Virus record (IMG/VR): IMGVR_UViG_3300020171_000019 | Coordinates: 1 to 64,000 of that record | Source of the DNA: a virus | Length of the DNA stretch: 64,000 nucleotides | Reading direction: 5' to 3' (one strand) | Shown here: one piece after another, positions 1-64,000 of the stretch | Layout of the letters: the number at the start of each line of letters is the position of its first letter | Numbering within the stretch: the first letter of the stretch is position 1 | The notes under the pieces: generated by a model | Told to the model about the DNA's origin: nothing | What the model saw: only the letters and a program-made list of their open reading frames with translations | The model's database searches: none | Position numbers and translations under genes: made by a program

Positions 1-2
1 AG

Positions 3-101
3 ACCATTCTACATATCGACGCAGGAGAGATATCTGAAGCAATAACTGCAGTCAGGACGATCAAGGATCTTGGCACAGCAATGGAATGGTGGTTGCTATG
101 A
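3..101 (+). CDS. 3' end of an unidentified protein (truncated by window start)
   Basis: An open frame enters from the window edge and ends with TGA at 99-101, overlapping the ATG of the next gene (ATGA). About 32 residues are visible, including LHIDAGEISEA and AMEWWLL. They look helical and carry no recognisable motif. The overlap places it in the same operon as the small genes that follow. Function unknown. Confidence 0.5.
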   Translation, partial: TILHIDAGEISEAITAVRTIKDLGTAMEWWLL

Positions 102-334
102 GCATCTACCAGAAGTGTCCAGTATGCGACGGAACGGGGCTTGTATCAAGACCACCGAATGTTGCCGGGGATGTGTTGGTGTGGACTGACAACAAGACAG
201 GACCGTATCCCTGCAAGACGTGCTTGGGAACTGGAATCATCAAGGCACCGGAAGAGGTGCCACGGGAGAGCAGTGCAATCCTGACTGACATAATGGAGCA
301 GTCCAGCACAGGAGGTCGACAGTGTTCAGTATAG
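98..334 (+). CDS. small DnaJ-type zinc-binding protein
   Basis: 78-aa protein starting at the ATG that overlaps the upstream stop. It holds two CxxCxGxG-type motifs, CPVCDGTG near residues 7-14 and CKTCLGTG near residues 39-46. This is the zinc-binding signature of the DnaJ central domain. Two such motifs are enough to coordinate one zinc ion, so it is probably a stand-alone zinc ribbon of the kind common in phage early regions. No J domain is present and its partner cannot be inferred. An in-frame ATG at 86 is a possible but less coupled start. Confidence 0.65.
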   Translation: MSIYQKCPVCDGTGLVSRPPNVAGDVLVWTDNKTGPYPCKTCLGTGIIKAPEEVPRESSAILTDIMEQSSTGGRQCSV

Positions 335-513
335 GCGGCGACATGGTGGGATGGGACATCCCTAATGAGTACGAGACACAAGCAGAAGCAGAGGCAGTGG
401 CTATCATAGGGACTGAGGATGATAGCGTATGGTCTGTTTACTGTTGTGGCTATGACGACCTGGGAGACTATTCGACAGAAGTGCTTGCTCGGAAGTGCGT
501 GGCGCTCGCGTGA
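322..513 (+). CDS. unknown small phage protein, shortened paralogue of the next gene
   Basis: GTG start at 322 preceded by GGAGG at 311-315. The 63-aa product resembles the following protein: both begin MFS and share YETQAEAE/YDTLAGAE, DDSVWSV/DDSVWAV and KCVALA/ECVALA. At the point where the paralogue reads ALAWEGGLYRR, this gene reads ALA, TGA, then KGGLYRR in the same frame. The protein therefore seems to have been shortened by a TGG-to-TGA type change. Function unknown. Confidence 0.55.
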   Translation: MFSIGGDMVGWDIPNEYETQAEAEAVAIIGTEDDSVWSVYCCGYDDLGDYSTEVLARKCVALA

Positions 514-539
514 AAAGGCGGACTTTACAGGAGGGTGCA

Positions 540-1007
540 ATGTTTAGTGTGACCAGTCGTCTTGCGAAACGACACACGGTAGGCGAGTACGACACCCTTG
601 CAGGGGCCGAAAAGGTGGCGGTTTCTGGCAGTCTGGTCTCTATCCGTATTGATGATAGCGTATGGGCTGTCATTCATGACGACACAGAGGAATGCGTAGC
701 ACTGGCATGGGAGGGTGGCCTTTATAGGCGGATCACATATACCGAAGATTGCGTAACGGTTGCGCCTCGATCAAGGTGTATTTGTTGTGGTGGGGATGCG
801 GGGTGGAAAGAGTTCTGTCCGTGTTGTGCAGATGCGAAGGAAGGGGCGAAAACGGAATCTCGCACATTAGGGGAGACGGGATTTTGGGATGTCTTAGTGC
901 GCCGGGAGAAAGCGCTGAGAGATCACCTGGTTTCGTGCCACGAGGGAACAAAGGAGAGAGAGGCCACAATGCAAATAATAGACGAGCACAACCTTGCAAG
1001 ATACTGA
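540..1007 (+). CDS. unknown phage protein with C-terminal zinc ribbon
   Basis: 155-aa protein. The start at 540 was chosen because AGGAGGG lies 6 nt upstream. The N-terminal half (about residues 1-65) is the domain shared with the preceding shorter gene. The middle has CICCGGDAGW and CPCCADAK (about residues 79-100), two CxxC pairs expected to bind zinc. The C-terminus is charged and helical. Tandem paralogy with its neighbour is clear; the function is not. Confidence 0.6.
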   Translation: MFSVTSRLAKRHTVGEYDTLAGAEKVAVSGSLVSIRIDDSVWAVIHDDTEECVALAWEGGLYRRITYTEDCVTVAPRSRCICCGGDAGWKEFCPCCADAKEGAKTESRTLGETGFWDVLVRREKALRDHLVSCHEGTKEREATMQIIDEHNLARY

Positions 1008-1053
1008 AGCGGATGGTTGCTATTGAGCTGCAGAAACCCACGGAGGTCGAGGA

Positions 1054-1284
1054 ATGATGCTGATCAGAGTAGGTGAACGGATCATCAACGGGGAATTGAT
1101 CGAGACTGCAGAGAAATCCGTGGACCTTCCAAACCAACACGGATATAAGAAGACGATAGTTCAGCTTTGCATGACCAACAACCCCCACGCCAACTATTTG
1201 GAGTTTGATGGTAAGGAAGCAGAGGATCTCTGGAAGATACTGGACGCAGAAGTGACGATGAGGACACCAGGAAGCGAGGGGTGA
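1054..1284 (+). CDS. unknown small protein, paralogue of next gene
   Basis: 76 aa, beginning at ATG 1054 (a second ATG at 1057 is possible) behind GGAGG at 1042-1046. The opening MLIRVGERIINGELIETA and the later FDGKEAEDLWKIL match the pattern of the next protein (MALIKIGNGIFNTHHIAHAM and VGDDAKAAWQALL). The two are therefore diverged tandem duplicates. A short beta-rich N-terminal half followed by a helix is suggested. Function unknown. Confidence 0.6.
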   Translation: MMLIRVGERIINGELIETAEKSVDLPNQHGYKKTIVQLCMTNNPHANYLEFDGKEAEDLWKILDAEVTMRTPGSEG

Positions 1285-1285
1285 C

Positions 1286-1558
1286 ATGGCGCTAATCAAG
1301 ATCGGGAATGGGATTTTCAACACACACCATATCGCACATGCGATGGCGGTGCCAAGTGAAGATGACGTCCAGGAGGTCATTGCCTTAAACAGCCGTGGCG
1401 ATAGATACAAGTTCGTGGGGGACGACGCCAAGGCTGCATGGCAGGCGCTCCTGGGGTTTAGCCTGGATACTGGCATTACCCCGGCAACCGCATGTGAACA
1501 GCACATAACCGAGAGCATAACAGACAAGCGCGACAAGGAGACATCCCAATGCCAATGA
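1286..1558 (+). CDS. unknown small protein, paralogue of preceding gene
   Basis: 90 aa starting one base after the preceding stop. The N-terminal about 55 residues match the 1054 gene. The C-terminal 40 residues are encoded inside a 131-bp direct repeat that recurs 407 bp downstream without its gene body. Its stop overlaps an ATG at 1549 that would have been the start of the gene now beginning at 1956 before the repeat-bounded insertion. Function unknown. Confidence 0.6.
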   Translation: MALIKIGNGIFNTHHIAHAMAVPSEDDVQEVIALNSRGDRYKFVGDDAKAAWQALLGFSLDTGITPATACEQHITESITDKRDKETSQCQ

Positions 1559-1572
1559 CACGGTTGTCCACA
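1442..1572 (+). repeat. 131-bp direct repeat, copy 1
   Basis: Matches 1849-1979 at 130 of 131 positions (C at 1470 versus T at 1877). It contains the 3' end of the 1286 gene and an orphan copy of the start of the 1956 gene. The repeats flank a single small gene (1584-1820). Confidence 0.95.
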
Positions 1573-1583
1573 AGGGGGTCAAG

Positions 1584-1820
1584 ATGCACTACATCTTTAG
1601 TGAGAACATGGCTGCCATGATTGAGCGGTCTGTCGGTATTTCTTTGGGAGACCTTCGTGAAAAGGAATTAGACGAAATTCACCGCTCAATAGAGAAAAAG
1701 GTTGGCCACAAACTCAAACTTGGGTTTTCGCCAGGTCATATAGGGCGAGTAAATGTTCTTATTCAACAGGATCGTATCATTTGGCGAGAGGAAATTGAGC
1801 GTCTTTGGCAAAGAGTATGA
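1584..1820 (+). CDS. unknown small protein located between direct repeats
   Basis: 78 aa with a purine-rich AGGGGG sequence before ATG 1584. It is mostly helical and charged (for example EKELDEIHRSIEKKVGHKL) with no cysteines and no known motif. It lies between the two 131-bp direct repeats, so it looks like a recently inserted cargo gene, or a unit left over from a tandem duplication. Function unknown. Confidence 0.5.
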   Translation: MHYIFSENMAAMIERSVGISLGDLREKELDEIHRSIEKKVGHKLKLGFSPGHIGRVNVLIQQDRIIWREEIERLWQRV

Positions 1821-1848
1821 CTGTAGGGCACGACCCGTTTCTGTCTGA

Positions 1849-1979
1849 CAGGCGCTCCTGGGGTTTAGCCTGGATATTGGCATTACCCCGGCAACCGCAT
1901 GTGAACAGCACATAACCGAGAGCATAACAGACAAGCGCGACAAGGAGACATCCCAATGCCAATGACACGGTTGTCCACA
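1849..1979 (+). repeat. 131-bp direct repeat, copy 2
   Basis: Second copy of 1442-1572. Here it carries an orphan 3' end of the 1286 gene and the true start codon (ATG 1956) of the peptidoglycan-binding gene. Confidence 0.95.
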
Positions 1980-2753
1980 TTTCCTGTTCTTCAGCCACAA
2001 GACCCAATTGAACAGGCTCTGAGTTCTTGGATTTTCGATAGCCACAATTGGGTGGAGAAGTATTCGGGATACTTTGAGTGCCAATGGTGCAAGACATTCC
2101 ACACGGGCATGCAAGGAATCTCACTTGACTATCCACTATGCCCAGGAAATCCGGCGATGAAGTCACTACGGATGCTTATCAACAAGGAAGCGTTCGTAAT
2201 GAACGAACTGCGCACCTTGCGGCTGGGGGATACCGGGCACCAAGTGTCATTCCTCCAGTCCCTGCTGGGCTCTCCACCGTCAGGCATCTATGGCCCCCAA
2301 ACAATGAGGCAGGTCGAGAGCTTTCAGGCTGCTCACGGACTGGCTATAGACGGGGTGGTTGGCGAGAATACGTGGAAGGAATTACTGCGGGTGACCAGAA
2401 CAAGAGAGATGTCAGGTGCGAGCAGAGACCAGGTTATGACCGATCGTGGTACCACCAAGGCCACAGAAAGCGGTCCAGCACTCACATGCATAAGGCCGCC
2501 GACCGACATGGAAATGAAGGACTGGATCGACAAGGCATCGTATCAGGAGTTGCTTGCGGCATGGCGATACGAGGAAGACGGATCTCCATGGTTGCAGAGA
2601 GAAACTGGACGTCACCTTAAGGAACGGATGGATGCGCTACGGAGGTCACTGTCTGTAGACGAGAAGATACGCATCAGCAAGGCGCCGTTGGGCGACACAG
2701 ATCGCGCTGTCTATAGACGAGAGTATACGCATCAGCAAGGTGCCGTTGGATAG
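1956..2753 (+). CDS. peptidoglycan-binding-domain protein with C-terminal phage WRxExxGSP domain
   Basis: 265 aa. About residues 85-145 form a PG_binding_1 domain: LRLGDTGHQVSFLQSLLG, IYGPQTMRQVESFQ and IDGVVGENTWKELL, the repeat pattern of peptidoglycan-binding helices. The N-terminal region has cysteines (CQWCKTFH). About residues 188-245 are a second domain (MKDWIDKASYQELLAAWR, GSPWLQ) that recurs as a stand-alone protein in the next gene. The very C-terminus is out of frame because of a 58-bp tandem duplication. No catalytic domain is visible, so it probably binds cell wall rather than cuts it. Confidence 0.7.
   Translation: MPMTRLSTFPVLQPQDPIEQALSSWIFDSHNWVEKYSGYFECQWCKTFHTGMQGISLDYPLCPGNPAMKSLRMLINKEAFVMNELRTLRLGDTGHQVSFLQSLLGSPPSGIYGPQTMRQVESFQAAHGLAIDGVVGENTWKELLRVTRTREMSGASRDQVMTDRGTTKATESGPALTCIRPPTDMEMKDWIDKASYQELLAAWRYEEDGSPWLQRETGRHLKERMDALRRSLSVDEKIRISKAPLGDTDRAVYRREYTHQQGAVG
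2649..2750 (+). repeat. 58-bp-period imperfect tandem repeat
   Basis: The stretch from 2649 (CTGTCTGTAGACGAG) recurs from 2707 (CTGTCTATAGACGAG) and both copies run on through GCATCAGCAAGG. The 58-bp period is not a multiple of three, so the second copy is read in a different frame and alters the C-terminus of the 1956 gene. Confidence 0.8.
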
Positions 2754-2783
2754 TAACCGGAGGGTCACAAAGGAGACATCACC

Positions 2784-2996
2784 ATGACCGACCTGGAGAT
2801 GATGGACTGGATCGACAAGGCATCGTATCAGGAGCTGCTTGAGAAGTGGAGACATTGCGAAGCGGGTTCTCCGTGGTTCCAGGGGGAGGTTGGCTTTCGC
2901 TTCAGGGACAGGATGATCGTCGTCAGAGCGACACTGCCTTTTGCGGAGAGGGTGCGTATCAGCAAGGCAGCGGGATGGGAAGGGAGGGATACGTGA
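2784..2996 (+). CDS. small phage WRxExxGSP-domain protein
   Basis: 70 aa starting at ATG 2784 behind a purine-rich AAAGGAG. It matches the C-terminal domain of the 1956 gene almost motif by motif: MDWIDKASYQELLEKWR, AGSPWFQGEVG, RVRISKA. Short proteins with this WR..E.GSPxFQG arrangement recur in phage early regions. Their function is not known to me. The duplication suggests the domain was copied onto the end of the peptidoglycan-binding protein or split off from it. Confidence 0.65.
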   Translation: MTDLEMMDWIDKASYQELLEKWRHCEAGSPWFQGEVGFRFRDRMIVVRATLPFAERVRISKAAGWEGRDT

Positions 2997-3022
2997 CCGA
3001 CAAGGAACGACCACTATATTTA

Positions 3023-3063
3023 GCGCAGGGGACTGTCGGGTTTAGCCGACAGAGGAATGCGCC
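3023..3063 (+). repeat. IS200/IS605 left-end hairpin, copy A
   Basis: Contains CTGTCGGGTTTAGCCGACAG, a perfect 8-bp palindromic stem with a 4-nt loop, and an outer GCGC...GCGC arrangement. All 41 bases are identical to the reverse complement of 18272-18312. Confidence 0.85.
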
Positions 3064-3092
3064 GCCTCCTTTCTACTGTTAACAGATTTAAC

Positions 3093-3121
3093 TTGACAAA
3101 CACCCTATACGAGTGTATATT
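3093..3121 (+). promoter_or_regulatory. sigma70-type promoter for tnpB copy A
   Basis: TTGACA at 3093-3098, 17-bp spacer, TATATT at 3116-3121. The ATG at 3128 starts 6 nt after the -10 box, so the predicted transcript would begin at or next to the start codon. Confidence 0.75.
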
Positions 3122-3127
3122 GTTTGT

Positions 3128-4351
3128 ATGGAGATTACTCGCACCACAAGACTTAGGGTTGATCTGACGTTCGACGTTGCTGAACGAACGGTTTTGGCAT
3201 GGACTGAGGCTTGTAACTACATCAGCCAAGTCGCCTTTGACCATGATCGAATGGCTAATTCGATCCGCCTGCACCGGTTGGTTTATTACGATGTCCGTGA
3301 GCAATTCGGGCTGTCGTCCCAGATTACAGCCAATGCTATCCGCTGGGTTGCAAGCAAATACCTGGCCCTTTACAAGTCCAAGAAATGCCCGAAGACGCCC
3401 ATTCGATTTCGGATGAATGCGGTCGTTTTGCAAGGCGGTGTTCGTGGCCGAGATTTCTCCTTTCTGGGTCGTGGGTTAAGCATCAGCACTATGGACGGAC
3501 GTATCAAGGGCATTGGATTTCGCGGAGAACCCAGGCTTACCGAGTATCTGACGGACTGGCAACTCGGTGATGCTCGTCTTTTCGTGAGAAAACATAAGGT
3601 CTACCTGGCTGTCTCGTTCACGAAGAATGTCCAGACAGTTCACCTTCCCAACGATGCTGTTGTTGGGGTTGACCGAGGAATCAACTGCCTTGCCGTAGTC
3701 ACCGACGGCCAGAAACAACAGTTCTTCGGTGGCGGATACACCAAGCATGTGCATCGTCGTTACGCCCTCATTCGCGCCAATCTCCAACGGAAAAAGACAG
3801 AGCATCCGACTCGCAGTATCCGTCGAGTGATCAAACTGCTGTCCGGACGAGAAGCACGATTCACCCGCAACACTAATCACGTCGTAAGCAAGCAGATCAT
3901 TACGTTCGCTGCACAAACCGGGAACCCCACGATTGCACTGGAAGACCTCAATGGCATCCGCAACGGGCGTCGATTCCGGAAAGCACAACGCACCGACCTT
4001 AACCGATGGAGCTTTGCTCAACTGGAGTTCTTCATCCGGTATAAGGCCGAAGCCCTCGGGTTCGAGGTTGTTGGCGTTGACCCGAAGAACACCAGTAAGG
4101 GATGCTCTCGGTGCGGCTATGTTGATGATCGGAATCGCCGCTTGTTGAGTTTCTGCTGCCATGCTTGTGGTCTCCAATTGCACTCTGATCTTAACGCCTC
4201 TCGTAATATCCGACTGAGAGGTATCCTGGCTCGGCAAGTCCTGGGTCAGGTTGGGCCGCCGTCAATCGGCCCCGAAGCACGACTCGATGACTCCGGCTCG
4301 AAACCGGACGAGGGGACGGGCAAGCTGCCTGCTTTAGCTGGCAGTAATTGA
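3128..4351 (+). CDS. tnpB: TnpB, RNA-guided nuclease of IS200/IS605 family
   Basis: 407 aa, full length for the family. The RuvC active site is intact: GVDRGI (Asp near residue 182), LEDLNG (Glu near 272) and SDLNASRN (Asp near 354). Between the last two lies a CSRCG...CCHACG zinc finger. By family knowledge TnpB uses an omegaRNA encoded at its own 3' end to cut matching DNA, which favours retention of the element. ATG 3128 is preferred over an in-frame GTG at 3113, which overlaps the promoter -10 box. Confidence 0.88.
   Translation: MEITRTTRLRVDLTFDVAERTVLAWTEACNYISQVAFDHDRMANSIRLHRLVYYDVREQFGLSSQITANAIRWVASKYLALYKSKKCPKTPIRFRMNAVVLQGGVRGRDFSFLGRGLSISTMDGRIKGIGFRGEPRLTEYLTDWQLGDARLFVRKHKVYLAVSFTKNVQTVHLPNDAVVGVDRGINCLAVVTDGQKQQFFGGGYTKHVHRRYALIRANLQRKKTEHPTRSIRRVIKLLSGREARFTRNTNHVVSKQIITFAAQTGNPTIALEDLNGIRNGRRFRKAQRTDLNRWSFAQLEFFIRYKAEALGFEVVGVDPKNTSKGCSRCGYVDDRNRRLLSFCCHACGLQLHSDLNASRNIRLRGILARQVLGQVGPPSIGPEARLDDSGSKPDEGTGKLPALAGSN
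4325..4344 (+). other. right-end hairpin / probable omegaRNA scaffold of copy A
   Basis: CTGCC, a 10-nt loop containing TGCTTTAGCT, then GGCAG. It sits over the last codons of tnpB, where IS605-type elements place the right-end hairpin and the omegaRNA scaffold. The guide would be the sequence immediately beyond the element end. Confidence 0.5.
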
Positions 4352-4403
4352 CCCTTTGACGAGGATAGAGTGGTGGTCTCGACATAGACGAATTGAGGCG
4401 AAA

Positions 4404-4832
4404 ATGAGCGACAAGGAAAAACAAGTTGAAATAATAAAGTCGGTTAGGTTGATCGAACAGGCGGCACACAAGGTGAGGTGCTGTGTCAACGAGGACAGTA
4501 CCGAAGGAGCCGAAGACAAGATGCACGATCTGGTGGCTCTGGCAATAGAGGTCGGGCGGATTTATGCGGAACCGCAAGAATTGGAGATACGACCGGAAGT
4601 CATGTCATTTGCTCGACAGATGGAAGAGCGACTGAGAGCAAACGACCACAAAGGGGGGTGGCAGGACATGACCCCGGGTGATCTTATTCGCCGTCTGGAC
4701 GATGAGTTTTTTGAGTTATGGGCGGAAATCGACAACAAGGCAAGCGCGGAGCGGATTGTGGGCGAGTGCGCTGATGTTGCGAATTTTTGCATGATGCTGG
4801 CAGACAACATTGGGCACGGGAGAGGGCGGTGA
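4404..4832 (+). CDS. MazG-like nucleotide pyrophosphohydrolase
   Basis: 142 aa from ATG 4404. The C-terminal half has the phage-type signature FARQMEERLRANDHKGGW, followed by EFFELWAEI and ECADVANFCMM. This gives the ExxE...ExxD metal-binding pattern of the MazG/all-alpha NTP-pyrophosphatase fold. Such enzymes hydrolyse (d)NTPs to monophosphates. In phages they are proposed to shape nucleotide pools or (p)ppGpp levels. The N-terminal 65 residues are extra and unassigned. Confidence 0.75.
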   Translation: MSDKEKQVEIIKSVRLIEQAAHKVRCCVNEDSTEGAEDKMHDLVALAIEVGRIYAEPQELEIRPEVMSFARQMEERLRANDHKGGWQDMTPGDLIRRLDDEFFELWAEIDNKASAERIVGECADVANFCMMLADNIGHGRGR

Positions 4833-5368
4833 CGATATTGGAATCTATCATTGGTGCTGCCATGGGGACTGGCATATGGGCAGTGATCCTCTACTTTCTG
4901 TGGGTCTATTGTAAGCATAGGAGACACAAGGCAGGTCGAGGGCGAAGATGTTTCAACGATGGAAAGAAAGACGGAAGACAGAGAAAGCGCAAGCTAATCC
5001 ACGCAAGCAGCCCCGGAGGGAGCATAATGAAAACCATTCTAATAATATTGTTTCTTGCAGGAGCTGATGTGTCAGCAAATGAGCAGGTTCTTTTGAGCAA
5101 CAACTATGAAGCAGGGGAAATAGATAGCATGCTGATGGACATAGAACCAATAAAGCCCAACTATAATTGGCGCATCATGCCGAGTATCCCAGACAGCACC
5201 CAATGCTTATTATGCGAAAAGCGGTTCGCTGCTTCTTCTGGGATGCTCCTTGTGTTCCCGGTACTGAAAGGATCACCAGCAGCTTGTTTCAAATGTTTGT
5301 TTCGTCGTGTTACTGGCAAAGATATTGATTGGAGTGATGAGACAAAAGCCAGATGGAAGTTGAAGTAA
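4829..5368 (+). CDS. membrane/secreted small protein with CxxC zinc motif (possible internal start)
   Basis: The GTG at 4829 overlaps the upstream stop (GTGA) and opens a frame with one transmembrane segment (ILESIIGAAMGTGIWAVILY region) and a basic stretch. At 5027 an in-frame ATG sits behind GGAGGG. It begins a second hydrophobic segment, MKTILIILFLAGADVSA, that reads as a signal peptide. The 113-aa remainder has CLLCEKRF and CFKCLFRR. Either one 179-aa protein is made or, more likely, two products start at 4829 and 5027. Function unknown. Confidence 0.5.
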   Translation: MTILESIIGAAMGTGIWAVILYFLWVYCKHRRHKAGRGRRCFNDGKKDGRQRKRKLIHASSPGGSIMKTILIILFLAGADVSANEQVLLSNNYEAGEIDSMLMDIEPIKPNYNWRIMPSIPDSTQCLLCEKRFAASSGMLLVFPVLKGSPAACFKCLFRRVTGKDIDWSDETKARWKLK

Positions 5369-5513
5369 CAGAACACAACAGAGCAAGGCGCGAACGCAAT
5401 TCCGGTGCTGCGAGTGTCGGGAGGAAATTGAAAGTGGGGCGGAATACATGTACAGTTCTGGGATTTGGAACGGGCAGGGGACGTCGTATAAGACCTGCGT
5501 AATGTTGCCATAA
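5364..5513 (+). pseudogene. remnant of a CCEC zinc-binding phage protein
   Basis: This 50-codon open stretch has no ATG, GTG or TTG near its beginning. It translates to RCCECREEIESG and YMYSSGIWNGQGTSYKTC, closely matching HKCCECGGGIAVG and SYASGVWEGQGESYKTC in the intact gene at 5804. It ends after the first half of that protein. It is therefore a 5'- and 3'-truncated duplicate. Confidence 0.7.
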
Positions 5514-5526
5514 ATGGAGACGGTGT

Positions 5527-5754
5527 ATGACTGACGAAGAGAGACTTGAAGGGATTCAGCATCACATATGGATAGCATTAGCAGATATGATCCACATGGA
5601 GGAACCCTACCACACTCTCCCCCTTATGAGCATCCTTCAGATAGCACAGGGGGAAGCGAGAGTTCTCAAGGCCAAGTTGGAGGAGATGGAATTACTTCAG
5701 TATAAGGATGAGCAAGTGTCCAGTGATAATCAAACAAAAGTCTTGACAATTTGA
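5527..5754 (+). CDS. unknown helical small protein
   Basis: 75 aa beginning at ATG 5527, 4 nt after a GGAGACGG sequence. The second half (QIAQGEARVLKAKLEEMELL) is likely coiled coil. No cysteines and no family recognised. Its last codons overlap the promoter at 5743-5771. Confidence 0.5.
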   Translation: MTDEERLEGIQHHIWIALADMIHMEEPYHTLPLMSILQIAQGEARVLKAKLEEMELLQYKDEQVSSDNQTKVLTI

Positions 5755-5771
5755 CAGAAGTGTATTATATT
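5743..5771 (+). promoter_or_regulatory. sigma70-type promoter with nearly leaderless 8-aa ORF
   Basis: TTGACA 5743-5748, 17-bp spacer, TATATT 5766-5771. A second TTGACA sits at 5751. The first ATG, at 5778, is 6 nt past the -10 box and opens an 8-codon frame (MGYWTRVW) whose TGA overlaps the ATG of the next gene at 5804. The ten bases after the -10 box match those of the tnpB promoter at 3093. Confidence 0.65.
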
Positions 5772-5803
5772 GTTTGTATGGGTTATTGGACGAGGGTTTG
5801 GTG

Positions 5804-6145
5804 ATGATCGGTGAAATGCCAGAGGCCTACAAAGAGAAGGACAGGATAGCGCGAAAGCCTCACAAGTGCTGCGAGTGCGGAGGGGGAATCGCAGTCGGCC
5901 AGATCTACTCGTATGCTTCCGGGGTGTGGGAGGGGCAAGGAGAGTCATACAAAACGTGCAAGCCATGTCATTCGATGCGCAGCCTGGTTTGTAGCTGGAG
6001 CTGGGTAGACGAGTATCCTCCATTCGGGGAACTGATAGAGTGGGCTACTGAGACGGTCAAGGACGACAAGACATCAAAGGCCATGGTTGAGGAATGGCTT
6101 CAAGGGCAAGAAAAGAAAAAGGGGCTGAAAGATGGCAAAGATTGA
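5804..6145 (+). CDS. phage zinc-binding protein (CCEC/CKPC)
   Basis: 113 aa; ATG 5804 overlaps the stop of the 8-codon leader. It has HKCCECGGGIAVGQ and TCKPCHSM, a four-cysteine zinc ribbon, with SGVWEGQGESYKTC between them. Proteins of this layout are frequent in phage early operons and lack a known function. A charged C-terminal helix follows. A broken copy lies at 5364-5513. Confidence 0.65.
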   Translation: MIGEMPEAYKEKDRIARKPHKCCECGGGIAVGQIYSYASGVWEGQGESYKTCKPCHSMRSLVCSWSWVDEYPPFGELIEWATETVKDDKTSKAMVEEWLQGQEKKKGLKDGKD

Positions 6146-6785
6146 GTCCGGTTTCCAGGTGCCAGAAGATCGTAAGTTTCGTATTGTAGCCGACCAGAAG
6201 AAATCAGAGGTAGATCACCCCGACCACTACAACTGGCTCCCAGGCACGGAGTGTATTGACGTGGCCGAGCATTTCAATTTCAACCTCGGTAATGCGGTTA
6301 AGTATATCTGGAGAGTTGAAACTAAGGAAATTTCTGGTGCGCTTGTGGATCTACGAAAGGCGAGATGGTATGTAGATCGGGAGATCAAGCGCATGGAAGC
6401 GGCGATAGCAAGACTGACACCCATAGAGGAAGAAATCCTGGCCTACGAAAAACGACTGAAAGAAGAGGAGATCGAGCTTGATGAGCGGACTGCGACGCTG
6501 GTGCCGACCGAGGAGCAGGCCGTCTCGCTGGCGCGGAAGATGTTGGTCGAATTAGACGATCTGTCATTTACACCGATGTTGGATGATAGAAAAGAATGGA
6601 CTGAGTGGGTTCGGGTCGTTGTGGCAGCGCTCGACATCCACGAAGCAGCAACGTTTGTGGCGGAAAAGATCAGAAGTGGGGGAGGAGAACCAAAGCCTGA
6701 TATGGCGCGATGTCGCCGGAAGGCAGAAATAATAAGAATATTGTGGAGGGAGATGAAGCATGACACCGCTACGACGACAGCCTGA
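6132..6785 (+). CDS. DUF3310-type protein with helical extension
   Basis: 217 aa from ATG 6132, overlapping the previous gene by 14 nt. The N-terminal about 85 residues match the DUF3310 pattern: VDHPDHYNW, IDVAEHFNFNLGNAVKYIWR, DLRKARWYVDREI. This domain is found in many phages and is sometimes called SaV-like. Its activity is unproven. The remaining 130 residues form a charged coiled coil followed by a mixed region with no recognised domain. Confidence 0.75.
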   Translation: MAKIESGFQVPEDRKFRIVADQKKSEVDHPDHYNWLPGTECIDVAEHFNFNLGNAVKYIWRVETKEISGALVDLRKARWYVDREIKRMEAAIARLTPIEEEILAYEKRLKEEEIELDERTATLVPTEEQAVSLARKMLVELDDLSFTPMLDDRKEWTEWVRVVVAALDIHEAATFVAEKIRSGGGEPKPDMARCRRKAEIIRILWREMKHDTATTTA

Positions 6786-6960
6786 CACCGGCACGACAGC
6801 GGAGTATGTCGATTGCGACGGATGGTCGGCAGACTTGGGTTGCAACAAAACGTGCAAGCCGCAGGACTGGAAAGGCCGATACGGGGGCAGGAATCTGTGC
6901 AGTCAATGTGCCAAGAGACGGGATGGCGATAACAGGAATTGGGCGTGGTTGACAAGATGA
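6760..6960 (+). CDS. small zinc-ribbon protein
   Basis: 66 aa starting inside the end of the 6132 gene, with GGAGGGAG about 10 nt upstream. Cysteines at CDGWSADLGCNKTC and LCSQCAK can bind one zinc. Function unknown. Confidence 0.5.
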   Translation: MTPLRRQPDTGTTAEYVDCDGWSADLGCNKTCKPQDWKGRYGGRNLCSQCAKRRDGDNRNWAWLTR

Positions 6961-6984
6961 AGGCGGAGATTAAGGAGGTGCCGA

Positions 6985-7173
6985 GTGATAGAGGATGTGG
7001 TTGTTTGGTTTGTGGTCATGTTCATGGCCGCAGTGGGCGCTTGGCTGATCCGGATGCTTTGGATGGTGGGGAGAAGTGAATCGCATTGCACACTGTATGA
7101 CCTGCGGCCAAGTCAACATCGTCCAGAGGGTAACGACACCGGAGATGAAGGCGGAGATTTAGGAGGTAACTGA
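6985..7173 (+). CDS. small single-pass membrane protein
   Basis: 62 aa from GTG 6985 behind a strong AAGGAGG. A hydrophobic helix (VVVWFVVMFMAAVGAWLIRM) occupies the N-terminus, followed by a polar tail. Two other short frames (6957-7079 and 7076-7162) overlap it. They have weaker start signals and were not preferred. Function unknown. Confidence 0.5.
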   Translation: MIEDVVVWFVVMFMAAVGAWLIRMLWMVGRSESHCTLYDLRPSQHRPEGNDTGDEGGDLGGN

Positions 7174-7373
7174 TGGCATCAGATGTTTCAGTAAGACCAG
7201 TAGAGGCATACGAGACGGCAAGAGAAATCATCGTATTAGGGAGACCCAAACCCAACGATGACTCACATAATTGCGACGTGCTTGGTTGTGGTTCAACTGG
7301 CCCGCACGTTCTCTATAGGTTTTTGAAACCAGAACCAGAAGAATGCCTATGTGGTGAGGATGAACGATCATGA
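7173..7373 (+). CDS. unknown small protein with cysteine pairs
   Basis: 66 aa starting at TGATG 7173 with AGGAGGT upstream. Contains NCDVLGCG and CLCGED. The stop overlaps the ATG of the next gene. No family recognised. Confidence 0.5.
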   Translation: MASDVSVRPVEAYETAREIIVLGRPKPNDDSHNCDVLGCGSTGPHVLYRFLKPEPEECLCGEDERS

Positions 7374-7621
7374 GTAAGCGACGCAAGGCAGGAGATTGGG
7401 TGTTTGTATGTAAGGGTGCCGGGTTTGGTTTATCCCGTGGTGAATGTGCCATAATCAGACCAGAACCAGAAGGCCGAGACAACGACTTGTGTGTACTGCA
7501 GTGTGGTGATGATGACTGCCAGGAGTGGAGCACACTGTGGACAGAGAATGACCCCTGTTCGTTATGTCACGTGTCGGAGTGCGACATGCTCGACTCTGAA
7601 GCAGATGCCGTCCGAGAATAA
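7370..7621 (+). CDS. unknown small protein, SH3-like N-terminus and cysteine-rich C-terminus
   Basis: 83 aa beginning at ATGA 7370. The first 60 residues look like a small beta barrel (DWVFVCKGAGFGLSRGECAI). The last part has CSLCHVSECD. No family recognised. Confidence 0.5.
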   Translation: MSKRRKAGDWVFVCKGAGFGLSRGECAIIRPEPEGRDNDLCVLQCGDDDCQEWSTLWTENDPCSLCHVSECDMLDSEADAVRE

Positions 7622-7631
7622 GGAGGCGAAA

Positions 7632-7937
7632 GTGGTGCTCCCGGACAACAGGCAGGCAGTCGCCTTGTATTCTCATGTCTCCAGTTTATTCGCAGGCGAC
7701 CACTACGAAATGATCGAAGATGAGCCTGAGTATGAGGCCATTGCAGAAGAGATGCGGGACATCATCAGGGCTCGCAATGACAGAGCCGCAGGTGCAACGA
7801 TTCTCTGGTGGGACAGTTGGGACAAGAAATTGACGGCTACGAGATTTGCACGAACAGTCAGGGAACGATGGACGGCACACCAGAAGGAGGTCGCGGGTGG
7901 ATCGCGAAAAAGCCAGGAAATTGATGTCATGCTCTGA
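7632..7937 (+). CDS. unknown acidic small protein
   Basis: 101 aa from GTG 7632, 5 nt after AGGAGG. Contains AIAEEMRDIIRARNDRAAG and a tryptophan-rich TILWWDSWDKKL. No known motif. It overlaps the next gene by 41 nt. Confidence 0.5.
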   Translation: MVLPDNRQAVALYSHVSSLFAGDHYEMIEDEPEYEAIAEEMRDIIRARNDRAAGATILWWDSWDKKLTATRFARTVRERWTAHQKEVAGGSRKSQEIDVML

Positions 7938-8121
7938 GGATTACGTGAGAACGGCACGACTGTTTGTGTCCTCGGTGATAGAGAAATACGAACCAGCACA
8001 AACAAATCACTTCGTGGCGCTATTGGGTCACTTGAACACGGCGATGGAACAATGTCGGTTGTTCAAGGATAAGTTTGGTAGCACAGGGCCATATAAAGAG
8101 GAGAACATCAATGTCGGCTGA
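7897..8121 (+). CDS. unknown helical small protein
   Basis: 74 aa from GTG 7897, 6 nt after AAGGAGG. Mostly helical (TARLFVSSVIEKYEPAQ, ALLGHLNTAMEQC). Overlaps both neighbours. No family recognised. Confidence 0.5.
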   Translation: MDREKARKLMSCSEDYVRTARLFVSSVIEKYEPAQTNHFVALLGHLNTAMEQCRLFKDKFGSTGPYKEENINVG

Positions 8122-8296
8122 GATCAAGAACTGCGGATGCGAGAATAAAGGGCAAGACGTCCTGCACGGTCACGGAAAACGGGTGTTCAACGGCGGCTCA
8201 ACGAACTGGACGTGCACGGCCTGTGGGGCCAAGCAACCACTGAGCCAAGGAGAACGGAACATTAAGGAGCAAACCAAGGGAAAGAAAAATGGCTGA
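8111..8296 (+). CDS. small zinc-ribbon phage protein
   Basis: 61 aa from ATG 8111 with GAGGAG upstream. NCGCENKGQDVLHGHGKRVF and CTACGAKQP are a two-knuckle zinc ribbon seen in many phage genomes. Function unknown. Confidence 0.6.
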   Translation: MSAEIKNCGCENKGQDVLHGHGKRVFNGGSTNWTCTACGAKQPLSQGERNIKEQTKGKKNG

Positions 8297-8317
8297 CCTA
8301 ATTAAGGAGGCATATTT

Positions 8318-8503
8318 ATGCAGGTGCATGTGGTCTGTTTCGGTCTTGGTTTCTATTGCGGGGTGGTTGCTCTTGCGGTTGTGCTGATAGCGGCCAGGAG
8401 TAAGACTGCAACAGGAGAGACGTGGCGGGGATACATGGCGCGGCACTTCAGGCAGTTACGTCGGTGGACTGATGGGCAAGAAGGAGAACGCAATGCCAAT
8501 TGA
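8318..8503 (+). CDS. small single-pass membrane protein
   Basis: 61 aa with AAGGAGG upstream of ATG 8318. The N-terminal 25 residues are hydrophobic (VVCFGLGFYCGVVALAVVLI), followed by a basic cytoplasmic-type tail. The end overlaps the dnaN start. Function unknown. Confidence 0.5.
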   Translation: MQVHVVCFGLGFYCGVVALAVVLIAARSKTATGETWRGYMARHFRQLRRWTDGQEGERNAN

Positions 8504-9638
8504 ACGCACAGAACTACTGAGGGCTCTTGAGTCTGTTGTATCTGCGGCACCGGGCAATCCGTCACTGCCGATCTTGTCAACTGTAGCCCTAATAGCGCAT
8601 GATGGTAGATTGATAGCGCGATGCACTGACCTGGACATATCAATCGCAACTACGGCAAAAATGATGATGCAGGCTACAGGGGATTTGACCCTGGTAAATG
8701 ACGAGTGGTCAATATGCCTTCCTGCAGCCAAGCTCCTGGAGTTGGTGAAGGTATTTGACGATGGAGAAATCCGCGTGGAGGCAGAGGTTGACCGTGTAAC
8801 TCTTCATACCGCCAATGGCAAGTATAAACTGGCCGGAATGGATGCAGAAGACTTCCCGGCAGACTCCAAGATGGACAGTAACCAGCAAATCGAATTCAGT
8901 CCGGAGGAGGCGGAGGTCTTCGGAGAAGCACTGAACAAGGTGGTGTTTGCGGCGAGCACAGACACTGCAACAAGGACAATACTCACCGGTGTGCATATGA
9001 AGGCAAGCGGTGGTAGCTTGATGCTCAGGGCCACGACTGGATACATGGCCGCAATGTGCAGAATCCCGGCAGCCGGAGAGATGGATATTGTGGTGCCGGC
9101 CAAGGCCGGAATCCAGAAGATCATCCGGATGTGCAAGTCTGGCGAGCCGGTAGTTGTGCGGTGGAAGGATGCGTTTCTTGAGTGCGAGTCTGGGCCGACA
9201 AGACTGGATTGTCGGTTACTTGAGGGGATATACCCCGACGTTGAGCGGATCATCCCGGAGCACACAACAAAAGTGACGTGCAATGTGGCAGAGTTACGGG
9301 GTGTTGTTCTGCGTAATCTGTCAATGGCCGACGAGAACTCAGCACTGAGATGCGAGATTGCAGGGAGTGAAGTCACGATGTCGGCGCAGTCAGGCGCGAA
9401 GGCGACTCAGGCGACTGAGACCGTCGCGGTAAAGACAGAAGGCAAGGAAACCGTAGTAAGCCTGAGCTGCAAGTATCTCTTAGATGTGCTGAAGCGAATC
9501 GACTCCGAGGAGGTCGTTTGGATGATCAAGGGGCCTATGGACGCAATGCTCTTGAAGCCTGCAGATAACGAGGATCAACGTTTCGTGATTATGCCGATGC
9601 GCGGGCCGAAATCAGACCACGAGGAGGCTGATGGATAA
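8493..9638 (+). CDS. dnaN: DNA polymerase III beta subunit-like sliding clamp
   Basis: 381 aa, normal length for bacterial DnaN. The N-terminal domain has LPILSTVALIAHDGRLIARC followed by TDLDISI, the family's signature first strand-loop region. Three successive clamp domains follow, ending in FVIMPMRGP. The clamp encircles DNA and tethers the replicative polymerase. A phage-encoded copy suggests partly self-sufficient replication. ATG 8493 is preferred because AGAAGGAG lies 6 nt upstream; ATG 8472 is in frame. Confidence 0.88.
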   Translation: MPIERTELLRALESVVSAAPGNPSLPILSTVALIAHDGRLIARCTDLDISIATTAKMMMQATGDLTLVNDEWSICLPAAKLLELVKVFDDGEIRVEAEVDRVTLHTANGKYKLAGMDAEDFPADSKMDSNQQIEFSPEEAEVFGEALNKVVFAASTDTATRTILTGVHMKASGGSLMLRATTGYMAAMCRIPAAGEMDIVVPAKAGIQKIIRMCKSGEPVVVRWKDAFLECESGPTRLDCRLLEGIYPDVERIIPEHTTKVTCNVAELRGVVLRNLSMADENSALRCEIAGSEVTMSAQSGAKATQATETVAVKTEGKETVVSLSCKYLLDVLKRIDSEEVVWMIKGPMDAMLLKPADNEDQRFVIMPMRGPKSDHEEADG

Positions 9639-9933
9639 GATATGCGGAAACTGCAGGCACTTCTCCCATTCTCGGGGGCCAACAGGACGACCAAGACCTA
9701 AAGAGCCAGGTTATTGTGGTTGGAGGTGCAAAGCGCTTGACGAGTGGCCTGCAGTATGGCCCACGGCATATGAGGAAGATCGAGGGTTTCGGGATTGCAC
9801 TCCGCTACCACCACGGCAAAAGACGCGGATTTACAAGGAGACTGGAGGGTCATATCGTCCATGTCAGTGCTGGGAAGCACAAGAGCAAGCGGCCAAGGCA
9901 GAGAAAACGGAGCAGGTAGCGTTCAATGTTTGA
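9631..9933 (+). CDS. cysteine-rich small protein
   Basis: 100 aa overlapping the end of dnaN. ICGNCRHF at the N-terminus and CGWRC, C and CQCW later give six or more cysteines. This resembles the CGNCxxF proteins common in phages. Probably zinc-binding. Function unknown. Confidence 0.55.
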   Translation: MDKICGNCRHFSHSRGPTGRPRPKEPGYCGWRCKALDEWPAVWPTAYEEDRGFRDCTPLPPRQKTRIYKETGGSYRPCQCWEAQEQAAKAEKTEQVAFNV

Positions 9934-9940
9934 TACACAA

Positions 9941-10120
9941 TGCCCGGTGTGCCCGTAATGACCAATGGTGGGGATCCTTGTGGCAGGCGAATAGGTAAGC
10001 CTAAATAGGCCCAACCCCTAGCCCGCGCCACAGGTTGGGCCAGATTGCCGAGACCGGTTCGTGGCCGGCTTTGACGACAGCGGTATCTGATGATGCGGGT
10101 TCGAGTCCCGTCACCGGGCA
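9941..10120 (+). ncRNA. candidate structured RNA with tRNA-like 3' end
   Basis: A 210-bp gap between genes (9934-10143). TGCCCGGTG (9941-9949) is perfectly complementary to CACCGGGCA (10112-10120). Directly before the latter is a T-arm-like GCGGG-TTCGAGT-CCCGT. Inside lie a 9-bp hairpin (GGCCCAACC 10008-10016 with GGTTGGGCC 10033-10041) and a CCGG/CCGG hairpin near 10054-10068. No normal anticodon and D arms can be drawn, so it is not a standard tRNA. The start of a truncated zinc-ribbon frame (ATG 9926) overlaps the 5' strand, so part of the pairing may be chance. Confidence 0.3.
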
Positions 10121-10125
10121 ACAAA
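10106..10125 (+). repeat. 20-bp direct repeat, copy 1 (tRNA-like 3' end)
   Basis: TCCCGTCACCGGGCAACAAA recurs exactly at 10563-10582. Here it forms the 3' part of the T-arm/acceptor-like sequence. Confidence 0.7.
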
Positions 10126-10143
10126 ACGAAGAGAGGAACGAAT

Positions 10144-10335
10144 ATGGAAGACGAAGACATTTGCGGGTTTTGCGGATTGCCTGGAGCAGACAAATACCCG
10201 CACCCTGTTCGCTGGCCAGACGAGGACAGTGCTGGGACTAAGCTCGTGCATGCTGAATGCGAGGCAGAGGAATGCGCAAGGGCAAGTGCACTATGTCAAG
10301 GCAAGGCGCGAGAAGATTTCCTACGACATTTGTAA
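10144..10335 (+). CDS. small zinc-finger-like protein
   Basis: 63 aa from ATG 10144 after GAGAGG. Begins MEDEDICGFCGLPG, then HAECEAEECARASALC. Looks like a short treble-clef-like zinc binder. Function unknown. Confidence 0.5.
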   Translation: MEDEDICGFCGLPGADKYPHPVRWPDEDSAGTKLVHAECEAEECARASALCQGKAREDFLRHL

Positions 10336-10344
10336 GGAGCAGAA

Positions 10345-10593
10345 ATGACAATAGAAGAATTGAAAAACACAACACTTCCCTTTGATGTTGTTTGCACCAT
10401 CGGTTGTTCTTCGCGTGGCACGGTAATAGGTTTCTCGGAACAAGATCCACTTGATGTTGGTGGTGGAATGTTTCCAGATATGCCTACTGTTTATTTCAAG
10501 GGCGGCGGCTGGCTGTTGGTAAGTCATTTGCTGAGGCATTACGAATTGGCAACCCCCACAACTCCCGTCACCGGGCAACAAATAACAATGTGA
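10345..10593 (+). CDS. unknown small protein
   Basis: 82 aa with AAGGAGC before ATG 10345. Beta-rich (PFDVVCTIGCSSRGTVIGF), so possibly a small barrel. Its last codons (PVTGQQ) are encoded by the second copy of a 20-bp repeat that is non-coding at 10106, so the C-terminus may have been changed by recombination. Confidence 0.5.
   Translation: MTIEELKNTTLPFDVVCTIGCSSRGTVIGFSEQDPLDVGGGMFPDMPTVYFKGGGWLLVSHLLRHYELATPTTPVTGQQITM
10563..10582 (+). repeat. 20-bp direct repeat, copy 2
   Basis: Exact copy of 10106-10125 inside the 3' end of the 10345 gene, 457 bp downstream of copy 1. Confidence 0.7.
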
Positions 10594-10600
10594 GGGCAAA

Positions 10601-10822
10601 ATGCCGACCAAGGATAAGCACGTGAAATTAGACTCAGGCCAAAAACATCTTCTTCGATTAATAAGAAGGGATTGCCACACCGATGGGTGGACAACAGTTA
10701 GTGAGAAGGTTCTGCCATTGGTAGAGATGCTGCCGAGCCAACTTGTTAGGATTGGACCCCTCGGAGCACAGTTGACACCCGAGGGGAGTAGCGTCGTGAG
10801 CGCGATGGACTGGCTGGAATGA
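10601..10822 (+). CDS. unknown small protein, winged-helix-like
   Basis: 73 aa from ATG 10601. SGQKHLLRLIRRDCHTDGW followed by TTVSEKVLPLVEMLP and LTPEGSSVVSAMDWLE has the spacing of a small winged-helix fold (helices plus a LTPEG wing). This is inference only; no family identified. Confidence 0.5.
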   Translation: MPTKDKHVKLDSGQKHLLRLIRRDCHTDGWTTVSEKVLPLVEMLPSQLVRIGPLGAQLTPEGSSVVSAMDWLE

Positions 10823-10865
10823 ACATTGTAAGGTGATGTCCGACGGAGAGCGAAGGAGCATCGAC

Positions 10866-11054
10866 ATGACTTTTGACGAATGGTGGTCTGGGTACTGGAA
10901 AGATTCAGAATCAGTAACGCCGATTCTACAAGCAGCCTTCCGGGAGGTAGCTTACCGGGGGTGGAAGGCCAGAGAGTCTATTCTTCCTCCTCCTGTCGAA
11001 TGGCGTGGAGAGGACATTGATGAAGCTGCTGAGTATTTATGTAGATGCGGCTGA
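10866..11054 (+). CDS. small phage protein MTFDEWW type
   Basis: 62 aa; ATG 10866 was chosen because AAGGAG lies about 8 nt upstream (an in-frame ATG at 10836 is possible). It begins MTFDEWWSGYW and continues with AAFREVAYRGWKARES, a short helical layout often seen in phage early regions with no known function. Confidence 0.55.
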   Translation: MTFDEWWSGYWKDSESVTPILQAAFREVAYRGWKARESILPPPVEWRGEDIDEAAEYLCRCG

Positions 11055-11171
11055 AACCTAGTGGAAAAAGCTGGTAGCAGGCGCTTCGGAGCTGTTGTGA
11101 TCCTGGTCGCGGATCTGTCCTCGCATGGTTTACTCAGTTGCCAGCCGACGCCACATACATATGGACATCAC

Positions 11172-11663
11172 ATGAATATCTGGCTCATAGCTGATACACA
11201 TTGGGGTCACGAACGGTTACAGGTCCTCGCAGAGCGCCCCGCCGATTTTGGTGAGCAGATCATCAAAAACTGGAGAGCGACAGTCGGAATGGACGATCTC
11301 GTTATCCACTTGGGAGACGTGATATGGAAACGCGACTCCGAGTTGAAGGGTGTGCTCGAATCGTTGCCGGGGTGGAAGGTTCTGGTTCGAGGGAACCACG
11401 ATCATCAGCGGACACGGTGGTATATGACGCGCGGTTTCTCATTCGTCTGCGAGATGTTCGTCCGGAAAGGCGTGTTGTTTACACACGTGCCGTTCTTCCC
11501 GGTGCTTCGGGACAGGTTTACCGCCAACGTACACGGACACCTGCATGGAGGTGCGGAGATACGTCATACCGATGAGATGGACGGAGTATATGATCCGTCA
11601 TGGCACAAGCTCGTAGCACTTGAACACCACTACTCACCCATCAGACTGGAGGATGTCACATGA
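11172..11663 (+). CDS. calcineurin-like metallophosphoesterase
   Basis: 163 aa with all core motifs in order: ADTHWGH (DxH), LGDVIW (GDx), RGNHDH (GNHD) and VHGHLHGG (GHxH). These bind two metal ions. Small phage members resemble YfcE/MJ0936-type phosphodiesterases; the substrate is unknown. ATG 11172 fits the family start but has no clear ribosome site. A GTG at 11061 in the same frame would add 37 unlike residues. Confidence 0.8.
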   Translation: MNIWLIADTHWGHERLQVLAERPADFGEQIIKNWRATVGMDDLVIHLGDVIWKRDSELKGVLESLPGWKVLVRGNHDHQRTRWYMTRGFSFVCEMFVRKGVLFTHVPFFPVLRDRFTANVHGHLHGGAEIRHTDEMDGVYDPSWHKLVALEHHYSPIRLEDVT

Positions 11664-12361
11664 AGGACATATTGTCGGTGGTTGTAGGCTCCAGACTACA
11701 CGGACTACACCAGGATACATCAGATACGGATATCCGAGGAATCTTCCAGGAAGACATAGAGGAACTGATTTCCCCATTCAGGACTCCCAAGACGACACAC
11801 TGGACGGAGGGAGATGAAGACAACACGTCATACGAGCTTCGTCACTTCTGTAAAATGGCAGTCCAAGGAAATCCGACAATACTTGAGATTCTGTGGTCGA
11901 ATCAGGTTGTCCACACGACACCTGCTGGCACTTATCTGCAGATGTGGCGTCATGATTTTCTCGACAGCCACAATATCTATGAGGCACATAAGGGGTATGC
12001 GCACAACCAGTACAAGAAGATGAACCTGTTTGAGCCAGACGCCAGAACTCCCAAGTTCGCAGTGGCGTATCTTCGGTCCCTAAGACAAGGGATCGACTTG
12101 TTGTTAACGGGGGACTTCTCACCGCAGGTAGCAGAAGGCGACAAGGAGTTCTTGATGGAGGTCAAATACTCTTGGAATCCCGGGTTGATCCCGGTTCTAT
12201 CCCGCAAGTTCGCGGAGCTTCAAGTTGAGTTCGCCGATGTGTACGCTCAGAACCACGACCGACTCAAGCCAGACATCGGAATAATAGAAGAGTTTCTTCT
12301 CGGTGAGTACACGCAGCTTTTTCCAGTCGTCCGTCCCGCGTGGACAACAGATAGAAGTTGA
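11660..12361 (+). CDS. RlaP-type predicted nucleotidyltransferase
   Basis: 233 aa overlapping the phosphoesterase by ATGA. The N-terminus has VVVGSRLHGLHQDTSDTDIR, the G-S...SDxD motif of the DNA polymerase beta-like nucleotidyltransferase fold in its RlaP/YcgL form, then helices with EILW and AHKGYAHNQYKKM. Phage members often accompany nucleic-acid repair or RNA-processing genes, as here with a phosphoesterase and HNH nuclease. Substrate not known. Confidence 0.75.
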   Translation: MKDILSVVVGSRLHGLHQDTSDTDIRGIFQEDIEELISPFRTPKTTHWTEGDEDNTSYELRHFCKMAVQGNPTILEILWSNQVVHTTPAGTYLQMWRHDFLDSHNIYEAHKGYAHNQYKKMNLFEPDARTPKFAVAYLRSLRQGIDLLLTGDFSPQVAEGDKEFLMEVKYSWNPGLIPVLSRKFAELQVEFADVYAQNHDRLKPDIGIIEEFLLGEYTQLFPVVRPAWTTDRS

Positions 12362-12741
12362 TGCCCTTCATCCGTGAACGATACTCAGTAGACTGGCCCG
12401 AAGTCAGCAAGAGAATACGGGAACGAGACGGCCAGCAGTGCAAGTGGTGCGGGGTTGCGAATCACGCTATAGGCTACAGGGACGAGGATGGCAGATTCCA
12501 CAGGGCAGGCATAGGCGACGAAAGTGTTTGTCTTGATGGTTACAAGCTGATTCGGATTGTCCTGACGGTGGCGCATGTGAACCATGATCCGACAGATAAC
12601 CGAGACGAGAATCTTGCGGCACTCTGTCAAAGGTGTCATAATAGGCACGACAGGGAGCACAGGAACGTAACGGCAGCACAGACACGGAGGCGGAAGATGC
12701 GAGAACAAGGACAGTTGGAATTGTTGGAGGTCCCAGGGTGA
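12361..12741 (+). CDS. HNH endonuclease
   Basis: 126 aa. ERDGQQCKWCG provides the first zinc pair. VAHVNHDPTDNRDENLAALC followed by QRCHNRHDREH provides the HNH core (His-Asn...His) with the second pair of cysteines. The basic C-terminus could contact DNA. TGATG overlap with the preceding gene. It may act in DNA processing or as a free-standing homing-type nuclease; the context does not decide. Confidence 0.8.
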   Translation: MPFIRERYSVDWPEVSKRIRERDGQQCKWCGVANHAIGYRDEDGRFHRAGIGDESVCLDGYKLIRIVLTVAHVNHDPTDNRDENLAALCQRCHNRHDREHRNVTAAQTRRRKMREQGQLELLEVPG

Positions 12742-12983
12742 AGCCGGACAAGGTAAACATCCTGGGGATCGAGTATACAATTCAGTATGTGCACACGCCT
12801 TCGGAAGTTGATAATCAGAAGAGAGATTCCCTGTGGGGCCAGATCGATCTATGGGATAGAACAATCCGTATCTATGACAATGGCCGCTCCAACGAAGACA
12901 TCCTGCGGACTCTCTTGCACGAGATTCTACACGGAATTGGGGCTGCTATGATGCTGAATTCCACGAACACGAGAAGGAAGTAG
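12738..12983 (+). CDS. HExxH zinc metallopeptidase-like protein, frameshifted
   Basis: Starts at GTGA 12738. The visible product (81 aa) has VNILGIEYTIQYV, a WGQIDLWDRTIRIYD strand pair and LLHEILHGIGAAM, an HExxH zinc site. The frame then breaks into NSTNTRRK and a stop. One frame over, the sequence continues with EFHEHEKEVESIALALADVL up to a stop at 13049-13051, which looks like the natural C-terminus. A -1 shift near 12955 would restore about 104 aa. No standard slippery heptamer is present, so mutation or base error is as likely as programmed shifting. Confidence 0.6.
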   Translation: MKPDKVNILGIEYTIQYVHTPSEVDNQKRDSLWGQIDLWDRTIRIYDNGRSNEDILRTLLHEILHGIGAAMMLNSTNTRRK

Positions 12984-13047
12984 AATCTATTGCACTGGCT
13001 CTTGCGGATGTCTTGAATAGGAACGGATGGCTTGCTAAAGAAAACCC

Positions 13048-13077
13048 TTGACAAACTGGTGGATGTTTTGATATATT
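13048..13077 (+). promoter_or_regulatory. sigma70-type promoter ahead of the packaging operon
   Basis: TTGACA 13048-13053, 18-bp spacer, TATATT 13072-13077. The first gene is 170 bp downstream, with a hairpin and T-run in between. Confidence 0.65.
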
Positions 13078-13157
13078 AACGCCATGCAAAAGCTTTCAGC
13101 CTTTATAGCAAAACGCGGGGGCCGAAGTGAACCAGAGGGTAACAGAACAACACAAAC

Positions 13158-13204
13158 AGGCGGACCAGGCAAGGCCAGATGATGAGACTTGGGTTCGCCT
13201 TTTT
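13158..13204 (+). terminator. terminator-like hairpin in the leader of the ParB-like gene
   Basis: AGGCGGACC (13158-13166) pairs with GGTTCGCCT (13192-13200) including one G-T pair, 25-nt loop, followed by TTTTT. It lies between the promoter and the gene it faces, so it may act as an attenuator or end a roughly 120-nt leader RNA. Confidence 0.5.
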
Positions 13205-13249
13205 GTTTGTGCCAATTCTTGCGGTTCCGCATAAATTGAGGGAGTATTC

Positions 13250-13819
13250 ATGGGTGACATAGCATCCAGGATCATCAAGACTGAACTGATCAAGTGGCGC
13301 GATGCGACGTGGTTGCAGGCGAACCTGAAAGAACTATCAGAGGCGTCATTCCGGGCACTTAAGACATCACTGAAACAGAATGGTTTTGCTATGCCGTTTG
13401 CTGTATGGCAGGACACGGCCAAAGCTACGTTGTGGATATTGGACGGGCACCATAGGCAAAAGGCAATGATAGAACTGGAAGGGGAGGGTCATAGATTCCC
13501 AGATGAACTGCCGGCGAACTTCGTTGATTGCCAGGATATGGCCGAAGCGGCGAAGTTGGTCTTGGTGTATTCGTCTGTGTATGCGTCGGTGACGAGCGAG
13601 GGGCTTTACGAGCACTTGGAGCGGTTTGACTTGGACTTCGACTCATTGTCACAGATGATGATATTGCCTAATCTGGACATGGAGGAGTTTGCCACAGAAT
13701 TCATGGGAACAAATGCCATACCTGATGTGTCATTCAAGACCTATGATGAGTCTATTGCTGACGGTGTTGAGGTGTGCAATTGTCCAACTTGTGGACATGA
13801 ACATGCTCGCAAAAAGTAA
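13250..13819 (+). CDS. ParB/Srx-like nuclease-domain protein with C-terminal zinc ribbon
   Basis: 189 aa. It opens with LIKWRDATWLQANLKELS and has WILDGHHRQKAM near residue 65. This is the DGHHR variant of the ParB/sulfiredoxin fold's GxxR motif, common in phage proteins next to DNA methyltransferases. It ends CNCPTCGHEH, a zinc knuckle. The methyltransferase gene begins inside its 3' end, so the two are probably cotranslated. It may specify or help the methyltransferase. Confidence 0.75.
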   Translation: MGDIASRIIKTELIKWRDATWLQANLKELSEASFRALKTSLKQNGFAMPFAVWQDTAKATLWILDGHHRQKAMIELEGEGHRFPDELPANFVDCQDMAEAAKLVLVYSSVYASVTSEGLYEHLERFDLDFDSLSQMMILPNLDMEEFATEFMGTNAIPDVSFKTYDESIADGVEVCNCPTCGHEHARKK

Positions 13820-14804
13820 CTATGTTGGTATCCTTAATCAGTCATGGGAGGAGCACCTTGCTCCACGCGACGACGATGCACCAACAGTTATCAGCACCTT
13901 TGCGGGATGTGGAGGTTCAAGCCTTGGGTATTCTATGGCGGGATTCCGGGAATTACTGGCCGTAGAGTGGGACAACAATGCAGTGGAAACTTTTAAGCGG
14001 AACTTTCCTGAAGTGCCGGTGTATCATGGGGATATAGGCAGGTTGACAGTTGATGAATGTATGCGGTTGTCTGGGCTTACTGAAGCAGGACAACTTGATG
14101 TAATGGATTCATCGCCTCCCTGTCAGGGGTTTTCTTCTGCTGGCAATAGAGAATATACTGATGATCGCAATCAACTTTTTCGACAATATGTGCGATTATT
14201 GGAGGGGTTACGTCCAAAAGTCTTCGTAATGGAGAATGTGTCAGGTATGGTACAAGGCAAGATGAAGTTGATATTCGCAGAGATTTTGCGTGAGTTAAAA
14301 TCAACAGGATACCAAGTAACAGCAACACTGATGAATGCAATGTATTACAGCGTGCCACAAGCAAGAGAACGATTGATCTTTGTGGGAGTGCGAGATGACT
14401 TAGGGGTTGCGCCAAGTTTGTCAAAGACTGAATCAAGCCCTATCACTATCAGACAAGCATGGGATGGATTGATAGTGGACAAGAAGGGACTTGGGTTGAC
14501 TCCGTTATATCTGAAGTATTGGACTGTGGCAAAGAATGGCGAATCTGTGGGTTTGTATGGTGCTGGAGGACGAAAATTGCGAATGAATAAACCAGGAACT
14601 ACAATCACAAAGGCAGGTCATTTATATCACCCATTTGAACCAAGAACTTTGGCTATATCTGAACAAAAAAGATTGGCTTCATTCCCTGATCAGTTTCATT
14701 TTGTAGGAACAAGAATAGATGCACAGAATAGGATAGGCAATTCTGTCCCTCCATTGATGATGAGAGCAATCGCAAGACATATTAGGCGATTGATTAATGT
14801 ATAA
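13803..14804 (+). CDS. DNA (cytosine-5) methyltransferase
   Basis: 333 aa with the C5-methyltransferase motifs in order: FAGCGGSSLGYSMAGF (I), SSPPCQGFSSAG with catalytic Cys (IV), ENVSGM (VI), QARERL (VIII) and RIGNSVPP (X). It transfers methyl from SAM to cytosine C5, typically protecting phage DNA from restriction. No cognate nuclease is seen nearby. The gene is visibly richer in A+T than its neighbours, suggesting separate acquisition. The start is uncertain (ATG 13797 or 13803). Confidence 0.9.
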   Translation: MLAKSNYVGILNQSWEEHLAPRDDDAPTVISTFAGCGGSSLGYSMAGFRELLAVEWDNNAVETFKRNFPEVPVYHGDIGRLTVDECMRLSGLTEAGQLDVMDSSPPCQGFSSAGNREYTDDRNQLFRQYVRLLEGLRPKVFVMENVSGMVQGKMKLIFAEILRELKSTGYQVTATLMNAMYYSVPQARERLIFVGVRDDLGVAPSLSKTESSPITIRQAWDGLIVDKKGLGLTPLYLKYWTVAKNGESVGLYGAGGRKLRMNKPGTTITKAGHLYHPFEPRTLAISEQKRLASFPDQFHFVGTRIDAQNRIGNSVPPLMMRAIARHIRRLINV

Positions 14805-14813
14805 AGGCAACCA

Positions 14814-15314
14814 ATGAGCGAAACGGACACACATAAGACAGGGGAACAACCTACAGTAAATACGGGAGGAATACGCCGAAAAGGTAGTCCCCCGTGGAAG
14901 CCTATCGACGAGCGACGAGTTGAAGTATTGGCAGCACAAGGGTTATCAGATGAGCAAATAGCTGCTGCCCTTGGGATCAACTTCAAGACACTACTCCGTC
15001 GTAAGCAGCGATTTGAGGAATTCCGCGCTGTGATGGAGAGGGGGAAGGCCCTTGGCATTGCTCAGGTCGCCAATGTGCTCTTCCAAAAGGCCACAGTTGA
15101 CAAAGACGTGACGGCCATGATCTTCTTCCTGAAGTGTCGGGCTAAGTGGCAGGATAGGGTGGCAGTGGACATTGAGCATCATGCGGACGGTGACATCCAA
15201 GAACTTGCATCACTGGTAAGAGAACGGCGGTTACAATTGGCAGGCAATAATGGGCATGTGAAGCAGTTGCCAGAGGATACCGAGATGATTGAGTTTGAGG
15301 AGGCAACGGGGTAG
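14814..15314 (+). CDS. terS: small terminase subunit
   Basis: 166 aa directly upstream of the large terminase. It has an N-terminal helix-turn-helix (LSDEQIAAALGINFKTLLRR) and the TerS-like sequence VANVLFQKATVDKDVTAMIF followed by FLKCRAKWQD. This pattern is typical of small terminases that recognise the packaging site and load TerL. Confidence 0.75.
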   Translation: MSETDTHKTGEQPTVNTGGIRRKGSPPWKPIDERRVEVLAAQGLSDEQIAAALGINFKTLLRRKQRFEEFRAVMERGKALGIAQVANVLFQKATVDKDVTAMIFFLKCRAKWQDRVAVDIEHHADGDIQELASLVRERRLQLAGNNGHVKQLPEDTEMIEFEEATG

Positions 15315-15359
15315 CAAAATGATTTTACTATATTCCTCGTTGTGCATAGAATGCCACTC

Positions 15360-15373
15360 TCATGGAGCCACGA
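15360..15373. promoter_or_regulatory. imperfect inverted repeat in terS-terL gap
   Basis: TCATGG-AG-CCACGA in the 108-bp gap before the large terminase. A perfect form, TCATGG-GAG-CCATGA, lies at 18341-18355 before the next structural gene. These may be operator or RNA hairpin sites; no protein partner is known. Confidence 0.25.
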
Positions 15374-15422
15374 ATAATGAGACTCAAAAATCGAATACAA
15401 TCCATATGTTTATGGGTGCAGA

Positions 15423-16910
15423 ATGCCTAAGAAAATGACCATAACCGACGCAAAACTCCTGGCGATGGAGGATACCTATTGGTTCGCCAGATATGTGCTT
15501 GGTTATGACAAGCTGGAGTCATTGGTGCACGGTGAATGGTCAAGACGGTTCGATGCCTCAGATTGTAGGCGATGGTTGATATTGCGACCGCGTAAGACGT
15601 TCAAGACGACGATATATACCATATCTTATGCGATGCGGCGGCTATTGGTCAACCCAGACCTGCGCATACTCATCGTAAACGCCGTAGAGGGGAATGCTGC
15701 AGGCTTCCTTCGGGAGATCAAGGGGCACTATGAGAGAGGTGTCAAGTTCCGGCAGTTGTTTGGGGACTGGATATCGGACAAATGGAACGAAGGGGGAATA
15801 TCCGTAAAGCCCAGGACGAGCACTCAGAAGGAATTATCCATCCAGGTCTCAGGATATGGATCAACTCTGGTGTCGGCTCACTACGACCTCATAATCGTAG
15901 ACGACCTCGTGAACAGTGATGATCGGTTCTCGGCATTGACTCGGAACAAGAAAAAAGAATGGTATCGGGACTGCATATCCTTGCTCGATGAGGGCGGCGA
16001 GATCGTCATTGTAGGCACGAGATGGCACCCGGATGATCTGTATAACTGGATCATCAATGACCTAAATAAGATGCTCAGCCCACAGGATCGATATGTTACG
16101 GAAATCGACGGTTGTTACCTGAAGGACGGGACGACCCCGCGATACCCGGATATGCTGTCGGAATCGGCGCTGAACAGGATCAAGACGGAGGTTGGGCCGG
16201 GTGATTTCGCGGCGAACTACCTGAACGATCCTAAACCGGTGGGCTCCCGAATCTTTGATATTGACACGATGGCCTTTTTCGATGGAGCAGGGGACGTGTC
16301 ACAGTATGATGAGATTTATGGCTTCTGTGACCCTGCTCTTGGCAAGTCCAATCTGGGATGTTACTCTGCGGTGGTGACGGTGGGCTGCAGGAAATCAACT
16401 ACAGCAATCGACGTGCTGGATGCGGATCTGCGGCGGATTTCGCCGGACGCCTTGCTGGTGATGATCAAGCAAAAGCACGCTTTCTATCGTTTCACAGAGT
16501 TCGGGATTGAGAGCAATGCCTTTCAAGAGCGATTGATCGGGGAATTATCTGCTCTTGTTCCTGACCTTTACGTGCAGGGAGTGCCACACAGGAGCGAGAA
16601 GGCGGGCCGGATACAGTCCCTACAGCCTCTTGTAGCTCGTGGGCAGTTAAGGTTTGCATCGGATTGGCGGAGTAGATATCCGGTTCTGATGGATCAGTTA
16701 TTGAACTGCCAGCTTGACGCGCTTCCGGCCTATGTAGACGGGCCTGATGCATTGGAGGGTGCAGTATCGCTCGTAAAGCCTGTAGAGGTCGAAGAAGACA
16801 CCTCCTGGGCTGATGATCCCTATTATGGCCCTTCTGTGCGATCAAGGGCGGCGCAGGAAGCCGAGGACATCGACGACTACGAGGAAGACCCCTACTATGC
16901 GATTGTGTGA
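15423..16910 (+). CDS. terL: terminase large subunit
   Basis: 495 aa. The ATPase half has a Walker A-like LRPRKTFKTTIYTI and a Walker B LIIVDDLV. A motif III-like VGTRWHPDDL follows. The nuclease half starts at FCDPALGKS with acidic residues expected for the RNase H-like metal site. It packages DNA into proheads using ATP and cuts it into genome units. A TnpB element sits just downstream. Confidence 0.9.
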   Translation: MPKKMTITDAKLLAMEDTYWFARYVLGYDKLESLVHGEWSRRFDASDCRRWLILRPRKTFKTTIYTISYAMRRLLVNPDLRILIVNAVEGNAAGFLREIKGHYERGVKFRQLFGDWISDKWNEGGISVKPRTSTQKELSIQVSGYGSTLVSAHYDLIIVDDLVNSDDRFSALTRNKKKEWYRDCISLLDEGGEIVIVGTRWHPDDLYNWIINDLNKMLSPQDRYVTEIDGCYLKDGTTPRYPDMLSESALNRIKTEVGPGDFAANYLNDPKPVGSRIFDIDTMAFFDGAGDVSQYDEIYGFCDPALGKSNLGCYSAVVTVGCRKSTTAIDVLDADLRRISPDALLVMIKQKHAFYRFTEFGIESNAFQERLIGELSALVPDLYVQGVPHRSEKAGRIQSLQPLVARGQLRFASDWRSRYPVLMDQLLNCQLDALPAYVDGPDALEGAVSLVKPVEVEEDTSWADDPYYGPSVRSRAAQEAEDIDDYEEDPYYAIV

Positions 16911-16939
16911 GTCGTTCTGGTATTCAGGGGGTGACCACT

Positions 16940-16960
16940 CCCCCCGCTGAAGCAGGGGGC
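16940..16960 (-). other. right-end hairpin / probable omegaRNA scaffold of copy B
   Basis: On the minus strand CCCCCTGCTTCAGCGGGGGG folds into a strong hairpin just past the tnpB stop, the usual right-end structure of IS200/IS605 elements. The omegaRNA would end here, with its guide in the flanking phage DNA below 16930. Confidence 0.6.
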
Positions 16961-16963
16961 TTC

Positions 16964-18103
16964 TCAGGCTACGCATGAGCTTAAAGCCTCTACGTTAGCG
17001 CCTGACGGCACAGTCCGTGCCGATTGTAAGATGTTCTTGGCCGCGTTCTGGTCGCGGCACAACACTAAACCACAGGAATCGCAATGATACACCCGAACAG
17101 ACAGCGTAACTTTCTTGACAGGGATAACCCCGCACGCGAAGCACCGCTGCGTAGTGTATCTGGGATCGACCCCCACCACCTCGACCCCGGCGCATTCTGC
17201 CTTGAATCGGAGTATGTTCAGGAAGTTACCCCATCCTGCATCGTTGACGGACTTCGCCAACATACTGCGAGAAAGTCCCTTGACGTTCAGGTCTTCGTGA
17301 GCAATAAGGCCGTATTTACCGACAAGGGAAAGAGCGGTCTTGTGGTGAAAGTCTCGGCGTTGGTTCCCAACATGCAGATGCACTTTGGCTACACGCCTGA
17401 CTGCCTTTTTGCGACGGCGGCTTCCCCTCTTCTTTCGGGAGAGAGAGCGTTGTGCGATGCGGAGTTTCTTCTCTGCACCAGCGAAGAACCGTGGAGGATC
17501 AACAGAAGCACCGTCGGAAGTGACAAGAAACGACTTCAACCCCAGGTCAATACCAACAGGAGGATTGACGGACGGGATGACATCAACATCCGGGAGCTCA
17601 CAGGAGAAAGATACATACCACGACCCAGCTTTTGTGCTCACGGTCAGGGAAGCGATACGAGCATCCACGGGAAGCTCCCGATGCAACTTCACCTTCACCA
17701 TACCAACGTGCTGAACGTAGACCTTATGGCACTTCAGTTTGCTGCCGTCGCCGTATGTGAACTTCACAGAATCAAAACGACCCACACCCTTGAATCGGGG
17801 ATACCCAGGTTTTTCGCCAGTCTTAATCCTACGGAAGAAGTTTCGAAAAGCACGATCAAGACGGCGCAGGGTGTGTTGGCAGGAAGAGAAGTTGACACCC
17901 ACAAGGGAAGGAACGTCGGGGCGGTCCAGTGTCAGCCGAGCGGATTGTTCGGAATACTTCACGGATTTCTGATCATCCTCGAAAGAGTTCTTGCGCCAGG
18001 ACAAGGCCATGTTGTAAATCCGGCGGTGCGTCTCAAGCATCTGCTCAAGAGCGAGGACTTGAGTTTTGGTCGGATACAGGCGGTATTTGAATCCCTTACG
18101 CAT
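16964..18103 (-). CDS. tnpB: TnpB, RNA-guided nuclease of IS200/IS605 family
   Basis: 379 aa starting MRKGFKYRLYPTKTQ, the usual OrfB N-terminus. RuvC residues are intact: PVGIDLGLKS (Asp), IAHEDLNVKG (Glu) and CRDQNAAKN (Asp), with CFACG...CDSCG zinc finger. It is only distantly similar in sequence to copy A although both share the same left end. They therefore appear to be different TnpB lineages using one TnpA-recognised end. A long open frame on the + strand opposite it is a shadow. Confidence 0.9.
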   Translation of the reverse strand: MRKGFKYRLYPTKTQVLALEQMLETHRRIYNMALSWRKNSFEDDQKSVKYSEQSARLTLDRPDVPSLVGVNFSSCQHTLRRLDRAFRNFFRRIKTGEKPGYPRFKGVGRFDSVKFTYGDGSKLKCHKVYVQHVGMVKVKLHRELPVDARIASLTVSTKAGSWYVSFSCELPDVDVIPSVNPPVGIDLGLKSFLVTSDGASVDPPRFFAGAEKKLRIAQRSLSRKKRGSRRRKKAVRRVAKVHLHVGNQRRDFHHKTALSLVGKYGLIAHEDLNVKGLSRSMLAKSVNDAGWGNFLNILRFKAECAGVEVVGVDPRYTTQRCFACGVIPVKKVTLSVRVYHCDSCGLVLCRDQNAAKNILQSARTVPSGANVEALSSCVA

Positions 18104-18219
18104 GCTACTCTCCAAACAGAAAGGCCCACCGGGTGCGAATTGACTTGGTGAGCCAAAACCGGAGGGCCAGTCTATAAAACATGACAAAAAGGAAAACTCA
18201 CCTTTCAATTCGCATATAT

Positions 18220-18248
18220 AAGATACAACGAAAGGATTGCAATGTCAA
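18220..18248 (-). promoter_or_regulatory. promoter of tnpB copy B
   Basis: On the minus strand TTGACA (18248-18243), 17-bp spacer, TATCTT (18225-18220), inside the element and about 115 bp before the tnpB start codon. Confidence 0.6.
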
Positions 18249-18271
18249 GCGAAATCTCACAAAAAGGAGCA

Positions 18272-18312
18272 GGCGCATTCCTCTGTCGGCTAAACCCGAC
18301 AGTCCCCTGCGC
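18272..18312 (-). repeat. IS200/IS605 left-end hairpin, copy B
   Basis: Exact reverse complement of 3023-3063, including the 8-bp stem with TTTA loop. Confidence 0.85.
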
Positions 18313-18340
18313 CAAAGATGGATGGAATAAAGCGTGCATC

Positions 18341-18355
18341 TCATGGGAGCCATGA
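18341..18355. promoter_or_regulatory. perfect 6-bp inverted repeat upstream of structural gene
   Basis: TCATGG-GAG-CCATGA in the gap between the TnpB element and the 18414 gene. Similar to the imperfect repeat at 15360-15373. Confidence 0.3.
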
Positions 18356-18413
18356 ATACGAGCGAATACTACGAATAAAAGAAACTGGTGATTATCTAAC
18401 CAGGAGGATTTGA

Positions 18414-18821
18414 ATGATTGCGAAGAGGCCATACACAAGGCGGGCTATGTCTGCTGCTGAAGTGAAGGAAGAGAACCGAACTCTATCGACAGACATTCCT
18501 GAGCCTGTCATTTCCGAGAACGGCCACCGGCAACCATTCACGGGCTTATCGCCGGAGCGGTTCGTTCAGTTCGTGGAGAGGGCGCAGACTGTTATCCGTC
18601 GCATCAATCGGACTCCATCGCTGACTCTGCAAGTGCAGTTTGTGGTTGATCAGTTTGATGATGATGGACGACCGGCGCGGATGGCCGTATGGCAAGGCTC
18701 CCAGAACAGGCCGATGGCTATTTTCTCTAAGGACATCCTGCGAGTGAATACGGGATGGTTCTTGATGGAACTGAAACGCGACTTGACAACGACCGAATTC
18801 TTCCGAGGGTATCCGGCATGA
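18414..18821 (+). CDS. unknown packaging-region protein
   Basis: 135 aa with CAGGAGG before ATG 18414. The C-terminal two thirds (SLTLQVQFVVDQFDDDGRPA, MAIFSKDILRVNTGWFL) look like a compact alpha/beta domain. Located between TerL and portal. No family recognised. Confidence 0.55.
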   Translation: MIAKRPYTRRAMSAAEVKEENRTLSTDIPEPVISENGHRQPFTGLSPERFVQFVERAQTVIRRINRTPSLTLQVQFVVDQFDDDGRPARMAVWQGSQNRPMAIFSKDILRVNTGWFLMELKRDLTTTEFFRGYPA

Positions 18822-19129
18822 ACATCAGACAGACGCCACCACAGTCAAGGATGAAGGTTCTGGCGCGGATGTCCCAGGGGTTACGGTTGGTGCCGGACGT
18901 GTGCGCCTTGTGCGCTAAGTTTCCGTGCCTGAATGAACATAACCAAATCAGAGAAACGGGAGACTTGAGCCTGGAGATGAACGGGAGCGTGAAGTATCAG
19001 TTTGTGCCCTGTGCAGACGAGGCGGGGTATCCGAGGGAGTATGTTGCGAAGGCGCGGTATGTGCCTCGCTTTGATGGTATCAAGTGGCAGAATCCGAGAC
19101 ATATGCTGCGGGTCGGGCAAGGAGGTTAG
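18818..19129 (+). CDS. unknown small protein with cysteine pair
   Basis: 103 aa overlapping the previous gene by ATGA. CALCAKFPCLNEHNQ may bind a metal. It sits immediately upstream of portal and its GGAGG-containing 3' end serves as the portal ribosome site. Function unknown. Confidence 0.5.
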   Translation: MNIRQTPPQSRMKVLARMSQGLRLVPDVCALCAKFPCLNEHNQIRETGDLSLEMNGSVKYQFVPCADEAGYPREYVAKARYVPRFDGIKWQNPRHMLRVGQGG

Positions 19130-19130
19130 G

Positions 19131-20864
19131 GTGAGTCTACGCGAATGGTGGGACAAGCACGGATTGCTGACGCGATCGCAAGCGCACGAGATAGCTCATA
19201 GGGCCGGGGAGCAGGCGGTGCTGGAGGAGCGCCGGTGGTTGGGGTATGGGCAGGGAGACAGAGAAAGCAACATAGACGACCCTGTGACATTCGCGGAAGC
19301 CTGGCAGTGGGCCGAAGGCGCAAAGATTGCTAAGACCCTTGGACTCCACGAAGCAGCAGACTTCGACACGCTTGCGGCTCGGTCGGGATGGATCATGATG
19401 GGATTGTCTTCCGCGGAGGACGCAAACAGGGTTGTGCCGGACGGCAAGCTCCGGAATCTGCAGGACGCGGCATTCGAGAAGGCACAGAACAACCCACACG
19501 CCAAGGGAGCGGTGAAGGCGATTCGCAAGTATGTGGCAGGGCGAGGGGTGGCTGTTTCTTCTCCGGTGAAGGAAGTCAACGATGTAATCCAAGACTTCTG
19601 GCTGCAGAACGACATGAATGCTCGCCATAAGGCCATGGTGAGGTCGGTCTACATCGAGGGTGAGTATTTCTGCCTTTACAGTATCCATCCGGGCACGGGA
19701 CAGGTGACAATGCGGCGAATTCCTCCGAAGGAAATCACGGGCATAGAAACCGACCCCGAGGATATCGAGAACGTGTGGACATATCAGCGACAATTCTTGG
19801 GACCGACGGGTGCCAAAGAGGAGCGGTACTATGCCGACATTGACTACTATCGAACGCTGGCACAAGCCAAGACCGAGGGACTGGAGCCACTGCCACAATC
19901 ATCAGTGCATGATCACATCAGACAACAGGCCGTAGCGGGCGATGTTCTCGTGCAGTTCATCCGGTGGGGCGAAGAGGGTGAGAAGCGTGGGCGCGTGCCG
20001 ATGGCCGCAGAACTTCCCTACTTCAAGATGATGGAGCAGATTAACCAGGATGCGGCACGGCGGTGCCATGAGCAGGCCAAGGTGATTTGGCTCAAGAAGA
20101 TCACGGGCCGAACAGGTGAGGCAACCACACGAGAACGACGGGCACCGGCTGGTGGAGTAATGCTGGTAGAGACAGACAGTGTATCTTACCGCAGTGAATC
20201 CCCGAAGTTGGCCGCAGGAGATATGGAGACGGTGCGACTGATGTTGATTCACACGATTGGGGCGGGTCTCCAGATACCAGATGTCATTCTGGACAGCAAC
20301 GCAGATACTCAAAGTTATGCATCGATCAAGAAGTCAGATACTCCATTCTTGCAGGAGGTCTTAGACTGGCAGGACTTCTGGGACGATCATCTCCGTGTGA
20401 TGTTATCGGTGCCTATCCGGGCAGCTATTGAGGCCAAGCGATTGCAGCCGACCATCACAATTAACCGGTTTGTGGATGAGGCTGTCTGGGATGTAGTGGA
20501 TAGGGTAATCGAGGGCGTGATTGCACACGTGCCGATGAGTGAAATCCTGTCGGATGTCAAGCCCCTACTGGAAGGCAAGGAGGAGACTGTAACCATACCA
20601 ACCGAGGAAGCGCCCATTTCGATTATCTTCCCGATCCTGGTGCACGAGTCACCGCTTGAGCAAGCGCAGGCACTACAGGCCTGGCAGGCACTTGGGGTCA
20701 GCAATCAGACGATCGTCACGAAATTGGGGCTCGACTGGAAAGAGGAACTGGCGAACAGGAAGGCGATGCAGGAGATGGAAGCTCAGGCGGCTGAGGAACA
20801 GATGGCGAAGTTTGGACAGGGGAAGACTCCGGAACCTCCGGGCGGGATAATCCCGGGTGAGTGA
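19131..20864 (+). CDS. portal protein
   Basis: 577 aa from GTG 19131, 5 nt after GGAGG. It follows TerL in order and has the portal layout: N-terminal helical clip, a stem region (YYADIDYYRTLAQ), the crown-side segment GAGLQIPDVILDSNADTQSY preceding WQDFWDDHL, and a proline/glycine-rich end. Portal rings form the DNA gate at one capsid vertex and anchor TerL and the tail. Confidence 0.8.
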   Translation: MSLREWWDKHGLLTRSQAHEIAHRAGEQAVLEERRWLGYGQGDRESNIDDPVTFAEAWQWAEGAKIAKTLGLHEAADFDTLAARSGWIMMGLSSAEDANRVVPDGKLRNLQDAAFEKAQNNPHAKGAVKAIRKYVAGRGVAVSSPVKEVNDVIQDFWLQNDMNARHKAMVRSVYIEGEYFCLYSIHPGTGQVTMRRIPPKEITGIETDPEDIENVWTYQRQFLGPTGAKEERYYADIDYYRTLAQAKTEGLEPLPQSSVHDHIRQQAVAGDVLVQFIRWGEEGEKRGRVPMAAELPYFKMMEQINQDAARRCHEQAKVIWLKKITGRTGEATTRERRAPAGGVMLVETDSVSYRSESPKLAAGDMETVRLMLIHTIGAGLQIPDVILDSNADTQSYASIKKSDTPFLQEVLDWQDFWDDHLRVMLSVPIRAAIEAKRLQPTITINRFVDEAVWDVVDRVIEGVIAHVPMSEILSDVKPLLEGKEETVTIPTEEAPISIIFPILVHESPLEQAQALQAWQALGVSNQTIVTKLGLDWKEELANRKAMQEMEAQAAEEQMAKFGQGKTPEPPGGIIPGE

Positions 20865-20865
20865 A

Positions 20866-21045
20866 ATGTGCAAGCACACAAGAAGACTGAGGGGTTATGC
20901 GGAAGGAGCAATAGCAACGGCGATGGCCGGCTTGATAGTTGTGGTCGTTCTTGTTATTGGATTCTTTGTGTTTCTTGGTCTCGTGATTCGGGCGACGTAT
21001 GACATGGCGGTGCTCACGATAGCCTGCCGGAAAGGAAGGGCGTAA
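20866..21045 (+). CDS. small single-pass membrane protein
   Basis: 59 aa; one long hydrophobic helix (LIVVVVLVIGFFVFLGLVIR). ATG 20866 was preferred over GTG 20857. Unusual in a head-gene cluster. Function unknown. Confidence 0.5.
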   Translation: MCKHTRRLRGYAEGAIATAMAGLIVVVVLVIGFFVFLGLVIRATYDMAVLTIACRKGRA

Positions 21046-21047
21046 GC

Positions 21048-21254
21048 ATGACCGCAAGAGCAAGCAAGGCGAAGGTGGAGCCTGTTACGGTGCCAGTGCT
21101 GCAGCCGGAAGTAATACTGACTCAGCACGAACCCACGGCGGTTGCAATCCACGAGATAACGGCAAGGCTGGAATCCGTTGAGCGGATACAGAAGGAAATT
21201 CTTGAACATCTGAGGCGGTCGTTTCCGTCCACATTCAGGAGGATCGGAGCGTGA
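21048..21254 (+). CDS. unknown small protein
   Basis: 68 aa with a proline/valine-rich N-terminus and a helical end (ITARLESVERIQKEILEHLR). It could be a short coiled-coil assembly partner. No family recognised. Confidence 0.5.
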   Translation: MTARASKAKVEPVTVPVLQPEVILTQHEPTAVAIHEITARLESVERIQKEILEHLRRSFPSTFRRIGA

Positions 21255-21601
21255 AGGCTGATATATGGATTCTGGTCGGGCTTATGTGTGCAGCTTTGTG
21301 CGGCACTGTGATTGGAGTTGAGAGCGCAACAGATGCACCCAAGAAGACGCCTGTAACATTCCGCGGTGTGCCCTTGACGCCAGACAGCACGATGGCAGAG
21401 GTGTATCACGATCCAGCAAAAGCCGCCTATGTCAGAATGATCCTGAAGGACAACGGCAACGGAAGCCTTACGAGTGAATCGGGTCACCTGTTGTTCATTG
21501 CATCCCCGGCCTGGGCAGACAGCACGAAGCGGCAGGCGATACTCATGATGTTCAGGGCGCAGGAAGTGCTACAGCAAGCGACGGAGGCGTTGAGAAAATG
21601 A
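21251..21601 (+). CDS. unknown secreted or membrane-anchored protein
   Basis: 116 aa from GTG 21251, overlapping both neighbours. The N-terminus MKADIWILVGLMCAALCGT is a signal peptide or anchor. The rest (TPDSTMAEVYHDPAKAAYV, AILMMFRAQEVLQQA) is soluble and helical. Function unknown. Confidence 0.5.
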   Translation: MKADIWILVGLMCAALCGTVIGVESATDAPKKTPVTFRGVPLTPDSTMAEVYHDPAKAAYVRMILKDNGNGSLTSESGHLLFIASPAWADSTKRQAILMMFRAQEVLQQATEALRK

Positions 21602-21822
21602 TACAAACACTCTTGATAGGGATGGCGATGCAGGCTGTTATTACTGGTGTGTTGTCAGAAATGCAGGTTATTCGACTGTCCGCAGGCCAACAGTTCTGCG
21701 TCGCGGGAGTGCTTGTTGTGTTTTGGGTCGGCATTGAAGTGGAGGCATACTGGAGGAGAACATCATGCTCCCGATATAGGCGTAAATGCCTAAAGCAAGA
21801 GGCAAAAAGGGAAGGCAGATAA
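21598..21822 (+). CDS. small two-helix membrane protein
   Basis: 74 aa; two hydrophobic segments (IQTLLIGMAMQAVITGVL and FCVAGVLVVFWVGIEV) followed by a basic tail. The stop overlaps the MuF start (TAATG). It has holin-like topology, but nothing else supports that role. Confidence 0.5.
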   Translation: MIQTLLIGMAMQAVITGVLSEMQVIRLSAGQQFCVAGVLVVFWVGIEVEAYWRRTSCSRYRRKCLKQEAKREGR

Positions 21823-23897
21823 TGATCCCCCTTCGCGCATTCGGCAGAGACCTTCAGAAAGTCCACCTCCGGCGGGAGGCCGGGCTTGTTCGGGACACAA
21901 AGTCGATACTGGACAGAATGCGCAGGGACATGACTGCCACGGCTGATGAGTGGCTTGACGCAATGGTAATCAACGGGCAGCTCAACTACAAGCTCTGGGA
22001 CAGATGGCAGCGGTCGTTCGTGAATGCACTCCACAGGAACATCAAGGACGCCTATGACGATCTGGCAGGGTTGACAATCACAGCGCAAAAGACCGCGTTT
22101 GATACTGCATCCAGTGCCATAGTTGCCGAGTTCAAGACGCTGTATCCGATGATCAAGGTCGAGAAGACAGACAAAGAGCCTAAGCCACTGACGTTCATCG
22201 ACAAGTCTTTGGAGGCACTACATGCCGAGTGCTGCGCAGAACTTATGGAGTCTGGTATTGGCCAGGAACAGGCCGAAGCACAATCGTGGGCCTCCGTAAC
22301 TGCGTGGAGTTCGATCGAGGAGGCAAGGATTCCGGTACTTCAAGTTGGCAAGGGGAGAGTGACGCCGGAGTATCTTCAGTTCTTGCGGGATCAAACACGG
22401 TCGGACATCGCTCCTGGGAATCTCATCAAGACCATATCGGCGGATCAATTGAAGGTGGTTCAGGGCACTCTTGTGTCGGCGATGGAAAAAGGCAAGGACA
22501 TGCGATGGACGAAAGACAAGATAATGAGTGAGCTTGGCAAGGGGATGATCGACGAAAAAGCCAAGGAGAAACTTGACTACAACGTAATGCGGATTGTTAG
22601 GACGTCTCACAACAGGGCGGCCAATGCAAGTATTGCCTATTTCTCTGCGCAGAATCCAGTGGTTGCCGAGATGGAGAGAGTCGCGGATGGGAGACCTTGC
22701 GCGGCATGTATAACCGGGGACACAAAAATCATAACAAAAGATGGCCGAAAGCCGATAACCGATGTACAGATTGGGGATGAGGTATTGACACACAAGGGCA
22801 GGTTTATGCCAGTCCTACAAACTATGTCGCGAGGGTATTGTGGCGTGATGGTGCTCATTCATGCAAGAGGAAGGAGCTTGCGTATGACTCCGGAGCACGA
22901 AATTCTTACAGAGTACGGTTTTGTGCCGGCTATGACGCTTAAGCATAGCGACGGCATTGTCGTGTGGGATGATAAGGCGAAGGAGATGTTTTATTGTCGA
23001 CCAGACTGGTTCACATTGTACGAAGATGAACCTTGGGAAGAGATGGTCTATAATCTCGAAGTGGCCGAGGATAACTCGTACGTAGCAAACGGGATATGTG
23101 TCCACAATTGTCTTATCCTCGATGGTACTCGATACGCTAAGGGGCAGGTGCTTGTAGACCACCCTAACGGGATGTGCCTATTGACGCCTGTCGTGAAGAG
23201 CCTCGAAGAGATGGGTTACGACTACAACAGCCTTCCGGAGACAGCCAAGAAAGCATGGGTGAGGCAAGAGCGGCCACATCCACCAATGAAGATCGAGTTC
23301 TATGAATTGCCGGAGAAGGATCAACGCATTGTGCTCGGCAATTCGACATTTGAGTTGTGGAAGAAGGAGAAGTTCCCTCTTGAGGCATTGGTGGTGCGGA
23401 GTAAGGGGTGGTTGACTCCTATCACGTTCAAGGATCTACAGGCGAAGATTAGCACCCTCGGCGGACTGTCTGCACCCAAGGCAAGTCTGACGTTGGCCGA
23501 TGGAACTATGAGAATACTTACCGCCGCAGATCGGGCGATTACGCTTCCCCTCGATCCTGTGGACAGAGCGAACCCAGATGCGGTTATATGGCAAGGACAA
23601 CCTCCTCGGGTGTCAGGCCAGTATCAACAGGATTTGTTTGGGATGGGCGTTGACGGGATGATACCGGAAAGCGTGAGGGCACAGGCTGAGGACTGGTTGT
23701 TCTCGGTTGGCAAGTTACCAGATGATGCAACTTGGAGGGCGCAGGCCATAGCAGGGGCGAAGTGGCAGGAGTTCAATGAATACGCTCGGACCCTGGGGCT
23801 CTACGCACGGAAGGGCACAGATGGACGATTCTACTATGTCGTGCCAAAGGGCAAGGAGTTCAATGCGGCGATGCGGCTGACCAAGAAGGCATCATAA
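21822..23897 (+). CDS. MuF-like head morphogenesis protein interrupted by a mini-intein
   Basis: 691 aa as translated, 557 aa after removal of the 134-aa intein. The host protein follows portal and has the MuF C-terminal signature split as DGRPCAA / CLILDGT, then VDHPNGMC, a Cys/His arrangement that marks phage head morphogenesis (SPP1 gp7-type) proteins. Such proteins are minor capsid components acting during assembly or DNA ejection. The C-terminal 200 aa after the MuF domain (VRSKGWLTPITFKD, YARTLGLYARKGTDGRFYYV) are an extra domain. The start at 22 kb is by TAATG coupling. Confidence 0.8.
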   Translation: MIPLRAFGRDLQKVHLRREAGLVRDTKSILDRMRRDMTATADEWLDAMVINGQLNYKLWDRWQRSFVNALHRNIKDAYDDLAGLTITAQKTAFDTASSAIVAEFKTLYPMIKVEKTDKEPKPLTFIDKSLEALHAECCAELMESGIGQEQAEAQSWASVTAWSSIEEARIPVLQVGKGRVTPEYLQFLRDQTRSDIAPGNLIKTISADQLKVVQGTLVSAMEKGKDMRWTKDKIMSELGKGMIDEKAKEKLDYNVMRIVRTSHNRAANASIAYFSAQNPVVAEMERVADGRPCAACITGDTKIITKDGRKPITDVQIGDEVLTHKGRFMPVLQTMSRGYCGVMVLIHARGRSLRMTPEHEILTEYGFVPAMTLKHSDGIVVWDDKAKEMFYCRPDWFTLYEDEPWEEMVYNLEVAEDNSYVANGICVHNCLILDGTRYAKGQVLVDHPNGMCLLTPVVKSLEEMGYDYNSLPETAKKAWVRQERPHPPMKIEFYELPEKDQRIVLGNSTFELWKKEKFPLEALVVRSKGWLTPITFKDLQAKISTLGGLSAPKASLTLADGTMRILTAADRAITLPLDPVDRANPDAVIWQGQPPRVSGQYQQDLFGMGVDGMIPESVRAQAEDWLFSVGKLPDDATWRAQAIAGAKWQEFNEYARTLGLYARKGTDGRFYYVVPKGKEFNAAMRLTKKAS
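22707..23108 (+). mobile_element. mini-intein (134 aa, no endonuclease)
   Basis: The intein starts at Cys (CITGDTKIIT, block A), carries the block B motif RMTPEHEIL (TxxH) and ends with block F/G VYNLEVAEDNSYVANG...CVHN. The +1 extein residue is Cys. All residues for class 1 splicing are present: C1, TxxH, HN and C+1. The length of 134 aa leaves no room for a homing endonuclease, so it is probably an immobile splicing-only form. Confidence 0.9.
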
Positions 23898-23913
23898 CCA
23901 GAAGGAAACTACA

Positions 23914-24144
23914 ATGCTTAATGCCACATGCCCGAAATGTGATAACGACAAGACGATCAAGCAGTATAAGGCTGGCACGAGTGCAGGCAAGACTGGAATC
24001 CCGGAGTGCCTGGTATGGAGATGTATATCTTGCGGTTATACATGGAGAACGCCTTGTGCCGATGCAACAAATGATGAGTCTGTGAATGTCACAGAGGTAG
24101 GGCCGATCCATCCACTCATGGAGGCCAGATTCGGTACGGCATAG
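23914..24144 (+). CDS. zinc-ribbon protein
   Basis: 76 aa from ATG 23914 after AGAAGGAA. CPKCDNDKTIK and CISCGYTWR are a classical TFIIS/RPB9-like zinc ribbon, as in many short phage proteins. Could bind nucleic acid or protein. Confidence 0.6.
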   Translation: MLNATCPKCDNDKTIKQYKAGTSAGKTGIPECLVWRCISCGYTWRTPCADATNDESVNVTEVGPIHPLMEARFGTA

Positions 24145-24165
24145 TTGCGCGTGAGAGGAGGGCGC

Positions 24166-24366
24166 ATGGGGCCACTGAGGGAGATATACGACGTGGAAGC
24201 CGTAGCGCGGCATTTCGGAAAATCGCCCAAGACAATCTTGAGGATGATTTATGCGGGGCGCATAAATGCTGCGAAGGTCGGACGGTCTTGGTGTATCCAT
24301 CGGGAAGTCATTGAGGAGATGGATCAGCGGATTCGACACGGTAATTTGGCGCATGCTGGACATTGA
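24166..24366 (+). CDS. excisionase/MerR-like helix-turn-helix protein
   Basis: 66 aa. YDVEAVARHFGKSPKTILRM followed by IYAGRINAAKVGRSWCIHRE is the helix_turn_helix_17 (excisionase-family) DNA-binding fold. ATG 24166 lies close behind GAGGAGGG. It sits directly upstream of a promoter-hairpin leader, so it may regulate the head operon or act as an Xis-like factor. No integrase is present in the window. Confidence 0.7.
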   Translation: MGPLREIYDVEAVARHFGKSPKTILRMIYAGRINAAKVGRSWCIHREVIEEMDQRIRHGNLAHAGH

Positions 24367-24399
24367 AGGACAGAACAGACAGGAATAACAAGAAAGGCC

Positions 24400-24428
24400 T
24401 TGACAAGCATATGACTATATAGTATATT
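24400..24428 (+). promoter_or_regulatory. sigma70-type promoter upstream of head operon
   Basis: TTGACA 24400-24405, 17-bp spacer, TATATT 24423-24428. A strong terminator hairpin starts about 38 bp downstream, before the protease gene. Confidence 0.75.
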
Positions 24429-24465
24429 CGCTCAGAAAGCAACAGTATCGCGGTAGGCAGCATAG

Positions 24466-24508
24466 GCACGCTTGGGGTTTTCCCCTCCCCAGGCGTGCTT
24501 TCTTTTTG
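24466..24508 (+). terminator. rho-independent terminator or attenuator in head-operon leader
   Basis: GCACGCTTGGGG (24466-24477) pairs with CCCCAGGCGTGC (24487-24498) over 12 bp with one G-T pair, 9-nt loop, followed by TTTCTTTTT. With the promoter at 24400 this would give an RNA of about 70 nt unless read through. Confidence 0.75.
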
Positions 24509-24524
24509 GAAGGAGGAGAGGCTG

Positions 24525-26111
24525 ATGAGTATTGCCCGGTTGCGAGTAGCAACATCACTGAGTGAAGCAAAGTTCGACGATGAACAAAAGACGATCCTGG
24601 TGAGGGTCTTGTCTCCTGGTTGGAGCAAGAACGGGAACTACTACTCCCCGACTGTGGCGGCGTCACTGGCCGAGAAGGTGAAGGAGTCTGCGAAATCATA
24701 TATCGACCACAAGCAGAATCCAGAAACAAAAGCATTCGGTCGGTCACTTCGGGATTGGGCAGCGACGGTCGAGGACACGTTTGTTGAGTCTGGCGTGCCG
24801 TATGCCAAACTGCGAATGACTGAGAATCCGGAGAGTGCGTGGCTTTATGAAGAGGCTAAGAAGAATCCGGGAGAAGTAGGCATCTCTATTGACGCGCAGG
24901 CGAAGGTCACAGAAAACGGTGAGGCAGAAGGGCGTAAGGGGCGGGTTGTTGATGAGATCATGAGTGCGCGGTGCGATCTGGTTGCATCTCCCTCGGCAGG
25001 TGGACAGGTAATGCAGGTACTTCAGTCGATGGGCGATGTCGAGGAGATGGATGGCGAGAAAAAGACCATGCCCATGTCGATGATGGACATCAAGACCATG
25101 CAGGATATGAACAAGAAGCGCAGAGAGGAAAATGACAAGGAATGGGACTTGATGGACTCATTCAAGACTGTCATGCGCAACATCCATAATCCTGAGAATG
25201 GAGCGAGTGACGAGGAAAAGGCCATTGCATTTGACACGGCGCTTGAAGACCTCAAGAACGGACTGAGCCAGATCGATTGGAAAGCGGTGTTTGCCGATAC
25301 TGATCACGTGATGGCGTCCTGCGGAGTAGATGTTGAATTGCTCGGCTACGTGCTTACAGAGGCAGACCTCCCAGAGGCAGTTACGTCATGGTCTGTAATC
25401 ACGGAGGCTTATACCTTCTCGGGTGACAGTTGGGCGACAGTAGACAAGTCAGCCCTGGCACCAGAAGACCATCTGATTGTCGGAGATCCCGCAGTCAAGG
25501 GCACATGGCACCTGCCCTACAAGAAGGGGAACGTAGTCTACAAGGGTGCGCTGCGGGCAATCTCGACAATCCTGAAAACCGGGAAATTCAGAGGCAAGGC
25601 AATGACATTCACGATCCCGGATGACGTAAAGGTGAAAGTGGAAGGGCTGTTGAAGGCGGCCAAAATCGGCCAATATGCAGAGAGTGTGCCAGAAGTGGCG
25701 CCAATCACAAAGGAGGTAGATGTGACTGACGAAGAAATCAAGCAGGCAATCGCTGAATCACTCAACCCGATTCTGGCGAAGCTGGAAGTCCTGGACGTGT
25801 CGCTGAAGGCTGTGGCTCCTGTTATCGACCGGCTGGATGCGGCTGACAAGGCTGTGACCCATCGCGCCAAGATTACACAGGCAGCGGCAGAGGTTGGTCT
25901 TCCTGGGGCGTATCTGAGCGAGGTCTTCATGCAGGGGTTGATGAACCTGTCTGATGACACGACGATCAAGGAGGCACTGAACGACAGAAAGTCGCTGGTA
26001 TTCCGCACGGCGGGACGGGCGGTGGATAGCGGAGTGACGTATCCTGTGATTGAGATGCAGGAAGTGGCTGCTGCCAAGGATGCGGCTGGACGACTGTCGT
26101 TGTTCAACTAA
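24525..26111 (+). CDS. prohead protease / scaffold fusion
   Basis: 528 aa with GGAGG before ATG 24525. The N-terminal about 150 residues look like a head maturation protease domain of the kind preceding capsid genes: LVRVLSPGWSKNGNYYSP, KSYIDHKQNP, GRSLRDWAATVEDTFV, EVGISIDAQAKV. A long charged and helical middle and end (KKRREENDKEWDLM; AIAESLNPILAKLEVLDVSL) fit a scaffold. The assignment rests on position and layout; the catalytic residues are not certain. Confidence 0.65.
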   Translation: MSIARLRVATSLSEAKFDDEQKTILVRVLSPGWSKNGNYYSPTVAASLAEKVKESAKSYIDHKQNPETKAFGRSLRDWAATVEDTFVESGVPYAKLRMTENPESAWLYEEAKKNPGEVGISIDAQAKVTENGEAEGRKGRVVDEIMSARCDLVASPSAGGQVMQVLQSMGDVEEMDGEKKTMPMSMMDIKTMQDMNKKRREENDKEWDLMDSFKTVMRNIHNPENGASDEEKAIAFDTALEDLKNGLSQIDWKAVFADTDHVMASCGVDVELLGYVLTEADLPEAVTSWSVITEAYTFSGDSWATVDKSALAPEDHLIVGDPAVKGTWHLPYKKGNVVYKGALRAISTILKTGKFRGKAMTFTIPDDVKVKVEGLLKAAKIGQYAESVPEVAPITKEVDVTDEEIKQAIAESLNPILAKLEVLDVSLKAVAPVIDRLDAADKAVTHRAKITQAAAEVGLPGAYLSEVFMQGLMNLSDDTTIKEALNDRKSLVFRTAGRAVDSGVTYPVIEMQEVAAAKDAAGRLSLFN

Positions 26112-26135
26112 CGACAGAGGAAGGAGGGCGCAGAC

Positions 26136-26561
26136 GTGGCAGTCAATAGTGACATCAAGATCGTGAAATACAATCCGATGTACCTCATCTCCAATCCTAT
26201 CGCCTCGGCGACGGTGGTTGGGGTGGGTGACTTGATCGCGATTGAGTCAGACCTTGCAACGGTGCTCAGTCAGGCCGATGATGATCAGTATTTCTCAGGG
26301 CCGTCACAGGATCACTCGGCATCCGGGGATATTCTGGACATCACGACCTATGGCAAGTGCGTCGCCAGGGTGACGGTGGCCTCTGCGACCTACGGGATCG
26401 GAGATGATCTTGAGTGGCAGAGCGGGGCGAACGGCACGGCTTGGGTGTTCGTAGCAGGGGCGACAAATCCTGTTGCGCAGAGTATGCAACAGCTTGACGC
26501 GACAGGTACGGGGCCGATTCTCGTATCATTCGACGTGCAGAAACTCGGCATCTTTACTTAG
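26136..26561 (+). CDS. head decoration-like protein, tandem copy 1
   Basis: 141 aa from GTG 26136 behind GGAGGG. Beta-rich (GVGDLIAIESDLATVLSQ, TYGKCVARVTVASATYGIG) and lying just before the major capsid gene, like DUF2190/decoration proteins. The next gene is a clear paralogue. Confidence 0.65.
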   Translation: MAVNSDIKIVKYNPMYLISNPIASATVVGVGDLIAIESDLATVLSQADDDQYFSGPSQDHSASGDILDITTYGKCVARVTVASATYGIGDDLEWQSGANGTAWVFVAGATNPVAQSMQQLDATGTGPILVSFDVQKLGIFT

Positions 26562-26584
26562 CAAAGGGGAAGGAGGGAAACTGA

Positions 26585-27013
26585 ATGGCATCATTGAATA
26601 GTGACATCAAGATCGTGAAGTATGATCCGATGTGGCTCCTGACTTGCCCCATTGCTTCGGCAACTACGGTAGGAGTAGGAGACCTGATTTCGCTGGAGTC
26701 TGATCTTGCGACCGTATACAGTCAGGACAGTGATGATCAATACTTCATTGGGCCTGCGCAAGATGCGTCTCAGTCGGGCGAAACACTGGACATTTCGGCA
26801 TACGGTAAGTGCGTAGCGAGGGTCACAGTCTCTTCATCGACCTACGGGATCGGTGAGAAACTGGAATACGTGAGTGGTGGAAATGGCACGGCATGGATCT
26901 TCGAGGCTGGATCAACCAACACCATCGCCCAGAGCATACAGCAACTCGATGCTACCGGCACGGGGCCGATTCTTGTGGTCTTCGATGCTCAGAAATACGG
27001 CATCTTTACCTAA
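26585..27013 (+). CDS. head decoration-like protein, tandem copy 2
   Basis: 142 aa, aligned with copy 1 end to end (NSDIKIVKYDPMWLL versus NSDIKIVKYNPMYLI; both end in FDxQKxGIFT). Two surface-exposed paralogues could occupy different capsid sites. Function inferred from order and composition. Confidence 0.65.
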   Translation: MASLNSDIKIVKYDPMWLLTCPIASATTVGVGDLISLESDLATVYSQDSDDQYFIGPAQDASQSGETLDISAYGKCVARVTVSSSTYGIGEKLEYVSGGNGTAWIFEAGSTNTIAQSIQQLDATGTGPILVVFDAQKYGIFT

Positions 27014-27034
27014 ACACCCAGGAGGTGAGGGAAA

Positions 27035-28213
27035 ATGGAACTGATTGAATCGATCAGACAGCACGTAAGGTCACACGAGCTTGAGTGTGGCAGCAATAAG
27101 AAACTGGCCTGGAAGCATGCTGGGGCCGAGTTGCAGGAATGGTTCCTGAGTGGCAAGGTAGACGCCACCAAGTTCTCGTTGAAGGCAATCGCGGAGGCAA
27201 CGATACCGGGATTCAGTGGAATGAAGAACTCCAGCGCCGAGGAACTCTCTGAGGCAATGGTAACGTCGGCATTCCCGAACATCACCGGTTCGCTGATTCA
27301 CAGCCGGATCATCGCGGCCTATGACTACGAACTTGGGAGCCTCAAGGAACTGATCACAGAGGACACTGCAATCGACTATCCTGACTCCAGGATTGCCGGT
27401 TTCGGCGCAGGCGACGACCTCGACTTCATCGCCGAGGGAAAGCAGTACGAGGACACCATCCTGACCGAGAAGAACGTCCAGGTAAGAATTGGGAAGTTCG
27501 GCAAGATGATCGAGCTTACCAGGGAAATGGTGCTCTTCGACAAGACGAACCAAGCGGTAAGTCGTGCTCGTGCGATCGGCGAAAAGGCTGGGTCGCATCA
27601 AGCCAAGATGATAGTGCAGACAATAGAGATGCTTCCGCGGACTTGCTTCGGGGAAACCACATCGAACCTGCGCAACTTCGTCTACAACGGATCTGTAACC
27701 ACAGTCGGTAACTTCTACAACACCGATCACTCTGCCGTTCTGGACGCACAAGTCAACAGCAACAAGATCACGACCGCCCTGACGACTGCCGGAATGAACG
27801 AGGCATATGCGTTGCTGGCGGCGATGGTTGACGAGCGCGGAACCAAGATTAGCATCAAGCCGATGCACATCCTCGTGCATCCGTCGAATGAGGCGATCCT
27901 GGATCAGTTGCTGCACTCTCAGAAACAGTATGACACTGCCCATGACGCCCTGAACCCTTACGGGCCGGGTGGGCTTCGTAGTGGACTGCGGCCTATAAGC
28001 TCAGTGTTCATCGCTGATGCCGACGACTGGTATTTGGGGCGGTTCGCAAATCAGGTCGAGTGGTGTTGGGGCTGGAAGCCTGAGACGTTGGCGCAGGGTG
28101 CCACATCCGACGCGGCATTCGAGCGTGACGTGGTCAACCGGTTCCGGTTCGGCTACATGGGTGGATGTGCCCACACGGACTACCGTTACATCATCAACGC
28201 CAACGTGGCATAA
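27035..28213 (+). CDS. major capsid protein
   Basis: 392 aa with AGGAGGTGAGG upstream. It follows protease and decoration genes and has an N-terminal helical region (removed by protease in related phages), an elongated strand region (YEDTILTEKNVQVRIGKFGK, MIELTREMVLFD) and a C-terminal section with HILVHPSNEAILDQLL and FERDVVNRFRFGYM. This is the usual order of HK97-fold capsids of the Mu/T4-type size class. Confidence 0.75.
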   Translation: MELIESIRQHVRSHELECGSNKKLAWKHAGAELQEWFLSGKVDATKFSLKAIAEATIPGFSGMKNSSAEELSEAMVTSAFPNITGSLIHSRIIAAYDYELGSLKELITEDTAIDYPDSRIAGFGAGDDLDFIAEGKQYEDTILTEKNVQVRIGKFGKMIELTREMVLFDKTNQAVSRARAIGEKAGSHQAKMIVQTIEMLPRTCFGETTSNLRNFVYNGSVTTVGNFYNTDHSAVLDAQVNSNKITTALTTAGMNEAYALLAAMVDERGTKISIKPMHILVHPSNEAILDQLLHSQKQYDTAHDALNPYGPGGLRSGLRPISSVFIADADDWYLGRFANQVEWCWGWKPETLAQGATSDAAFERDVVNRFRFGYMGGCAHTDYRYIINANVA

Positions 28214-28223
28214 GGAGGCCGAT

Positions 28224-28859
28224 ATGAGGACGAGCATCAAATGGCTCACGATCGGTATCCTTCTGGCGTCGGCGGTGACGGTCTGGGCGGCAGCAACGCA
28301 CATCGGGCGGATCGTCTTTACGGAGGTTCCGGAAGTTACCGGTAGTAACGCAGAGACGATTAGCAATACCACCAATGGCTCTTGGACGCTGGACAAGTTG
28401 ATTATCACGAGTTCACCGGAGATTACAGGAGCCAATGGGGAGTATTGGACTAACACCACAAACAACATCTGGAGTTCAGATGGGGCCGTCAATACTACGG
28501 CACAGTTCACCGTTGATAGTTCGCCCATTGTCAGAACCCTGACCATCCCGATAGACAGTCTTGGCATGACGGACGTGGACATTCCGGGGGTTATCACGCT
28601 GGAGAGTGACATCACCATATTACGAGCACAGGTGACCTCGATTGATGTGACAGCCGGAAATGCCTGCTACGTTGTGTTCCATTCTGGGGCGATACGGGAT
28701 TCTGTCTCAGTTGCTCAGGGTGCACAGACAGGCGCGAACACTACAGACTATAGCCTATCGGCAGCGGCTGTGTGCAGTCTCCTTGTAAGCGACGGATCGG
28801 CAGGCACTGGCGGGACTGGTGCCATGGTGGTGATTCAGTATACCGACAAGAACGACTAA
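28224..28859 (+). CDS. unknown protein with signal peptide in virion operon
   Basis: 211 aa after AGGAGG. The N-terminus MRTSIKWLTIGILLASAVTV with following WAA is a good Sec signal peptide. The rest is a Ser/Thr/Asn-rich beta protein (TNTTNNIWSSDGAVNTTAQF, SGAIRDSVSVAQGAQ). It may be an exported or membrane-assembled surface protein, or the leader could be a tethering helix. It is the first of three such genes. Confidence 0.55.
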   Translation: MRTSIKWLTIGILLASAVTVWAAATHIGRIVFTEVPEVTGSNAETISNTTNGSWTLDKLIITSSPEITGANGEYWTNTTNNIWSSDGAVNTTAQFTVDSSPIVRTLTIPIDSLGMTDVDIPGVITLESDITILRAQVTSIDVTAGNACYVVFHSGAIRDSVSVAQGAQTGANTTDYSLSAAAVCSLLVSDGSAGTGGTGAMVVIQYTDKND

Positions 28860-28864
28860 CCGAA

Positions 28865-28890
28865 GGGAGGTGTCCTAACAGGCGCCTCCC
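28865..28890 (+). terminator. hairpin between genes, weak terminator candidate
   Basis: GGGAGGTG (28865-28872) pairs with CGCCTCCC (28883-28890), one G-T pair, 10-nt loop. No T-run follows, so it may be a processing or partial termination signal. Confidence 0.4.
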
Positions 28891-28915
28891 GTTCGCCTTA
28901 CATTGGAGTTGATCA

Positions 28916-30457
28916 GTGGCGGTTGTCTACGGAGATGTATCGGCATCGCGGACGCTGGAAGTAACGCCTTCTGATGTCCGAGTCAAAACATTTGATGCGC
29001 CGGCAGCGAGTGCTCGGGTGTCGGGCGATGTCACTGTAACGTATACGCTCGAATCTGACCTGACGGTTACGGCTTCCATTGGCGTGCAGTGGAGCACAAA
29101 CGGCTCTTCATGGGCAACTGCCACGATGGGCACCGGCGGCGATGGCACGAGCGGACTTGCAACATCCGGGGCTGGCACGTCACATACATACATCTGGGAT
29201 AGCGTAACTGACGTTGGGTCTGCTCTGGAGGATGAGGTATACCTGCGCATCCGGGCCAGCGATGGAGCTGCTTGGAGCGGCTATACGACGTCTTCTGCTT
29301 TTACGGTTGACAATCTCCCTACTGCATCCTCGTTGACGACTCCTGCCGATAGCTGGTTTGCCAAGGACACAACTCCGATCTTTGCATTTACCATTCCGAC
29401 CGATCCAGGCGGGGATTACCTGCATTTCAAGTGTGATGTCAGGAATACCGCAGGAGCGATTACTCTGAGTAGGGAGTCAAACACAACTCCGACTGGTTGG
29501 GAGTATTGGGACGACAACAGTTCTGATTACACAGGCAAGCGATACCGAGCCTACTATGTGCAGAATTTGACGGTCTCTTCATTGACTGGCACGACCCACA
29601 CATTCGCTTCGTTGACCGATAGCGTGAGAGGGACGACATTGCCGGCGTCGATCACGGGCGGGCGAGTAATGCTGATGAACAAGGCCGACCGTCTGTGTTA
29701 CGTGACGAGTGTCACGAGTTCAGGGTTTACGATTGCGATGAGCGCAGCGGGTGGAGCGGATTCGGGTCTTGTGGATGTGCTTGTCTTCTACGATGACGGC
29801 GGCGGATGGGATGAGTATTGGATCTCAGGTTATGTAGTGTCGTCGGATACAGGGTTTGCGGTGAACTACTCCAACCTGACAGATGATCATTCTGTAACCG
29901 CACTTCCCGCAACAATAACCAACGCAAAAATAGTCACCATGAGCGAAACAGATCGACAGGTTGTCATTACGTCGATTACAAATACGGGATTCACGATTCG
30001 GCGGGCGGCGGGAGGGGCAGATACGGCACAGGTAACCTTGATGATCCTGAAGACTCCGGCAGATGCTTACTGGATCACGGACTACACGGCGTCTTCGTAT
30101 AGCGGGACGAGTGTTGCGTGGAGTGCTCTGACTGATGCACTTGGCGGGGCTCTGCCGACGCACATTCCTTGGCCGTTTGTGTTGGCGTGCTCGAAGAACG
30201 GGACAATGGCCTATGTGTCAGCCGCGGACGCCTACAACATGACCATCGCAAAAAGCGTAGCAGGAGAAGACACGGATGCAACGGTTGACTTGATGATCTT
30301 CGCGCCTAACGTCACTACAGGGTTCTGGGTGCCAATGACGACTACTGGCGTGCCGGATGCGTATGAGGGGGTTGCGGCGCGGTTTACGGTTCAGGCGGCA
30401 GATGCGTTGGCAGAAGCGACCTATACATGGACAATCACGGCGGGAAATCTGGCATAA
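28916..30457 (+). CDS. Ig-like repeat virion surface protein
   Basis: 513 aa from GTG 28916. The first 130 residues resemble an Ig/FN3-like domain (VTVTYTLESDLTVTASIGVQ; YLRIRASDGAAWSGYTTS). Residues about 210-470 hold three repeats of about 85 aa, each ending like GFTIAMSAAGGADS...VDVLVFYDDGG, GFTIRRAAGGADT...VTLMILKTPA and NMTIAKSVAGEDT...VDLMIFAPN. Very rich in Ser/Thr, thus possible glycosylation target. Likely capsid or tail decoration or fibre component. Confidence 0.6.
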   Translation: MAVVYGDVSASRTLEVTPSDVRVKTFDAPAASARVSGDVTVTYTLESDLTVTASIGVQWSTNGSSWATATMGTGGDGTSGLATSGAGTSHTYIWDSVTDVGSALEDEVYLRIRASDGAAWSGYTTSSAFTVDNLPTASSLTTPADSWFAKDTTPIFAFTIPTDPGGDYLHFKCDVRNTAGAITLSRESNTTPTGWEYWDDNSSDYTGKRYRAYYVQNLTVSSLTGTTHTFASLTDSVRGTTLPASITGGRVMLMNKADRLCYVTSVTSSGFTIAMSAAGGADSGLVDVLVFYDDGGGWDEYWISGYVVSSDTGFAVNYSNLTDDHSVTALPATITNAKIVTMSETDRQVVITSITNTGFTIRRAAGGADTAQVTLMILKTPADAYWITDYTASSYSGTSVAWSALTDALGGALPTHIPWPFVLACSKNGTMAYVSAADAYNMTIAKSVAGEDTDATVDLMIFAPNVTTGFWVPMTTTGVPDAYEGVAARFTVQAADALAEATYTWTITAGNLA

Positions 30458-30471
30458 GGAAGGGGCGATCA

Positions 30472-30972
30472 ATGAAAACGATCTTGAGTATTTTTGTAGT
30501 GGTCGGGCTTCTGTCTGGGGGTATAGCACAAGCGGAGTTGATCGAGGGATATGCGGCCAATCAGGTTGTTTTGTGGGATTCAACGGACATATTCACAGAC
30601 TCTACAGACGTCACGCTATCCACTATCGTAATGATGGAGCAAAGCACACGACTGTCGGTCTACTATCAGGCGGTTTCGGCAAGCGGGACACCGAATATCA
30701 AGCTCGATATGCTCCAGTCCTACGAGAATACTGCATCGAAGTTTGCGACACCGGACACAACTACGACTCTGCGGTATAGTGGTGGTTGGTATGAGATTGC
30801 GAATATCCCGGCCATTGCAGACAGCTTGAAGGACGAAGTTGTCCACATCAAAGAGATTGCGCCGATTCCGATGAGATACTTGAGATTGAGGGTCACTGGG
30901 CGGGCTACAAATGCGCCTGATACACGAGTGAGAGTTGTTCTATTCGCACAACCACCCGTCCGCGTTCAATAG
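30472..30972 (+). CDS. unknown protein with signal peptide
   Basis: 166 aa; MKTILSIFVVVGLLSGGIAQ then A/E is a textbook signal peptide. The mature part is beta-rich (ANQVVLWDSTDIFTDSTDVT, MRYLRLRVTGRATNAPDTRV). It lies directly before the DGR target gene and may be part of the same surface assembly. Function unknown. Confidence 0.55.
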   Translation: MKTILSIFVVVGLLSGGIAQAELIEGYAANQVVLWDSTDIFTDSTDVTLSTIVMMEQSTRLSVYYQAVSASGTPNIKLDMLQSYENTASKFATPDTTTTLRYSGGWYEIANIPAIADSLKDEVVHIKEIAPIPMRYLRLRVTGRATNAPDTRVRVVLFAQPPVRVQ

Positions 30973-30984
30973 AGGAGATAGGCA

Positions 30985-33438
30985 ATGAAAAGACTGAGTT
31001 TGATTCTGGTTGGGCTGATTGCCCTTGTGCTTCCTGCGGTAGGGAGTGCATCAAAGTGGACAGTTGCGGACACGTTGCGCGTGGACAAGATCATTGCCAA
31101 AGATTCAAGCGCGGTACAGATGGGCGCAATGAGCACTGCGTTGAGCGGTAAGATCTTGGCTGATTCGGTTCTGGGGCGGACGGATACGAACACAGGCATT
31201 GTGTTGGCCGGTAGCGATACGATCAAGATGCAGACATCCGGAACGGTGCGCCTGAAGGTGAATCCTGACGGGACCGTGACGTTCATTAGCAACATCGGGG
31301 CTGAGAATGAGCCTACTCCATCATTCCCTATTTCATTCTTGAGCGGCACAGGGGACAAGATCGCACTGTGGGGCCAGTCCGGCAACACTTATGGTTTTGG
31401 TATTCAGAGTAACCTGCTACAGATTCACACGGACGTAACTGGTGCGGACATTGCATTCGGGTACGGCTCCTCGGCGGCACTGACCGAGACGGCTCGGTTG
31501 ACAGGCGCAGGACAGCTACAGATACCCACTATTGACGTTGCTGGAGGGATTCTACTCGGCGGAGATGTCAACCTCTATCGCGCTTCCGCTAATCGCCTGA
31601 AGACGGATGATGCTCTCACCGTAAACGATACTCTTAGCGTTACGGGTAAGAGTATCCTGACTGGGATTGTAAGCGTTGGAAACGGAACCGCTGCTCTTCC
31701 AGCGATAGCCGGTATCAGCGATCCGAATACCGGAATGAGGTTTCCAACAGGCGATACGCTTGCGTTCTCGACAGGCGGGAGCGAGCAGGTGCGGATTGAT
31801 CCTAGTGGCAACGTCGGCTTCGGAACCACAACTTTCGGCACGAATGCGGCGAAAGTGATCGGTCTTAGCGCAGGGGTTTCTCCTACCACGAGTCTTGCGG
31901 ATATGTCCCAGATATGGGCAGTAGACTACAACGGAGCGGGGTCTAATCGTCCGTATGTCAGAACCGAGGAAGGCAACTCCTCGCCAATCGCTGCACTCTC
32001 CGAAACGGCAATCTACTACGGCATCACGTGGAACGAGTCTGCGGATTCCTACACGAGAACCGGCAGAACTGCAGGACACAAGGTCGCTGCTACGCTTCCT
32101 GCTGGTATGCTGCCGATTCAAGAGTCTATGCGTGGCTGTCTTCTCTCCGACGCTGGAGCGGTGAACTACTACCTATCGCCTACAAACTGGGCATATAAGG
32201 AAGACGGTGCAACCGCCTCAGTTCTCACCGGCGCAGGTGGCCAGGTGATGGTGGAGATACCGAAGTTCTGGTACCGCTACGGTTACGCAAGCACAACTCA
32301 TACGTGGGAAGTATCCCCCGTTCCGATGTCGGGTTTCGCGCCTCATCCCGCGTTCTACAAAGACGGTGCTTGGGTGGACAACAGATACATCGGAGCATAT
32401 GAGGGAACGCTCTACAATGTAGGGAGCGCTTTCTACGAAAACAAGTTCGCACCGGTTGCTTCGCATTCTGCAACCTTCGATGTTGATCCCGGAACGATTA
32501 CTGCCGGCTCAGGAACGCCTTATTCGTGGTTGGCGGCTGGCGATACGATCGTTGTTACGGGAGCTGGAGGCAGTAACGGGACATACGCTATTAGCACGGT
32601 GACGGGAACCGTTATTACGTGTACTGGAGTCATAGCCGGTGTTGATTCTGTGCAGGCAACAACGGTGATTTCGTCTCTTGCGGCGGATTGGACTGCAACC
32701 ACAGGCGATAAGCTGAGCTCAGTGTCAGGATTGTTCGCAGTCTCGAATGGCACGCGAGCGCAGTTCCGCGAGATCGCCCTGAATAGGGGAGCTGGCTGGA
32801 GGCAGATAGATTACGATCTGGTTGCGGCGATTCAGCTCTTGTGTCTGACTGAGTATGCATCGTTCTATACACAGTCCGTGATTGGCGCAGGCATCTCGAA
32901 TGTCGCCGACTGGAGTGCTTACAATGCTTACTATCCCATTGCCAAAACCGGCACAGGTAATGCGATCGGGAATGCGAGCGGTAACACGGCAGGTTCAACA
33001 ACTGCTGCGGCAGAGGTGAGTGATTACGTCAAGTATAGAGGAATTGAACAGTGGTACGGACACCTGTGGAAATTTGTAGATGGGATCAACATCAACAACA
33101 ACATCCCATATCGGTGCAACACGGAGACTAACTTTGCCGATGACACGGCAAGTAACTACACCGCGATGACGAATGCCCTCGGCGCTGCAGTGACACTGCA
33201 CAACGCCAATGGGTATGTGGCTACGCTGCAAAAGATGAAATGGGGATTTCTGCCTGCGAGCGTAGGCGCAGACGGAGCAACGAAGATCACCGATTACTAC
33301 TATCAGAATAGCGGCTGGCGCGTCGCCTTGTTCGGTGGCGCTTCTGAGGATGGCGCGAATGACGGTGGCTTCTATTGGTATCTGAATAATGCCTCATCCG
33401 ATGCCAATCCGTATATTTGCGCCCGCGTTGGATTTTAG
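30985..33438 (+). CDS. DGR target protein with C-type-lectin-like variable domain
   Basis: 817 aa. The N-terminus MKRLSLILVGLIALVLPAVG is a signal peptide. Residues about 30-330 are beta-helical fibre-like repeats (GSEQVRIDPSGNVGFGTTTF). The C-terminal part has motifs of the formylglycine-generating-enzyme/CLec fold used by DGR proteins (GMLPIQESMRGCLLSDAG, VEIPKFWYRYGYA, YYYQNSGWRVALFGG). The last about 40 residues (33316-33435) are the variable region; 13 differ from the template translation, mostly at Asn/Thr/Ser/His codons. It is probably the receptor-binding or adhesion protein. Confidence 0.85.
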   Translation: MKRLSLILVGLIALVLPAVGSASKWTVADTLRVDKIIAKDSSAVQMGAMSTALSGKILADSVLGRTDTNTGIVLAGSDTIKMQTSGTVRLKVNPDGTVTFISNIGAENEPTPSFPISFLSGTGDKIALWGQSGNTYGFGIQSNLLQIHTDVTGADIAFGYGSSAALTETARLTGAGQLQIPTIDVAGGILLGGDVNLYRASANRLKTDDALTVNDTLSVTGKSILTGIVSVGNGTAALPAIAGISDPNTGMRFPTGDTLAFSTGGSEQVRIDPSGNVGFGTTTFGTNAAKVIGLSAGVSPTTSLADMSQIWAVDYNGAGSNRPYVRTEEGNSSPIAALSETAIYYGITWNESADSYTRTGRTAGHKVAATLPAGMLPIQESMRGCLLSDAGAVNYYLSPTNWAYKEDGATASVLTGAGGQVMVEIPKFWYRYGYASTTHTWEVSPVPMSGFAPHPAFYKDGAWVDNRYIGAYEGTLYNVGSAFYENKFAPVASHSATFDVDPGTITAGSGTPYSWLAAGDTIVVTGAGGSNGTYAISTVTGTVITCTGVIAGVDSVQATTVISSLAADWTATTGDKLSSVSGLFAVSNGTRAQFREIALNRGAGWRQIDYDLVAAIQLLCLTEYASFYTQSVIGAGISNVADWSAYNAYYPIAKTGTGNAIGNASGNTAGSTTAAAEVSDYVKYRGIEQWYGHLWKFVDGININNNIPYRCNTETNFADDTASNYTAMTNALGAAVTLHNANGYVATLQKMKWGFLPASVGADGATKITDYYYQNSGWRVALFGGASEDGANDGGFYWYLNNASSDANPYICARVGF
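33314..33431 (+). repeat. DGR variable region (VR)
   Basis: Aligns without gaps to 33489-33606 (offset 175). There are 18 mismatches in 118 columns, 17 of them at template adenines (A to G 13, A to T 3, A to C 1) and one T to G at template 33523. It ends 7 bp before the gene's stop codon. Confidence 0.92.
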
Positions 33439-33488
33439 GTATTATATGAAAGGAGGTTATGAAATAAACAGGATGTACACTCTGGTGC

Positions 33489-33606
33489 ACTGGCACGTCG
33501 CCTTATTCAGTGGCAATTCTAATAATGGCACGAATGACAGTGACTTCTATTGGAATCTGAATAATGCCTCATCCAATGCCAATCCGAATATTTGCACCCA
33601 CGTAGG
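33489..33606 (+). repeat. DGR template repeat (TR)
   Basis: Non-diversified, adenine-rich copy of the VR rich in AAT/AAC codons. It lies 57 bp after the VR and 128 bp before the reverse transcriptase start. It is readable in the VR frame as part of a short open frame (33446-33610), which I do not count as a gene. The 33607-33734 spacer holds a small TTGCC-TCTT-GGCAG hairpin near 33648 and may belong to the template RNA. Confidence 0.92.
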
Positions 33607-33734
33607 TTGAGCCAACTTGAAAACGATTTTGTGAGTGTACAATCCTTGCCTCTTGGCAGAAGAAACAGCATCTCCACTAAGGGTTGGTAGGGTGCAGAAA
33701 TGCATATCGAACGCCCTGGAGATGGCTTAAACCA

Positions 33735-34769
33735 ATGAAGCGACATGGCAATCTGTACAAGGCAATCTGCACGACAGAGAACATCGCAGAAGCCCACAGG
33801 AACGCACGGAAGGGAAAGACGCACTACGGTGAAGTGCAAAAGGTGGACAAAAATCCCGAGATGTATTTTCCCAAGATCCAGAGAATGTTGATGCACAAAA
33901 CGTTTCGCAACTCCAGATACTCAGTATTCAAGTTGAGAGATGCAGGCAAAGAAAGAATTATCCACAAACTCCCGTACTTCCCAGACAGGATCGTTCATCA
34001 CGCCATAATGCAAGTAGTGGAACCAATCTGGAAGCGCACGCTTATCAATGATACATTCTCGTCAATCAGGGGCAGGGGAATCCATAAGGGAATGAAGCGG
34101 ATAACAGGGGCGATGCAAGACAAAGAGGGCACGAGATATTGCCTGAAGCTTGACATAAGCAAATACTACCCATCCATCGACCATGATGTCTTGAAACAGA
34201 TCATTCGCAGAAAAATAAAGGACCCTGATCTTCTCTGGTTACTTGATGAAATTATAGACTCGGCTCCAGGTGTCCCGATAGGAAATTACCTGAGTCAGTA
34301 TTTTGCCAACTTGTATCTGAACGGCTTTGATCACTGGGCGAAGGAAACAATGAGAATCAAGTGGTATTTCAGGTATTGTGACGACATTGTAATCTTCGGT
34401 GCCACGAAAGAAGGATTACACGTGCTCCTATCTAAAATCCGGGACTACTTGTGTCAGGTTCTACGGTTGAGCGTCAAAGGCAACTACCAGGTGTTTCCCG
34501 TTGAGGTGCGCGGCGTAGACTTTCTTGGGTATGTATTCCGGCACAGCCATACCCTCGTGCGACGACGGATTAGGGACAACTGCATCAAGGCATTGAAAGG
34601 AAATATCCGGGACATCCACAAGCAACTACCGAGTTACTTCGGGTGGTTCGGTCACTGCAACAGTCACAATCTTCGGCGATCCCTTGTTGGGGATGACCTA
34701 CGGGAACGAATGAACAGATATTGCCAGATGAGCGCATTGAGTAATCCACTTAGAGGAGGTTTGATATGA
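33735..34769 (+). CDS. DGR reverse transcriptase
   Basis: 344 aa. Palm motifs are complete: LKLDISKYYPSIDHD (catalytic Asp, near residue 139), VPIGNYLSQYFANLYL with the DGR-specific IGNxxSQ signature (near 182), and FRYCDDIVIF (YxDD box, near 215), followed by VRGVDFLGYVF. It would copy TR RNA with adenine-directed errors and the cDNA would replace the VR (mutagenic homing). The start is ATG 33735; no strong ribosome site is visible. No avd gene lies next to it. Confidence 0.93.
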   Translation: MKRHGNLYKAICTTENIAEAHRNARKGKTHYGEVQKVDKNPEMYFPKIQRMLMHKTFRNSRYSVFKLRDAGKERIIHKLPYFPDRIVHHAIMQVVEPIWKRTLINDTFSSIRGRGIHKGMKRITGAMQDKEGTRYCLKLDISKYYPSIDHDVLKQIIRRKIKDPDLLWLLDEIIDSAPGVPIGNYLSQYFANLYLNGFDHWAKETMRIKWYFRYCDDIVIFGATKEGLHVLLSKIRDYLCQVLRLSVKGNYQVFPVEVRGVDFLGYVFRHSHTLVRRRIRDNCIKALKGNIRDIHKQLPSYFGWFGHCNSHNLRRSLVGDDLRERMNRYCQMSALSNPLRGGLI

Positions 34770-35149
34770 AATCAAGCTCCGATCGTTTTCCAGATGTGGT
34801 GGTGCTGTCAAACGAGCGTACCCAAATTCGCTACAACGTCTCACCTGTTACCAAGCAGGACATGGACGGCATGATCAGGACGGTCTATGAGTTCGATTAT
34901 GTAGAAATTTCCGGTGATGTAACCAAGGAGAAGATCGTGGAGGCAATCCTTCTTGTAGAGAATCCAGAGCCTGCAATGGAGATCGTGCAGGTCGTTGAGG
35001 AGAAAGCTATTGTCAATGTTGATGCGGTGCGAGTCATGGCAGTAGAGGCAGTAGCAGAAGCGGCAGAACGGTTGAGAACTGCGCCGGACAAGGAAGACGT
35101 TGTGATTGAGACAAACCCAATGGAGGTCATATGGACTGGCAGCAAGTAA
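34766..35149 (+). CDS. unknown protein downstream of DGR RT
   Basis: 127 aa overlapping the RT stop by ATGA. The N-terminal half is a mixed alpha/beta region (VVVLSNERTQIRYNVSPVT). The C-terminal half is an Ala/Val/Glu-rich helix (AVRVMAVEAVAEAAERLRTA). It lacks the compact four-helix composition expected of Avd. Function unknown. Confidence 0.5.
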   Translation: MKSSSDRFPDVVVLSNERTQIRYNVSPVTKQDMDGMIRTVYEFDYVEISGDVTKEKIVEAILLVENPEPAMEIVQVVEEKAIVNVDAVRVMAVEAVAEAAERLRTAPDKEDVVIETNPMEVIWTGSK

Positions 35150-35412
35150 TACCGATCATTGTATGGATCGCAACCCAGATCTTGAAGGTGGCTGTGCCGG
35201 CGCTTGAACGGACAGGACTTGGCAAGAGCGTTCTTCCAATTATAGCGGTTGCGGTGGGAGTAGTAGCGGGCGCAGTGGTTGACCAGCAGATCCTTGACGT
35301 GGCATTCCCGTCATTGATGCAAGGATTGACCAATGCTGGCTACGGGTTGATGGCTACGGGCATTCACGAAGTCGGGACTTCGGTTGGCAAGATGTTTGGG
35401 AAGCGAGTATGA
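35131..35412 (+). CDS. holin-like membrane protein
   Basis: 93 aa with GGAGG before ATG 35131. Two hydrophobic helices (VIPIIVWIATQILKVAVPAL; SVLPIIAVAVGVVAGAVVDQ) and a short amphipathic end ending KMFGKRV. The topology fits a small phage holin. The location among connector genes is unusual, so the role is tentative. Confidence 0.5.
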   Translation: MDWQQVIPIIVWIATQILKVAVPALERTGLGKSVLPIIAVAVGVVAGAVVDQQILDVAFPSLMQGLTNAGYGLMATGIHEVGTSVGKMFGKRV

Positions 35413-35425
35413 GGGAGGTGCGCTG

Positions 35426-35755
35426 ATGCCAGAAGAAGTTGAAGAATACCAGGAGCAACAGAACGAGGAGAGGTATGTGACCTGGAAGGGGTTTATAGTC
35501 GCAATAGTGCCCTTGCTTGTGATTCTCATGGGGGCACAGATGTGGATAGTGAGAGTCCATGCGGAGCTTCCTTACCACGTTGGAGTAATAGCAATTGCAT
35601 ACGAGAAATCCAAGGGTGAAGTTCTGGAAGCTCGGCTGTCCAGGATGGAGGTTGATGTTAAGGAGATAAAAACCCAGATCGAACAGAACAATCAGGAGAT
35701 CCAAGATCTGATTAAGGATCTGGGTAGAGAACTGCGACAAGGACGCAGACTATGA
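35426..35755 (+). CDS. membrane-anchored coiled-coil protein
   Basis: 109 aa with GGGAGGT upstream. One TM helix (FIVAIVPLLVILMGAQMWIV), then about 60 residues of coiled coil (LSRMEVDVKEIKTQIEQNNQ). The shape resembles an inner-membrane spanin or a holin partner. Directly after the holin-like gene. Confidence 0.5.
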   Translation: MPEEVEEYQEQQNEERYVTWKGFIVAIVPLLVILMGAQMWIVRVHAELPYHVGVIAIAYEKSKGEVLEARLSRMEVDVKEIKTQIEQNNQEIQDLIKDLGRELRQGRRL

Positions 35756-36060
35756 CCGTAGAGAGTATAGGCGCAGGCATAGCAGGTGTTGGTGTCTTGG
35801 GTGGAGTGTTGCGGATTCTGTCGGTTGCATGGCGATGGCGACGGGCCTTGGGTGCAATAGCCATGCTGATTGAAGAATATAAGGCCGCAAAAGCCCCTGA
35901 CAGTGATGGCGGCTCAAAGATTACGGGTTTTGAATCAGAATACTTGATCCAGAGAATCACCGAGATTGTGACTGAGGGAATAAGGGCTAAGACTCCACCT
36001 CCCCAGGATGTAGTTGAGAACAGTCCTATCCCTCTTGAGTCCGACAAGGAGACCCAGTAA
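35752..36060 (+). CDS. small membrane-associated protein
   Basis: 102 aa, ATGA overlap. N-terminal hydrophobic glycine-rich helix (AGIAGVGVLGGVLRILSVAW), then a helical soluble part. Function unknown. Confidence 0.45.
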   Translation: MTVESIGAGIAGVGVLGGVLRILSVAWRWRRALGAIAMLIEEYKAAKAPDSDGGSKITGFESEYLIQRITEIVTEGIRAKTPPPQDVVENSPIPLESDKETQ

Positions 36061-36821
36061 TGTCCTTGGCTCTGATGTGCACGGAAAGAGATGTCATAGA
36101 CCGGATACCACAGTTGTATGAGTCCGGGGCGTCGAATGAATATCCCGTGCGCGGTCTTGCGCAGATTCGGCGCACGATCTATCAGACAGACGGTCAACTC
36201 AGGTCGATGCTTCGGGTGTTGTATGGTGACAGCCTGACTATCACATCCTGGGCGGATGTGCCAGAGCCAAAGGATGTCAATACGGGGGGTGGTGGACTGA
36301 CCCAGGCAACCGCAAGTGCAGCGGCTATCACGGAATTGTGGACGGTGACATATACATCGACAAGCGCATTTAGTGTGGCAGGGGCGCTGTCTGGGGCACA
36401 AGGAACCGGCACAAAGAGCACGGCATTTACCTCGACAAATGGTTATCTGTCTATTGCTGCGGCGGATTGGTCAGGAACGCCAGCGAACGCAGATATTTTC
36501 TTCATTCGAGTTTTTGCAGTAGAGTCAACGCTTGTCGATATTTCGGCATGTCTGGCGTCGATCAGCATTCTGAGGTCTGTATATGGTTCAGAGATACCGA
36601 ACAGTTCAGACCTGGCCGAGCAATATGAGGCATATCTTTGGGGAGCAGAGAAGAAGCCCGGCATTCTCAGGCTCCTTCTTGATCCTACGACCAGTGGCAC
36701 GATACTACAGAAGGGCTTATCAGTCCGGAACCTCGATCCTATCCAGGTGGACTGGGAGATCAGCGAGGAAGGGGAAGATGTGACGGACTACGCAACCAAG
36801 GAATGGGACGCCGTTGAGTAG
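36060..36821 (+). CDS. head-tail connector/adaptor-like protein with inserted beta domain
   Basis: 253 aa, TAATG overlap. The N-terminus CTERDVIDRIPQLYESGAS and the C-terminal KKPGILRLLLDPTTSGTILQ fit short helical head-tail adaptors of the gp6/DUF1320 kind. They appear split by a Thr/Ser/Gly-rich beta segment of about 100 aa (residues 70-165) that could be an Ig-like insertion. Assignment by position and pattern. Confidence 0.5.
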   Translation: MSLALMCTERDVIDRIPQLYESGASNEYPVRGLAQIRRTIYQTDGQLRSMLRVLYGDSLTITSWADVPEPKDVNTGGGGLTQATASAAAITELWTVTYTSTSAFSVAGALSGAQGTGTKSTAFTSTNGYLSIAAADWSGTPANADIFFIRVFAVESTLVDISACLASISILRSVYGSEIPNSSDLAEQYEAYLWGAEKKPGILRLLLDPTTSGTILQKGLSVRNLDPIQVDWEISEEGEDVTDYATKEWDAVE

Positions 36822-36831
36822 CACAATTACG

Positions 36832-37281
36832 ATGAAATGCGACACCAAAGAGGTGCAGACTGCGCTTGCTGAATTGTTCAGGAAGCAAGCCACTCTCAAG
36901 CCGTTCTTTGAAATGATATGGCCTATTCTTCACAGGTCGATAATGGCGAATTTCCGAGCAGGCGGTAGGCCGAATAGATGGCCGTATTTGTCTGATGCAA
37001 CTATCAATGCAAGGAAGAAGCGAAAGACATGGCGGGAAGGCGTTGGGAGTGACCAGCCGATACTGCAGGAGTATGGGAAGCTGCGGGAGTCCGTAGGTTC
37101 TGTTCTGTCCATAACAGACACACGACTTGAGTATGGCACCAATGATGTGCGTGCGGGGGCGCTGCAATTTGGATGGAAGAAGAAACACCTGCCTGCGCGA
37201 CCGTTCATCATGTTCCAAGACGAAGACATCGACCGAGTTGCCGCAATGGCAGCAGGCTTTGCTTTCGGGATCAAAAAATAA
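36832..37281 (+). CDS. virion morphogenesis / neck protein (Mu gpG-like)
   Basis: 149 aa from ATG 36832; an in-frame TTG at 36814 overlaps the upstream stop. FRAGGRPNRWPYLSDATINA followed by RKKRKTW, and HLPARPFIMFQDEDIDRVAA near the end, match the phage virion morphogenesis family (PF05069-like): tandem W/R region, then PARPF near the C-terminus. Acts at the head-tail junction. Confidence 0.7.
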   Translation: MKCDTKEVQTALAELFRKQATLKPFFEMIWPILHRSIMANFRAGGRPNRWPYLSDATINARKKRKTWREGVGSDQPILQEYGKLRESVGSVLSITDTRLEYGTNDVRAGALQFGWKKKHLPARPFIMFQDEDIDRVAAMAAGFAFGIKK

Positions 37282-37417
37282 TCTCCTCTGATTCGAGTTC
37301 TGGGTGAGGTTCTGGCCTGACCCCTCGATAGTAGTGCTTCTCATACCGGTTCATGGCCGGTGTCCCCAAACCCTCACAATCTGTGCGGAAACACATAAAT
37401 TGGCCTATTCAACCAAC
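37282..37417 (+). other. 136-bp non-coding gap with hairpin
   Basis: No credible gene. It contains ACCGG-TTCATGG-CCGGT (37345-37361), a perfect 5-bp hairpin. A near-identical sequence (ACCGG-TTCGTGG-CCGGC) lies inside the structured gap at 10053-10069. Confidence 0.4.
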
Positions 37418-38326
37418 ATGAAAACGCTGTTGACGGCGATAAAAACCCGTTTGCAAACATACAGCCAAACCGGAGAAACATTGGCCTCTATCAAAACATG
37501 GAAGCGTGGCATACTCCCACCATTGCCTGTGTTCCCGGCCCTTGTGCTACTGCCGGTGCAGGAACTCTTTCACAGGGTGATGTCTGGAGGCACATACTGG
37601 GTGGATCGGATTGTGGAGATCAGGGTGTACCAGAAGTCATACCAGGCAACCAAACACTCCGTGGCCGATGCGATGGACTTGATGAATGCGCTAAAGGACA
37701 TCATTCGGACAGAATACCAATGGGTGCATGGTAGTGTTGAACAATGCGCAGATACGCTGTTTGGAGATGAGGACATAGGCGACTGGGAGCCATTCAGGAA
37801 TGCCTTTGTGCAGCGGAGCTCGATGAGAATTACATGTCGGTCACAGGAGGCATATCCGACCCAGACGGTCACAACGACCTTATCGGATGTAGCATTCAGG
37901 CCGTTCATTGACAACGTGTATGCGACCCTGCAGGGATACCAGGCCACAACATTGTCGGCAGTCAAGACGATGGAGGAGCATACAATTGTGCCGATTCCTG
38001 CAACACGGTTTCCAGCGATTGCGGTAAACGGCGAGACTGAACAGCTTGTGCATGAACCGACATCCGTGGACACGGCCAACAGAAACATGACCATCCGGGT
38101 ATGGACGCACTTGCTGGACAAAGAAAGCCTGCTCGATGCGAATCTTGACATCGTAGAAGCGGTGAAGGATATTCTCCAGATCAACTACGCATTTGGGGGA
38201 CGGTGCCGCAATTCGGAGATCCAGGGAATTCGATATGGGCAAGCGGGGGAGGAAAAGCAGATGTTGTATGAATCCGTCCTAAGCCTGTCGTGCGAGGGAG
38301 TTGACGTTTTACCAGCGGTTGTCTGA
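37418..38326 (+). CDS. tail completion/terminator-like protein with internal duplication
   Basis: 302 aa. The two halves look like copies of one domain: TLLTAIKTRLQTYSQ ... PALVLLPVQE ... VVEIRVYQKSY-like strands ... DLMNALKDIIRTEYQW, and again VYATLQGYQ ... PAIAVNGETE ... MTIRVWTHLLDKESL ... DIVEAVKDILQINY. This is the shape of short tail terminator proteins, here doubled. The start codon ATG 37418 lacks a clear ribosome site. Confidence 0.6.
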   Translation: MKTLLTAIKTRLQTYSQTGETLASIKTWKRGILPPLPVFPALVLLPVQELFHRVMSGGTYWVDRIVEIRVYQKSYQATKHSVADAMDLMNALKDIIRTEYQWVHGSVEQCADTLFGDEDIGDWEPFRNAFVQRSSMRITCRSQEAYPTQTVTTTLSDVAFRPFIDNVYATLQGYQATTLSAVKTMEEHTIVPIPATRFPAIAVNGETEQLVHEPTSVDTANRNMTIRVWTHLLDKESLLDANLDIVEAVKDILQINYAFGGRCRNSEIQGIRYGQAGEEKQMLYESVLSLSCEGVDVLPAVV

Positions 38327-38350
38327 GTCACAACCACAAAGGAGGTTGAA

Positions 38351-39385
38351 ATGGCACTACGCACACCTTGGCAGGACAGATACTTCCTGTCAGAACAAAA
38401 GACCAGCATCTCGACGGCTGCCGGCTTTACGACTGGCAACATCGGGATACTGAGCAACGTCTTTGCACTGGCAACGAACAACCACCCACACATCAATCCA
38501 GGGCAGCAGATTGAAGACGTGCGGAAGGCAACAGGAATAGCGCAGCGGTCGCTTCTATCGGCATCATCGGCGGGAGAGTATCAGCAGACACGGAAGGAAC
38601 CGACCGTATCTCTGGAGTTCGACGCCAATGCTTTCAACTTGGCACCGGTGTTATGGTCGCTGTTTCAGACCGGAGCATCGGAAGGAGCATCGACTGTATA
38701 TCCCAAGACGTTCATTGCCTACACCGATCCGTCGTGTGAAGTGTGGCTGTCTATCCTTCGACAGATGACACCTGGGACTGCAGATTCGCACAGACTGGAC
38801 GGAGCGATCTGTAAGACATTGACCCTGGAAGGCAAGGGGCAGGGGGCGCTCAAGGCAACTGCGGAATTCGTCGGATATGATGTGTTGACAAATGTAACCT
38901 GCACAGCGTCAACCGACCCGCTTCTCACATGGGCAAACAAGGCTCCTCTTCTGTGGCGTAATGCAGGAATGTCCCTCGGAACGTATGTCGCCAACACTCC
39001 TATCGGAATTGACGGCTTCCGTGTTGTCATTTCCAACAACGCTACTGGCGTCTACTACGATGACCACAGACCCCAGAAATGGGTACTCGGTGACCTGACT
39101 ATCACGGGTGAAATCGCTGTGCCGTGGGCTTCCACGACTGTCGGCGGGAATACCGAGTTTGACAAATTCGTGGCTGGCACTCCTTCACGGCTTCGTGTTA
39201 TGTGGGGTAGTTACGCTGGCACCGCAGATGCGGAACTGGCAATTGAAGTCAACATGCGCTACACAGGCGCAACGGTCGAGGGTGACGTGGAAACAGTCAC
39301 TACGCTCCCGTTCGAGCACGCCTACGACGGCACAACTTCAATCACGATAGTGGCAGGTGACTCAACCCTACGGACAATCACATAG
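38351..39385 (+). CDS. tail tube (major tail) protein
   Basis: 344 aa with AAAGGAGG upstream. Beta-rich with long regular strands (KWVLGDLTITGEIAVPWAST, TSITIVAGDSTLRTIT) and located just before the chaperone pair. By order and size it is the tube subunit, here somewhat large, possibly with an added domain. Confidence 0.65.
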   Translation: MALRTPWQDRYFLSEQKTSISTAAGFTTGNIGILSNVFALATNNHPHINPGQQIEDVRKATGIAQRSLLSASSAGEYQQTRKEPTVSLEFDANAFNLAPVLWSLFQTGASEGASTVYPKTFIAYTDPSCEVWLSILRQMTPGTADSHRLDGAICKTLTLEGKGQGALKATAEFVGYDVLTNVTCTASTDPLLTWANKAPLLWRNAGMSLGTYVANTPIGIDGFRVVISNNATGVYYDDHRPQKWVLGDLTITGEIAVPWASTTVGGNTEFDKFVAGTPSRLRVMWGSYAGTADAELAIEVNMRYTGATVEGDVETVTTLPFEHAYDGTTSITIVAGDSTLRTIT

Positions 39386-39397
39386 GAGAAGTTTCAC

Positions 39398-39865
39398 ATG
39401 CGTGGCATATCGAAGAAGGCGATTCCGTATGTTCCGGAGCGTGATCGCGAAGCACCGGAAGGCGAACAGACAACATTCTGGGTGCGGCCAAGGAAGGGCG
39501 ATGAGGGGGCCAAAATCGTATCCCTCTATACCGGCGCAGAGAGGGCTAACCCAGGGGCCTACCGGCAAATCTCAGAAGCCAAGTGGAAAGCTGCAGATGT
39601 AACCGTTTGGCTCGACACGGTGGAGAAGATAGACAACTTCGCATTCTCAGAGGACTTCCCGGAGCTTCAGGCACAGGGTTTTATTGAGGAGATTTCTGAC
39701 CCGGAACTCCTCAAGAAGGTGATGCGCGACATCCCACTTGAGGACTACAACGAAGTAATCAACTTCGCGGCCAAGATTTCGACCTTGACGGAGACGGAAA
39801 AAAACGTCTCAGCCTCCTTGCCTATTTCTTCACGTGGGTCGGCGAGGAGCAAGATCGACAAGTAA
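39398..39865 (+). CDS. tail assembly chaperone (G-like)
   Basis: 155 aa. Located between tail tube and tape measure, the conserved position of tail assembly chaperones. Near its end the frame runs across A_AAA_AAC (39799-39805), a canonical -1 slippery heptamer. Slippage would replace the last about 19 residues by the 171-residue T part. FWVRPRKGDEGAKIVSLY and ISDPELLKKVMRDIPLEDYN are the conserved-looking parts. Confidence 0.75.
   Translation: MRGISKKAIPYVPERDREAPEGEQTTFWVRPRKGDEGAKIVSLYTGAERANPGAYRQISEAKWKAADVTVWLDTVEKIDNFAFSEDFPELQAQGFIEEISDPELLKKVMRDIPLEDYNEVINFAAKISTLTETEKNVSASLPISSRGSARSKIDK
39799..39805 (+). promoter_or_regulatory. -1 programmed frameshift site
   Basis: A AAA AAC in the zero frame. 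After slipping back one base the ribosome reads CGT CTC AGC and continues without stop to 40318-40320. A and C are the favoured last-codon choices for tandem slippage. Confidence 0.8.
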
Positions 39866-40320
39866 CCTACACGTGTGGTTTCTGCAAGCGAAGAGGATTT
39901 CAAGAAGAACGGGCCTGTTATCTGGAGGAAGCATCCTACGCAATCCCGTTACCCGTTCTGGCAGAAGATGGCGATAGACCGAGATTGACAACCGAAGTAG
40001 CGTCGGTAGAGATGGATGCTGACGCTGCGGTCGATGCACTGGCAAGACTTCACGAGAGGATACCACAATGGACAATGGGCATGGTGTGGTTGCAATGGCT
40101 TCCTGCACTGTGTCCATTGTCATTGTCAACCGATCAGGACGTTTTTCTCCTGGCGCGGGAAACAGAGATGCGAGAATATCATCTTCCCTACTATGCCGGG
40201 GGGCTTGCGGATCAACCACAGAAGGTGCTGGAGGGCTTCGCGGCAATCAGAGACGGCAGAGGACAAAGGGAAATGGATCGAATAGAGGAGCAACGGATCA
40301 AAATGAGTTCAAAGGATTGA
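39805..40320 (+). CDS. tail assembly chaperone T extension (made by -1 frameshift)
   Basis: 171 codons open in the -1 frame with no usable early start, so it is expected only as a GT-type fusion of about 307 aa. It has a CGFCKRRGFQEERAC cysteine motif and a helical end (DRIEEQRIKMSSKD). In lambda-like phages the fusion recruits tape measure and tail tube. The gene ends 10 nt before tape measure. Confidence 0.75.
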   Translation, partial: RLSLLAYFFTWVGEEQDRQVTYTCGFCKRRGFQEERACYLEEASYAIPLPVLAEDGDRPRLTTEVASVEMDADAAVDALARLHERIPQWTMGMVWLQWLPALCPLSLSTDQDVFLLARETEMREYHLPYYAGGLADQPQKVLEGFAAIRDGRGQREMDRIEEQRIKMSSKD

Positions 40321-40330
40321 GGAGGACAAA

Positions 40331-43300
40331 ATGCCTCCAGGACTAAGCAGACGGCTTTCTCTCATAGTTGATATGTCGAGCAAGGCGGCACTGACCGGCC
40401 TGAAGCAACTGCAGTCTGCCATAAATGCTGTGAGTGCTACGGCAGGTCGTGTAGGAACAGGCGCAGCGACGGGGTTCTCTGCACTGCAGAAAGGCGCAAG
40501 CGCAGCAACGGGAGCAATGCAACGACTTGGGGAGGGGATACGTTCGTCTTGGATGATTGCGAGTATTGCTATCTCTGCAGTATCGGCGGCCATTGGACTG
40601 TTTATCAACAAGACCGCAGCAGCCTATCAACAGATGCAGTCTGCGACGATTGGACTCAGGACGATTGCGAAGAGCTACGGCTATTCCGGTGACGAAGCTG
40701 AGGCAGCGGCGCGACAGCTTGAGAAGTCAACCAACGGCTTCCTGGATATGGGGAGCGCAGCACAGGCGCTCAAAAACCTTCTCGGTGCCGGACTTGATCT
40801 ACCAAGAGCAACTGAACAAATCAAGGCCATGACAGAACAGGCTATTTTCAACAGGCAGACACATTATGGACTGGCCGAGGCAGTAATCGTAGCGACTGAA
40901 GGCATCAAGAACGAGATGTCAATTGCAGCAGATGCTACCGGTACAACCAAGAACCTGGCTCTAATGTGGAGGGACTACGCGAAAGCTCGTGGTCTGAATG
41001 TGATGGAACTCACGAAACTACAGAAAGCCGAAGCAGCATATATCGGATTCATGGAAGAAGGAACGCGATCGGCTGGAGACTTCTCGAAGGCATTGGGCAC
41101 TGCACAAGGATTTGAGGTGATGCTCGGTTTTGCTGTCAGAAAGACGAGTCAGGCTATCGGAGAGTTTTCCGCTCAACTGAAATGGGGCGTGGCGAATGCC
41201 CTGACCCCTTATATCACTCAAGTCAGGACGTGGATTGAAGCGCACAAAGAGGCGATAAGAGCAAAAGTTGCCGAGTGGGTGAGATCCATTACCGCTGCCA
41301 TAGCACAGGCCATTGAGACGGGCATCAAGTATGGCAGTATGCTTATCGATTGGATAATGAAGAATCGGGACTTCATTCTGGAGGTTGGGAAGGCCGCTGC
41401 GATAATCGGAGCACTGGCTGTGGCGATGTCTTATCTGAAGAGTCCGATACTCGTGTCTATCGCAGCGCTATTGGTGCTCATGGCGCAATCCGAGGTGCTG
41501 CGCGGAGTGCTGATGGAGTTGGCAAAGTTTGTCAATGACCACAAGGGGGTTTTGTTGACGATGCTCGGCATGTTCGTGGCGACACAGATCGTAACGAGCA
41601 TCACTATGGTCACAGGGATGGTTGGCAAGTTGCAGTTTGCACTGTTGGCTCTTGCGACCAGCCCCGCAGTTCCCATGTTCGTAACATCCCTGGTTCAAGG
41701 GTTTGCCGCCATAATGGTTGCAGCGGGGCCGTGGTTGCTCTTGGTTGGAGCGTTGACGGCGGCGGGGGTAGCACTTTACAGGATGTGGGACGAATCAAAC
41801 AAGCGAATGAAAGAAGCTGCAAAAACAACAGCAAACATGAAAACGCCGATAGAGAACGACATGACTGCGTTGATGGATATGTCGCGCGAACTACAGAAGC
41901 TTCCCAAGGAGCAATCCATCAAGATAAAGACAATGGGGATGACGGAAACACAGACAACAGTGCGTGACTACATGAAAGTGCTTGAGGAAATACCGCGAGA
42001 CAAGAGGATCAAGCTCAACATCACCGGCAAGAGCGAGATAGAGGCTTCGGTAGACGAGCATATCCGGCAACTCGAACGGCTACCCAAAGAGCAACTCATC
42101 AAGATAACGACATATGGCGAAAAGGAAGCAACTACGACAGCCGGAGCACACCTGCAGACTGTGCTTGGCGCAGCCGCTGCGACCCAGAAGGCCATGCGTA
42201 AACCAGAGGGACAGCGGACGCCGGAGGAGCGCGAGCAGATTGGATTGTTTTCTGCAAAGAAGTATGGGTTCTCCTTGACCGATTTGCCAGTTGCACGAAA
42301 GACACCTACATCTGCCACAAAAGCAACTGATGAGCAAATGCAGGCCATGAAGAAACTCAGAAATCTCCAAGCTGAGATCAACATGGAGGCCATGTCGGGT
42401 TATGCTAAGGAAGTTGAGGCAATCAGACAAAAACGCGAGGCCAGCATTGCAGAGCAAGGCGAACTACAGAAGAAGGCCGGTGTTGCAGTGACGTTGATTG
42501 CCAATACTACTCTCGCTGAAAAGGAAGCGGCTACAGCACGACAGAAACTTGACCAAGAGACATTGAGTAAAGTCAGGGAGACCATGGGTGAAATTATGGC
42601 CCTTGGAATGACGAATACTCAGGTTGAATTGGCAAACATCGATGCGGTCAAGCAGGCCAGGATTAAGGCACTCGTTGAGACTCGAAATATGCTCCGAGCA
42701 ATGGCCGAAGCACCCGGGGCAGGGCCAGAGGCAAAACAACGGCTCGCTGAGTTTGAGAGAAAAATCCCACAGAGCTTGGCAGGAGTTGAAACGGTTGCTG
42801 CAACGTCAAAAGTAGATGTAGTCAAGAAAGGCAAGGAAGAAGATAAACAAAAACTGGTGGATGCACAGAAAGCAATGATGGACGAGATGACTACTGCTGC
42901 TATAGCGGCCTATAATCGCGGTGATATTGCGGATGCATTATCCACTGGAAAAAAGATTGAGAATATGCAACGAGTGGCTAACTCAAAACAAGAACTTATC
43001 ACTGCTATGATGGCCGGGGAATCTGCTCTTACTGAGTATCTCCTGAATGAATGGGGCCGACAATCTGAAGCCCATCAGACGATGCTTGATGTTACCAAGA
43101 ATTCTTTTATGGCCGTGGCGCTAGTAATGGAGCGTGTCGGTCAGGCAATGTTTGATAAGGACGTAAGGCGACAACTTACAGCCGTAAATGTAGCCAAGAT
43201 GGCAGGACGGGCTGTATTGGCTGAATTTGCTGATATGATCAAGGCCAAGCTGGAATTGCGTATGAAAGAATATGTATTGGAGGCAACAGCAGCAGCAATT

Positions 43301-43690
43301 TCTCTTAATTTCGTGCAGGCAGCCAAGTATGCAGCATTGGCGGCACTTACGGGATTGGCCGCTGGTGTTGCGGGTGGATATGCAGAACGGCAACGCAGCT
43401 TGATAGACAAGCAACTGAGTGTCCCAACAGGACAGACACAAGGAGGAGGGAGTGGTGGTGGTGAAGGTATTTATGGAGGATCACGCGCCGAAACTACGTC
43501 CTTTGCCGCTGTGTCCGTCCAGAAGGAACCGAACATCACGATTGCGCCATCCGTGACAATAGAAGCCGGTCACGATGTTTTCATAGGCGAGGGCAGCGTT
43601 GAGGAATTCAAGGTTTCACTGGAGCGCGTGATGGTGCAGTCCATCAAGGACGCGATGAGCACCGGACAAATCAAGGTAGGGAGAGGATGA
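40331..43690 (+). CDS. tape measure protein
   Basis: 1119 aa, the second-longest gene of the window, directly after the chaperones. Long helical stretches and hydrophobic segments (ILEVGKAAAIIGALAVAMSY; AIMVAAGPWLLLVGALTAAG) and a Gly-rich stretch near the C-terminus (GGGSGGGEGIYGG). It sets tail length and leaves the tail at ejection. Residues about 525-610 repeat a LPKEQSIKIKTMG / IPRDKRIKLNITG / LPKEQLIKITTYG motif three times. Confidence 0.85.
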   Translation: MPPGLSRRLSLIVDMSSKAALTGLKQLQSAINAVSATAGRVGTGAATGFSALQKGASAATGAMQRLGEGIRSSWMIASIAISAVSAAIGLFINKTAAAYQQMQSATIGLRTIAKSYGYSGDEAEAAARQLEKSTNGFLDMGSAAQALKNLLGAGLDLPRATEQIKAMTEQAIFNRQTHYGLAEAVIVATEGIKNEMSIAADATGTTKNLALMWRDYAKARGLNVMELTKLQKAEAAYIGFMEEGTRSAGDFSKALGTAQGFEVMLGFAVRKTSQAIGEFSAQLKWGVANALTPYITQVRTWIEAHKEAIRAKVAEWVRSITAAIAQAIETGIKYGSMLIDWIMKNRDFILEVGKAAAIIGALAVAMSYLKSPILVSIAALLVLMAQSEVLRGVLMELAKFVNDHKGVLLTMLGMFVATQIVTSITMVTGMVGKLQFALLALATSPAVPMFVTSLVQGFAAIMVAAGPWLLLVGALTAAGVALYRMWDESNKRMKEAAKTTANMKTPIENDMTALMDMSRELQKLPKEQSIKIKTMGMTETQTTVRDYMKVLEEIPRDKRIKLNITGKSEIEASVDEHIRQLERLPKEQLIKITTYGEKEATTTAGAHLQTVLGAAAATQKAMRKPEGQRTPEEREQIGLFSAKKYGFSLTDLPVARKTPTSATKATDEQMQAMKKLRNLQAEINMEAMSGYAKEVEAIRQKREASIAEQGELQKKAGVAVTLIANTTLAEKEAATARQKLDQETLSKVRETMGEIMALGMTNTQVELANIDAVKQARIKALVETRNMLRAMAEAPGAGPEAKQRLAEFERKIPQSLAGVETVAATSKVDVVKKGKEEDKQKLVDAQKAMMDEMTTAAIAAYNRGDIADALSTGKKIENMQRVANSKQELITAMMAGESALTEYLLNEWGRQSEAHQTMLDVTKNSFMAVALVMERVGQAMFDKDVRRQLTAVNVAKMAGRAVLAEFADMIKAKLELRMKEYVLEATAAAISLNFVQAAKYAALAALTGLAAGVAGGYAERQRSLIDKQLSVPTGQTQGGGSGGGEGIYGGSRAETTSFAAVSVQKEPNITIAPSVTIEAGHDVFIGEGSVEEFKVSLERVMVQSIKDAMSTGQIKVGRG

Positions 43691-44289
43691 TGACCTGGGA
43701 TGAGGCGCAACCCTTGATCAATAGCATCGACGGCTTTCTGGGGGCACAAGAAGGGGAGTGGCTTTTTCGGCAGGTTCAGGCAATACCTGATAGTGCAGTT
43801 GTCGTGGAGATAGGAAGTCTGCGAGGGCGGTCAACGGCCTGCTTGGCTCTTGGGTGCAAAGGGACGCAAAAGAGAGTGATTGCCATTGATCCGTTTGTTG
43901 ACTGCCGGTATGACCTGGCAGGGGCGCAGTCCTACTTCGATGTCTGGCGTGGCAACATGGAGCGCATTGGGGTGATTGACCGGATTGAGTCTTTGGTTAT
44001 GGATAGTCGGCAAGCAGGCGCATTGTGGGGGCAGCGGCAAACACCAATACACTTACTTTTTGTCGATGGTTCGCATTTGAGGGATGACGTTATTGCTGAT
44101 TTCGAGGACTTCTTTCCTTGGGTTGTGGAGGGTGGGGTAGTTGCATTTCACGACATACTTAACAATTTTGTGGGGCCACAGGAAGCATGGGAAAGGTGCT
44201 CCGGACTGTTGATCAACGTCGGGATGTGTGATTCTATGATGTTCGGACAAAAACCGGCCACGAACTACGAGGGCAAGAATGGTCACTGA
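43687..44289 (+). CDS. class I SAM-dependent methyltransferase (Methyltransf_24-like)
   Basis: 200 aa overlapping the tape measure stop. VVVEIGSLRGRSTACLALG is the SAM-binding motif I, VIAIDPF motif II, and HLLFVDGSHLRDDVIADFED with GGVVAFHDI complete the O-methyltransferase-like pattern seen in sugar and cephalosporin hydroxylase-like methyltransferases. First of a run of carbohydrate and modification genes placed inside the tail operon. Confidence 0.8.
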   Translation: MMTWDEAQPLINSIDGFLGAQEGEWLFRQVQAIPDSAVVVEIGSLRGRSTACLALGCKGTQKRVIAIDPFVDCRYDLAGAQSYFDVWRGNMERIGVIDRIESLVMDSRQAGALWGQRQTPIHLLFVDGSHLRDDVIADFEDFFPWVVEGGVVAFHDILNNFVGPQEAWERCSGLLINVGMCDSMMFGQKPATNYEGKNGH

Positions 44290-44830
44290 CAGGTCTCTGC
44301 ATCGACACACCGTGGCGGATGGTTTTCTGAGACGTCATTTGCCACATGGTTCAGGAGTAGTGATTGATGTTGGAGCGAGCGAAAACCACGAATACGAAGA
44401 CAACTACCGGGCGACCTTTAAGTCATTCGGCTATGAATACAAGCCGGGATACCTTGTTGAAGGCTGGGATCTGGCGCAGAGACAAGGCTGCAAATATACT
44501 GGCATTTTCTGTTCTCACGTGCTTGAACACATTCCGAACGATGAAATAGCGGCCAAATATCTTTGGTCGATGGCAGGGAGCTTCCTGGTGGTGGTTCTGC
44601 CGATAGCCGATGAGCACATTGAATACGGGGAAGCTCGACAAGAGGAATGGGGTCATGTGCGGCGATACTCAATAGAGAGAGTGTTGTCATTGTTTCCTGA
44701 CTTGCCAGATGCCTGTGAGGTTGAGGATGTGATTTCTTTCCTTCCATCAGGGGAGTCATGTCCGTTTGACAACTGGCAAATAGAGTGCCTGTGGGTCAAG
44801 GAGGAGGATAGATGTCATTCTCGGGACTGA
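44279..44830 (+). CDS. SAM-dependent methyltransferase-like protein
   Basis: 183 aa. GVVIDVGASENHEYEDNYRA, then CSHVLEHIPNDEIAAKYLW, the xxHVLEH(I/V) motif of Methyltransf_11-type enzymes. The motif I glycines are reduced, so activity is likely but not certain. Overlaps both neighbours. Confidence 0.65.
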   Translation: MVTDRSLHRHTVADGFLRRHLPHGSGVVIDVGASENHEYEDNYRATFKSFGYEYKPGYLVEGWDLAQRQGCKYTGIFCSHVLEHIPNDEIAAKYLWSMAGSFLVVVLPIADEHIEYGEARQEEWGHVRRYSIERVLSLFPDLPDACEVEDVISFLPSGESCPFDNWQIECLWVKEEDRCHSRD

Positions 44831-45642
44831 GCCCCAACGGAGTGCCCTATACCTGTGATAGCTGGCCGGAAGACAAAACCGGCGACTTCAACTGTGCTAT
44901 CCTTGACATTGACATCACGCACAGATGCAACCTGCGATGCGACGGGTGTATGCACTACTGCAATTATGGTATCGGCGGCGATCATCCATTCGGTGAAGGA
45001 GGCCAGTGGATGCGGAATTGGGCCGGGAAAGTGAAACCGGCGCGATTCACGATTGTCGGCGGGGAGCCATTATTGCATCCAGGGTTACATGACTACATGT
45101 TGCTTGGCGCAGAACTGTTCCCGGATTCAAGGCGTCGGGTATATACGAATGGATGGTTTCTACATGCCACACTCGGAAAGTGGCTACAGGAGACCGGATT
45201 CGATCTCTACATAAGCATGTATCCTGTGTCCAGTGACAAGGTTTTGCGGCGAGATGAGGGTATCCGGAGGTTTCTGTCCGAGGTGCCACAGGACGTATCA
45301 GTGCAAGCCGTGCAGATGAAAGATCACTGGAGAAGACCGCATCTTGGCTTCGGGTCAACACTACGACCGCACAACAGCGATCCTGTAGGGGCGTGGTCTT
45401 GGTGTACCGCACGACACGCAGTCCAGTTACACGACAATCGACTCTGGAAATGCTGCGTGTCTGCATATCTGCCGATGGCCTTGGGAAAACTCGGACTTAT
45501 GGAATGTCCGGAATGGCAACCCTTCCTGGATCAACACAGCCTTGGGACAGAAGCAACATACGACGACGTGGCAGTATTCGCATTGCGCGGCGCAGAGGCC
45601 ATTTGCGAGATGTGCCCGGACGATGGATGGGGTGAGGTATGA
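44812..45642 (+). CDS. radical SAM protein with SPASM-like C-terminal cysteines
   Basis: 276 aa. THRCNLRCDGCMHYC carries the CxxxCxxC cluster motif. FTIVGGEPLLHPGLHDYM is the GGEP motif that contacts SAM. C-terminal WSWCTARHAVQLHDNRLWKC and AICEMCPDDG give the extra cysteines of a SPASM or twitch auxiliary cluster. Such enzymes perform radical chemistry on peptides, sugars or nucleosides. Its placement between methyltransferases and glycosyltransferases suggests modification of a glycan or virion peptide. Confidence 0.85.
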   Translation: MSFSGLSPNGVPYTCDSWPEDKTGDFNCAILDIDITHRCNLRCDGCMHYCNYGIGGDHPFGEGGQWMRNWAGKVKPARFTIVGGEPLLHPGLHDYMLLGAELFPDSRRRVYTNGWFLHATLGKWLQETGFDLYISMYPVSSDKVLRRDEGIRRFLSEVPQDVSVQAVQMKDHWRRPHLGFGSTLRPHNSDPVGAWSWCTARHAVQLHDNRLWKCCVSAYLPMALGKLGLMECPEWQPFLDQHSLGTEATYDDVAVFALRGAEAICEMCPDDGWGEV

Positions 45643-46373
45643 TCGTGTCGGTTGTTGTACCGGTCTGTAATGTGGATCAATTCACGGGGACGCTATTTTC
45701 CTTATCTCAACAGACGAGGATGGCTGACGAAATAGTGATGGTGATTGAGAGAAGATTGTTGGGATTGATTCCGCTGAAATGGGTTTGTAAGCAGTTGGAA
45801 CTGCCGATTGTCTGGTCTATAATCAAGGATGAGGACAGAGGGAAATCAGGCAAGCGCCGCAACATTGGAGCACGAGAGGCGAGGGGTGACATACTTCTCT
45901 TTGTAGATGACACGATTCTGCTACCAAACAATGCGATAGAACGAATGACGAGTTATTACCAGTCTGATTCATTGGCGGTATCTGCACGAATACTGTTGTG
46001 CTATGGCGACGAGGGGTGCATTGAAATGCCTCGCAAAGATGGCCTTTGTGCATGGGGGGCATACAGGCCGTGGACAAACACCTCAATGATTCAACGAGAC
46101 GTATTCTTCGACGTTGGAGCTTTTGATGAGGACGTGGATGACACAAAAGACGGCTGGGGGAACGATGATGAAGACATAACATATCGGATAATCAAAGCCG
46201 GAATTCCACACGTGATTGATACATCGGTGACTTGTATTCATCTTAACCATCCGCGGTATGCGGCTCGTGGGTGGACGGATGCAGGCAAGGCGTATTTTCA
46301 CAAGAAACACGGAATGACAGTTCCCGAAACACACCAATGGATACACGAAAGTGGACTCGTGAGGGTTGTATGA
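45639..46373 (+). CDS. family 2 glycosyltransferase
   Basis: 244 aa. MIVSVVVPVCNVDQFTGTLF is the GT-A start, GDILLFVDDTILLP holds the DxD-like metal site, and WGNDDEDITYRIIKAG the acceptor-side ED motif. It transfers a sugar from a nucleotide donor. No TM helix, so it is cytoplasmic. Confidence 0.8.
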   Translation: MIVSVVVPVCNVDQFTGTLFSLSQQTRMADEIVMVIERRLLGLIPLKWVCKQLELPIVWSIIKDEDRGKSGKRRNIGAREARGDILLFVDDTILLPNNAIERMTSYYQSDSLAVSARILLCYGDEGCIEMPRKDGLCAWGAYRPWTNTSMIQRDVFFDVGAFDEDVDDTKDGWGNDDEDITYRIIKAGIPHVIDTSVTCIHLNHPRYAARGWTDAGKAYFHKKHGMTVPETHQWIHESGLVRVV

Positions 46374-47251
46374 CTTCTTGGTTGATTCTTCTGGACAATG
46401 ACGAAAAGGGCAGCACGTCCGTCAGGCATGCACGATACATTGAACGAGTCCTTCGATCCCAGCCAAAAGAGCACTCGGTGCAACGCTTGGTGTGGCGAGA
46501 AGGGATCGTTGTTCCTGATGCTGATATTGTGATTGACATAGGTTCACGGTGCCGGATTGAGGAGATAGGGGCTAAACTGAAGATCAACTACATCGAAGCC
46601 CTCCCGGGGTATCACACTCCCCTTGATGACAAGCGATATGACCTCTACATCTCGGGTAGTCCGCAACTGGCGCAGAATGACAGATGGCACTATATTCCAC
46701 CGCCGGTTGATCCTGCAATGTTCAAAGCGGACGAGCAACACAAGACTTCATTGCCAGAGATTGACGGAGTGACATACATCGGCCAATACTATGGTATGAA
46801 GTCATACCGGAAGGACATGAACCGGCTTCAGGATTTCTTACAGGCAGCGAGCGCGATGTATCCGGTCTCGGTCTATGGAGACAACTGGCAATCAGCGCGA
46901 CCACCGTTGAGGCTGATGCACCGGGGGTACTGTGACCTGATAGACTTGTGGTCAGTGTATCGACATAGCATAGCGATCAACACAACCAAGGGTCTTGACC
47001 ATTCTTCCACGGCTTGCAATCTGCGCCCTATGGAAACATGGGCATCTGGGGGCATCCTGTGGTCTGATCCATTGCCTCCAGAGTTCGACGAATGGTATGT
47101 CCCATTGGGTGAGATAAACAAGGAAAGCCTGTGCAATGAGATCATGGAAAGGATGGAGCCACAACGAGAGGAATTTCGTCGGGTAGTTTGTGAACGATAC
47201 AACTACCGTGTGTTTGTGGATAAACTTCTGCGGCTGACACAAGAATACTGA
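46370..47251 (+). CDS. glycosyltransferase-like protein (CgeB-like)
   Basis: 293 aa, ATGA overlap. The C-terminal half, YRHSIAINTTKGLDHSSTAC followed by NLRPMETWASGGILWSD, resembles the E-x7-G donor-binding end of GT-B enzymes of the CgeB/Glyco_trans_1_2 type. The N-terminal half is a Rossmann-like domain (DIVIDIGSRCRIEEIGAKL). Confidence 0.65.
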   Translation: MTSWLILLDNDEKGSTSVRHARYIERVLRSQPKEHSVQRLVWREGIVVPDADIVIDIGSRCRIEEIGAKLKINYIEALPGYHTPLDDKRYDLYISGSPQLAQNDRWHYIPPPVDPAMFKADEQHKTSLPEIDGVTYIGQYYGMKSYRKDMNRLQDFLQAASAMYPVSVYGDNWQSARPPLRLMHRGYCDLIDLWSVYRHSIAINTTKGLDHSSTACNLRPMETWASGGILWSDPLPPEFDEWYVPLGEINKESLCNEIMERMEPQREEFRRVVCERYNYRVFVDKLLRLTQEY

Positions 47252-47260
47252 GAGGGCAAG

Positions 47261-48277
47261 ATGCGTATCGGTTTTTGGGTTGACGGCAATCGGATCGTGA
47301 CAGAATCGGACTTCCAGTCTCAACCCCTGGGAGGCACTGAGCACTCCATCTTGCGGCTGTCCCAAACACTGGCCGCACGAGGGCACGAGGTGTATCTGTC
47401 GGGGGCCACTGAAACCAGGGCAATACTTGATGGCCGTGTTGTGATTCTCCCAGCGACTTCTTTTCTGGCAATCCCCTATCTCGATGTGGTGATATGCACG
47501 AATGGATTGCATTCAATCCCGAATGCAAAGAGGGTCTTCTTGTGGTCGCACATCTACCAGTTTGATGCTCCCGATCCCGTTTCTATCTTGGATTGCGGCG
47601 GCATCGTCTATGCAAGTGAATCATATCGGGTGCTTCTGACGGAGAAATATCCGTGGCTTGAAGAGTCCAAGTGGTGGCAGATTCCCCTCGGAGTTGATAC
47701 AGCGCCAAAGACACGGCTCAAGCGGTACCCGTGGATAGCTTATGCAGCAATACCGAATCGGGGTCTCAGCGATTTATTGGCTTGGGTAGATGATTTTGTG
47801 GCCGCAGGAATTGAGAAAGTCATGGTTTACTCCGGATGGGAACTCTACTACCCATACCGCAAGGGATTAGAGGATCTTGCACCACTGGCGGAACACCCAA
47901 ATGTGCAGGTTATTGGGGCCTTGCCTTATCAGCAATTACAGAGAGAACTGTCAAGGTGCTTGATCTATTGCTACCCCTGTAATCTTTCTCAAGAGGAACC
48001 CTGGTGCCATTCTGTGCAGACTGCAATAGCCTGTGGTCTTCCGGTTGTGACGACGACTCCGAGGTGGCCGATGTCCGGGCGTGATCGTGGGCAGGTATGG
48101 TGCGGGAGCATAATCAGGAATGACCGCGAAGTGCAAGATCGCATGGTTGCGGCAGTGGCAAGACTCTGCGAGGACAAAGGATACTGGACTAAACTGCATA
48201 ACCAGGGCCAAGAAATCACACAAGAACACTCGTGGGACAAGATTGCCGAGCAATGGGAATCAGTACTCACGAGATAG
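47261..48277 (+). CDS. family 4-like glycosyltransferase
   Basis: 338 aa. MRIGFWVDGNRIVTESDF and LGGTEHSILRLSQTLAARGH are the GT-B N-terminal glycine-rich loop and helix. SQEEPWCHSVQTAIACGLPV is the GT4 E-x7-E-like donor site. Cytoplasmic retaining glycosyltransferase; substrate unknown. Confidence 0.8.
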   Translation: MRIGFWVDGNRIVTESDFQSQPLGGTEHSILRLSQTLAARGHEVYLSGATETRAILDGRVVILPATSFLAIPYLDVVICTNGLHSIPNAKRVFLWSHIYQFDAPDPVSILDCGGIVYASESYRVLLTEKYPWLEESKWWQIPLGVDTAPKTRLKRYPWIAYAAIPNRGLSDLLAWVDDFVAAGIEKVMVYSGWELYYPYRKGLEDLAPLAEHPNVQVIGALPYQQLQRELSRCLIYCYPCNLSQEEPWCHSVQTAIACGLPVVTTTPRWPMSGRDRGQVWCGSIIRNDREVQDRMVAAVARLCEDKGYWTKLHNQGQEITQEHSWDKIAEQWESVLTR

Positions 48278-48286
48278 GAGAATGGC

Positions 48287-49417
48287 ATGGATGACCTGAC
48301 ATATCTACTGCAACCAGTGTACGGATGGAATGCTCCTTGGGACGCGAGTATCCTCTTAGGCAAGATTCACGCAGATGCAGAGGCGACCTGGCACAACTCC
48401 ACCAAGGCGGGTGTTGGCACTTGGGAAGGGCAGTCCGGATCAACCACGGCGCCGCCTTACATCAGGATGGTTACAGCGCGCGCGCGGGCATATCTGACTG
48501 CACCGATGAATGATCTCTTTCGGGATCGCGTGCATCAGGCTTGTGACTATCTCGTATCGGTCCAGCAACCGGACGGGCGATGGGAATCCACGAGTACGAC
48601 AGGGGCAGGTTCGACCATTGATGATGCTTTCGACACTGCGGAAACAGGATGGTTGCTTGCCGAGGCATCCAGGTTCTTTGGTATCCCTGCATACCGCACT
48701 GCGGCCATAAAGGCGGCGCAATGGCAGATTGCAGGGGCAGTGACGGCACAATACGCCGATCCTGAGTATTACGCGGCACACCCAGGAGATTCGCCGCTCA
48801 AGCAAGTGATGGGTTTCCAGAATGCAAACTTCGTTGGGTCCATCATTAGGCACCTGTGCGCCGCATTGTCTCACGTCACCGACCTGATGTTGCGCGACTC
48901 CATCCTGCAGGCAATCCGGGAGGCCGCCGTAGCCCTTGACAGTTGGTTGATACAGACAAACGGCATTTTTGGCACATGGCAGCACTACGGGGATTACCCG
49001 AGTGGCTTGGCTGGAGGCAGCAATGTCAAGGCAATGACATATCACGATTTGGCCGTCTCTGGACTGTTTGCGGCGTCGCCTTATATGGCCGAGACCGTGA
49101 AGCTGGAACCGAACATATACCGAGCGATCAACTACGCCATACGGCAGCAGCAGCCGAACGGGTTGACGCTGTATCGTCCTGACGGCATAGCAACCGGGCC
49201 TTATGGAGGCTGGACTGTGGCGGATGGACTTCGCACTACAGTTCGGAATCCGGTGAATCAATTCCGAGGAGCGATCTTTCTCTTTGCTCTGGGGAAAGCC
49301 TGTGATGGTGTGAACTGGCAGGGAACAGGCAAGGCGATGATGGAGCAGAGAATGGTGTTGCTGAGATTCATTGCAGCCTATCAGCGTTGGCAGTCTTGGT
49401 GGAGAGGCGGGCAGTAG
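48287..49417 (+). CDS. alpha/alpha-toroid-like protein, copy 1
   Basis: 376 aa with AGGAGAA upstream. Repeated helical pairs and the sequence YLVSVQQPDGRWESTSTTG with DDAFDTAETGWLLAEA resemble the QxxDGxW repeats of alpha/alpha-toroid folds (terpene cyclases, glycan lyases and related). It is homologous to the N-terminal half of the next protein. It may bind or cleave polysaccharide; catalytic residues cannot be assigned. Confidence 0.55.
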   Translation: MDDLTYLLQPVYGWNAPWDASILLGKIHADAEATWHNSTKAGVGTWEGQSGSTTAPPYIRMVTARARAYLTAPMNDLFRDRVHQACDYLVSVQQPDGRWESTSTTGAGSTIDDAFDTAETGWLLAEASRFFGIPAYRTAAIKAAQWQIAGAVTAQYADPEYYAAHPGDSPLKQVMGFQNANFVGSIIRHLCAALSHVTDLMLRDSILQAIREAAVALDSWLIQTNGIFGTWQHYGDYPSGLAGGSNVKAMTYHDLAVSGLFAASPYMAETVKLEPNIYRAINYAIRQQQPNGLTLYRPDGIATGPYGGWTVADGLRTTVRNPVNQFRGAIFLFALGKACDGVNWQGTGKAMMEQRMVLLRFIAAYQRWQSWWRGGQ

Positions 49418-49418
49418 A

Positions 49419-51665
49419 GTGCCAGACACCCTAACAACCCCTCCCTATGGGACACTGACCGAGTGGGATTATCACGATCTGCTGTCCCGGCTGAATACGG
49501 CGAGCGACAGCACCTGGTACAACATGACTGGAGCGGGTGCGGGGACGTGGGAGGGACAGAGTGCCACAAGCACGCCACCAGCACGAATACGGAACATTAC
49601 TGCGCGAATCAGGACGCACATGCGAGGGACGAACTCGATATACCTGATTCAGGCAAGGGCGGCGCTGAATTACTTTGTAGCACAGCAGGAGGCCGATGGA
49701 CGATGGGAATCAACAAGCTCAACATCTCCGGGATCGACAGTAGATGATGCGTTCGATACCGCCGAGGTTGTGACTGTGCTTTGGCAAGGCTATGAGTATT
49801 TCGATGACGAAACATACCATGTGGCGGCCAGGCAGGGAGCGCAATGGCTCCTGACTGGCACTGTGAGCAGCACCTATTGCGATCCCGTATACTATGCAGC
49901 ACATCCCACGGATGGGCCACTGGCACAATGCATAGGATTCAGCAATGCAAACTTCATAGGCTCAATCCTTCGGGCTATCTGTCCACTGGTTTACGAGTTA
50001 GTACTGGGAGCGGAAGCGTCGGCAACAGCAGCGGTTCAGGCATTACTTGATGTGCAGGATGCGAATGGGACATGGGCGCATTACCTTGGGTCTAGTTCAG
50101 ACACCACTAAGAGTGTTGTGTATCACGAATTGACGGCGGTGGGACTCGTTGCAGCCTATGATGACCTTTCGATGTCGGTTGCTTTGAGGGCAAACGTGAA
50201 GCACTCGATATTCCTGGCCGTGCAATATCTGATCAATCAACAGGCCAGTAGTGGCAAATTCCACTTAACCCCAGGTTCTTTTACTGAAACGGTTGCAGGC
50301 GGATGGTTACTGGCAGCAGCGATGAGATCAACATTGACGGACGCAGCGAATCAAGAGGCTGCAGCAATGGCACTCTGGGCGCTCGGGCCAGCTATGGATG
50401 CACTTGTGTGGGATTACGCTGGTGCCGTGGCAATGGAAAACAGGATGATACTCTACAGGAACATCGCGGAGTATCTGAGTTGGCAGGCTTGGTTAGGGGT
50501 AAGCGCATCAATTGGAGGAGGTGGGACGACATTGGCACAAGGCGACTTTATGCAAATGGGTGTGGCAGTTGAGATCAAAAACCCCTCATTCCGGTGGGGG
50601 ACGGAGAAAACTACTACATTGAATGGGGTATATACCTCAACAACTACGCTGAATGTTAACGCAACGACACCGACGCTGGTGCAGGTTTTCAAGGCCAAAG
50701 ACAGGATACTCGTGGGGCCTTCTACGGATACCGACAGCGCAGATACCGGGCATCAAGAGACACGACAGATAACGGCAGTAGGGGCAACGTCTTTTACGCT
50801 AGTGACTGCACTCACTTATGACTACTTCAGCACTGATCCAGTTGGTGGTATCGGCTCGAATCTGGCCGGAGGATGGACGCCTGCGGGCAATGTGGTCATG
50901 GGCGGGATCGACGGAGGAGGCAAGGACGACGACTATGCGCAAAAGATCAACTTTGGGGCCGCAACGAGTGACTATCTCGAACAGACCGGACTTGCGACAC
51001 TGGAGGTAGCCACCAAGTACCGCCTTGGATGTTACATCAAGTCGGGATTGGGTGGTGTCAATAACAAAATCCGCGTGAAGGCCCACGATGGAGCCAGTTA
51101 CTTCATTGGCGCTGCCACGTCTGTAGGGATGGATAGCAAGACAAGCTTCACCCGATACACGGATACGGGCACAACATCATCTACGTGGACTTTGCTTGGT
51201 GCTGCAGCGATCCGGACCGAATGGATGATGGGCACGCCAACAGATACGGAAATCGATTGCGTATGGCTGGAGCACGCGAAAGGGACAACGGCGGCGTCTT
51301 CTGGTTTCTACACGTTCACAGAAGTGCCTAACTTGGGCATTCAGTGGGGCAGAGAGCCACAGTTCTCATCTCGGAGACTGGCGAACAACACACTGCGACG
51401 ATATGCTTCGTCGGGCGCAGGACAGAAGACCCGGAAGCATTTCGCGGAGATGCAATTCTCATGGGCGTCACAAGCATTCTGGGATAATCTGATGGTCTTC
51501 CAGAATTGGCAGGAGCAAGGCCAACTCCTGTCCTTTCACCCCTTCATAGATGACTTGCCTCCAGTGATGGTGGGCGTAATGGACGTCATCGAAAGCAATC
51601 GGGCCAAGAAAGAACAGTGGGATCTGGGACAGCACTCCTTCACCCTCACATTCCTGGAGGTGTGA
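49419..51665 (+). CDS. alpha/alpha-toroid plus tail-domain fusion protein
   Basis: 748 aa from GTG 49419. Residues about 1-370 parallel the preceding protein (AGAGTWEGQSATSTPPARIR; ADGRWESTSSTSPGSTVDDA). Residues about 380-640 form a Thr/Gly-rich beta domain. The last about 100 residues (KTRKHFAEMQFSWASQAFWD) look like a tail-associated domain. Position after tape measure and before the tail hub suggests a distal tail or fibre enzyme. Confidence 0.6.
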   Translation: MPDTLTTPPYGTLTEWDYHDLLSRLNTASDSTWYNMTGAGAGTWEGQSATSTPPARIRNITARIRTHMRGTNSIYLIQARAALNYFVAQQEADGRWESTSSTSPGSTVDDAFDTAEVVTVLWQGYEYFDDETYHVAARQGAQWLLTGTVSSTYCDPVYYAAHPTDGPLAQCIGFSNANFIGSILRAICPLVYELVLGAEASATAAVQALLDVQDANGTWAHYLGSSSDTTKSVVYHELTAVGLVAAYDDLSMSVALRANVKHSIFLAVQYLINQQASSGKFHLTPGSFTETVAGGWLLAAAMRSTLTDAANQEAAAMALWALGPAMDALVWDYAGAVAMENRMILYRNIAEYLSWQAWLGVSASIGGGGTTLAQGDFMQMGVAVEIKNPSFRWGTEKTTTLNGVYTSTTTLNVNATTPTLVQVFKAKDRILVGPSTDTDSADTGHQETRQITAVGATSFTLVTALTYDYFSTDPVGGIGSNLAGGWTPAGNVVMGGIDGGGKDDDYAQKINFGAATSDYLEQTGLATLEVATKYRLGCYIKSGLGGVNNKIRVKAHDGASYFIGAATSVGMDSKTSFTRYTDTGTTSSTWTLLGAAAIRTEWMMGTPTDTEIDCVWLEHAKGTTAASSGFYTFTEVPNLGIQWGREPQFSSRRLANNTLRRYASSGAGQKTRKHFAEMQFSWASQAFWDNLMVFQNWQEQGQLLSFHPFIDDLPPVMVGVMDVIESNRAKKEQWDLGQHSFTLTFLEV

Positions 51666-51666
51666 C

Positions 51667-52194
51667 ATGCGAGGTGCGGCATTGGCGGTATTGGTTTGGC
51701 TGTCCTTGCTCTGTTGGTTATCTGGCTGTGGAGGCCACAAGACGACCATTGGTCTGACGGTTAGACCGGATGATCATTCCGGATCGGTGACTGTGACCGT
51801 GGAACCTGCAGGCACAACGAACAAGCCGCAGGACAGTGATGCCGATCTATTGGATAGCAACCTCGGTGAGATATACTTCGACTTTGACAGTGCCTTTCTC
51901 GGGCCAGAGTCAAAACCTGTTCTTCTGCACCATGCGAGGTTGCTTGTGAAAAACTCCGAGATGCAGTTGCGGCTTGACGGGCACTGCGACGAGCGAGGAA
52001 CAGAGGAATACAATCTGGCCCTCGGGGAACGGCGAGCACGAGCGACGAAGGACTATCTGCTCAGGTACGGTATATCGTCAATGCGGGTGTCGATTCGCAG
52101 TTATGGAGAAGAACAGCCTGTCGACCGACGGCACACAGAAGAGTCATGGGCGGCGAACAGGCGGGTTGAGTTTCACCAAGAGTGGGGGAACTGA
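51667..52194 (+). CDS. Pal-like OmpA-domain lipoprotein
   Basis: 175 aa. LVWLSLLCWLSGC is a lipoprotein signal with lipobox LSGC (Cys near residue 21). The mature part is an OmpA_C domain: IYFDFDSAFLGPESKPVL, LRLDGHCDERGTEEYNLALG, ERRARATKDYLLRYGI, ANRRVEF. The Asp and Arg that bind diaminopimelate (DGHCDERG; GERRA) are present. In bacteria Pal links outer membrane to peptidoglycan. A phage copy between tail genes is unusual. Confidence 0.85.
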   Translation: MRGAALAVLVWLSLLCWLSGCGGHKTTIGLTVRPDDHSGSVTVTVEPAGTTNKPQDSDADLLDSNLGEIYFDFDSAFLGPESKPVLLHHARLLVKNSEMQLRLDGHCDERGTEEYNLALGERRARATKDYLLRYGISSMRVSIRSYGEEQPVDRRHTEESWAANRRVEFHQEWGN

Positions 52195-55100
52195 TGCCAG
52201 ATACAAGCCAGACATTCCAGAATCGACTCGAAGATCTGATTGTATCGGGGGAGCTGAAATTCTACATTGCCGACGACAATGATGCATGGGTAGATTTCTC
52301 GGATCATCTTGCGACTACAGGAAAGAACACCCTTGCGCAACTCGGGGAAATAACACACCGCACAGAAGATAAGGCCGCACAGGGAAGCTTCCAGACATCT
52401 ATTGCAACGATACTGCTGGACAATTCTGATCATTTCTGGGATGGCGCGACGCCGACCGGCTTGCTGACTACCACAGGTGCGGCGGCGTCTTTTGCTGCAT
52501 CGAAAAACTACGAGAGCACGGCGTGGTATAGGTCTCGGGTGAAGATTGCCTACAGGCTCAACCTGAAAGATGGCACGACCGAACAGGGCGATCTTGGGAT
52601 TTTCCTCATCGATGGACTTGGGACACAAACAGACTCCGGGACAGCAGAACTTCGGGTTGTTGGACTCGCAAGGGCACTGATGGAAGAGTCTGCCGAATCT
52701 GTCAAAGATGGACAGGGATGGTATTCAAATCGTTCCATTGTGTTTTTGATCAAGGAACTCCTGAAGGTCACACATGGGGAATCACTGCCGTCAACATTTG
52801 TGCTACCCGCAAAAATTGACATCGCAACATATGATGGCAATAGGACGTGCTCCTCCTTCGGGCGACCTCCTGAGTGGGATGGCACCGCATGGCTGAGAAA
52901 AGGTTACACGACCAGGGCAACGTTGTGGGCGAATGGAGGGAATGGGAATCGACTGTATCTGGGGTGCGACGAGCACATCTACGAATACAACCCGGCGACG
53001 GATACATATACAAGGATGACGGCGGCGGTATCTGAATTAGGAACGGGTGTTTATGTCAGGCGGCTCTGGTATAACAGCAGACATGCAAGTAAGCCAATTT
53101 GGGGAGTTGCATGGGCAAACCAGAGTACATCATCTTCTACTGTGTCGATGGTCATTTTCTCGGTCGATGCTGATGCTGGAACGAAGGTGGTCGCTGTAAC
53201 AACTATTAGTTCTGTGTGGACTGGCGAGTTTTGCCAGAGGAGTGGTGCAATCTGGACAACTCAGCGAAGACTTGGCCAAGGGGTAAGTGTAAATACTGGA
53301 GAAAATTTGTGTGTCCCATTTGCACAACGAATAGTCTCGGTCGATGGACTGGCAAGCGTTTATTATGAGAATCTTGCTGGGATTTGGACGGATACGACAG
53401 AGTGGAATGATGGTACCTTGCCTCTTCTCAATAGCGAGTCGCCATATTTGTCTTTTGCACGAGGAACAGGGACTGAATCACTGGCTGTGCGATGGTCAAT
53501 GGGGCAACAGGGATTTTGCGTCTATCAGGACGCAGGAAGCACGGTGGGAGTGATTGTGTTTGCGACACACAACCTTGGTACCGATGGCAAGACTGAAATA
53601 AGCATCAAAGCCTATGACGTGGGCACTGGGGCAGCACCAGCAACACTTATCAGTAATTGGCAAGATGGGTCTGGATACCAGCATCAGCCGACTTGCGGGG
53701 TTGCGGTGGATGGTGACGATATAATGATCGGTTCTGTGGCCTGGGTGGATAATCTAACACCCACGGAGAGTTATACATACTTGACCAGAGTGGATGTGGT
53801 AACAGGTACGCGTTGGCTTTACTACAATAGCACACTGGACGCAACATCTATTTATAGGACATTCCTGGAGCTTGCTTACAATGCAGCAGGTCAAAGCGAT
53901 AATGGCACAGGACTACATGTTATTACATTGCAGCGTGATAAGGTTGGTACGTCTACGGCATTTCAATTTGGAACACATTCGGCGGCAGGTGCGGCTAATG
54001 CCATTGCCGTGAAGCACTATTCCGATCGGCCACTTCGGGGATTGGTGCCAGACCTGAACCTATCAACGGGCGAATGGAATACCTTCTTTGTGGAGGTGGG
54101 AAGCTGTCGGCTTTATCAATATACCATTCATGTGACGGGGCCTCCAGAAACAAGCGATGACGTAGTCCTATTGAATGATGGATATCCGATCGTGGATGAT
54201 GAGATGATGCTTGCCTCCAATATGACCATAGATGGGAATACACAGACGGCCAATATCATTTATGGCATATCTGCGCCGGGATGGACTGCAGAGACTCAAT
54301 CCGTAGCTCCATCCGGGAAATTCTATCTCTGGAAATACGACATCTACCGATCGAGCCGCGTGGAGCTTGCGGATTTCTCAGGCTTGAAGGTGTGGGATGC
54401 CCTTGAGCTGCTTGTGCAGAAGGCGGACTATGTTATGGGTTACGAGACGGATGGTGACTTCTTTTGCGTCCCGAGGCCGCCGTTGGACACACCTGACTAC
54501 ATCTTCATCAATGATGCAACCCGGAATCGAGTCTATGATATTGACAAAAACTTCGGATGGGATGAGGTCTACAATATCGCGGAGGTTACGCCTTATCGTG
54601 TGACATTCAAGCAGGCAACAGCACAGAATACGCTGAAGGCGCGACCGTCAGGCACCTATACGGATGCAAGCGGAAATGCGATGGAACAGCCAATGTTCGC
54701 ACCGATGTATGTGGATACCAGGGATACGCGGACACAATCGCTGTTACTCAGATGCACAAGATCCGGCAGCATGATTGCCGGCACTGATACTGCGTGTCCT
54801 AAATTCGCATGGCTTGTGTATGATCCTGTCATTACGACGCGACTGGCGATTAGTATAACAACGAACCAGACGACAGGGATTGTGCTTGGTTCGGTATATG
54901 GTGGAGCAGACAACGAGAACGGCATTCATTCGCTTGACTACATGGTTATGAAAAACCGGAACGACGGGTCGGACATCATCCGGCAAATCCTGACTGTGGA
55001 CAGTGACACAAACACGGTGACATTACAACCAGGGGGCACATACGGAGGAGGATTCGGGCAGGCATTCAATGCGGACGATCCTGCCTACGTGATCAAGCGC

Positions 55101-55877
55101 AATAATATCGATGACCAAAACCACGATCCCTCTACGTGGTCAGATGAGGGGGTTGCTTATGTGACATCGGCGACGATGGATAGTCCTAACACCTATTTAA
55201 CTGTCAGTTCTGTCGATGACTTGAGTGTCGGACTGATGGTTGGGACCGAACAGAGCGAGGCCAGGGTCACTGTCATTAATCCTGCGACGAACACTATCAC
55301 CGTCAATGCATCTATGTCGTGGACGATATACGAGCCACTAAAGGCATGGGTTGCACCCAAAACAAACGATACCCAGTACGCTGTAGGCAATAGGCAGGTG
55401 TTTTTGAAGTTCCAGATCCCGACTACGGGCACTGTGGATCGCGATTGGACGGCGACATTTCTGGAGGGTGACAAGATCGAAATCACATGTCCCGGCATGG
55501 AACTGGCGGCGGATGAGCAGAGCAAACAATCCCACTTTGACAATCCATCTATTGCAAAATACGGACGCAGACCATTCCCTGTGCAACAGAACAAGTTCCT
55601 CGACTATCGGCTTGCCAAGGATTGGGCTAAACGACTTGTGCGAACATATGCAGACCCAGCTTACGTTCTGACAGTTACGGGGTTGTTCCTGCCTTACCTG
55701 TCATTTCTGACATCGGCGAATACCCTATACCGGGCGTCTGTCGTGAGTGAGCAGTTGTTTCCTCTGAGCCAAGAATATGGCCGGATCTTTGCACAGATTG
55801 GCTACATTCGGGAGATACGACACGACGCAGGAAAGGGCACGACGACCGTGGTGCTGCGAAGCGCACGGGCATACTGA
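52194..55877 (+). CDS. large tail hub / host-specificity-type protein
   Basis: 1227 aa, TGATG overlap. The N-terminal 190 residues (WVDFSDHLATTGKNTLAQLG, DLGIFLIDGLGTQTDSGTAE) resemble baseplate hub beginnings. Residues about 215-690 are beta-rich with repeated W/Y and Gly motifs suggestive of a beta-propeller. The C-terminal part (YVGT-like VTGLFLPYLSFLTSANTLYR, VSEQLFPLSQEYGRIFAQIG) resembles hub ends. It is the longest gene and follows tape measure and distal tail genes. No catalytic motif found. Confidence 0.6.
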   Translation: MPDTSQTFQNRLEDLIVSGELKFYIADDNDAWVDFSDHLATTGKNTLAQLGEITHRTEDKAAQGSFQTSIATILLDNSDHFWDGATPTGLLTTTGAAASFAASKNYESTAWYRSRVKIAYRLNLKDGTTEQGDLGIFLIDGLGTQTDSGTAELRVVGLARALMEESAESVKDGQGWYSNRSIVFLIKELLKVTHGESLPSTFVLPAKIDIATYDGNRTCSSFGRPPEWDGTAWLRKGYTTRATLWANGGNGNRLYLGCDEHIYEYNPATDTYTRMTAAVSELGTGVYVRRLWYNSRHASKPIWGVAWANQSTSSSTVSMVIFSVDADAGTKVVAVTTISSVWTGEFCQRSGAIWTTQRRLGQGVSVNTGENLCVPFAQRIVSVDGLASVYYENLAGIWTDTTEWNDGTLPLLNSESPYLSFARGTGTESLAVRWSMGQQGFCVYQDAGSTVGVIVFATHNLGTDGKTEISIKAYDVGTGAAPATLISNWQDGSGYQHQPTCGVAVDGDDIMIGSVAWVDNLTPTESYTYLTRVDVVTGTRWLYYNSTLDATSIYRTFLELAYNAAGQSDNGTGLHVITLQRDKVGTSTAFQFGTHSAAGAANAIAVKHYSDRPLRGLVPDLNLSTGEWNTFFVEVGSCRLYQYTIHVTGPPETSDDVVLLNDGYPIVDDEMMLASNMTIDGNTQTANIIYGISAPGWTAETQSVAPSGKFYLWKYDIYRSSRVELADFSGLKVWDALELLVQKADYVMGYETDGDFFCVPRPPLDTPDYIFINDATRNRVYDIDKNFGWDEVYNIAEVTPYRVTFKQATAQNTLKARPSGTYTDASGNAMEQPMFAPMYVDTRDTRTQSLLLRCTRSGSMIAGTDTACPKFAWLVYDPVITTRLAISITTNQTTGIVLGSVYGGADNENGIHSLDYMVMKNRNDGSDIIRQILTVDSDTNTVTLQPGGTYGGGFGQAFNADDPAYVIKRNNIDDQNHDPSTWSDEGVAYVTSATMDSPNTYLTVSSVDDLSVGLMVGTEQSEARVTVINPATNTITVNASMSWTIYEPLKAWVAPKTNDTQYAVGNRQVFLKFQIPTTGTVDRDWTATFLEGDKIEITCPGMELAADEQSKQSHFDNPSIAKYGRRPFPVQQNKFLDYRLAKDWAKRLVRTYADPAYVLTVTGLFLPYLSFLTSANTLYRASVVSEQLFPLSQEYGRIFAQIGYIREIRHDAGKGTTTVVLRSARAY

Positions 55878-55885
55878 GAAAACGC

Positions 55886-55914
55886 TTGACAGTATGCAAC
55901 AAAAGAATTATCTT
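55886..55914 (+). promoter_or_regulatory. sigma70-type promoter
   Basis: TTGACA 55886-55891, 17-bp spacer, TATCTT 55909-55914, in the only gap (86 bp) between the hub gene and the following glycosyltransferase. Confidence 0.65.
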
Positions 55915-55963
55915 TCATAACAAAAGCATTCCTGTCTTGCATTCTCCCGAGAAAGGATTCCGT

Positions 55964-58021
55964 ATGTCCCGATTGACAATTGATGTTCCAGGCGCTCCTC
56001 TTGATGCAGTTTGGCATATGGAGGTTGACAAGAACGGGGATGCTTGTTTGAGACTCACGACCGCACAAGGAGCAATTCCGACCACATCGGCACCTGCAAT
56101 ACGAAAGCCGGTCATGGCAGTAACAAGCGGTGGCACAACATGGGTGAATGGAACCAAGGGGATGCTGCCCGTGTTACCCATGGTGCATCCGCGCCTCACG
56201 AGCATCATCATTCTCTCCGGTGACAACCTGGACTGCCTGAATCCCTGCCTCACGAGCCTGCAACAGCAACAGACCGAAGATGCCCCGTTCGAGGTCATTA
56301 TTGTGAGCAATTCCAAACTGCCGAAAACCCTTGATGCAATGAGGGCTATGCAGTGGACATTCGACTGCTTGGTATGGCACAATACAGACCGGTTTTCATT
56401 CGCCGCCTTTAACAATCTCGCCGCGAAGAAGGCCAGAGGGGAGTATCTGCTATTTCTGAATGACGACACCAAGGCGACGCCGGGATGGTTGAGAGAGTTG
56501 CTTGTGCCGCTGGAGGCAAGTCCTGAAGTGGGAATAACCGGAGCCAGGCTATTGACGCCTGATGAAAAAATACAGCACTGTGGGATTGCGATCAATCAAC
56601 CAGGGGAACACTACTGCACCCATCCTTTCATGGGCCAGGTGAAAGACCTGCCGGCAGTGATGCATGACCGTGTGACCGATGCAGTAACGGGGGCATGTCT
56701 GTGTATCCGGCGATCCGTGTTTGACGAGCTGCACGGCTTCGATGAGCAATTTGAGCAAGCCTATTTTGAGGATACCGATCTGTGTCTACGCGCAAAAGAT
56801 GCAGGCCACAAAACGGTTTATGCTCACAAGGCCGTTGTCTATCATCATGGATCGGCTTCATTCGCCAAGGAGCGCACAACGTCGGAATACTTCACGGCAA
56901 ATATGGTGAAGTTCAAGAAGCGATGGGATACAAAAATATCGAACAACCTTTTCACGTTCACAACTCCGATGCACCGATTCCGACCGCGGAGGATGTTGCT
57001 CCGAGATGACTTCCTGAACACTGCGGGTGGTGGGGAGCGAACTGTCGGCACGTTGGCACGGGCGTATATGGGCAGGTATCAGACGTCGATACTGGCGCAG
57101 GGAGAATCTACGGTATTGAGAGATCGGATTGCCGAGAGGTTGGGTATTGATCTGTTCGCGGTGGACTTGGCTCAGGCTGTGCCGGATGAGCAACCAGATG
57201 TGTTTATGAATTGCGAGTGGGCATCCGACAAGCCGGGCATAGGTAGAGAGCGCAATCTGTTCTGGGTGATGTTTCCTCACGCGATCGGCAAGGGACAGGT
57301 TGCGATGTGGCTCAACTCCTATGACACATTGGTCGCCAATTCACAGTTTACTCAGGGTCATATCCGGGATCGGTGGGGGCGAGATAGTATCGTGATCTAT
57401 CCACCGGTTCGGTTGTTCGGATGTGACGACGTGACGAGGAAGACTCAGAGTATCGTGAGTATCGGGCGGTTCTTTCCGGCTGAGCACTCGAAGAAGCAGG
57501 ACGTGCTTGTTGAGGCGTTTCTTGGTTCTGATCTTCCTAAAGCCGGATGGGTGTTGCATTTGTGCGGCTCAGTCAAGACCGAGAATCCGCATCATATGAA
57601 ATACCTTGACGCGATCAAACAAAAGGCCGGGGATGCTCTTGATACAAGCGTCAAGTTCCATCTGAACTGCACGTCTGACGAGATCATGGGTATCACGAGG
57701 GAGGCAATCATATTCTGGCACGCGACAGGCTATGGGGAGAGCGATCCGGGCAGTTATGAGCACTTCGGGATTGCGACAGTAGAGGCAATGTCCGCAGGGT
57801 GCATTCCGGTCGTAATCAACCTCGGAGGACAACCGGAGATTGTGAAGGATGGCAAGACCGGTTTTCTGTGGAATACGCCTGCTGAGCTGATCGGCAGGAC
57901 AGAGGATATAGCGACACTGCCAGACGCGGAACGAATTGCGCTTGCAGAGGCGGCCATTTATCGGGCAGGGGCATTCAGTGAGGCGCGGTTTGTTGTCGAC
58001 CTGGAACAGCTCGGGATATAG
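55964..58021 (+). CDS. two-domain glycosyltransferase (GT2 + GT4)
   Basis: 685 aa. Residues about 75-310 are GT2: LTSIIILSGDNLDCLNPCLT, ARGEYLLFLNDDTKATPGWL (DDT metal site), FEQAYFEDTDLCLRAKDAGH (ED motif), close to rhamnosyltransferase-type enzymes. Residues about 340-680 are GT4: FLNTAGGGERTVGTLARAYM, SIVSIGRFFPAEHSKKQDVL, YEHFGIATVEAMSAGCIPVV (E-x7-E). The first 70 residues are extra. It could add two successive sugars to one acceptor. Confidence 0.85.
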   Translation: MSRLTIDVPGAPLDAVWHMEVDKNGDACLRLTTAQGAIPTTSAPAIRKPVMAVTSGGTTWVNGTKGMLPVLPMVHPRLTSIIILSGDNLDCLNPCLTSLQQQQTEDAPFEVIIVSNSKLPKTLDAMRAMQWTFDCLVWHNTDRFSFAAFNNLAAKKARGEYLLFLNDDTKATPGWLRELLVPLEASPEVGITGARLLTPDEKIQHCGIAINQPGEHYCTHPFMGQVKDLPAVMHDRVTDAVTGACLCIRRSVFDELHGFDEQFEQAYFEDTDLCLRAKDAGHKTVYAHKAVVYHHGSASFAKERTTSEYFTANMVKFKKRWDTKISNNLFTFTTPMHRFRPRRMLLRDDFLNTAGGGERTVGTLARAYMGRYQTSILAQGESTVLRDRIAERLGIDLFAVDLAQAVPDEQPDVFMNCEWASDKPGIGRERNLFWVMFPHAIGKGQVAMWLNSYDTLVANSQFTQGHIRDRWGRDSIVIYPPVRLFGCDDVTRKTQSIVSIGRFFPAEHSKKQDVLVEAFLGSDLPKAGWVLHLCGSVKTENPHHMKYLDAIKQKAGDALDTSVKFHLNCTSDEIMGITREAIIFWHATGYGESDPGSYEHFGIATVEAMSAGCIPVVINLGGQPEIVKDGKTGFLWNTPAELIGRTEDIATLPDAERIALAEAAIYRAGAFSEARFVVDLEQLGI

Positions 58022-58031
58022 GAGGGCAGAC

Positions 58032-58517
58032 ATGGGACGCAGAGAAAACCTTGATTCAATCGTAACCGAGTGGGCTCCTCGTGTGCGGGTGCCAATTGGG
58101 GTTAAGGCAGTGCCCTTGCTCAAGGCAATTCTCATGAGGGAATCTGCTTATGGGACACTGACCGAACCACGACGAGAACGGGCCTATTGTCCGGGTGGGC
58201 GATACTACAACGAAGAGCAGCGGGAGCGGTATGTCAAGTTCGGGGTAGCGGCTGCTATGAGCTACTCGGCGTTTCAAATCATGTTCCCGTTGGCCTGTGA
58301 ACTTGGATACAAGGGGATACCATCCATTCTGGGGCAGGATAGGGAGGCAGTACGGTGGGTGGTAGAGTACCTGAATGACCGGATATTCGGCAGGCAACAC
58401 GCGCAGACAGTCCTGGAGATAGCTGACGCGTACAATTCCGGAAATTGCCGGGACAGGTTTAAGCCATTGCCGTATATGCAAGCGGTGAGCAGGTTCTACA
58501 AGCAGTTTGACGTTTGA
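58032..58517 (+). CDS. lytic transglycosylase-like endolysin
   Basis: 161 aa with AGGAGGG upstream. PLLKAILMRESAYGTLTEPR places a catalytic-type Glu in ExSAxG context. FGVAAAMSYSAFQIMFPLAC fits the GLMQIMP-like region, and ADAYNSGNCRD the AYNxG motif of SLT/lysozyme-like enzymes. It would cut peptidoglycan glycan strands; no signal peptide, so export would need a holin. Confidence 0.75.
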   Translation: MGRRENLDSIVTEWAPRVRVPIGVKAVPLLKAILMRESAYGTLTEPRRERAYCPGGRYYNEEQRERYVKFGVAAAMSYSAFQIMFPLACELGYKGIPSILGQDREAVRWVVEYLNDRIFGRQHAQTVLEIADAYNSGNCRDRFKPLPYMQAVSRFYKQFDV

Positions 58518-58540
58518 CGTTTGAGGAACAGGAGGTTGAC

Positions 58541-58828
58541 ATGGAGGACATTACCGATGGCATCGTGGGGGCAGATCAAGAACCAGGCGGAAGCGATGGA
58601 GCAATTGCTGCGCTTGAGGGCCGAACTTCGAGACGCAGAACGCGACTACAACGAGGCAATCAACTCGGACCTGAAGGAACAGGCCCGACTGAAAATCCAA
58701 CACCTGAAGGGAGAGATTCAGGGGATCAGGTAACATCACGAGAAGCGGCTCTTGCACGGCTTCTAAGCAATACCACCGATCCGGGGAGAAGGAAATGCTT
58801 GCAACGAGAGATCGACACGCTGGGATAG
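58541..58828 (+). CDS. unknown small protein, overlaps another frame
   Basis: 95 aa; AGGAGG sits 5 nt before ATG 58541. The middle is Gly/Pro/Glu-rich as often seen in shadow frames, but the end (SREAALARLLSNTTDPGRRK) looks real and runs past the other frame. See 58557-58733. Confidence 0.35.
   Translation: MEDITDGIVGADQEPGGSDGAIAALEGRTSRRRTRLQRGNQLGPEGTGPTENPTPEGRDSGDQVTSREAALARLLSNTTDPGRRKCLQREIDTLG
58557..58733 (+). CDS. small coiled-coil protein in overlapping frame
   Basis: 58 aa; ATG 58557 with GGAGG 9 nt upstream. Nearly pure helix (AEAMEQLLRLRAELRDAERD). The position after the transglycosylase and before a lipoprotein recalls nested lysis genes, but there is no signal sequence. One of the two frames may be non-coding. 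Confidence 0.45.
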   Translation: MASWGQIKNQAEAMEQLLRLRAELRDAERDYNEAINSDLKEQARLKIQHLKGEIQGIR

Positions 58829-59310
58829 GTTACGCGGCAGTCTTGACTCTGTTCTGGGTCTTAGTTGGATGCGGGCAAGACGAAACGTTCGACTATGCAC
58901 CTGAACACAGACTGGTAAGCGTTAGGATGAACGCAACAGACATCCGAGACCGGGTTGTCAAGTACTACAACTTCGAGTTTGGCTTATCTTCTGATGAGCA
59001 ACCGCAGGTAAGCGCCTACGACATTTCGTTCTCCGCCTCATTCCCCACAGGGGACACACTGAAAGTGCGACAATCCGGAGCAACATCACTACATCAATCA
59101 AGCGCAACAACGCTGTCAGGCATCAAGGATATTCCACCTGCAATTACCCATGCAGAAATCCTTCGCGGCCAAGAAGCGTTTTTTGTTGTACACACTACAT
59201 GGAAACGGATAGTTAAGTGCCGGATTCGCCATGCCAATCTGCAAGACAAACCGATTGTCCTGGAATATGAACTCTATCGCGATCCAACGCCTGACCTGAC
59301 CCTCAACTGA
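58795..59310 (+). CDS. lipoprotein, possible lysis-associated
   Basis: 171 aa behind GGAGAAGGA. GIGYAAVLTLFWVLVGCGQ has a good lipobox (LVGC) preceded by a hydrophobic core. The mature part has no recognised domain. Downstream of the transglycosylase it could be an outer-membrane lysis partner or a superinfection-exclusion protein. A rearranged copy lies at 60073-60360. Confidence 0.6.
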   Translation: MLATRDRHAGIGYAAVLTLFWVLVGCGQDETFDYAPEHRLVSVRMNATDIRDRVVKYYNFEFGLSSDEQPQVSAYDISFSASFPTGDTLKVRQSGATSLHQSSATTLSGIKDIPPAITHAEILRGQEAFFVVHTTWKRIVKCRIRHANLQDKPIVLEYELYRDPTPDLTLN

Positions 59311-59324
59311 GAGAGGAGCAAATT

Positions 59325-59453
59325 GTGATCAATAGATCGTCTCTATGCTTCGCAGTGAATCTATGCATTCAGGTTGTGTGCATTCTGATAGGATTCTGTC
59401 TATTACTGACAGTGCTGTCCGAGGTGCAATTCACGATGAGGAGCATTAACTGA
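59325..59453 (+). CDS. 42-aa membrane peptide
   Basis: GTG 59325 lies behind GAGAGGAG and the TGA overlaps the ATG of the next gene (TGATG). The peptide is one hydrophobic helix (LCIQVVCILIGFCLLLTVLS) ending QFTMRSIN. Good start signal and coupling favour a real gene. Function unknown. Confidence 0.5.
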   Translation: MINRSSLCFAVNLCIQVVCILIGFCLLLTVLSEVQFTMRSIN

Positions 59454-60094
59454 TGTTTTATCGACCAATAGTAAACTCAATGTATGTCAACCCAGAAATG
59501 GGCACCGTAAACTCTGTAGAGGCACTCTATCGCTATCCGCAAACATTCGCACTTGCGCGAAGATACTGGCCATTTTCTGTTGACTGCGTGCTCGACATTG
59601 GAGATGAAACGGTTGCAGCAACTTATATGCGCAAGGCGTTTAGACTGCCGGTCTTGAGTACGCATGGCGATTTGGATAGTGATGCAATATGGCCATGTGG
59701 TCATTTCATGGTAGTATTTTGCATGGAAGTCCTGGAGCATATATGGAACCCGTTGTCCCTATTGCGCCGAATCAAAGACACGCTGAGCGATGATGGCATC
59801 CTATTACTGACTACACCCTCCGGTTTCCAGATGGATTGGGGGCCAGCACATACAGTTGAGCATGCATATGACAGATTACTGCAACTCATACATAAATCAG
59901 GTTTTATAGTAATAGAGGCAGTCGACATCAAAATACCTGTATGGTGGGGGTTATGGCATAAACGCTACGGCATTCGGCCTGCTATACGATGGGTGATCCG
60001 AAAGTTGTTCTTTGGGCCTACGCATCAACTTGGATCTACAAGAGCGTATCTACTCAAAAAAAGGAGCATAACATGCGAGTCTGCGCATACCTGA
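59453..60094 (+). CDS. SAM-dependent methyltransferase (Methyltransf_11/23-like)
   Basis: 213 aa. VDCVLDIGDETVAATYMRK is a motif I variant, MEVLEHIWNPLSLLRRIKDT the VLEHI motif, and SDDGILLLTTPSGFQMDWGP the post-motif III region. Resembles glycan-cluster methyltransferases. A C-terminal basic stretch follows. Confidence 0.7.
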   Translation: MFYRPIVNSMYVNPEMGTVNSVEALYRYPQTFALARRYWPFSVDCVLDIGDETVAATYMRKAFRLPVLSTHGDLDSDAIWPCGHFMVVFCMEVLEHIWNPLSLLRRIKDTLSDDGILLLTTPSGFQMDWGPAHTVEHAYDRLLQLIHKSGFIVIEAVDIKIPVWWGLWHKRYGIRPAIRWVIRKLFFGPTHQLGSTRAYLLKKRSITCESAHT

Positions 60095-60360
60095 TAGTCC
60101 GCAGAGATCGACGCGCTGGGATAGGCTGTGTGGCGGTCTTGACTCTGCTCTGGGTTTGGGCCGGATGTGGGCAAGACGAACCTTTCGATTTTACTGCACC
60201 GGCCATCACGTCTGTCACAGGGGACACATTGGTAGTGCGACAAGTCGGAGCAACATCAATGTATCAATCGCGTGCAACAACACCGGCAGGCATCATTGTG
60301 CACGCTACACGGAAACGGATAGTCAAGCACCGGGTTGCGCCACATCAATCCCACTTTTGA
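60073..60360 (+). pseudogene. chimeric fragment: GT2 start fused to degenerate lipoprotein copy
   Basis: Codons 1-10 are identical to the start of the 60385 glycosyltransferase (31 identical bases, 60073-60103 and 60385-60415). From 60104 the sequence follows the 58795 lipoprotein gene (DRRAGIGCVAVLTLLWVWAG, then CGQDE), with internal deletions, to RKRIVKHR. It has a ribosome site (AAGGAG) and an intact lipobox (WAGC), so a 95-aa product is possible, but it reads as a recombination product. Confidence 0.6.
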
Positions 60361-60384
60361 CCTGAACCGAGAGAGGAGCACCGT

Positions 60385-61296
60385 ATGCGAGTCTGCGCAT
60401 ACCTGATAGTCCGCAATGAGGCGGTATTGCTGCCGTATGCACTGAAGTCAATCGAATCCGTCTGTGACGAAATCTTCGTGGTGGACAATGGGTCTACGGA
60501 CGGAACTCCGGAGATTGCCAAGGCCACGTCTGACAAGGTGCGGCTTTTGTATGTGCCCGGCAAGAACGGCGGGGGTTTTGCCGACCCCGACACGCCGGAA
60601 GATATGCTGCGCAACATCGGACTGAACGCCTGTAAGGGAGGCGGGGCGGATGTCATTCTCCGATGGGACGCGGACGAAATTCTCTACGAGGGTCAGGAGG
60701 AACGAATACGAACACTGATCGAGGAGCGAAGTTACGGTGGATGGTGGTTCTGCTGTCACAGGTTTGTTGGCAGCCTGGATTGGGTGCAAGACCTACGATG
60801 GGGCGAGCCTGGGTGCAGTGAGTTGCACAAGACGATTGCGGTGGATAGGTGGGGTAGGCAGGCGTTGCATGGGAAGATCGTCTTGCTGCGGAATCACCCC
60901 AGGCTCAAATACCTGCGCAACTCGCACTACATAGGACTTCACTCCTCGGAGTACGAGACCGCGGAGCCACACCAATACCGGATATGCAATGACATCTGGT
61001 ATGCTCATCTGGAGTGGGCGCGATCGAACAAAAGGCTCTATGACAAGGCGATCCTCTACTATAACCTGATCGCCGATCCCAATGACTACGCGAGATCATG
61101 GGAGTTTCAGTCTCAGATTGACCCGGAACACACACTGAAGGAGCAACGGTTGAGACCATTCCATTCAGAACTGCCGGAAGCAATGAAAGGGCTGGTATTG
61201 CCTGTAGACCTGAAGACCGAGGAGTTCTGGGACGAACGATCGAAGATGGCACGACGGCGGATAGTAAAGCGCACCTGGAAAGGCGGGGACTGGTAG
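60385..61296 (+). CDS. family 2 glycosyltransferase
   Basis: 303 aa after GAGAGGAG. MRVCAYLIVRNEAVLLPYAL, EIFVVDNGSTDGTPEIA and VILRWDADEILYEGQ (DAD metal site) define GT2. The later region (WWFCCHRFVGSLDWVQDLRW) resembles lipooligosaccharide-type beta-glycosyltransferases. Cytoplasmic. Confidence 0.85.
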   Translation: MRVCAYLIVRNEAVLLPYALKSIESVCDEIFVVDNGSTDGTPEIAKATSDKVRLLYVPGKNGGGFADPDTPEDMLRNIGLNACKGGGADVILRWDADEILYEGQEERIRTLIEERSYGGWWFCCHRFVGSLDWVQDLRWGEPGCSELHKTIAVDRWGRQALHGKIVLLRNHPRLKYLRNSHYIGLHSSEYETAEPHQYRICNDIWYAHLEWARSNKRLYDKAILYYNLIADPNDYARSWEFQSQIDPEHTLKEQRLRPFHSELPEAMKGLVLPVDLKTEEFWDERSKMARRRIVKRTWKGGDW

Positions 61297-61297
61297 G

Positions 61298-61519
61298 GTG
61301 AGACGACCAGAGAACGAAGAAGGGGCATTTCATTGTCAGCGGAGAGAGTTGCCGACTGTTTCAATGACGGTCTCTTGGGAGTTATTCAAGCATGCCGATT
61401 TGCTGGCGGCGCGTCGCGGTGTGTCCCTGAGTAAGTTATTGCGGCAACTTCTGGAACAAGCACTGGACGAACAATCCCTTGACGACCATGAGAAGAGGAT
61501 GCATCCACCATGCGCATAG
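61298..61519 (+). CDS. ribbon-helix-helix-like small protein
   Basis: 73 aa from GTG 61298. LPTVSMTVSWELFKHADLLA, then ARRGVSLSKLLRQLLEQALD has a strand followed by two helices as in Arc/MetJ-type DNA-binding proteins. Could be a local repressor. Overlaps the next gene. Confidence 0.55.
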   Translation: MRRPENEEGAFHCQRRELPTVSMTVSWELFKHADLLAARRGVSLSKLLRQLLEQALDEQSLDDHEKRMHPPCA

Positions 61520-62466
61520 CCTCAGACGGCTTGTTTCAGTTTCCTCTCACATACGGCGATGTCCCGATTACTGATGAGTGGCGTAATGAAATCCTGTCAT
61601 ATGACATCATCCAGTGCTTGGACTACTACACATTCGGGGCCAATGCTTGCCGTGTAGGACATCGGCGGGTGGTGTGCTACGTCAATGAAAACGTCCCATT
61701 CAACTCCCAGTATGTCGGGCATGCTCTGGAAAATAAAGAGATCATCCAGAAACACGCCGTGCGGCTCGTGGCAACATCCCGGTCGGTGGTGGACTGCCTG
61801 ATGATCGAGGGAGTGCCAGCAGGAAAAATCATAGACTGTCCAATATGGACGACCCCGGCGTGTTTCAAGCCGACTTTTACGCCGACTGATGAAGAGAAGC
61901 GCATTGCTCTGCGCCGGTCTCTTGACTTACCAGACAGGCCGATGGTGCTCTATGTGGGACGACTGAGCTGGGCGAAGGGGTTGAAGATTGCTGAGGATGC
62001 GATTCGAGGGCTTGATGTGACATGGCTCCTGATTGGGGCACAAGAGAGTTACAATCCTCCCGACTGGTCTTGTTGGATTCAGCATTTGAGCACGCCGGAG
62101 GAGCTGATACCGTATTACATGGCCGCTGATGTTCTTATCCTCCCGTCCTTACCGACACCGGGATGGATTGAGCAATACGGGCGGGTGCTTGTAGAGGCTC
62201 AGGCTTGTGGCTGTCCTGTAATCTCAACAGACATGGGAGGGCCGAGAGACTTGGTTGTCAATAACGAAACGGGATTTCTTGTTCCGCCAGGGAATCCGGC
62301 CAGCTTGAGAGGAGCTATCTCGCGGGTTGTCGGAGATGGATTCCTGCGCGATCGGCTACGGAGAACAGCACTGAGCAGATATAAGCGAAAGTTTGCGACG
62401 AAGAAGATTGAGAAGCGACTGCAACACGTCTACGATCAGGTGACGGGGATTGAACCTACTTGGTAA
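61510..62466 (+). CDS. family 4 glycosyltransferase
   Basis: 318 aa. LVATSRSVVDCLMIEGVPAG, PMVLYVGRLSWAKGLKIAED (donor-domain start) and EQYGRVLVEAQACGCPVIST (E-x7-E) are GT4 hallmarks. Last + strand gene before a convergent minus-strand cluster; its end overlaps the end of the 62456 gene by 11 nt. Confidence 0.85.
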   Translation: MRIASDGLFQFPLTYGDVPITDEWRNEILSYDIIQCLDYYTFGANACRVGHRRVVCYVNENVPFNSQYVGHALENKEIIQKHAVRLVATSRSVVDCLMIEGVPAGKIIDCPIWTTPACFKPTFTPTDEEKRIALRRSLDLPDRPMVLYVGRLSWAKGLKIAEDAIRGLDVTWLLIGAQESYNPPDWSCWIQHLSTPEELIPYYMAADVLILPSLPTPGWIEQYGRVLVEAQACGCPVISTDMGGPRDLVVNNETGFLVPPGNPASLRGAISRVVGDGFLRDRLRRTALSRYKRKFATKKIEKRLQHVYDQVTGIEPTW

Positions 62467-62830
62467 TATCCTGCTTAGCGGACTGTGTTTGCAATTTCCA
62501 CTTATATCCCTCTATCTTTTCTGTTTTGACCTCCTTGGTTTCCGTTATGATGATTGGCTCTTGTTCGATCCGGTAGACCTTGCTTTTTGCTATATCTACA
62601 ACCAATGCTTCACTGTTCTGCAAGTCGGTTCCGCTGAGGTATAATTCCAGCTCTTTTCGGTTTTCGATGAGGATTGCCTTCTTGGTAGACAATGCTTTCC
62701 CTGCTCCGTACTCCCAAAGATAGTCTTCCTCCAACCAAGAAGATCGCGGAAGCAAGTTACCACTCAGCGGGATGTATTGAGTGGGTTGACAATTGGACAG
62801 GGTAAGCAATACAATAAAGAGGAAATCCAT
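62456..62830 (-). CDS. putative lipoprotein
   Basis: 124 aa on the minus strand with AAGGAGC before the ATG. MDFLFIVLLTLSNC is a short lipoprotein signal (lipobox LSNC). The mature part is charged with beta strands (SGTDLQNSEALVVDIAKSKV, EPIIITETKEVKTEKIEGYK). In the minus-strand set with an HTH gene, it may be expressed in the lysogenic or early state. Function unknown. Confidence 0.6.
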   Translation of the reverse strand: MDFLFIVLLTLSNCQPTQYIPLSGNLLPRSSWLEEDYLWEYGAGKALSTKKAILIENRKELELYLSGTDLQNSEALVVDIAKSKVYRIEQEPIIITETKEVKTEKIEGYKWKLQTQSAKQDITK

Positions 62831-62842
62831 GTCAAGCTCCTT

Positions 62843-63059
62843 TCAATTTGTTGTGGCGTCGGATGGCAGGTAATGTTCTGGAGGCAAGGGCCGATCCTCG
62901 ACCCGGATCTCCCGATTGAGACGCGCAAAGGGCGACTTAGGGACTTGCCTGCTGCCAGCATTTTCCACGTTTGTCGCCACTACCCCGATGACTCGCAGTC
63001 TCAACGTAGCACCCCTGATACGTCTCGATGTTCACCGGGATAGCGGCAATATCACGCAT
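62843..63059 (-). pseudogene. frameshifted small phage gene
   Basis: From ATG 63059 (overlapping the upstream stop) it reads IPVNIETYQGCYVETASHRG up to a stop at 62937. Shifted by one base, the sequence continues KSPFARLNREIRVEDRPLPP ending HYLPSDATTN at 62843. The joined protein of about 71 aa looks coherent. One extra T in CCCTAAG near 62939 explains the break, either mutation or base error. Confidence 0.55.
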
Positions 63060-63399
63060 GTTGGATCAGTATCTTTCGAGCGATTGCAGTCATACTCATG
63101 CCGGGAACTGATTGTGCTTCGAGTTTGGCTATGGTCTGCTTAGGGACGGGCACCTTCAGAATGTGTTGTCCTGTTGGTTTTCTCCCTCGCGTGAGTCTGA
63201 TCCCCAAAACTTCTGGCATTGCTATCTCTCGACCAGCCTTAGCGCACACGTCAGCCAACGGAATCAACCATCGTCGGGTTTTGGAACTGAAGACTGCACC
63301 GGGAAATTTACCCGCATTGACCCAGTTGTATGCTGTCTGATATGTCACCCCGAGGAGTTTGCCTGCCTCTCGCGGGTTAAGCCAACTACTTGTATCCAT
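63052..63399 (-). CDS. excisionase/MerR-like helix-turn-helix regulator
   Basis: 115 aa on the minus strand from ATG 63399 with GGAAGG upstream. WLNPREAGKLLGVTYQTAYN followed by WVNAGKFPGAVFSSKTRRWL is the HTH_17 fold with its wing. The C-terminal end (AKLEAQSVPGMSMTAIARKI) may dimerise. It lies next to a divergent promoter pair, so it could be the switch regulator. Confidence 0.75.
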   Translation of the reverse strand: MDTSSWLNPREAGKLLGVTYQTAYNWVNAGKFPGAVFSSKTRRWLIPLADVCAKAGREIAMPEVLGIRLTRGRKPTGQHILKVPVPKQTIAKLEAQSVPGMSMTAIARKILIQHA

Positions 63400-63433
63400 G
63401 AACTTCGCCTTCCTTCCCCTGTGTCCGTATCTC

Positions 63434-63462
63434 AATATATTACTAATTGGCTTGATTGTCAA
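63434..63462 (-). promoter_or_regulatory. minus-strand sigma70-type promoter
   Basis: On the minus strand TTGACA (63462-63457), 17-bp spacer, TATATT (63439-63434). Faces the HTH gene 35 bp downstream. Confidence 0.75.
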
Positions 63463-63496
63463 GGCATTTCTATTGGACATCCACCGAAGAAAAAGC

Positions 63497-63525
63497 TTGA
63501 CACTATGCACGTATGGTATTATATT
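63497..63525 (+). promoter_or_regulatory. plus-strand sigma70-type promoter
   Basis: TTGACA 63497-63502, 17-bp spacer, TATATT 63520-63525, facing the helicase gene. Its -35 box lies 35 bp from that of the divergent promoter. Confidence 0.75.
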
Positions 63526-63548
63526 GTATGTATTGACAGGAGGTAATG

Positions 63549-64000
63549 ATGGTTGCGTCACGAAACATCATAAGAGCTCCAGGTGGTGGATATCTGGTTT
63601 CGTTCCCCTACTCTGCTGATGTAGTGCAGGCGGTTCGAGAGATACCGGGACGTAAGTTTGTCCCTGCCAGTAAAACCTGGCACATACCGGATACGGCGGC
63701 GGCTATGACTCTGTTGCCAATTTTTGCGGTAACGCATAAATTTATGGCAGAGGACGGGATTCTTCAAGAAGCGGCACGGATAACGACTCAGGCCAGTAAT
63801 CTCCTGACTGCATCAACAGGGACGGAGGCAGAGATTGACATACCGGGACTGAGGCGAGCCTTGTATCCGTTTCAGAAGGCCGGAGTTGCCTATGCAGTAA
63901 TGGTCAAGCGGTGCCTTATTGCAGATGAGCCAGGACTTGGCAAGACGATTCAGGCTCTTGCAACAATCGAACACCTGAATGCCTATCCTGCATTGGTGAT
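63549..64000 (+). CDS. SNF2-type DNA helicase, 5' part (runs off the window)
   Basis: 151 codons visible. AGGAGGT lies 4 nt before ATG 63549. After an N-terminal region of about 90 aa (GRKFVPASKTWHIPDTAAAM, HARP-like) comes LYPFQKAGVAYAVMVKRCLI, then ADEPGLGKTIQALATIEHLN, which contains the Q-motif and Walker A (GLGKT) of SMARCAL1-type SF2 helicases. Phage versions act in replication or recombination. No stop before the window end. Confidence 0.8.
   Translation, partial: MVASRNIIRAPGGGYLVSFPYSADVVQAVREIPGRKFVPASKTWHIPDTAAAMTLLPIFAVTHKFMAEDGILQEAARITTQASNLLTASTGTEAEIDIPGLRRALYPFQKAGVAYAVMVKRCLIADEPGLGKTIQALATIEHLNAYPALV

Follow-up and report, generated by a model that had tools for sequence, protein, structure and literature searches.

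Tailed phages are assumed to put their structural proteins together in the cytoplasm. The closest described counterparts of the locus analyzed here are Mtd of Bordetella phage BPP-1 and phrog_5302-type systems, with which it shares a reverse transcriptase (RT), a template, a C-terminal adenine-biased variable region (VR) and a fiber-like target in the structural operon; it differs from them by a predicted Sec-type leader on the target and on its neighbors. The Legionella variable lipoprotein and the Treponema surface DGR proteins are also DGR diversified and resemble the present target in its predicted export. However, those are proteins of cellular organisms, and that of Legionella is a lipoprotein, whereas here the lipobox is absent and the target has fiber homology and lies in a phage structural operon. 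The locus is also like the T5 Llp/Cor family, in that small proteins, here predicted to be exported, are encoded beside receptor-binding genes. Llp and Cor are small lipoproteins, while in our case the fiber-like protein itself and several partners carry putative type-I leaders. T5 Llp is an exported phage protein whose gene neighbors that of the receptor-binding protein, and it targets the receptor from its position in the periplasm (PMC9586334). In a survey of 92 phage DGRs, neither signal peptides nor transmembrane regions were detectable in the proteins, in contrast to the surface-displayed ones of bacteria (Benler et al. 2018; PMC6199706). Most cellular DGR targets have signal peptides or transmembrane domains, and in three DGR clades the viral targets mostly have a tail annotation (Roux et al. 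2021; PMC8144416). Our searches of the open literature turned up no description of fiber modules with Sec leaders in tailed phages.

The window, a stretch of 64,000 nucleotides, comes from a virus record of 76,137 bp, and its plus strand carries all the structural genes called, as well as the DGR elements and the genes between the capsid and neck genes described below. The portal gene (at 19131) is followed by the gene of a head-morphogenesis-like protein (21822 to 23897) with an intein inside (Hint and intein-splicing matches, approximately residues 296 to 429) and by the major capsid protein gene (27035 to 28213; PF25209, 1.3e-20; phrog_133/4523). Directly 5' of the capsid gene, a tandem pair of paralogues (141 and 142 amino acids; 26136 to 27013) is decoration-like by position. 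The neck and tail genes start from 36814; the probable tape measure (40331) was assigned by size and position, and the candidate tail-tip genes (48287 to 55877) by position only. A methyltransferase, a radical SAM protein and three glycosyltransferases are clustered at 43687 to 48277, between the probable tape measure and the later tail genes. We also observed two lipoprotein-like genes that resemble each other (GCGQDE.FD), at 58795 to 59310 and 60073 to 60360. The ten residues at the N-terminus of the latter, MRVCAYLIVR, are common to it and the glycosyltransferase that begins at 60385, which suggests a duplication junction.

Between the major capsid and tail genes, three genes are predicted to begin with Sec-type signal peptides, in agreement with a sequence-only reading that had assigned such leaders to genes in this position. 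In the 211-amino-acid orphan at 28224 to 28859, the leader spans residues 1 to 22, with cleavage predicted between MRTSIKWLTIGILLASAVTVWA and AATH; in the 166-amino-acid orphan at 30472 to 30972, it spans residues 1 to 21, with cleavage between MKTILSIFVVVGLLSGGIAQA and ELIE; and in the 817-amino-acid, tail-fiber-like DGR target at 30985 to 33438, it also spans residues 1 to 21, with cleavage between MKRLSLILVGLIALVLPAVGSA and SKW. A home-made predictor found in each of them the n-, h- and c-regions of a Sec/signal peptidase I substrate (positive n-region, hydrophobic core and cleavable c-region), and a Shine-Dalgarno sequence lies ahead of each start. The same reading had described the three genes as lying in a row. 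The three leader genes are indeed there, but their row is interrupted: a leaderless gene of 513 amino acids (28916 to 30457), for which an in-frame stop rules out an upstream start, intervenes between the first and the second. An inverted repeat, GGGAGGTGTCC...GGCGCCTCCC, is found immediately 3' of gene 28224 at 28866 to 28892, with no T-run seen.

Genes 28224 and 30472 were called type I and not lipoprotein, and hence they are not small lipoproteins of the Llp/Cor type. No close relatives of 28224, 30472 or the capsid protein were found in IMG/VR; among cultured phages, there were none for 28224, 30472 and 28916 and distant ones only for the capsid protein. With no detectable relatives of either leader-bearing orphan, the case for their leaders is made from the sequence itself and from the overall trend across loci, a point against the explanation favored below. 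A low-confidence model (pLDDT 63) gave the mature part of 30472 a beta-sandwich fold, too weakly for the protein to be named by it.

The predictor combines a von Heijne matrix with hydrophobic-core and charge rules, and it was checked on six E. coli leaders; the gene starts themselves are predicted. Type-I leaders were called in 4 of the 89 window genes, three of them inside one four-gene stretch (genes 28224 to 30985; chance of such a cluster, p 0.009), and the fourth is gene 5027, outside the virion genes. The home-made nature of this matrix-based predictor is a point against the export explanation, and its application to predicted starts might have picked up starts that are wrongly annotated or N-termini that are hydrophobic by chance and play no part in export. 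We consider this very improbable, given false-call rates of 0.37 to 0.65% (0.37% on 2462 internal starts), together with the concerted distribution of the leaders and the clean differences between orthologues described below. Moreover, the start of 30985 is forced by an in-frame TAG just upstream, at 30979 to 30981.

Residues 214 to 335 of the 30985 product contain tail-fiber repeats (phrog_18345/9942), and residues 327 to 815 form a phrog_5302 tail-protein domain (1.2e-88) that ends in the VR, located at the C-terminal end of the gene (about 33310 to 33432). The template region (TR; 33485 to 33607) is located 175 bp downstream of the VR, and 17 of the 22 TR/VR mismatches fall at template adenines, thus making this an ordinary DGR by anatomy. 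A DGR-type RT is encoded beside the target (33735 to 34769; PF00078, 1.9e-15; phrog_1423, 1.1e-120), next to a 127-amino-acid accessory-family protein that is leaderless here (34766 to 35149). The TR/VR pair, its adenine-biased mismatches and the adjacent RT bear out the earlier proposal that 30985 is the DGR target, and its product, a rapidly mutating protein, presumably recognizes host cells.

Using the target and the domain alignments A1 and A2 as queries, we collected about 200 loci, many of them contig fragments, and dereplication at 92% identity left 160 targets with a usable start. A leader was predicted on 25 of these 160 relatives. The other 135 are leaderless, including the nearest one, L003, with a domain identity of about 60%. 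On a target-domain tree (FastTree only, 155 domains), we counted 13 changes of leader state, with gains and losses pooled and no direction assigned, and at least 10 of them are forced by supported (starred) branches. According to the sequence-only reading, absence of the leader from orthologues would speak against the proposal; such absence is what we found in most relatives, but the test fails as stated, since the leader turns up repeatedly despite the leaderless relatives, with at least 10 changes of state on supported branches. The targets of isolated phages with the domain (Polaribacter Freya, Methanosarcina MetMV and Synechococcus S-EIVl) are leaderless. Mature parts match virion families, namely phrog_5302 in the window and phrog_20556 (baseplate) and phrog_6002 (virion structural) in other loci. 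Tandem phrog_5302-type targets, both with a leader, were seen in L086 (2350 to 4032 and 4438 to 6129) and L089 (4363 to 6045 and 6449 to 8140). In L012, a sister of the leader-plus locus L099, the DGR target is leaderless, and a leader-bearing gene of 156 amino acids (6456 to 6926) lies directly 3' of a capsid-like gene.

The leader-plus targets start with ATG in 24 cases and GTG in one, mostly behind a strong Shine-Dalgarno sequence, and the predicted cleavage site has Ala at -1 in 17 of 25, the choice of site being driven by the matrix. Some sites are weak (von Heijne scores of 1.9 in L064, 2.7 in L079 and 2.5 in L117), as might be expected if the hydrophobic N-termini were uncleaved membrane or virion anchors of cytoplasmic proteins, docking virions to the inner membrane or inserting during entry. 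Such a role seems improbable to us, since most leaders show all three regions (n, h and c) of a signal peptide, as well as Ala at -1, and orthologues persist without the segment. The number of cysteines per domain (6.3 vs 4.7) was considered as a reason for export. Exported DGR proteins could also be anchored on the envelope as variable adhesins, like the surface-displayed Legionella lipoprotein, and bacterial DGR targets are commonly signal peptide bearing and surface displayed (PMC6199706; PMC8144416). However, a lipobox cysteine is absent from all 25 leader-plus targets, and complete targets end at the VR, with no C-terminal anchor after it; therefore, in a diderm host, a soluble periplasmic protein is likelier than anchored display. 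In addition, neither an integrase or resolvase nor other prophage evidence was found in the 76-kb record, itself possibly incomplete, and relatives are rare in bacterial genomes (3/395 and 6/395, the seed genome being included in each). The earlier suggestion of a prophage-encoded adhesin is weakened by these results, and we give anchored display on the envelope little credence.

The genes around the target were then compared between leader-plus and leader-minus loci by Fisher-type counts, which ignore relatedness. Leaders were predicted on 25/66 upstream genes around leader-plus targets vs 7/321 around leader-minus ones, and on 18/69 vs 10/407 downstream genes. Within 1.5 kb upstream, the counts were 22/56 vs 7/271, and beyond 3 kb upstream of leader-plus targets they fell to 0/63, the excess being limited to about 3 kb on each side. 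In leader-plus loci, no leader was predicted on the RT (0/10) or on a second RT-linked small protein (0/7). Where a member of the 34766-like accessory family is present, it bears a leader in 11 of 13 cases beside a leader-plus target, in contrast to 0 of 70 beside a leader-minus one, the exceptions being the window itself and L157. A model of the accessory protein had no PDB match below an E value of 0.1, and its strong matches in BFVD are unnamed phage proteins only. In phylogenetically independent pairs, leaders on target and upstream genes changed the same way in about 5.6 and the opposite way in 0.1 (median p 0.03). For target and accessory, the pairs were 3 to 0 (p 0.25), which, like the leaderless accessories of the window and L157 and the leaderless gene 28916, tells against the export of a whole module. 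The counts suggest that leaders are placed on the fiber module as a set, with the RT spared.

Orthologue pairs show the switch within single families. The target common to L079 and L082/L085 aligns along its length, with a leader in L079 only, and an upstream protein of 137 to 158 amino acids, common to L079, L082 and L131, aligns in full length and again has a leader in L079 only; between L079 and L082/L085, the leader difference thus falls on two adjacent genes. Similarly, the accessory leader is present in L033, L133, L136 and L139 and missing from the orthologue in L105, and the targets of these loci differ in leader in the same way. The leader of L079:2814 replaces MPFEYNPFTRKLD of L082:6945, most of the length being shared, and thereby displaces the N-terminal motif NPFTRKLD, while mature L064:7043 matches part of the 944-amino-acid L063:2031, which starts with NPFSRKLD. 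We take the NPF[TS]RKLD start to be a possible virion anchor. Loss of an NPF[TS]xKLD start as a general rule was rejected, since over all loci the contrast in the motif, 0/25 vs 6/135, is not significant (p 0.59).

If this start is a virion anchor, the exported form has lost it, which argues against attachment to virions after lysis. An exported module that is no longer part of the virion might serve as a diversified soluble or envelope-bound binder, masking receptors, excluding superinfection or keeping progeny off debris. The two sister comparisons in which the leader form is without the NPF[TS]RKLD start are consistent with such a binder, as are the other candidate tail-tip genes of the window, known by position only. 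Periplasmic Llp of T5, encoded next to pb5, offers a precedent by blocking FhuA (PMC9586334). Nevertheless, we consider a non-virion binder rather unlikely: the module keeps its place in the structural operon, its fiber domains and its partner genes, there is no lipobox, and DGR diversification is better suited to host recognition than to the blocking of a fixed receptor.

Our preferred explanation, held tentatively and with slightly less than even confidence, is that a DGR-diversified tail-fiber module has been diverted as a set from the cytoplasm through Sec to the periplasm in several phage lineages. The sequences show predicted leaders that are gained or lost in concert and are restricted to a module with fiber homology and a DGR. 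Leader recurrence and leader covariation across phages support the noncytoplasmic routing proposed earlier. Since neighboring fiber proteins switch together and the RT does not, we infer joint export of the module proteins, which would meet in the periplasm. Under this explanation, the N-termini of 28224, 30472 and 30985 would be working Sec/signal peptidase I leaders on parts of a receptor-binding module; the module proteins would pass through Sec and lose their leaders, with folding and assembly taking place in the periplasm, and only the head, the tail, the RT and the DGR machinery would remain cytoplasmic. Translocation, cleavage and periplasmic assembly are steps that we infer. Lysis would bring module and virions together, and the module would then most likely attach and serve as a variable host-recognition device. 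Joining virions at lysis, the second alternative of the sequence-only reading, fits the fiber homology, yet attachment is the least certain step, which we put forward as plausible but short of probable. That the module acts free or on the envelope instead is a somewhat doubtful possibility.

The leaders predicted here contrast with the published statement that phage DGR proteins have no signal peptides. The idea of a leader switch is testable, because close leader-plus and leader-minus pairs exist (L064/L063 and L079/L082). In several lineages of tailed phage, fiber proteins and their partners could, in our cautious estimate, be exported together by Sec and put together in the periplasm; not before lysis would they be joined to virions or come into use on their own. 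If true, a recurrent leader switch on a whole fiber module would represent a new assembly route, or the conversion of fibers into secreted binding proteins, and fiber assembly would be separate from head and tail assembly. This would alter the prediction of receptor-binding proteins and where such proteins are sought. Part of the virus's host-grappling gear may be built outside the usual compartment of particle assembly.

Follow-up and report, generated by a model that had tools for sequence, protein, structure and literature searches.

The best studied diversity-generating retroelement (DGR) is that of phage BPP-1, in which the spacer RNA recruits the complex of the reverse transcriptase (RT), bRT, with the accessory protein Avd and primes cDNA synthesis, and in which Avd is essential (PMC12875486). 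Many other DGRs lack Avd, although it is essential in the one system studied in depth, which raises the question of how the template repeat (TR) of such elements is primed and copied. The DGR of crAssphage LMMB has been assigned to lineage 3 of Wu et al., which is devoid of avd (PMC7290462). Since DGRs without Avd have already been described (Wu lineage 3, crAssphage LMMB), the absence of avd is not new by itself.

The locus analysed here lies in a window of 64,000 nucleotides, i.e. the whole stretch of DNA that was studied, which is part of a 76,137-bp IMG/VR virus record. Its main elements, with the type of evidence for each, are the following:

30985..33438, + strand: DGR target, tail protein of 817 aa with an N-terminal signal peptide and a C-terminal CLec-type domain that includes VR (PHROG 5302, TaqVP match, hydropathy)
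33314..33431, + strand: variable repeat, VR (repeat alignment)
33489..33606, + strand: template repeat, TR (repeat alignment)
33642..33732, + strand: RT-17 RNA (RF03020), within the TR-RT spacer (44.7 bits vs gathering score of 40.4)
33735..34769, + strand: DGR-type reverse transcriptase of 344 aa (RVT_1, PHROG 1423, 8ub7 match, tree)
34766..35149, + strand: partner gene of the tail protein (family B), which overlaps the stop codon of the RT and marks the right boundary of the cassette (leave-window-out HMM)

Every test applied identifies this locus as a genuine, well-formed DGR: its TR/VR pair is adenine-biased, its RT is nearest, among solved structures, to bRT, its target is related to solved DGR variable proteins, and an RNA of the Sp type lies between TR and RT. 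Its architecture (target-TR-RT, without avd) is that of Wu lineage 3 as described in PMC7290462.

TR and VR align without gaps over 118 bp, exactly at the positions given by a first-pass annotation made from the sequence alone, and differ at 18 sites. A recount agrees with that annotation also in that 17 of these mismatches fall on adenines of TR (13 A>G, 3 A>T and 1 A>C), the sole exception being T>G; given 34 adenines in the 118-nt TR, the hypergeometric probability of at least 17 out of 18 is 2.5e-10. Fifteen codons differ, leading to 13 residue changes. As 17 of the 34 adenines differ vs only 1 of the 84 other sites, the rewriting of VR is apparently recent relative to ordinary divergence. 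This bears on the possibility that the DGR is decayed or silent, with parts that can still be recognised but with retrohoming that has ceased in this phage. The single mismatch off adenine would agree with decay; however, the recent rewriting, the intact RT, TR, RNA and target, and the restriction of variation to VR among relatives (see below) make it very improbable. As to other repeats, VR/TR is the second-best ungapped 118-bp repeat within the window, the best one, around 1434/1841, being unrelated.

The RT reading frame extends from an ATG at 33735 to a stop codon that ends at 34769, and its translation contains IGNYLSQ and YCDD, which bears out the initial description of a DGR-type enzyme with the IGNxxSQ and YCDD motifs. 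An earlier in-frame start (TTG at 33684) was rejected, as it is situated inside the RNA and the RTs of relatives begin with MKR(Y/H)GN. The protein matches RVT_1 and PHROG 1423, and its best match in the PDB is 8ub7 (E 8.7e-37), the bRT of the BPP-1 DGR. The first-pass annotation had suggested placing the RT in a tree; in a tree of relatives and named phages, for which the program warned that long branches are uncertainly placed, it is one of 16 RTs that form a well-supported clade (100/99) and groups with the DGR RTs of crAss-like phages and of Psychrobacillus phage Perkons, while the RTs of BPP-1 and VP58.5, both Avd-using, group together outside this clade.

The target is assigned to PHROG 5302, 'tail protein' (E 1.2e-88), and VR falls within its last 40 residues. 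A profile of its C-terminal half matched a single PDB sequence, 5vf4, i.e. TaqVP, the variable protein of a Thermus aquaticus DGR. In a Foldseek search with a predicted model of the target, whose pLDDT is only 72, TaqVP was again the first match (E 6.8e-6), followed by weak matches that include variants of BPP-1 Mtd. The modelled fold and the sequence agree with the earlier proposal that the target ends in a CLec-like domain in which the 13 residues are changed: the target is of the CLec type and has VR at its C-terminus, with TaqVP and, weakly and by fold, Mtd as its best predicted structural relatives.

The N-terminus of the target, MKRLSLILVGLIALVLPAVGSAS, is a typical Sec signal peptide as judged by eye and from hydropathy, as had been noted in the first-pass annotation. 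Its upstream neighbour has a signal peptide as well, and the same is seen in two relatives (L006 and L111); most homologous targets have none. Such a peptide does not fit a tail fibre assembled in the cytoplasm, and it might indicate that the system does not serve tropism, the target being exported and either displayed by the infected cell or shed from it instead of being built into virions. We regard this explanation as improbable, despite the peptides on both neighbouring proteins and their recurrence in the two relatives, in view of the 'tail protein' match, the position of the gene between capsid and tail genes, and the lack of a signal peptide in most homologous targets.

The earlier observation that no avd gene is visible can be extended to the whole 76,137-bp record, in which the bAvd model PF22296 found no match. 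The same model detected Avd in BPP-1 and VP58.5, used as positive controls, and found none in hankyphage, LMMB, cr55_1, Perkons or Versailles, and none above the cut-off in the records of 50 relatives, many of which are fragments. The presence of an avd gene, by which BPP-1-type DGRs are recognised, is therefore a feature that this record lacks.

The first-pass annotation had overlooked a structured RNA (33607-33732), which is the cassette's most informative element. It comprises the following helices:

33607..33613, + strand: helix P0, 5' strand (UUGAGCC), directly after TR (long-range pairing, permutations)
33646..33659, + strand: hairpin I, UUGCC-UCUU-GGCAG (covariation)
33670..33675, + strand: helix P4, 5' strand (AUCUCC), pairing with 33718-33723 (folding, permutations)
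33680..33685, + strand: helix P2, 5' strand (AGGGUU), pairing with 33712-33717 (covariation)
33692-33705, + strand: hairpin P3, enclosed by P2
33712..33717, + strand: helix P2, 3' strand (CGCCCU) (covariation)
33718..33723, + strand: helix P4, 3' strand (GGAGAU) (folding, permutations)
33724..33730, + strand: helix P0, 3' strand (GGCUUAA), shortly ahead of the start codon of the RT (long-range pairing, permutations)

The spacer covers the full length of the RF03020 model and scores above its gathering threshold, as do the spacers of 7 out of 14 relatives scanned; sub-threshold RT-17 scores were obtained for L101, L104, LMMB, cr55_1 and Perkons. P2 encloses a conserved UUGGUAG / CGAA loop together with P3. 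In a plain alignment of 22 spacers made with MAFFT, 86% of the cells of hairpin I and P2 are paired, and their covariation score is 0.586 vs 0.223 +/- 0.024 for shuffled alignments, none of 500 shuffles reaching the real value; the signal is lost when the partners are slid by one column. This count involved no row-by-row choice of partners, and the structure was derived from the window sequence. In an earlier permutation test the 3' partner of P2 had been picked by best fit among a few sites, which slightly favours P2. The outer helices P4 and P0, which are missing from Rfam's RT-17 model, were examined by permutations that ignore the relatedness of sequences; in the long-TR class, both P4 (own score 11.8 vs permuted 9.09 +/- 0.39) and P0 (16.9 vs 13.9 +/- 0.65) exceed all 2000 permutations, and neither finds support in short-TR relatives. 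P0 links the 3' boundary of TR to the final ~30 nt that precede the RT; when 14-nt windows from -43 to +47 were scanned, its signal was significant only at the TR end (z of 4.3 and 4.7), and it persists with the window sequence removed (0/5000). Folded alone, the spacer is little better than its shuffles in single-sequence energy (z -1.4), so that support for the structure is comparative and not derived from folding energy.

No mention of RT-17/RF03020 was found in the literature searched, which covered papers other than Weinberg 2017, the source of the Rfam family, and Wu 2018. At the same spacer position other DGR phages carry RF03022 Phage_DGR (BPP-1), RT-3 (hankyphage), RT-14 (BalMu-1) and RT-18 (LBR48), with sub-threshold scores for RT-14 in VP58.5 and ACA1 and for RT-4/RT-18 in Arawn. 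Several Rfam 'RT-n' RNAs thus appear to be clade-specific DGR spacers, which would suggest a role for families catalogued without one, namely RT-17, RT-3, RT-14 and RT-18.

From the lack of avd the first-pass annotation had concluded that either a non-Avd helper or an RT-only lineage is implied. The second option is better supported, since just one ORF is coupled to the RT, and this is the partner of a tail protein, which occurs elsewhere without an RT. The ORF at 34766-35149 was assigned to family B with a leave-window-out HMM (E 1.3e-12). Members of this family directly follow the tail protein gene also in loci L102, L103, L105 and L108, in which no RT was found, and in Methanosarcina virus MetMV, with no RT annotated in the stretch concerned; the ORF was accordingly rejected as a substitute for Avd. 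Because family B follows the tail protein without an RT elsewhere, it does not belong to the retroelement, and the TR-RNA-RT cassette (~1.3 kb from TR to the RT stop) sits like an insert between a tail gene and its partner.

Another protein of about 100 aa, family A, which belongs to PHROG 19665 and to no Pfam, is linked to the RT in relatives. In most of their loci it overlaps the stop codon of the RT or lies next to it. It is fused to the C-terminus of the RT in hankyphage p00 and L014, and in L074, L076 and L080 it is located between VR and TR, i.e. in the place of Avd in BPP-1. Its occurrence in three arrangements with the same RT makes family A a plausible DGR partner, and it may be the DGR-associated protein without any Pfam that, according to PMC10053308, was suggested by Wu et al. 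Its AlphaFold model is beta-rich (pLDDT 84.6); the possibility of an OB-fold was dropped, as there was no significant PDB match, and we claim no fold. As a helper in the present phage family A was rejected, with no homologue at E<=10, and within the clade of 16 RTs it was seen only in L010 and L026, some contigs of this clade ending soon after the RT.

Relatives of the cassette comprise 80 IMG/VR loci, with RTs 44-56% identical, and 10 loci in bacterial genomes, all of Bacteroidota; no close relatives were found via the major capsid protein. The order VR-TR-spacer-RT is common to the IMG/VR and bacterial loci, crAss-like phages and Perkons. Nearly all relatives with enough flanking sequence exhibit adenine-biased TR/VR differences, and many have two or three VRs. 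In the window's clade most TRs are long (about 113-137 nt) and the targets are tail proteins of the CLec type; in a larger neighbouring group of RTs the TRs are short (66-91 nt) and the targets small, at ~125-160 aa. Two long-TR relatives in which no Avd was found, L074 and L076, differ at 18 sites in VR, all at TR adenines, at none in TR and at one in the RT. Another pair, L061 and L063, is 99.6% identical over 4.3 kb, and 9 of the 19 differences in all are concentrated in the 73-bp VR, 8 of them at TR adenines, with none in TR or RT. This VR-only, adenine-biased variation between near-identical sequences points to natural DGR activity in relatives without avd; it is the pattern for which the first-pass annotation had proposed a check with reads, observed here between relatives and not in the present copy. 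All four loci, however, carry family A, so their activity is no proof that an RT-only cassette works.

The locus is, in all likelihood, an Avd-lacking DGR of a tailed phage, which would operate by BPP-1-like retrohoming with the RNA organising the priming. TR and the spacer would be transcribed together, and the spacer would fold into a closed domain composed of hairpin I, P4-P2-P3 and P0, the latter joining the 3' boundary of TR to the bases that precede the start codon of the RT. The RT would bind this RNA, and priming would occur near P0, as it does for bRT-Avd on the Sp RNA of BPP-1, with P0 at the TR boundary setting the start of copying. The RT would then copy TR with misincorporation at adenines, and the cDNA would replace VR, thereby changing residues in the C-terminal lectin-type domain of the tail protein, which is probably its receptor-binding face. 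We infer that these steps proceed independently of any helper protein. In a more specific form, which could equally well prove right or wrong, the whole RT clade of the window retrohomes without an accessory protein, the P0-closed RT-17 spacer taking the place of Avd by holding the 3' end of TR and the priming site beside the RT, and, more generally, a number of Rfam's orphan 'RT-n' RNAs would be clade-specific spacers of DGR templates.

The main competing explanation is that an accessory protein acts in trans, be it Avd of the host or of a prophage, a highly diverged helper encoded in another part of the phage, or family B with a second function. The requirement for Avd in BPP-1, the presence of family A beside or fused to the RT in most relatives outside the window's clade, and Avd-like matches in some genomes with related prophages (one of them over the cut-off) would all speak for such a helper. 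Nevertheless, the record contains neither Avd nor a homologue of family A, family B is tied to the tail protein rather than to the RT, and family A is missing from most of the clade's 16 RTs, and we therefore consider a helper in trans rather unlikely, if less so than the other alternatives. The locus offers a compact (~1.3 kb) test case for the working of such DGRs, with covariation-supported RNA helices and one helix exactly at the TR boundary, and a minimal DGR of this kind would be useful for targeted diversification of proteins.

Among the known systems, the DGR of crAssphage LMMB exhibits the same order target-VR-TR-RT, likewise without avd and with a CLec-type tail target; its RT is 45% identical to that of the window and its spacer is a sub-threshold RT-17. 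On the other hand, it resides in another phage, its RT is longer (431 aa vs 344 aa here) and its target has no signal peptide. The hankyphage p00 DGR, from a Bacteroides phage, is also negative for PF22296 and its spacer has the same UUGGUAG / UCGAA loop, but this spacer belongs to RT-3 (RF03068) and the RT has a fused family A domain. RT-17 (RF03020) itself, matched here over its full length, bears a name in Rfam that implies no function in DGRs. The BPP-1 DGR (bRT-Avd-TR-Sp) has in common with the present locus a DGR RT, adenine mutagenesis, a structured TR-RT spacer RNA in the position of its Sp RNA, and a CLec-type target, and differs in having Avd between VR and TR, a spacer of the RF03022 Phage_DGR family and an RT outside the window's clade. 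New leads are the anatomy of the RNA, the ~100-aa RT-linked protein that relatives have and this phage lacks, and the signal peptides carried by the target and by its upstream neighbour.

The ~100-aa PHROG 19665 protein (family A) adjoins or overlaps the RT stop codon in most avd-less DGRs of Bacteroidota, and we regard it as a candidate DGR accessory protein. Among the loci compared with the window, this concerns L005-L091, L098, L014, L074 and L080, for example:

L022 6947-7252, PHROG 19665 protein

In hankyphage p00 and L014 it forms a fusion with the RT; in L074, L076 and L080 its place is between VR and TR. Its AlphaFold model (pLDDT 84.6) revealed no significant match in the PDB.

In the short-TR relatives of the window's DGR (e.g. 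L047, L053, L033 and L077), one TR serves up to three tandem targets, which are small (about 125-190 aa) and each carry their own VR.

Sec-type signal peptides have been identified on consecutive tail-like phage genes that adjoin or include the DGR target, in the window and in two compared loci, L006 and L111:

window 30472-30972 and 30985-33438
L006 808-2958 and 3777-5546
L111 4906-5628 and 5629-6188

This is odd in tailed phages, whose assembly is cytoplasmic. Elsewhere in the window, two small ORFs (51667-52194 and 58795-59310) exhibit lipobox-like N-termini (LSGC, LVGC) and possibly encode phage lipoproteins. The late region (43687-48277 and 61510-62466) has matches to a methyltransferase, a radical SAM protein (weak) and a group 1 glycosyltransferase. 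The phage genome also comprises two different TnpB-like genes (OrfB_IS605 / Cas12f1-like TNB), one of which adjoins the terminase gene, and three pairs of direct repeats upstream of the first:

3113-4351, +, TnpB-like gene
16964-18208, -, TnpB-like gene
1434-1572 / 1841-1979, direct repeat, 97%
2501-2630 / 2786-2915, direct repeat, 75%
2634-2691 / 2692-2749, direct repeat, 81%

Among DGR phages (L098, L099, L100, L132, L133, L135 and L136), the TR-RT spacer is where matches to the Rfam families RT-3, RT-14, RT-18, RT-4 and Phage_DGR are all located, although some do not reach the threshold. This pattern suggests that several of the orphan RT-n RNAs serve as template spacers in DGRs.

Follow-up and report, generated by a model that had tools for sequence, protein, structure and literature searches.

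Several phages are known to alter the sugars of their own particles or of the host surface. The virion proteins of mycobacteriophages Che8, Corndog and Myrna are glycosylated by phage-encoded glycosyltransferases (GTs), which are proposed to act in the cytosol on capsid or tail proteins of these tailed phages (Freeman et al. 2023, as cited in PMC12363180 and PMC12619734). Pelagimyophages carry GTs beside tail genes, interpreted by the authors as modifying the host O-chain, and the tail-fiber hypervariable region of pelagimyophages and cyanomyophages, uncultured phages of diderm hosts, contains several GTs together with radical-SAM cassettes (PMC7029224). Phage GTs that alter sugars are also encoded by the gtrABC serotype-conversion cassettes, which use the membrane proteins GtrA, GtrB and Gtr.

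We analyzed a 64,000-nt stretch of DNA (the window) from a 76-kb uncultured tailed-phage record, in which GT and radical-SAM genes follow the tail tube and probable tape-measure genes and differ in content among relatives, as in pelagimyophages. Unlike the pelagimyophages, which are T4-like myophages with GT8-rich sets (PMC7029224), the record contains an ANMV-1-like terminase (TerL, 38%), GT2, GT4 and CgeB-like genes, methyltransferases, toroid proteins and a diversity-generating retroelement (DGR). Compared with the mycobacteriophages as portrayed in the two citing sources, it has more GTs, and in addition methyltransferases, a radical-SAM enzyme, toroid proteins and a probably diderm host; a glycan is proven for the mycobacteriophages and predicted for the present phage.

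Gene content of the enzyme cluster

The enzyme cluster spans positions 43687-62466, with every gene on the + strand. The cluster and its neighboring tail genes are as follows.

38351-39385, strand not stated: tail tube (PF18906, 7e-9)
40331-43690, +: probable tape-measure protein, 1119 aa (phrog_7078, function unknown, 8e-10; located after the tail tube)
43687-44289, +: SAM-dependent methyltransferase, Methyltransf_24 (PF13578, 5e-19)
44279-44830, +: probable small methyltransferase, marginal (Methyltransf_23, E = 0.057, below the cut-off; DVGAS and VLEH motifs read from the sequence)
44812-45642, +: radical SAM enzyme with a C-terminal Cys cluster, SPASM/twitch-like (PF04055, 9e-5, under the curated cut-off; CX3CX2C intact)
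45639-46373, +: GT2 glycosyltransferase (PF13641, 9e-8; PF00535, 6e-7)
46370-47251, +: CgeB-like glycosyltransferase, Glyco_trans_1_2 (PF13524, 1e-5; ORF from 46271, likely start ATG 46370 by start context)
47261-48277, +: GT4 glycosyltransferase (PF00534, 7e-9; PHROG 2170 glycosyltransferase, 9e-7; EX7E degenerate)
48287-49417, +: free-standing alpha/alpha-toroid-like protein (weak SQHop_cyclase_C and Pec_lyase matches; low-confidence model)
49371-51665, +: probably a tail-associated protein, toroid domain plus a C-terminal part of unassigned fold (start either GTG 49419 or TTG 49371)
51667-52194, +: OmpA-like peptidoglycan-binding lipoprotein (PF00691, 1e-18; phrog_7897, 8e-28)
52182-55877, +: large probable tail-hub/minor tail protein (phrog_1887 tail protein, E 0.025 only; located after the tape measure; N-terminal pattern by eye)
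55964-58021, +: GT2-GT4 fusion glycosyltransferase (PF13641, 1e-13; PF00534, 2e-16; EHFGIATVE motif; ORF from 55886, likely start ATG 55964 by start context)
58032-58517, +: putative lytic transglycosylase-like protein (ORF from 57936; sequence reading by eye only, no family or PDB match in searches)
58795-59310, +: small lipoprotein, intact copy (lipobox LVGC; repeats shared with 60095-60360)
59453-60094, +: SAM-dependent methyltransferase, Methyltransf_23 (PF13489, 2e-8)
60385-61296, +: GT2 glycosyltransferase, RWDADE motif (PF00535, 1e-9; PF13704, 4e-9; phrog_13126 beta-1,4-glycosyltransferase, 5e-11)
61510-62466, +: GT4 glycosyltransferase, EX7E intact (PF00534, 4e-26; PDB GT4 relatives down to 1e-16)

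The six GT genes comprise three of GT2 type (including the GT2-GT4 fusion), two GT4 and one CgeB-like, and this set, read by an earlier note from the sequence, was backed by Pfam matches throughout. The radical SAM/SPASM-like enzyme of that note was likewise borne out by the PF04055 match, the intact CX3CX2C motif and the C-terminal Cys cluster. Two of the three methyltransferases that it listed were clear (43687 and 59453) and the one at 44279 was marginal, and the two toroid proteins proved to be paralogs, with a fold that depends on a low-confidence model. Seven GT domains were observed in 18.8 kb versus 0.05-0.31 expected from comparison viral records (0.0025-0.0167 GT domains per kb), and GT density this high is rare. 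The base composition of the cluster falls inside the range of the remaining record.

The tape-measure gene is followed by the first six enzyme genes, with their ends overlapping or near-touching. The methyltransferase gene at 43687 shares its first 4 nt with the last 4 nt of the tape-measure gene, and the junctions of this first block overlap by 4, 11, 19, 4 and 4 nt, with 9-nt gaps after. The spacing of the last three enzyme genes is 142-290 nt, so the tight coupling to tail genes proposed previously holds for the first block and not for these.

Glycosyltransferases and their probable cellular compartment

The second Glu of EX7E is missing from the GT4 at 47261 and is retained in the other two GT4 domains. 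In the PDB, the CgeB-like protein matched a fucosidase (E 0.06), which was put down to chance. None of the GT proteins contains a clear membrane segment, the top 19-residue hydropathy (2.03) lying in a Rossmann-type GT4 stretch. The cluster genes scanned against Pfam matched no flippase, polymerase or lipid-linked initiating sugar-phosphate transferase, and the scanned cluster ORFs included no Wzx/Wzy or ABC exporter. The membrane proteins of gtrABC cassettes had no Pfam match at E<=0.1 in the scanned cluster genes, which also encode no multi-pass hydrophobic GT. These results favor a cytosolic acceptor. Nucleotide-sugar biosynthesis genes were absent from the 40 record proteins scanned against Pfam, a set without the smaller ORFs. 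We consider it about an even bet that the enzymes act in the cytosol with sugar donors supplied by the host, the simplest target being a virion protein.

Toroid proteins and candidate acceptors

The product of 48287-49417 and the N-terminal half of the 49371-51665 product are 42% identical. The toroid model (mean pLDDT 48) aligned with GH76, cellobiose 2-epimerase and GH105 (VIA-align Z 14-16 over 240-290 residues), and toroid glycan enzymes (GH76, GH105 and AGE epimerases) gave no sequence match to the toroid proteins. No relatives were found in phages, viral_contigs, genome_contigs or 28 TerL-related records, one of these searches being run without a positive control. A conserved DD (112-113) was considered as the GH76 catalytic pair but not adopted as such, because the alignment ranges do not put it there. 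The C-terminal part of the 49371-51665 product had no database match, and its predicted fold (pLDDT 31) was discarded. The toroid proteins could equally be tail-borne glycan-degrading or glycan-binding domains.

No mucin-like tract was found in the structural proteins of the window. The earlier note had named two Ser/Thr-rich acceptors; the 28916-30457 product is indeed rich in these residues (25% Ser+Thr), without a mucin-like run, and the 49371/49419 product (19%) is a toroid protein over its first half and is not mucin-like. The product of ORF 28017-28859 exceeds both (27%), also without a mucin-like run.

Analogous clusters in related phages

Similar gene sets were found in two TerL-related IMG/VR records, G002 and G013, which have their own clusters of GT2, GT4 and methyltransferase genes beside structural genes, with a CgeB-like gene in G013. 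The G013 cluster begins right after a protein with a long C-terminal Ser/Thr tract, beside the major capsid gene, and that of G002 lies between a fiber-like gene and other probable structural genes. Clusters of this kind are thus not confined to host O-antigen loci, the outcome that would have spoken against the original proposal, and their presence in two TerL-related phages suggests a recurrent phage feature. Both are largely non-orthologous to the present cluster; only the Methyltransf_24 protein (43687) was detectably homologous by BLAST, with a weak homolog in G013 (23%), and G013 differs by having nucleotidyltransferase, DegT aminotransferase and RGP genes that were not found in the present cluster. 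No match to GT2 or GT4 was obtained in G001 (TerL 40%), the closest relative in size, indicating that the trait is not lineage-conserved.

The radical-SAM family

The radical-SAM protein has PDB matches in the 7wzv family, and its residues C39, C43, C46, C198, C214, C265 and C268 are invariant across three viruses. Confirmed relatives numbered at least 197 in viral contigs versus 6 in genome contigs, and the family is virus-enriched. Widespread in viruses, hardly present in reference genomes and usually found next to carbamoyltransferase and oxygenase genes, the family suggests a modification chemistry of viruses that has yet to be described. Since the neighbors of these relatives are mostly carbamoyltransferases and 2OG-oxygenases, with any GT2 present in only 6 of 50 records, the family provides no evidence for glycosylation. 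The homolog of Synechococcus phage S-SCSM2R (PQ898602; 31% identity) lies inside a run of several GT genes; in contrast to the present cluster, aminotransferase-type, amidinotransferase and 2OG-oxygenase genes are carried there as well. An Acidobacteria relative has a C-terminal cupin and, going by the ORF list, is not clearly set in a prophage, so it was rejected as a host clue.

Discussion

The leading reading, at about even odds, is a late-gene glycosylation module encoded by the phage and acting on one of its structural proteins. The enzymes would be produced together with tail proteins and would draw activated sugars from the host. Working in succession in the cytosol, the GTs would build a short glycan on a surface protein of the tail or head, and the methyltransferases would cap or mask this glycan. 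The toroid domain, present as a separate protein and again as part of a probable tail protein, may bind or process a glycan at the tail tip, and the likely gain would be changed adsorption or particle shielding. Counted for virion glycosylation were the GT, methyltransferase and radical-SAM families, the 4-19 nt overlaps with the tape-measure gene and neighbors, the lack of clear membrane segments in the GTs and of flippase, polymerase, initiating-transferase or GtrA matches in the scanned cluster genes, the GT enrichment, G002 and G013, and the mycobacteriophage precedent; counted against it were the lack of an acceptor tract, the pelagimyophage O-chain interpretation, the lack of GT2 and GT4 matches in G001 and the degenerate GT4. 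If virions are glycosylated, proven phage-particle glycosylation would reach beyond mycobacteriophages to an uncultured lineage with a probably diderm host, by an enzyme set richer than that of mycobacteriophages and including methyl capping.

The main rival is host-surface modification, which is possible but clearly less probable: the GTs and methyltransferases would change host O-chain or capsule intermediates and thereby stop superinfection or the sticking of released particles to debris. Cytosolic GTs are able to act on lipid-linked host intermediates. The operon's lipoproteins, the OmpA-like one among them, suggest that the host is probably a diderm bacterium with a modifiable envelope, and the pelagimyophage region, of the same position and content, was interpreted in this way (PMC7029224). 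However, the scanned cluster genes encode no Gtr-type protein, flippase or polymerase, and coupling to late tail genes would be late for superinfection exclusion. It is very unlikely that the GTs protect the phage genome from nucleases by adding sugars to its modified bases; such enzymes are known in phages (cited in PMC12619734), but a thymidylate-synthase-type hydroxymethylase (PF00303) is absent from the record, and the GTs match general GT2/GT4 models and sit in the tail module, away from replication genes.

A mosaic of independent cassettes, in which GTs and methyltransferases unrelated to one another gathered with the radical-SAM enzyme in a tail-region hotspot, with separate targets and no single pathway, is unlikely but accords with the neighborhoods of the radical-SAM relatives, the signs of duplication and insertion at the lipoprotein/GT2 boundary, and the largely non-orthologous clusters of G002 and G013. 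Against this stand the seven GT domains with methyltransferases in 19 kb, far over background, the GT-methyltransferase pairing repeated in related phages, and the S-SCSM2R homolog inside a GT run. The earlier note called plausible a dedicated pathway that makes a methylated virion glycan or alters host surface sugar; of this, a phage glycan-modifying cluster linked to tail genes is supported, given the phage operon, the base composition and the G002 and G013 clusters. A single pathway for a methylated virion glycan is a putative one, given that no acceptor emerged, that the radical-SAM relatives are mostly unlinked to GT2 and that the toroids could equally be tail-borne domains.

Neighboring the cluster, but not belonging to it, is a DGR with RT (phrog_1423 match, 2e-121), TR and VR. 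A combined scheme seems rather improbable, in which the DGR would vary a receptor-binding protein, the GT/methyltransferase module would glycosylate the virion, the tail-fused toroid would epimerize or trim that glycan or its host equivalent, and the radical-SAM enzyme would be a phage-specific sugar or protein modifier. In the DGR, 16 of the 17 TR/VR mismatches fall at TR adenines.

Enzyme set and gene arrangement

The cluster at 43687-62466 (+ strand) is real and forms part of a phage's tail region. The linear, 76,137-base record, of which the window covers bases 1-64000, reads as a tailed phage from its predicted genes; its nearest annotated relative by TerL is ANMV-1 virus (38% identity), and the TerL of G001, a 74-kb IMG/VR record, is 40% identical. 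The earlier note had described a glycan-modification cluster interleaved with tail genes, and its enzyme list was borne out by Pfam, save for a marginal methyltransferase at 44279.

Backbone, envelope-directed and cluster genes (start or range; cluster genes on the + strand, enzymes by Pfam)
15423-16910, TerL (phrog_38, 9e-72)
19002, portal
27035-28213, major capsid region
36814, neck protein (phrog_26, 6e-16)
38351, tail tube (PF18906)
40331-43690, probable tape measure
43687, methyltransferase
44279, methyltransferase, marginal
44812, radical SAM
45639, GT2 glycosyltransferase
46271, CgeB-like (likely start corrected to ATG 46370)
47261, GT4 glycosyltransferase
51667-52194, OmpA-like lipoprotein with lipobox, inside the tail operon (phrog_7897)
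55886, GT2-GT4 fusion (likely start corrected to ATG 55964)
59453, methyltransferase
60385, GT2
61510, GT4
72427, RlpA-like gene

The first block opens just before the tape-measure gene ends; its genes then overlap by 4-19 nt and later stand 9 nt apart, suggesting translational coupling to the tail gene. The second block is spaced more loosely (gaps of 142-290 nt). Base composition did not set the cluster apart from the rest. Seven glycosyltransferase domains were observed in 18.8 kb, against 0.05-0.31 expected from the GT2/GT4 rates in 50 viral records picked by retroelement reverse transcriptase (5 in 2.0 Mb) and 28 picked by TerL (16 in 0.96 Mb), both imperfect sets of fragments, on a Poisson expectation that takes no account of the natural clustering of such genes.

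Local duplications were also seen. The lipoprotein gene at 58795-59310 has a degenerate second copy (60095-60360, blocks ~83% identical) between the methyltransferase at 59453 and the GT2 at 60385, and 42 nt of the GT2 start region are duplicated (60062-60103 and 60374-60415, 90%), with the methyltransferase stop codon inside the duplicated stretch.

Related clusters in other phages

True glycosyltransferase clusters were found in two of the 28 TerL-related records, so the outcome that the earlier note had set against its claim, orthologous clusters only in host O-antigen loci, was not seen in the viral records compared. The cluster of G013 (22.7 kb) contains GT2, GT4, CgeB-like, RGP, Methyltransf_24, Methyltransf_11, NTP_transferase and DegT aminotransferase genes; directly 5' of it lie the gene for the major capsid protein and that for a protein with a long C-terminal Ser/Thr tract. 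That of G002 (40.7 kb) contains two GT2, one GT4 and two methyltransferase genes and one cytidylyltransferase, with a fibre-like gene that encodes a HylP domain (PF07212) on one side and further genes of probable structural function on the other. The window's Methyltransf_24 protein is the only cluster member with a BLAST-level homolog in these clusters (23%), and the size-matched G001 gave no GT2 or GT4 match. The trait therefore recurs among neighbouring phages, yet turns over quickly. The G013 Ser/Thr-tract protein (13882-14727 of L103, a stretch of that record), which adjoins the major capsid gene immediately 5' of the multi-glycosyltransferase operon, is a strong candidate glycan acceptor.

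Radical-SAM and probable toroid proteins

Relatives of the radical-SAM gene (44812-45642) occurred in at least 197 viral contigs versus 6 genome contigs, one of the six full-length, in scans whose peptide patterns differed somewhat. Its commonest neighbours in 80 viral loci were a carbamoyltransferase (PF16861/PF02543; 46 of 80), 2OG-oxygenases and HNH proteins, and GT2 was present in only 6 of 50 radical-SAM-bearing records; the gene's neighbours are therefore not enough to class its product with the glycan enzymes. In cyanophage S-SCSM2R the homolog does sit within a run of glycosyltransferase genes.

The 376-aa protein (48287-49417) has a paralog, 42% identical, in the N-terminal half of a 764-aa protein (49371-51665). 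An AlphaFold model from the two sequences was of low confidence (pLDDT 48, pTM 0.53); its best structural matches were GH76 mannanases, cellobiose 2-epimerases and GH105 enzymes (Z 14-16), and Foldseek returned nothing below E 0.001. Since high structural scores come easily to helical-repeat models, the alpha/alpha-toroid fold claimed for both proteins is likely from the modelling; that they act on glycans is no more than possible. The 764-aa protein's C-terminal part matched nothing in the searches made and, from its position, may be a tail part.

Proposed virion glycosylation and alternative readings

The cluster enzymes would draw on host sugar nucleotides and work in the cytosol, because the glycosyltransferases have no obvious membrane helices, none of the 40 record proteins scanned with Pfam matched a nucleotide-sugar enzyme, and within the cluster there was no match to an oligosaccharyltransferase, an initiating sugar-phosphate transferase, a polymerase, a flippase or a GtrA-type protein. 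Phage structural proteins are assembled in the cytosol, so a virion protein would be the simplest acceptor, and the methyltransferases could cap the glycan. A virion-glycosylation module is thus the best reading, to which we give an even chance. Its parallel is in mycobacteriophages, where glycosylated virion proteins are proven (PMC12363180, PMC12619734); here such an acceptor is proposed from the genes.

Host-surface modification, with host lipid-linked glycan intermediates as the next-candidate acceptor, is a tentative second choice. It is the reading preferred for pelagimyophages, whose glycosyltransferases occupy the same genomic position and were taken to act on host glycan (PMC7029224). 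That the genes are unlinked cassettes is unlikely, and DNA glycosylation is highly improbable, being weakened by the lack of a thymidylate-synthase-type base hydroxymethylase anywhere in the record.

Host and neighbouring genes

Envelope-directed genes (the OmpA-like lipoprotein at 51667, the RlpA-like gene at 72427 and further lipoproteins) suggest a diderm bacterial host. A complete diversity-generating retroelement lies at 30985-34769, and 16 of the 17 mismatches between its TR and VR fall at TR adenines.

Components of the retroelement
30985-33438, target tail protein (phrog_5302)
33315-33431, VR
33490-33606, TR
33642-33732, RT-17 RNA (RF03020)
33684-34769, reverse transcriptase

The closest reverse transcriptase (64%) and target (58%) found were those of L109, an IMG/VR contig that is probably from a close relative of this phage, judging by these proteins. 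Window positions 3113-14804 hold a TnpB-like protein (3113), a DNA polymerase III beta clamp (8472), an RlaP-like RNA-repair protein (11660) and a C5-cytosine methylase (13689). At record positions 66879-69576 (6880-9577 of L002, a later stretch of the record), a MoxR ATPase (bpMoxR, PF20030) adjoins a vWA-domain protein, a pairing like that of MoxR-vWA conflict systems, here in a phage.
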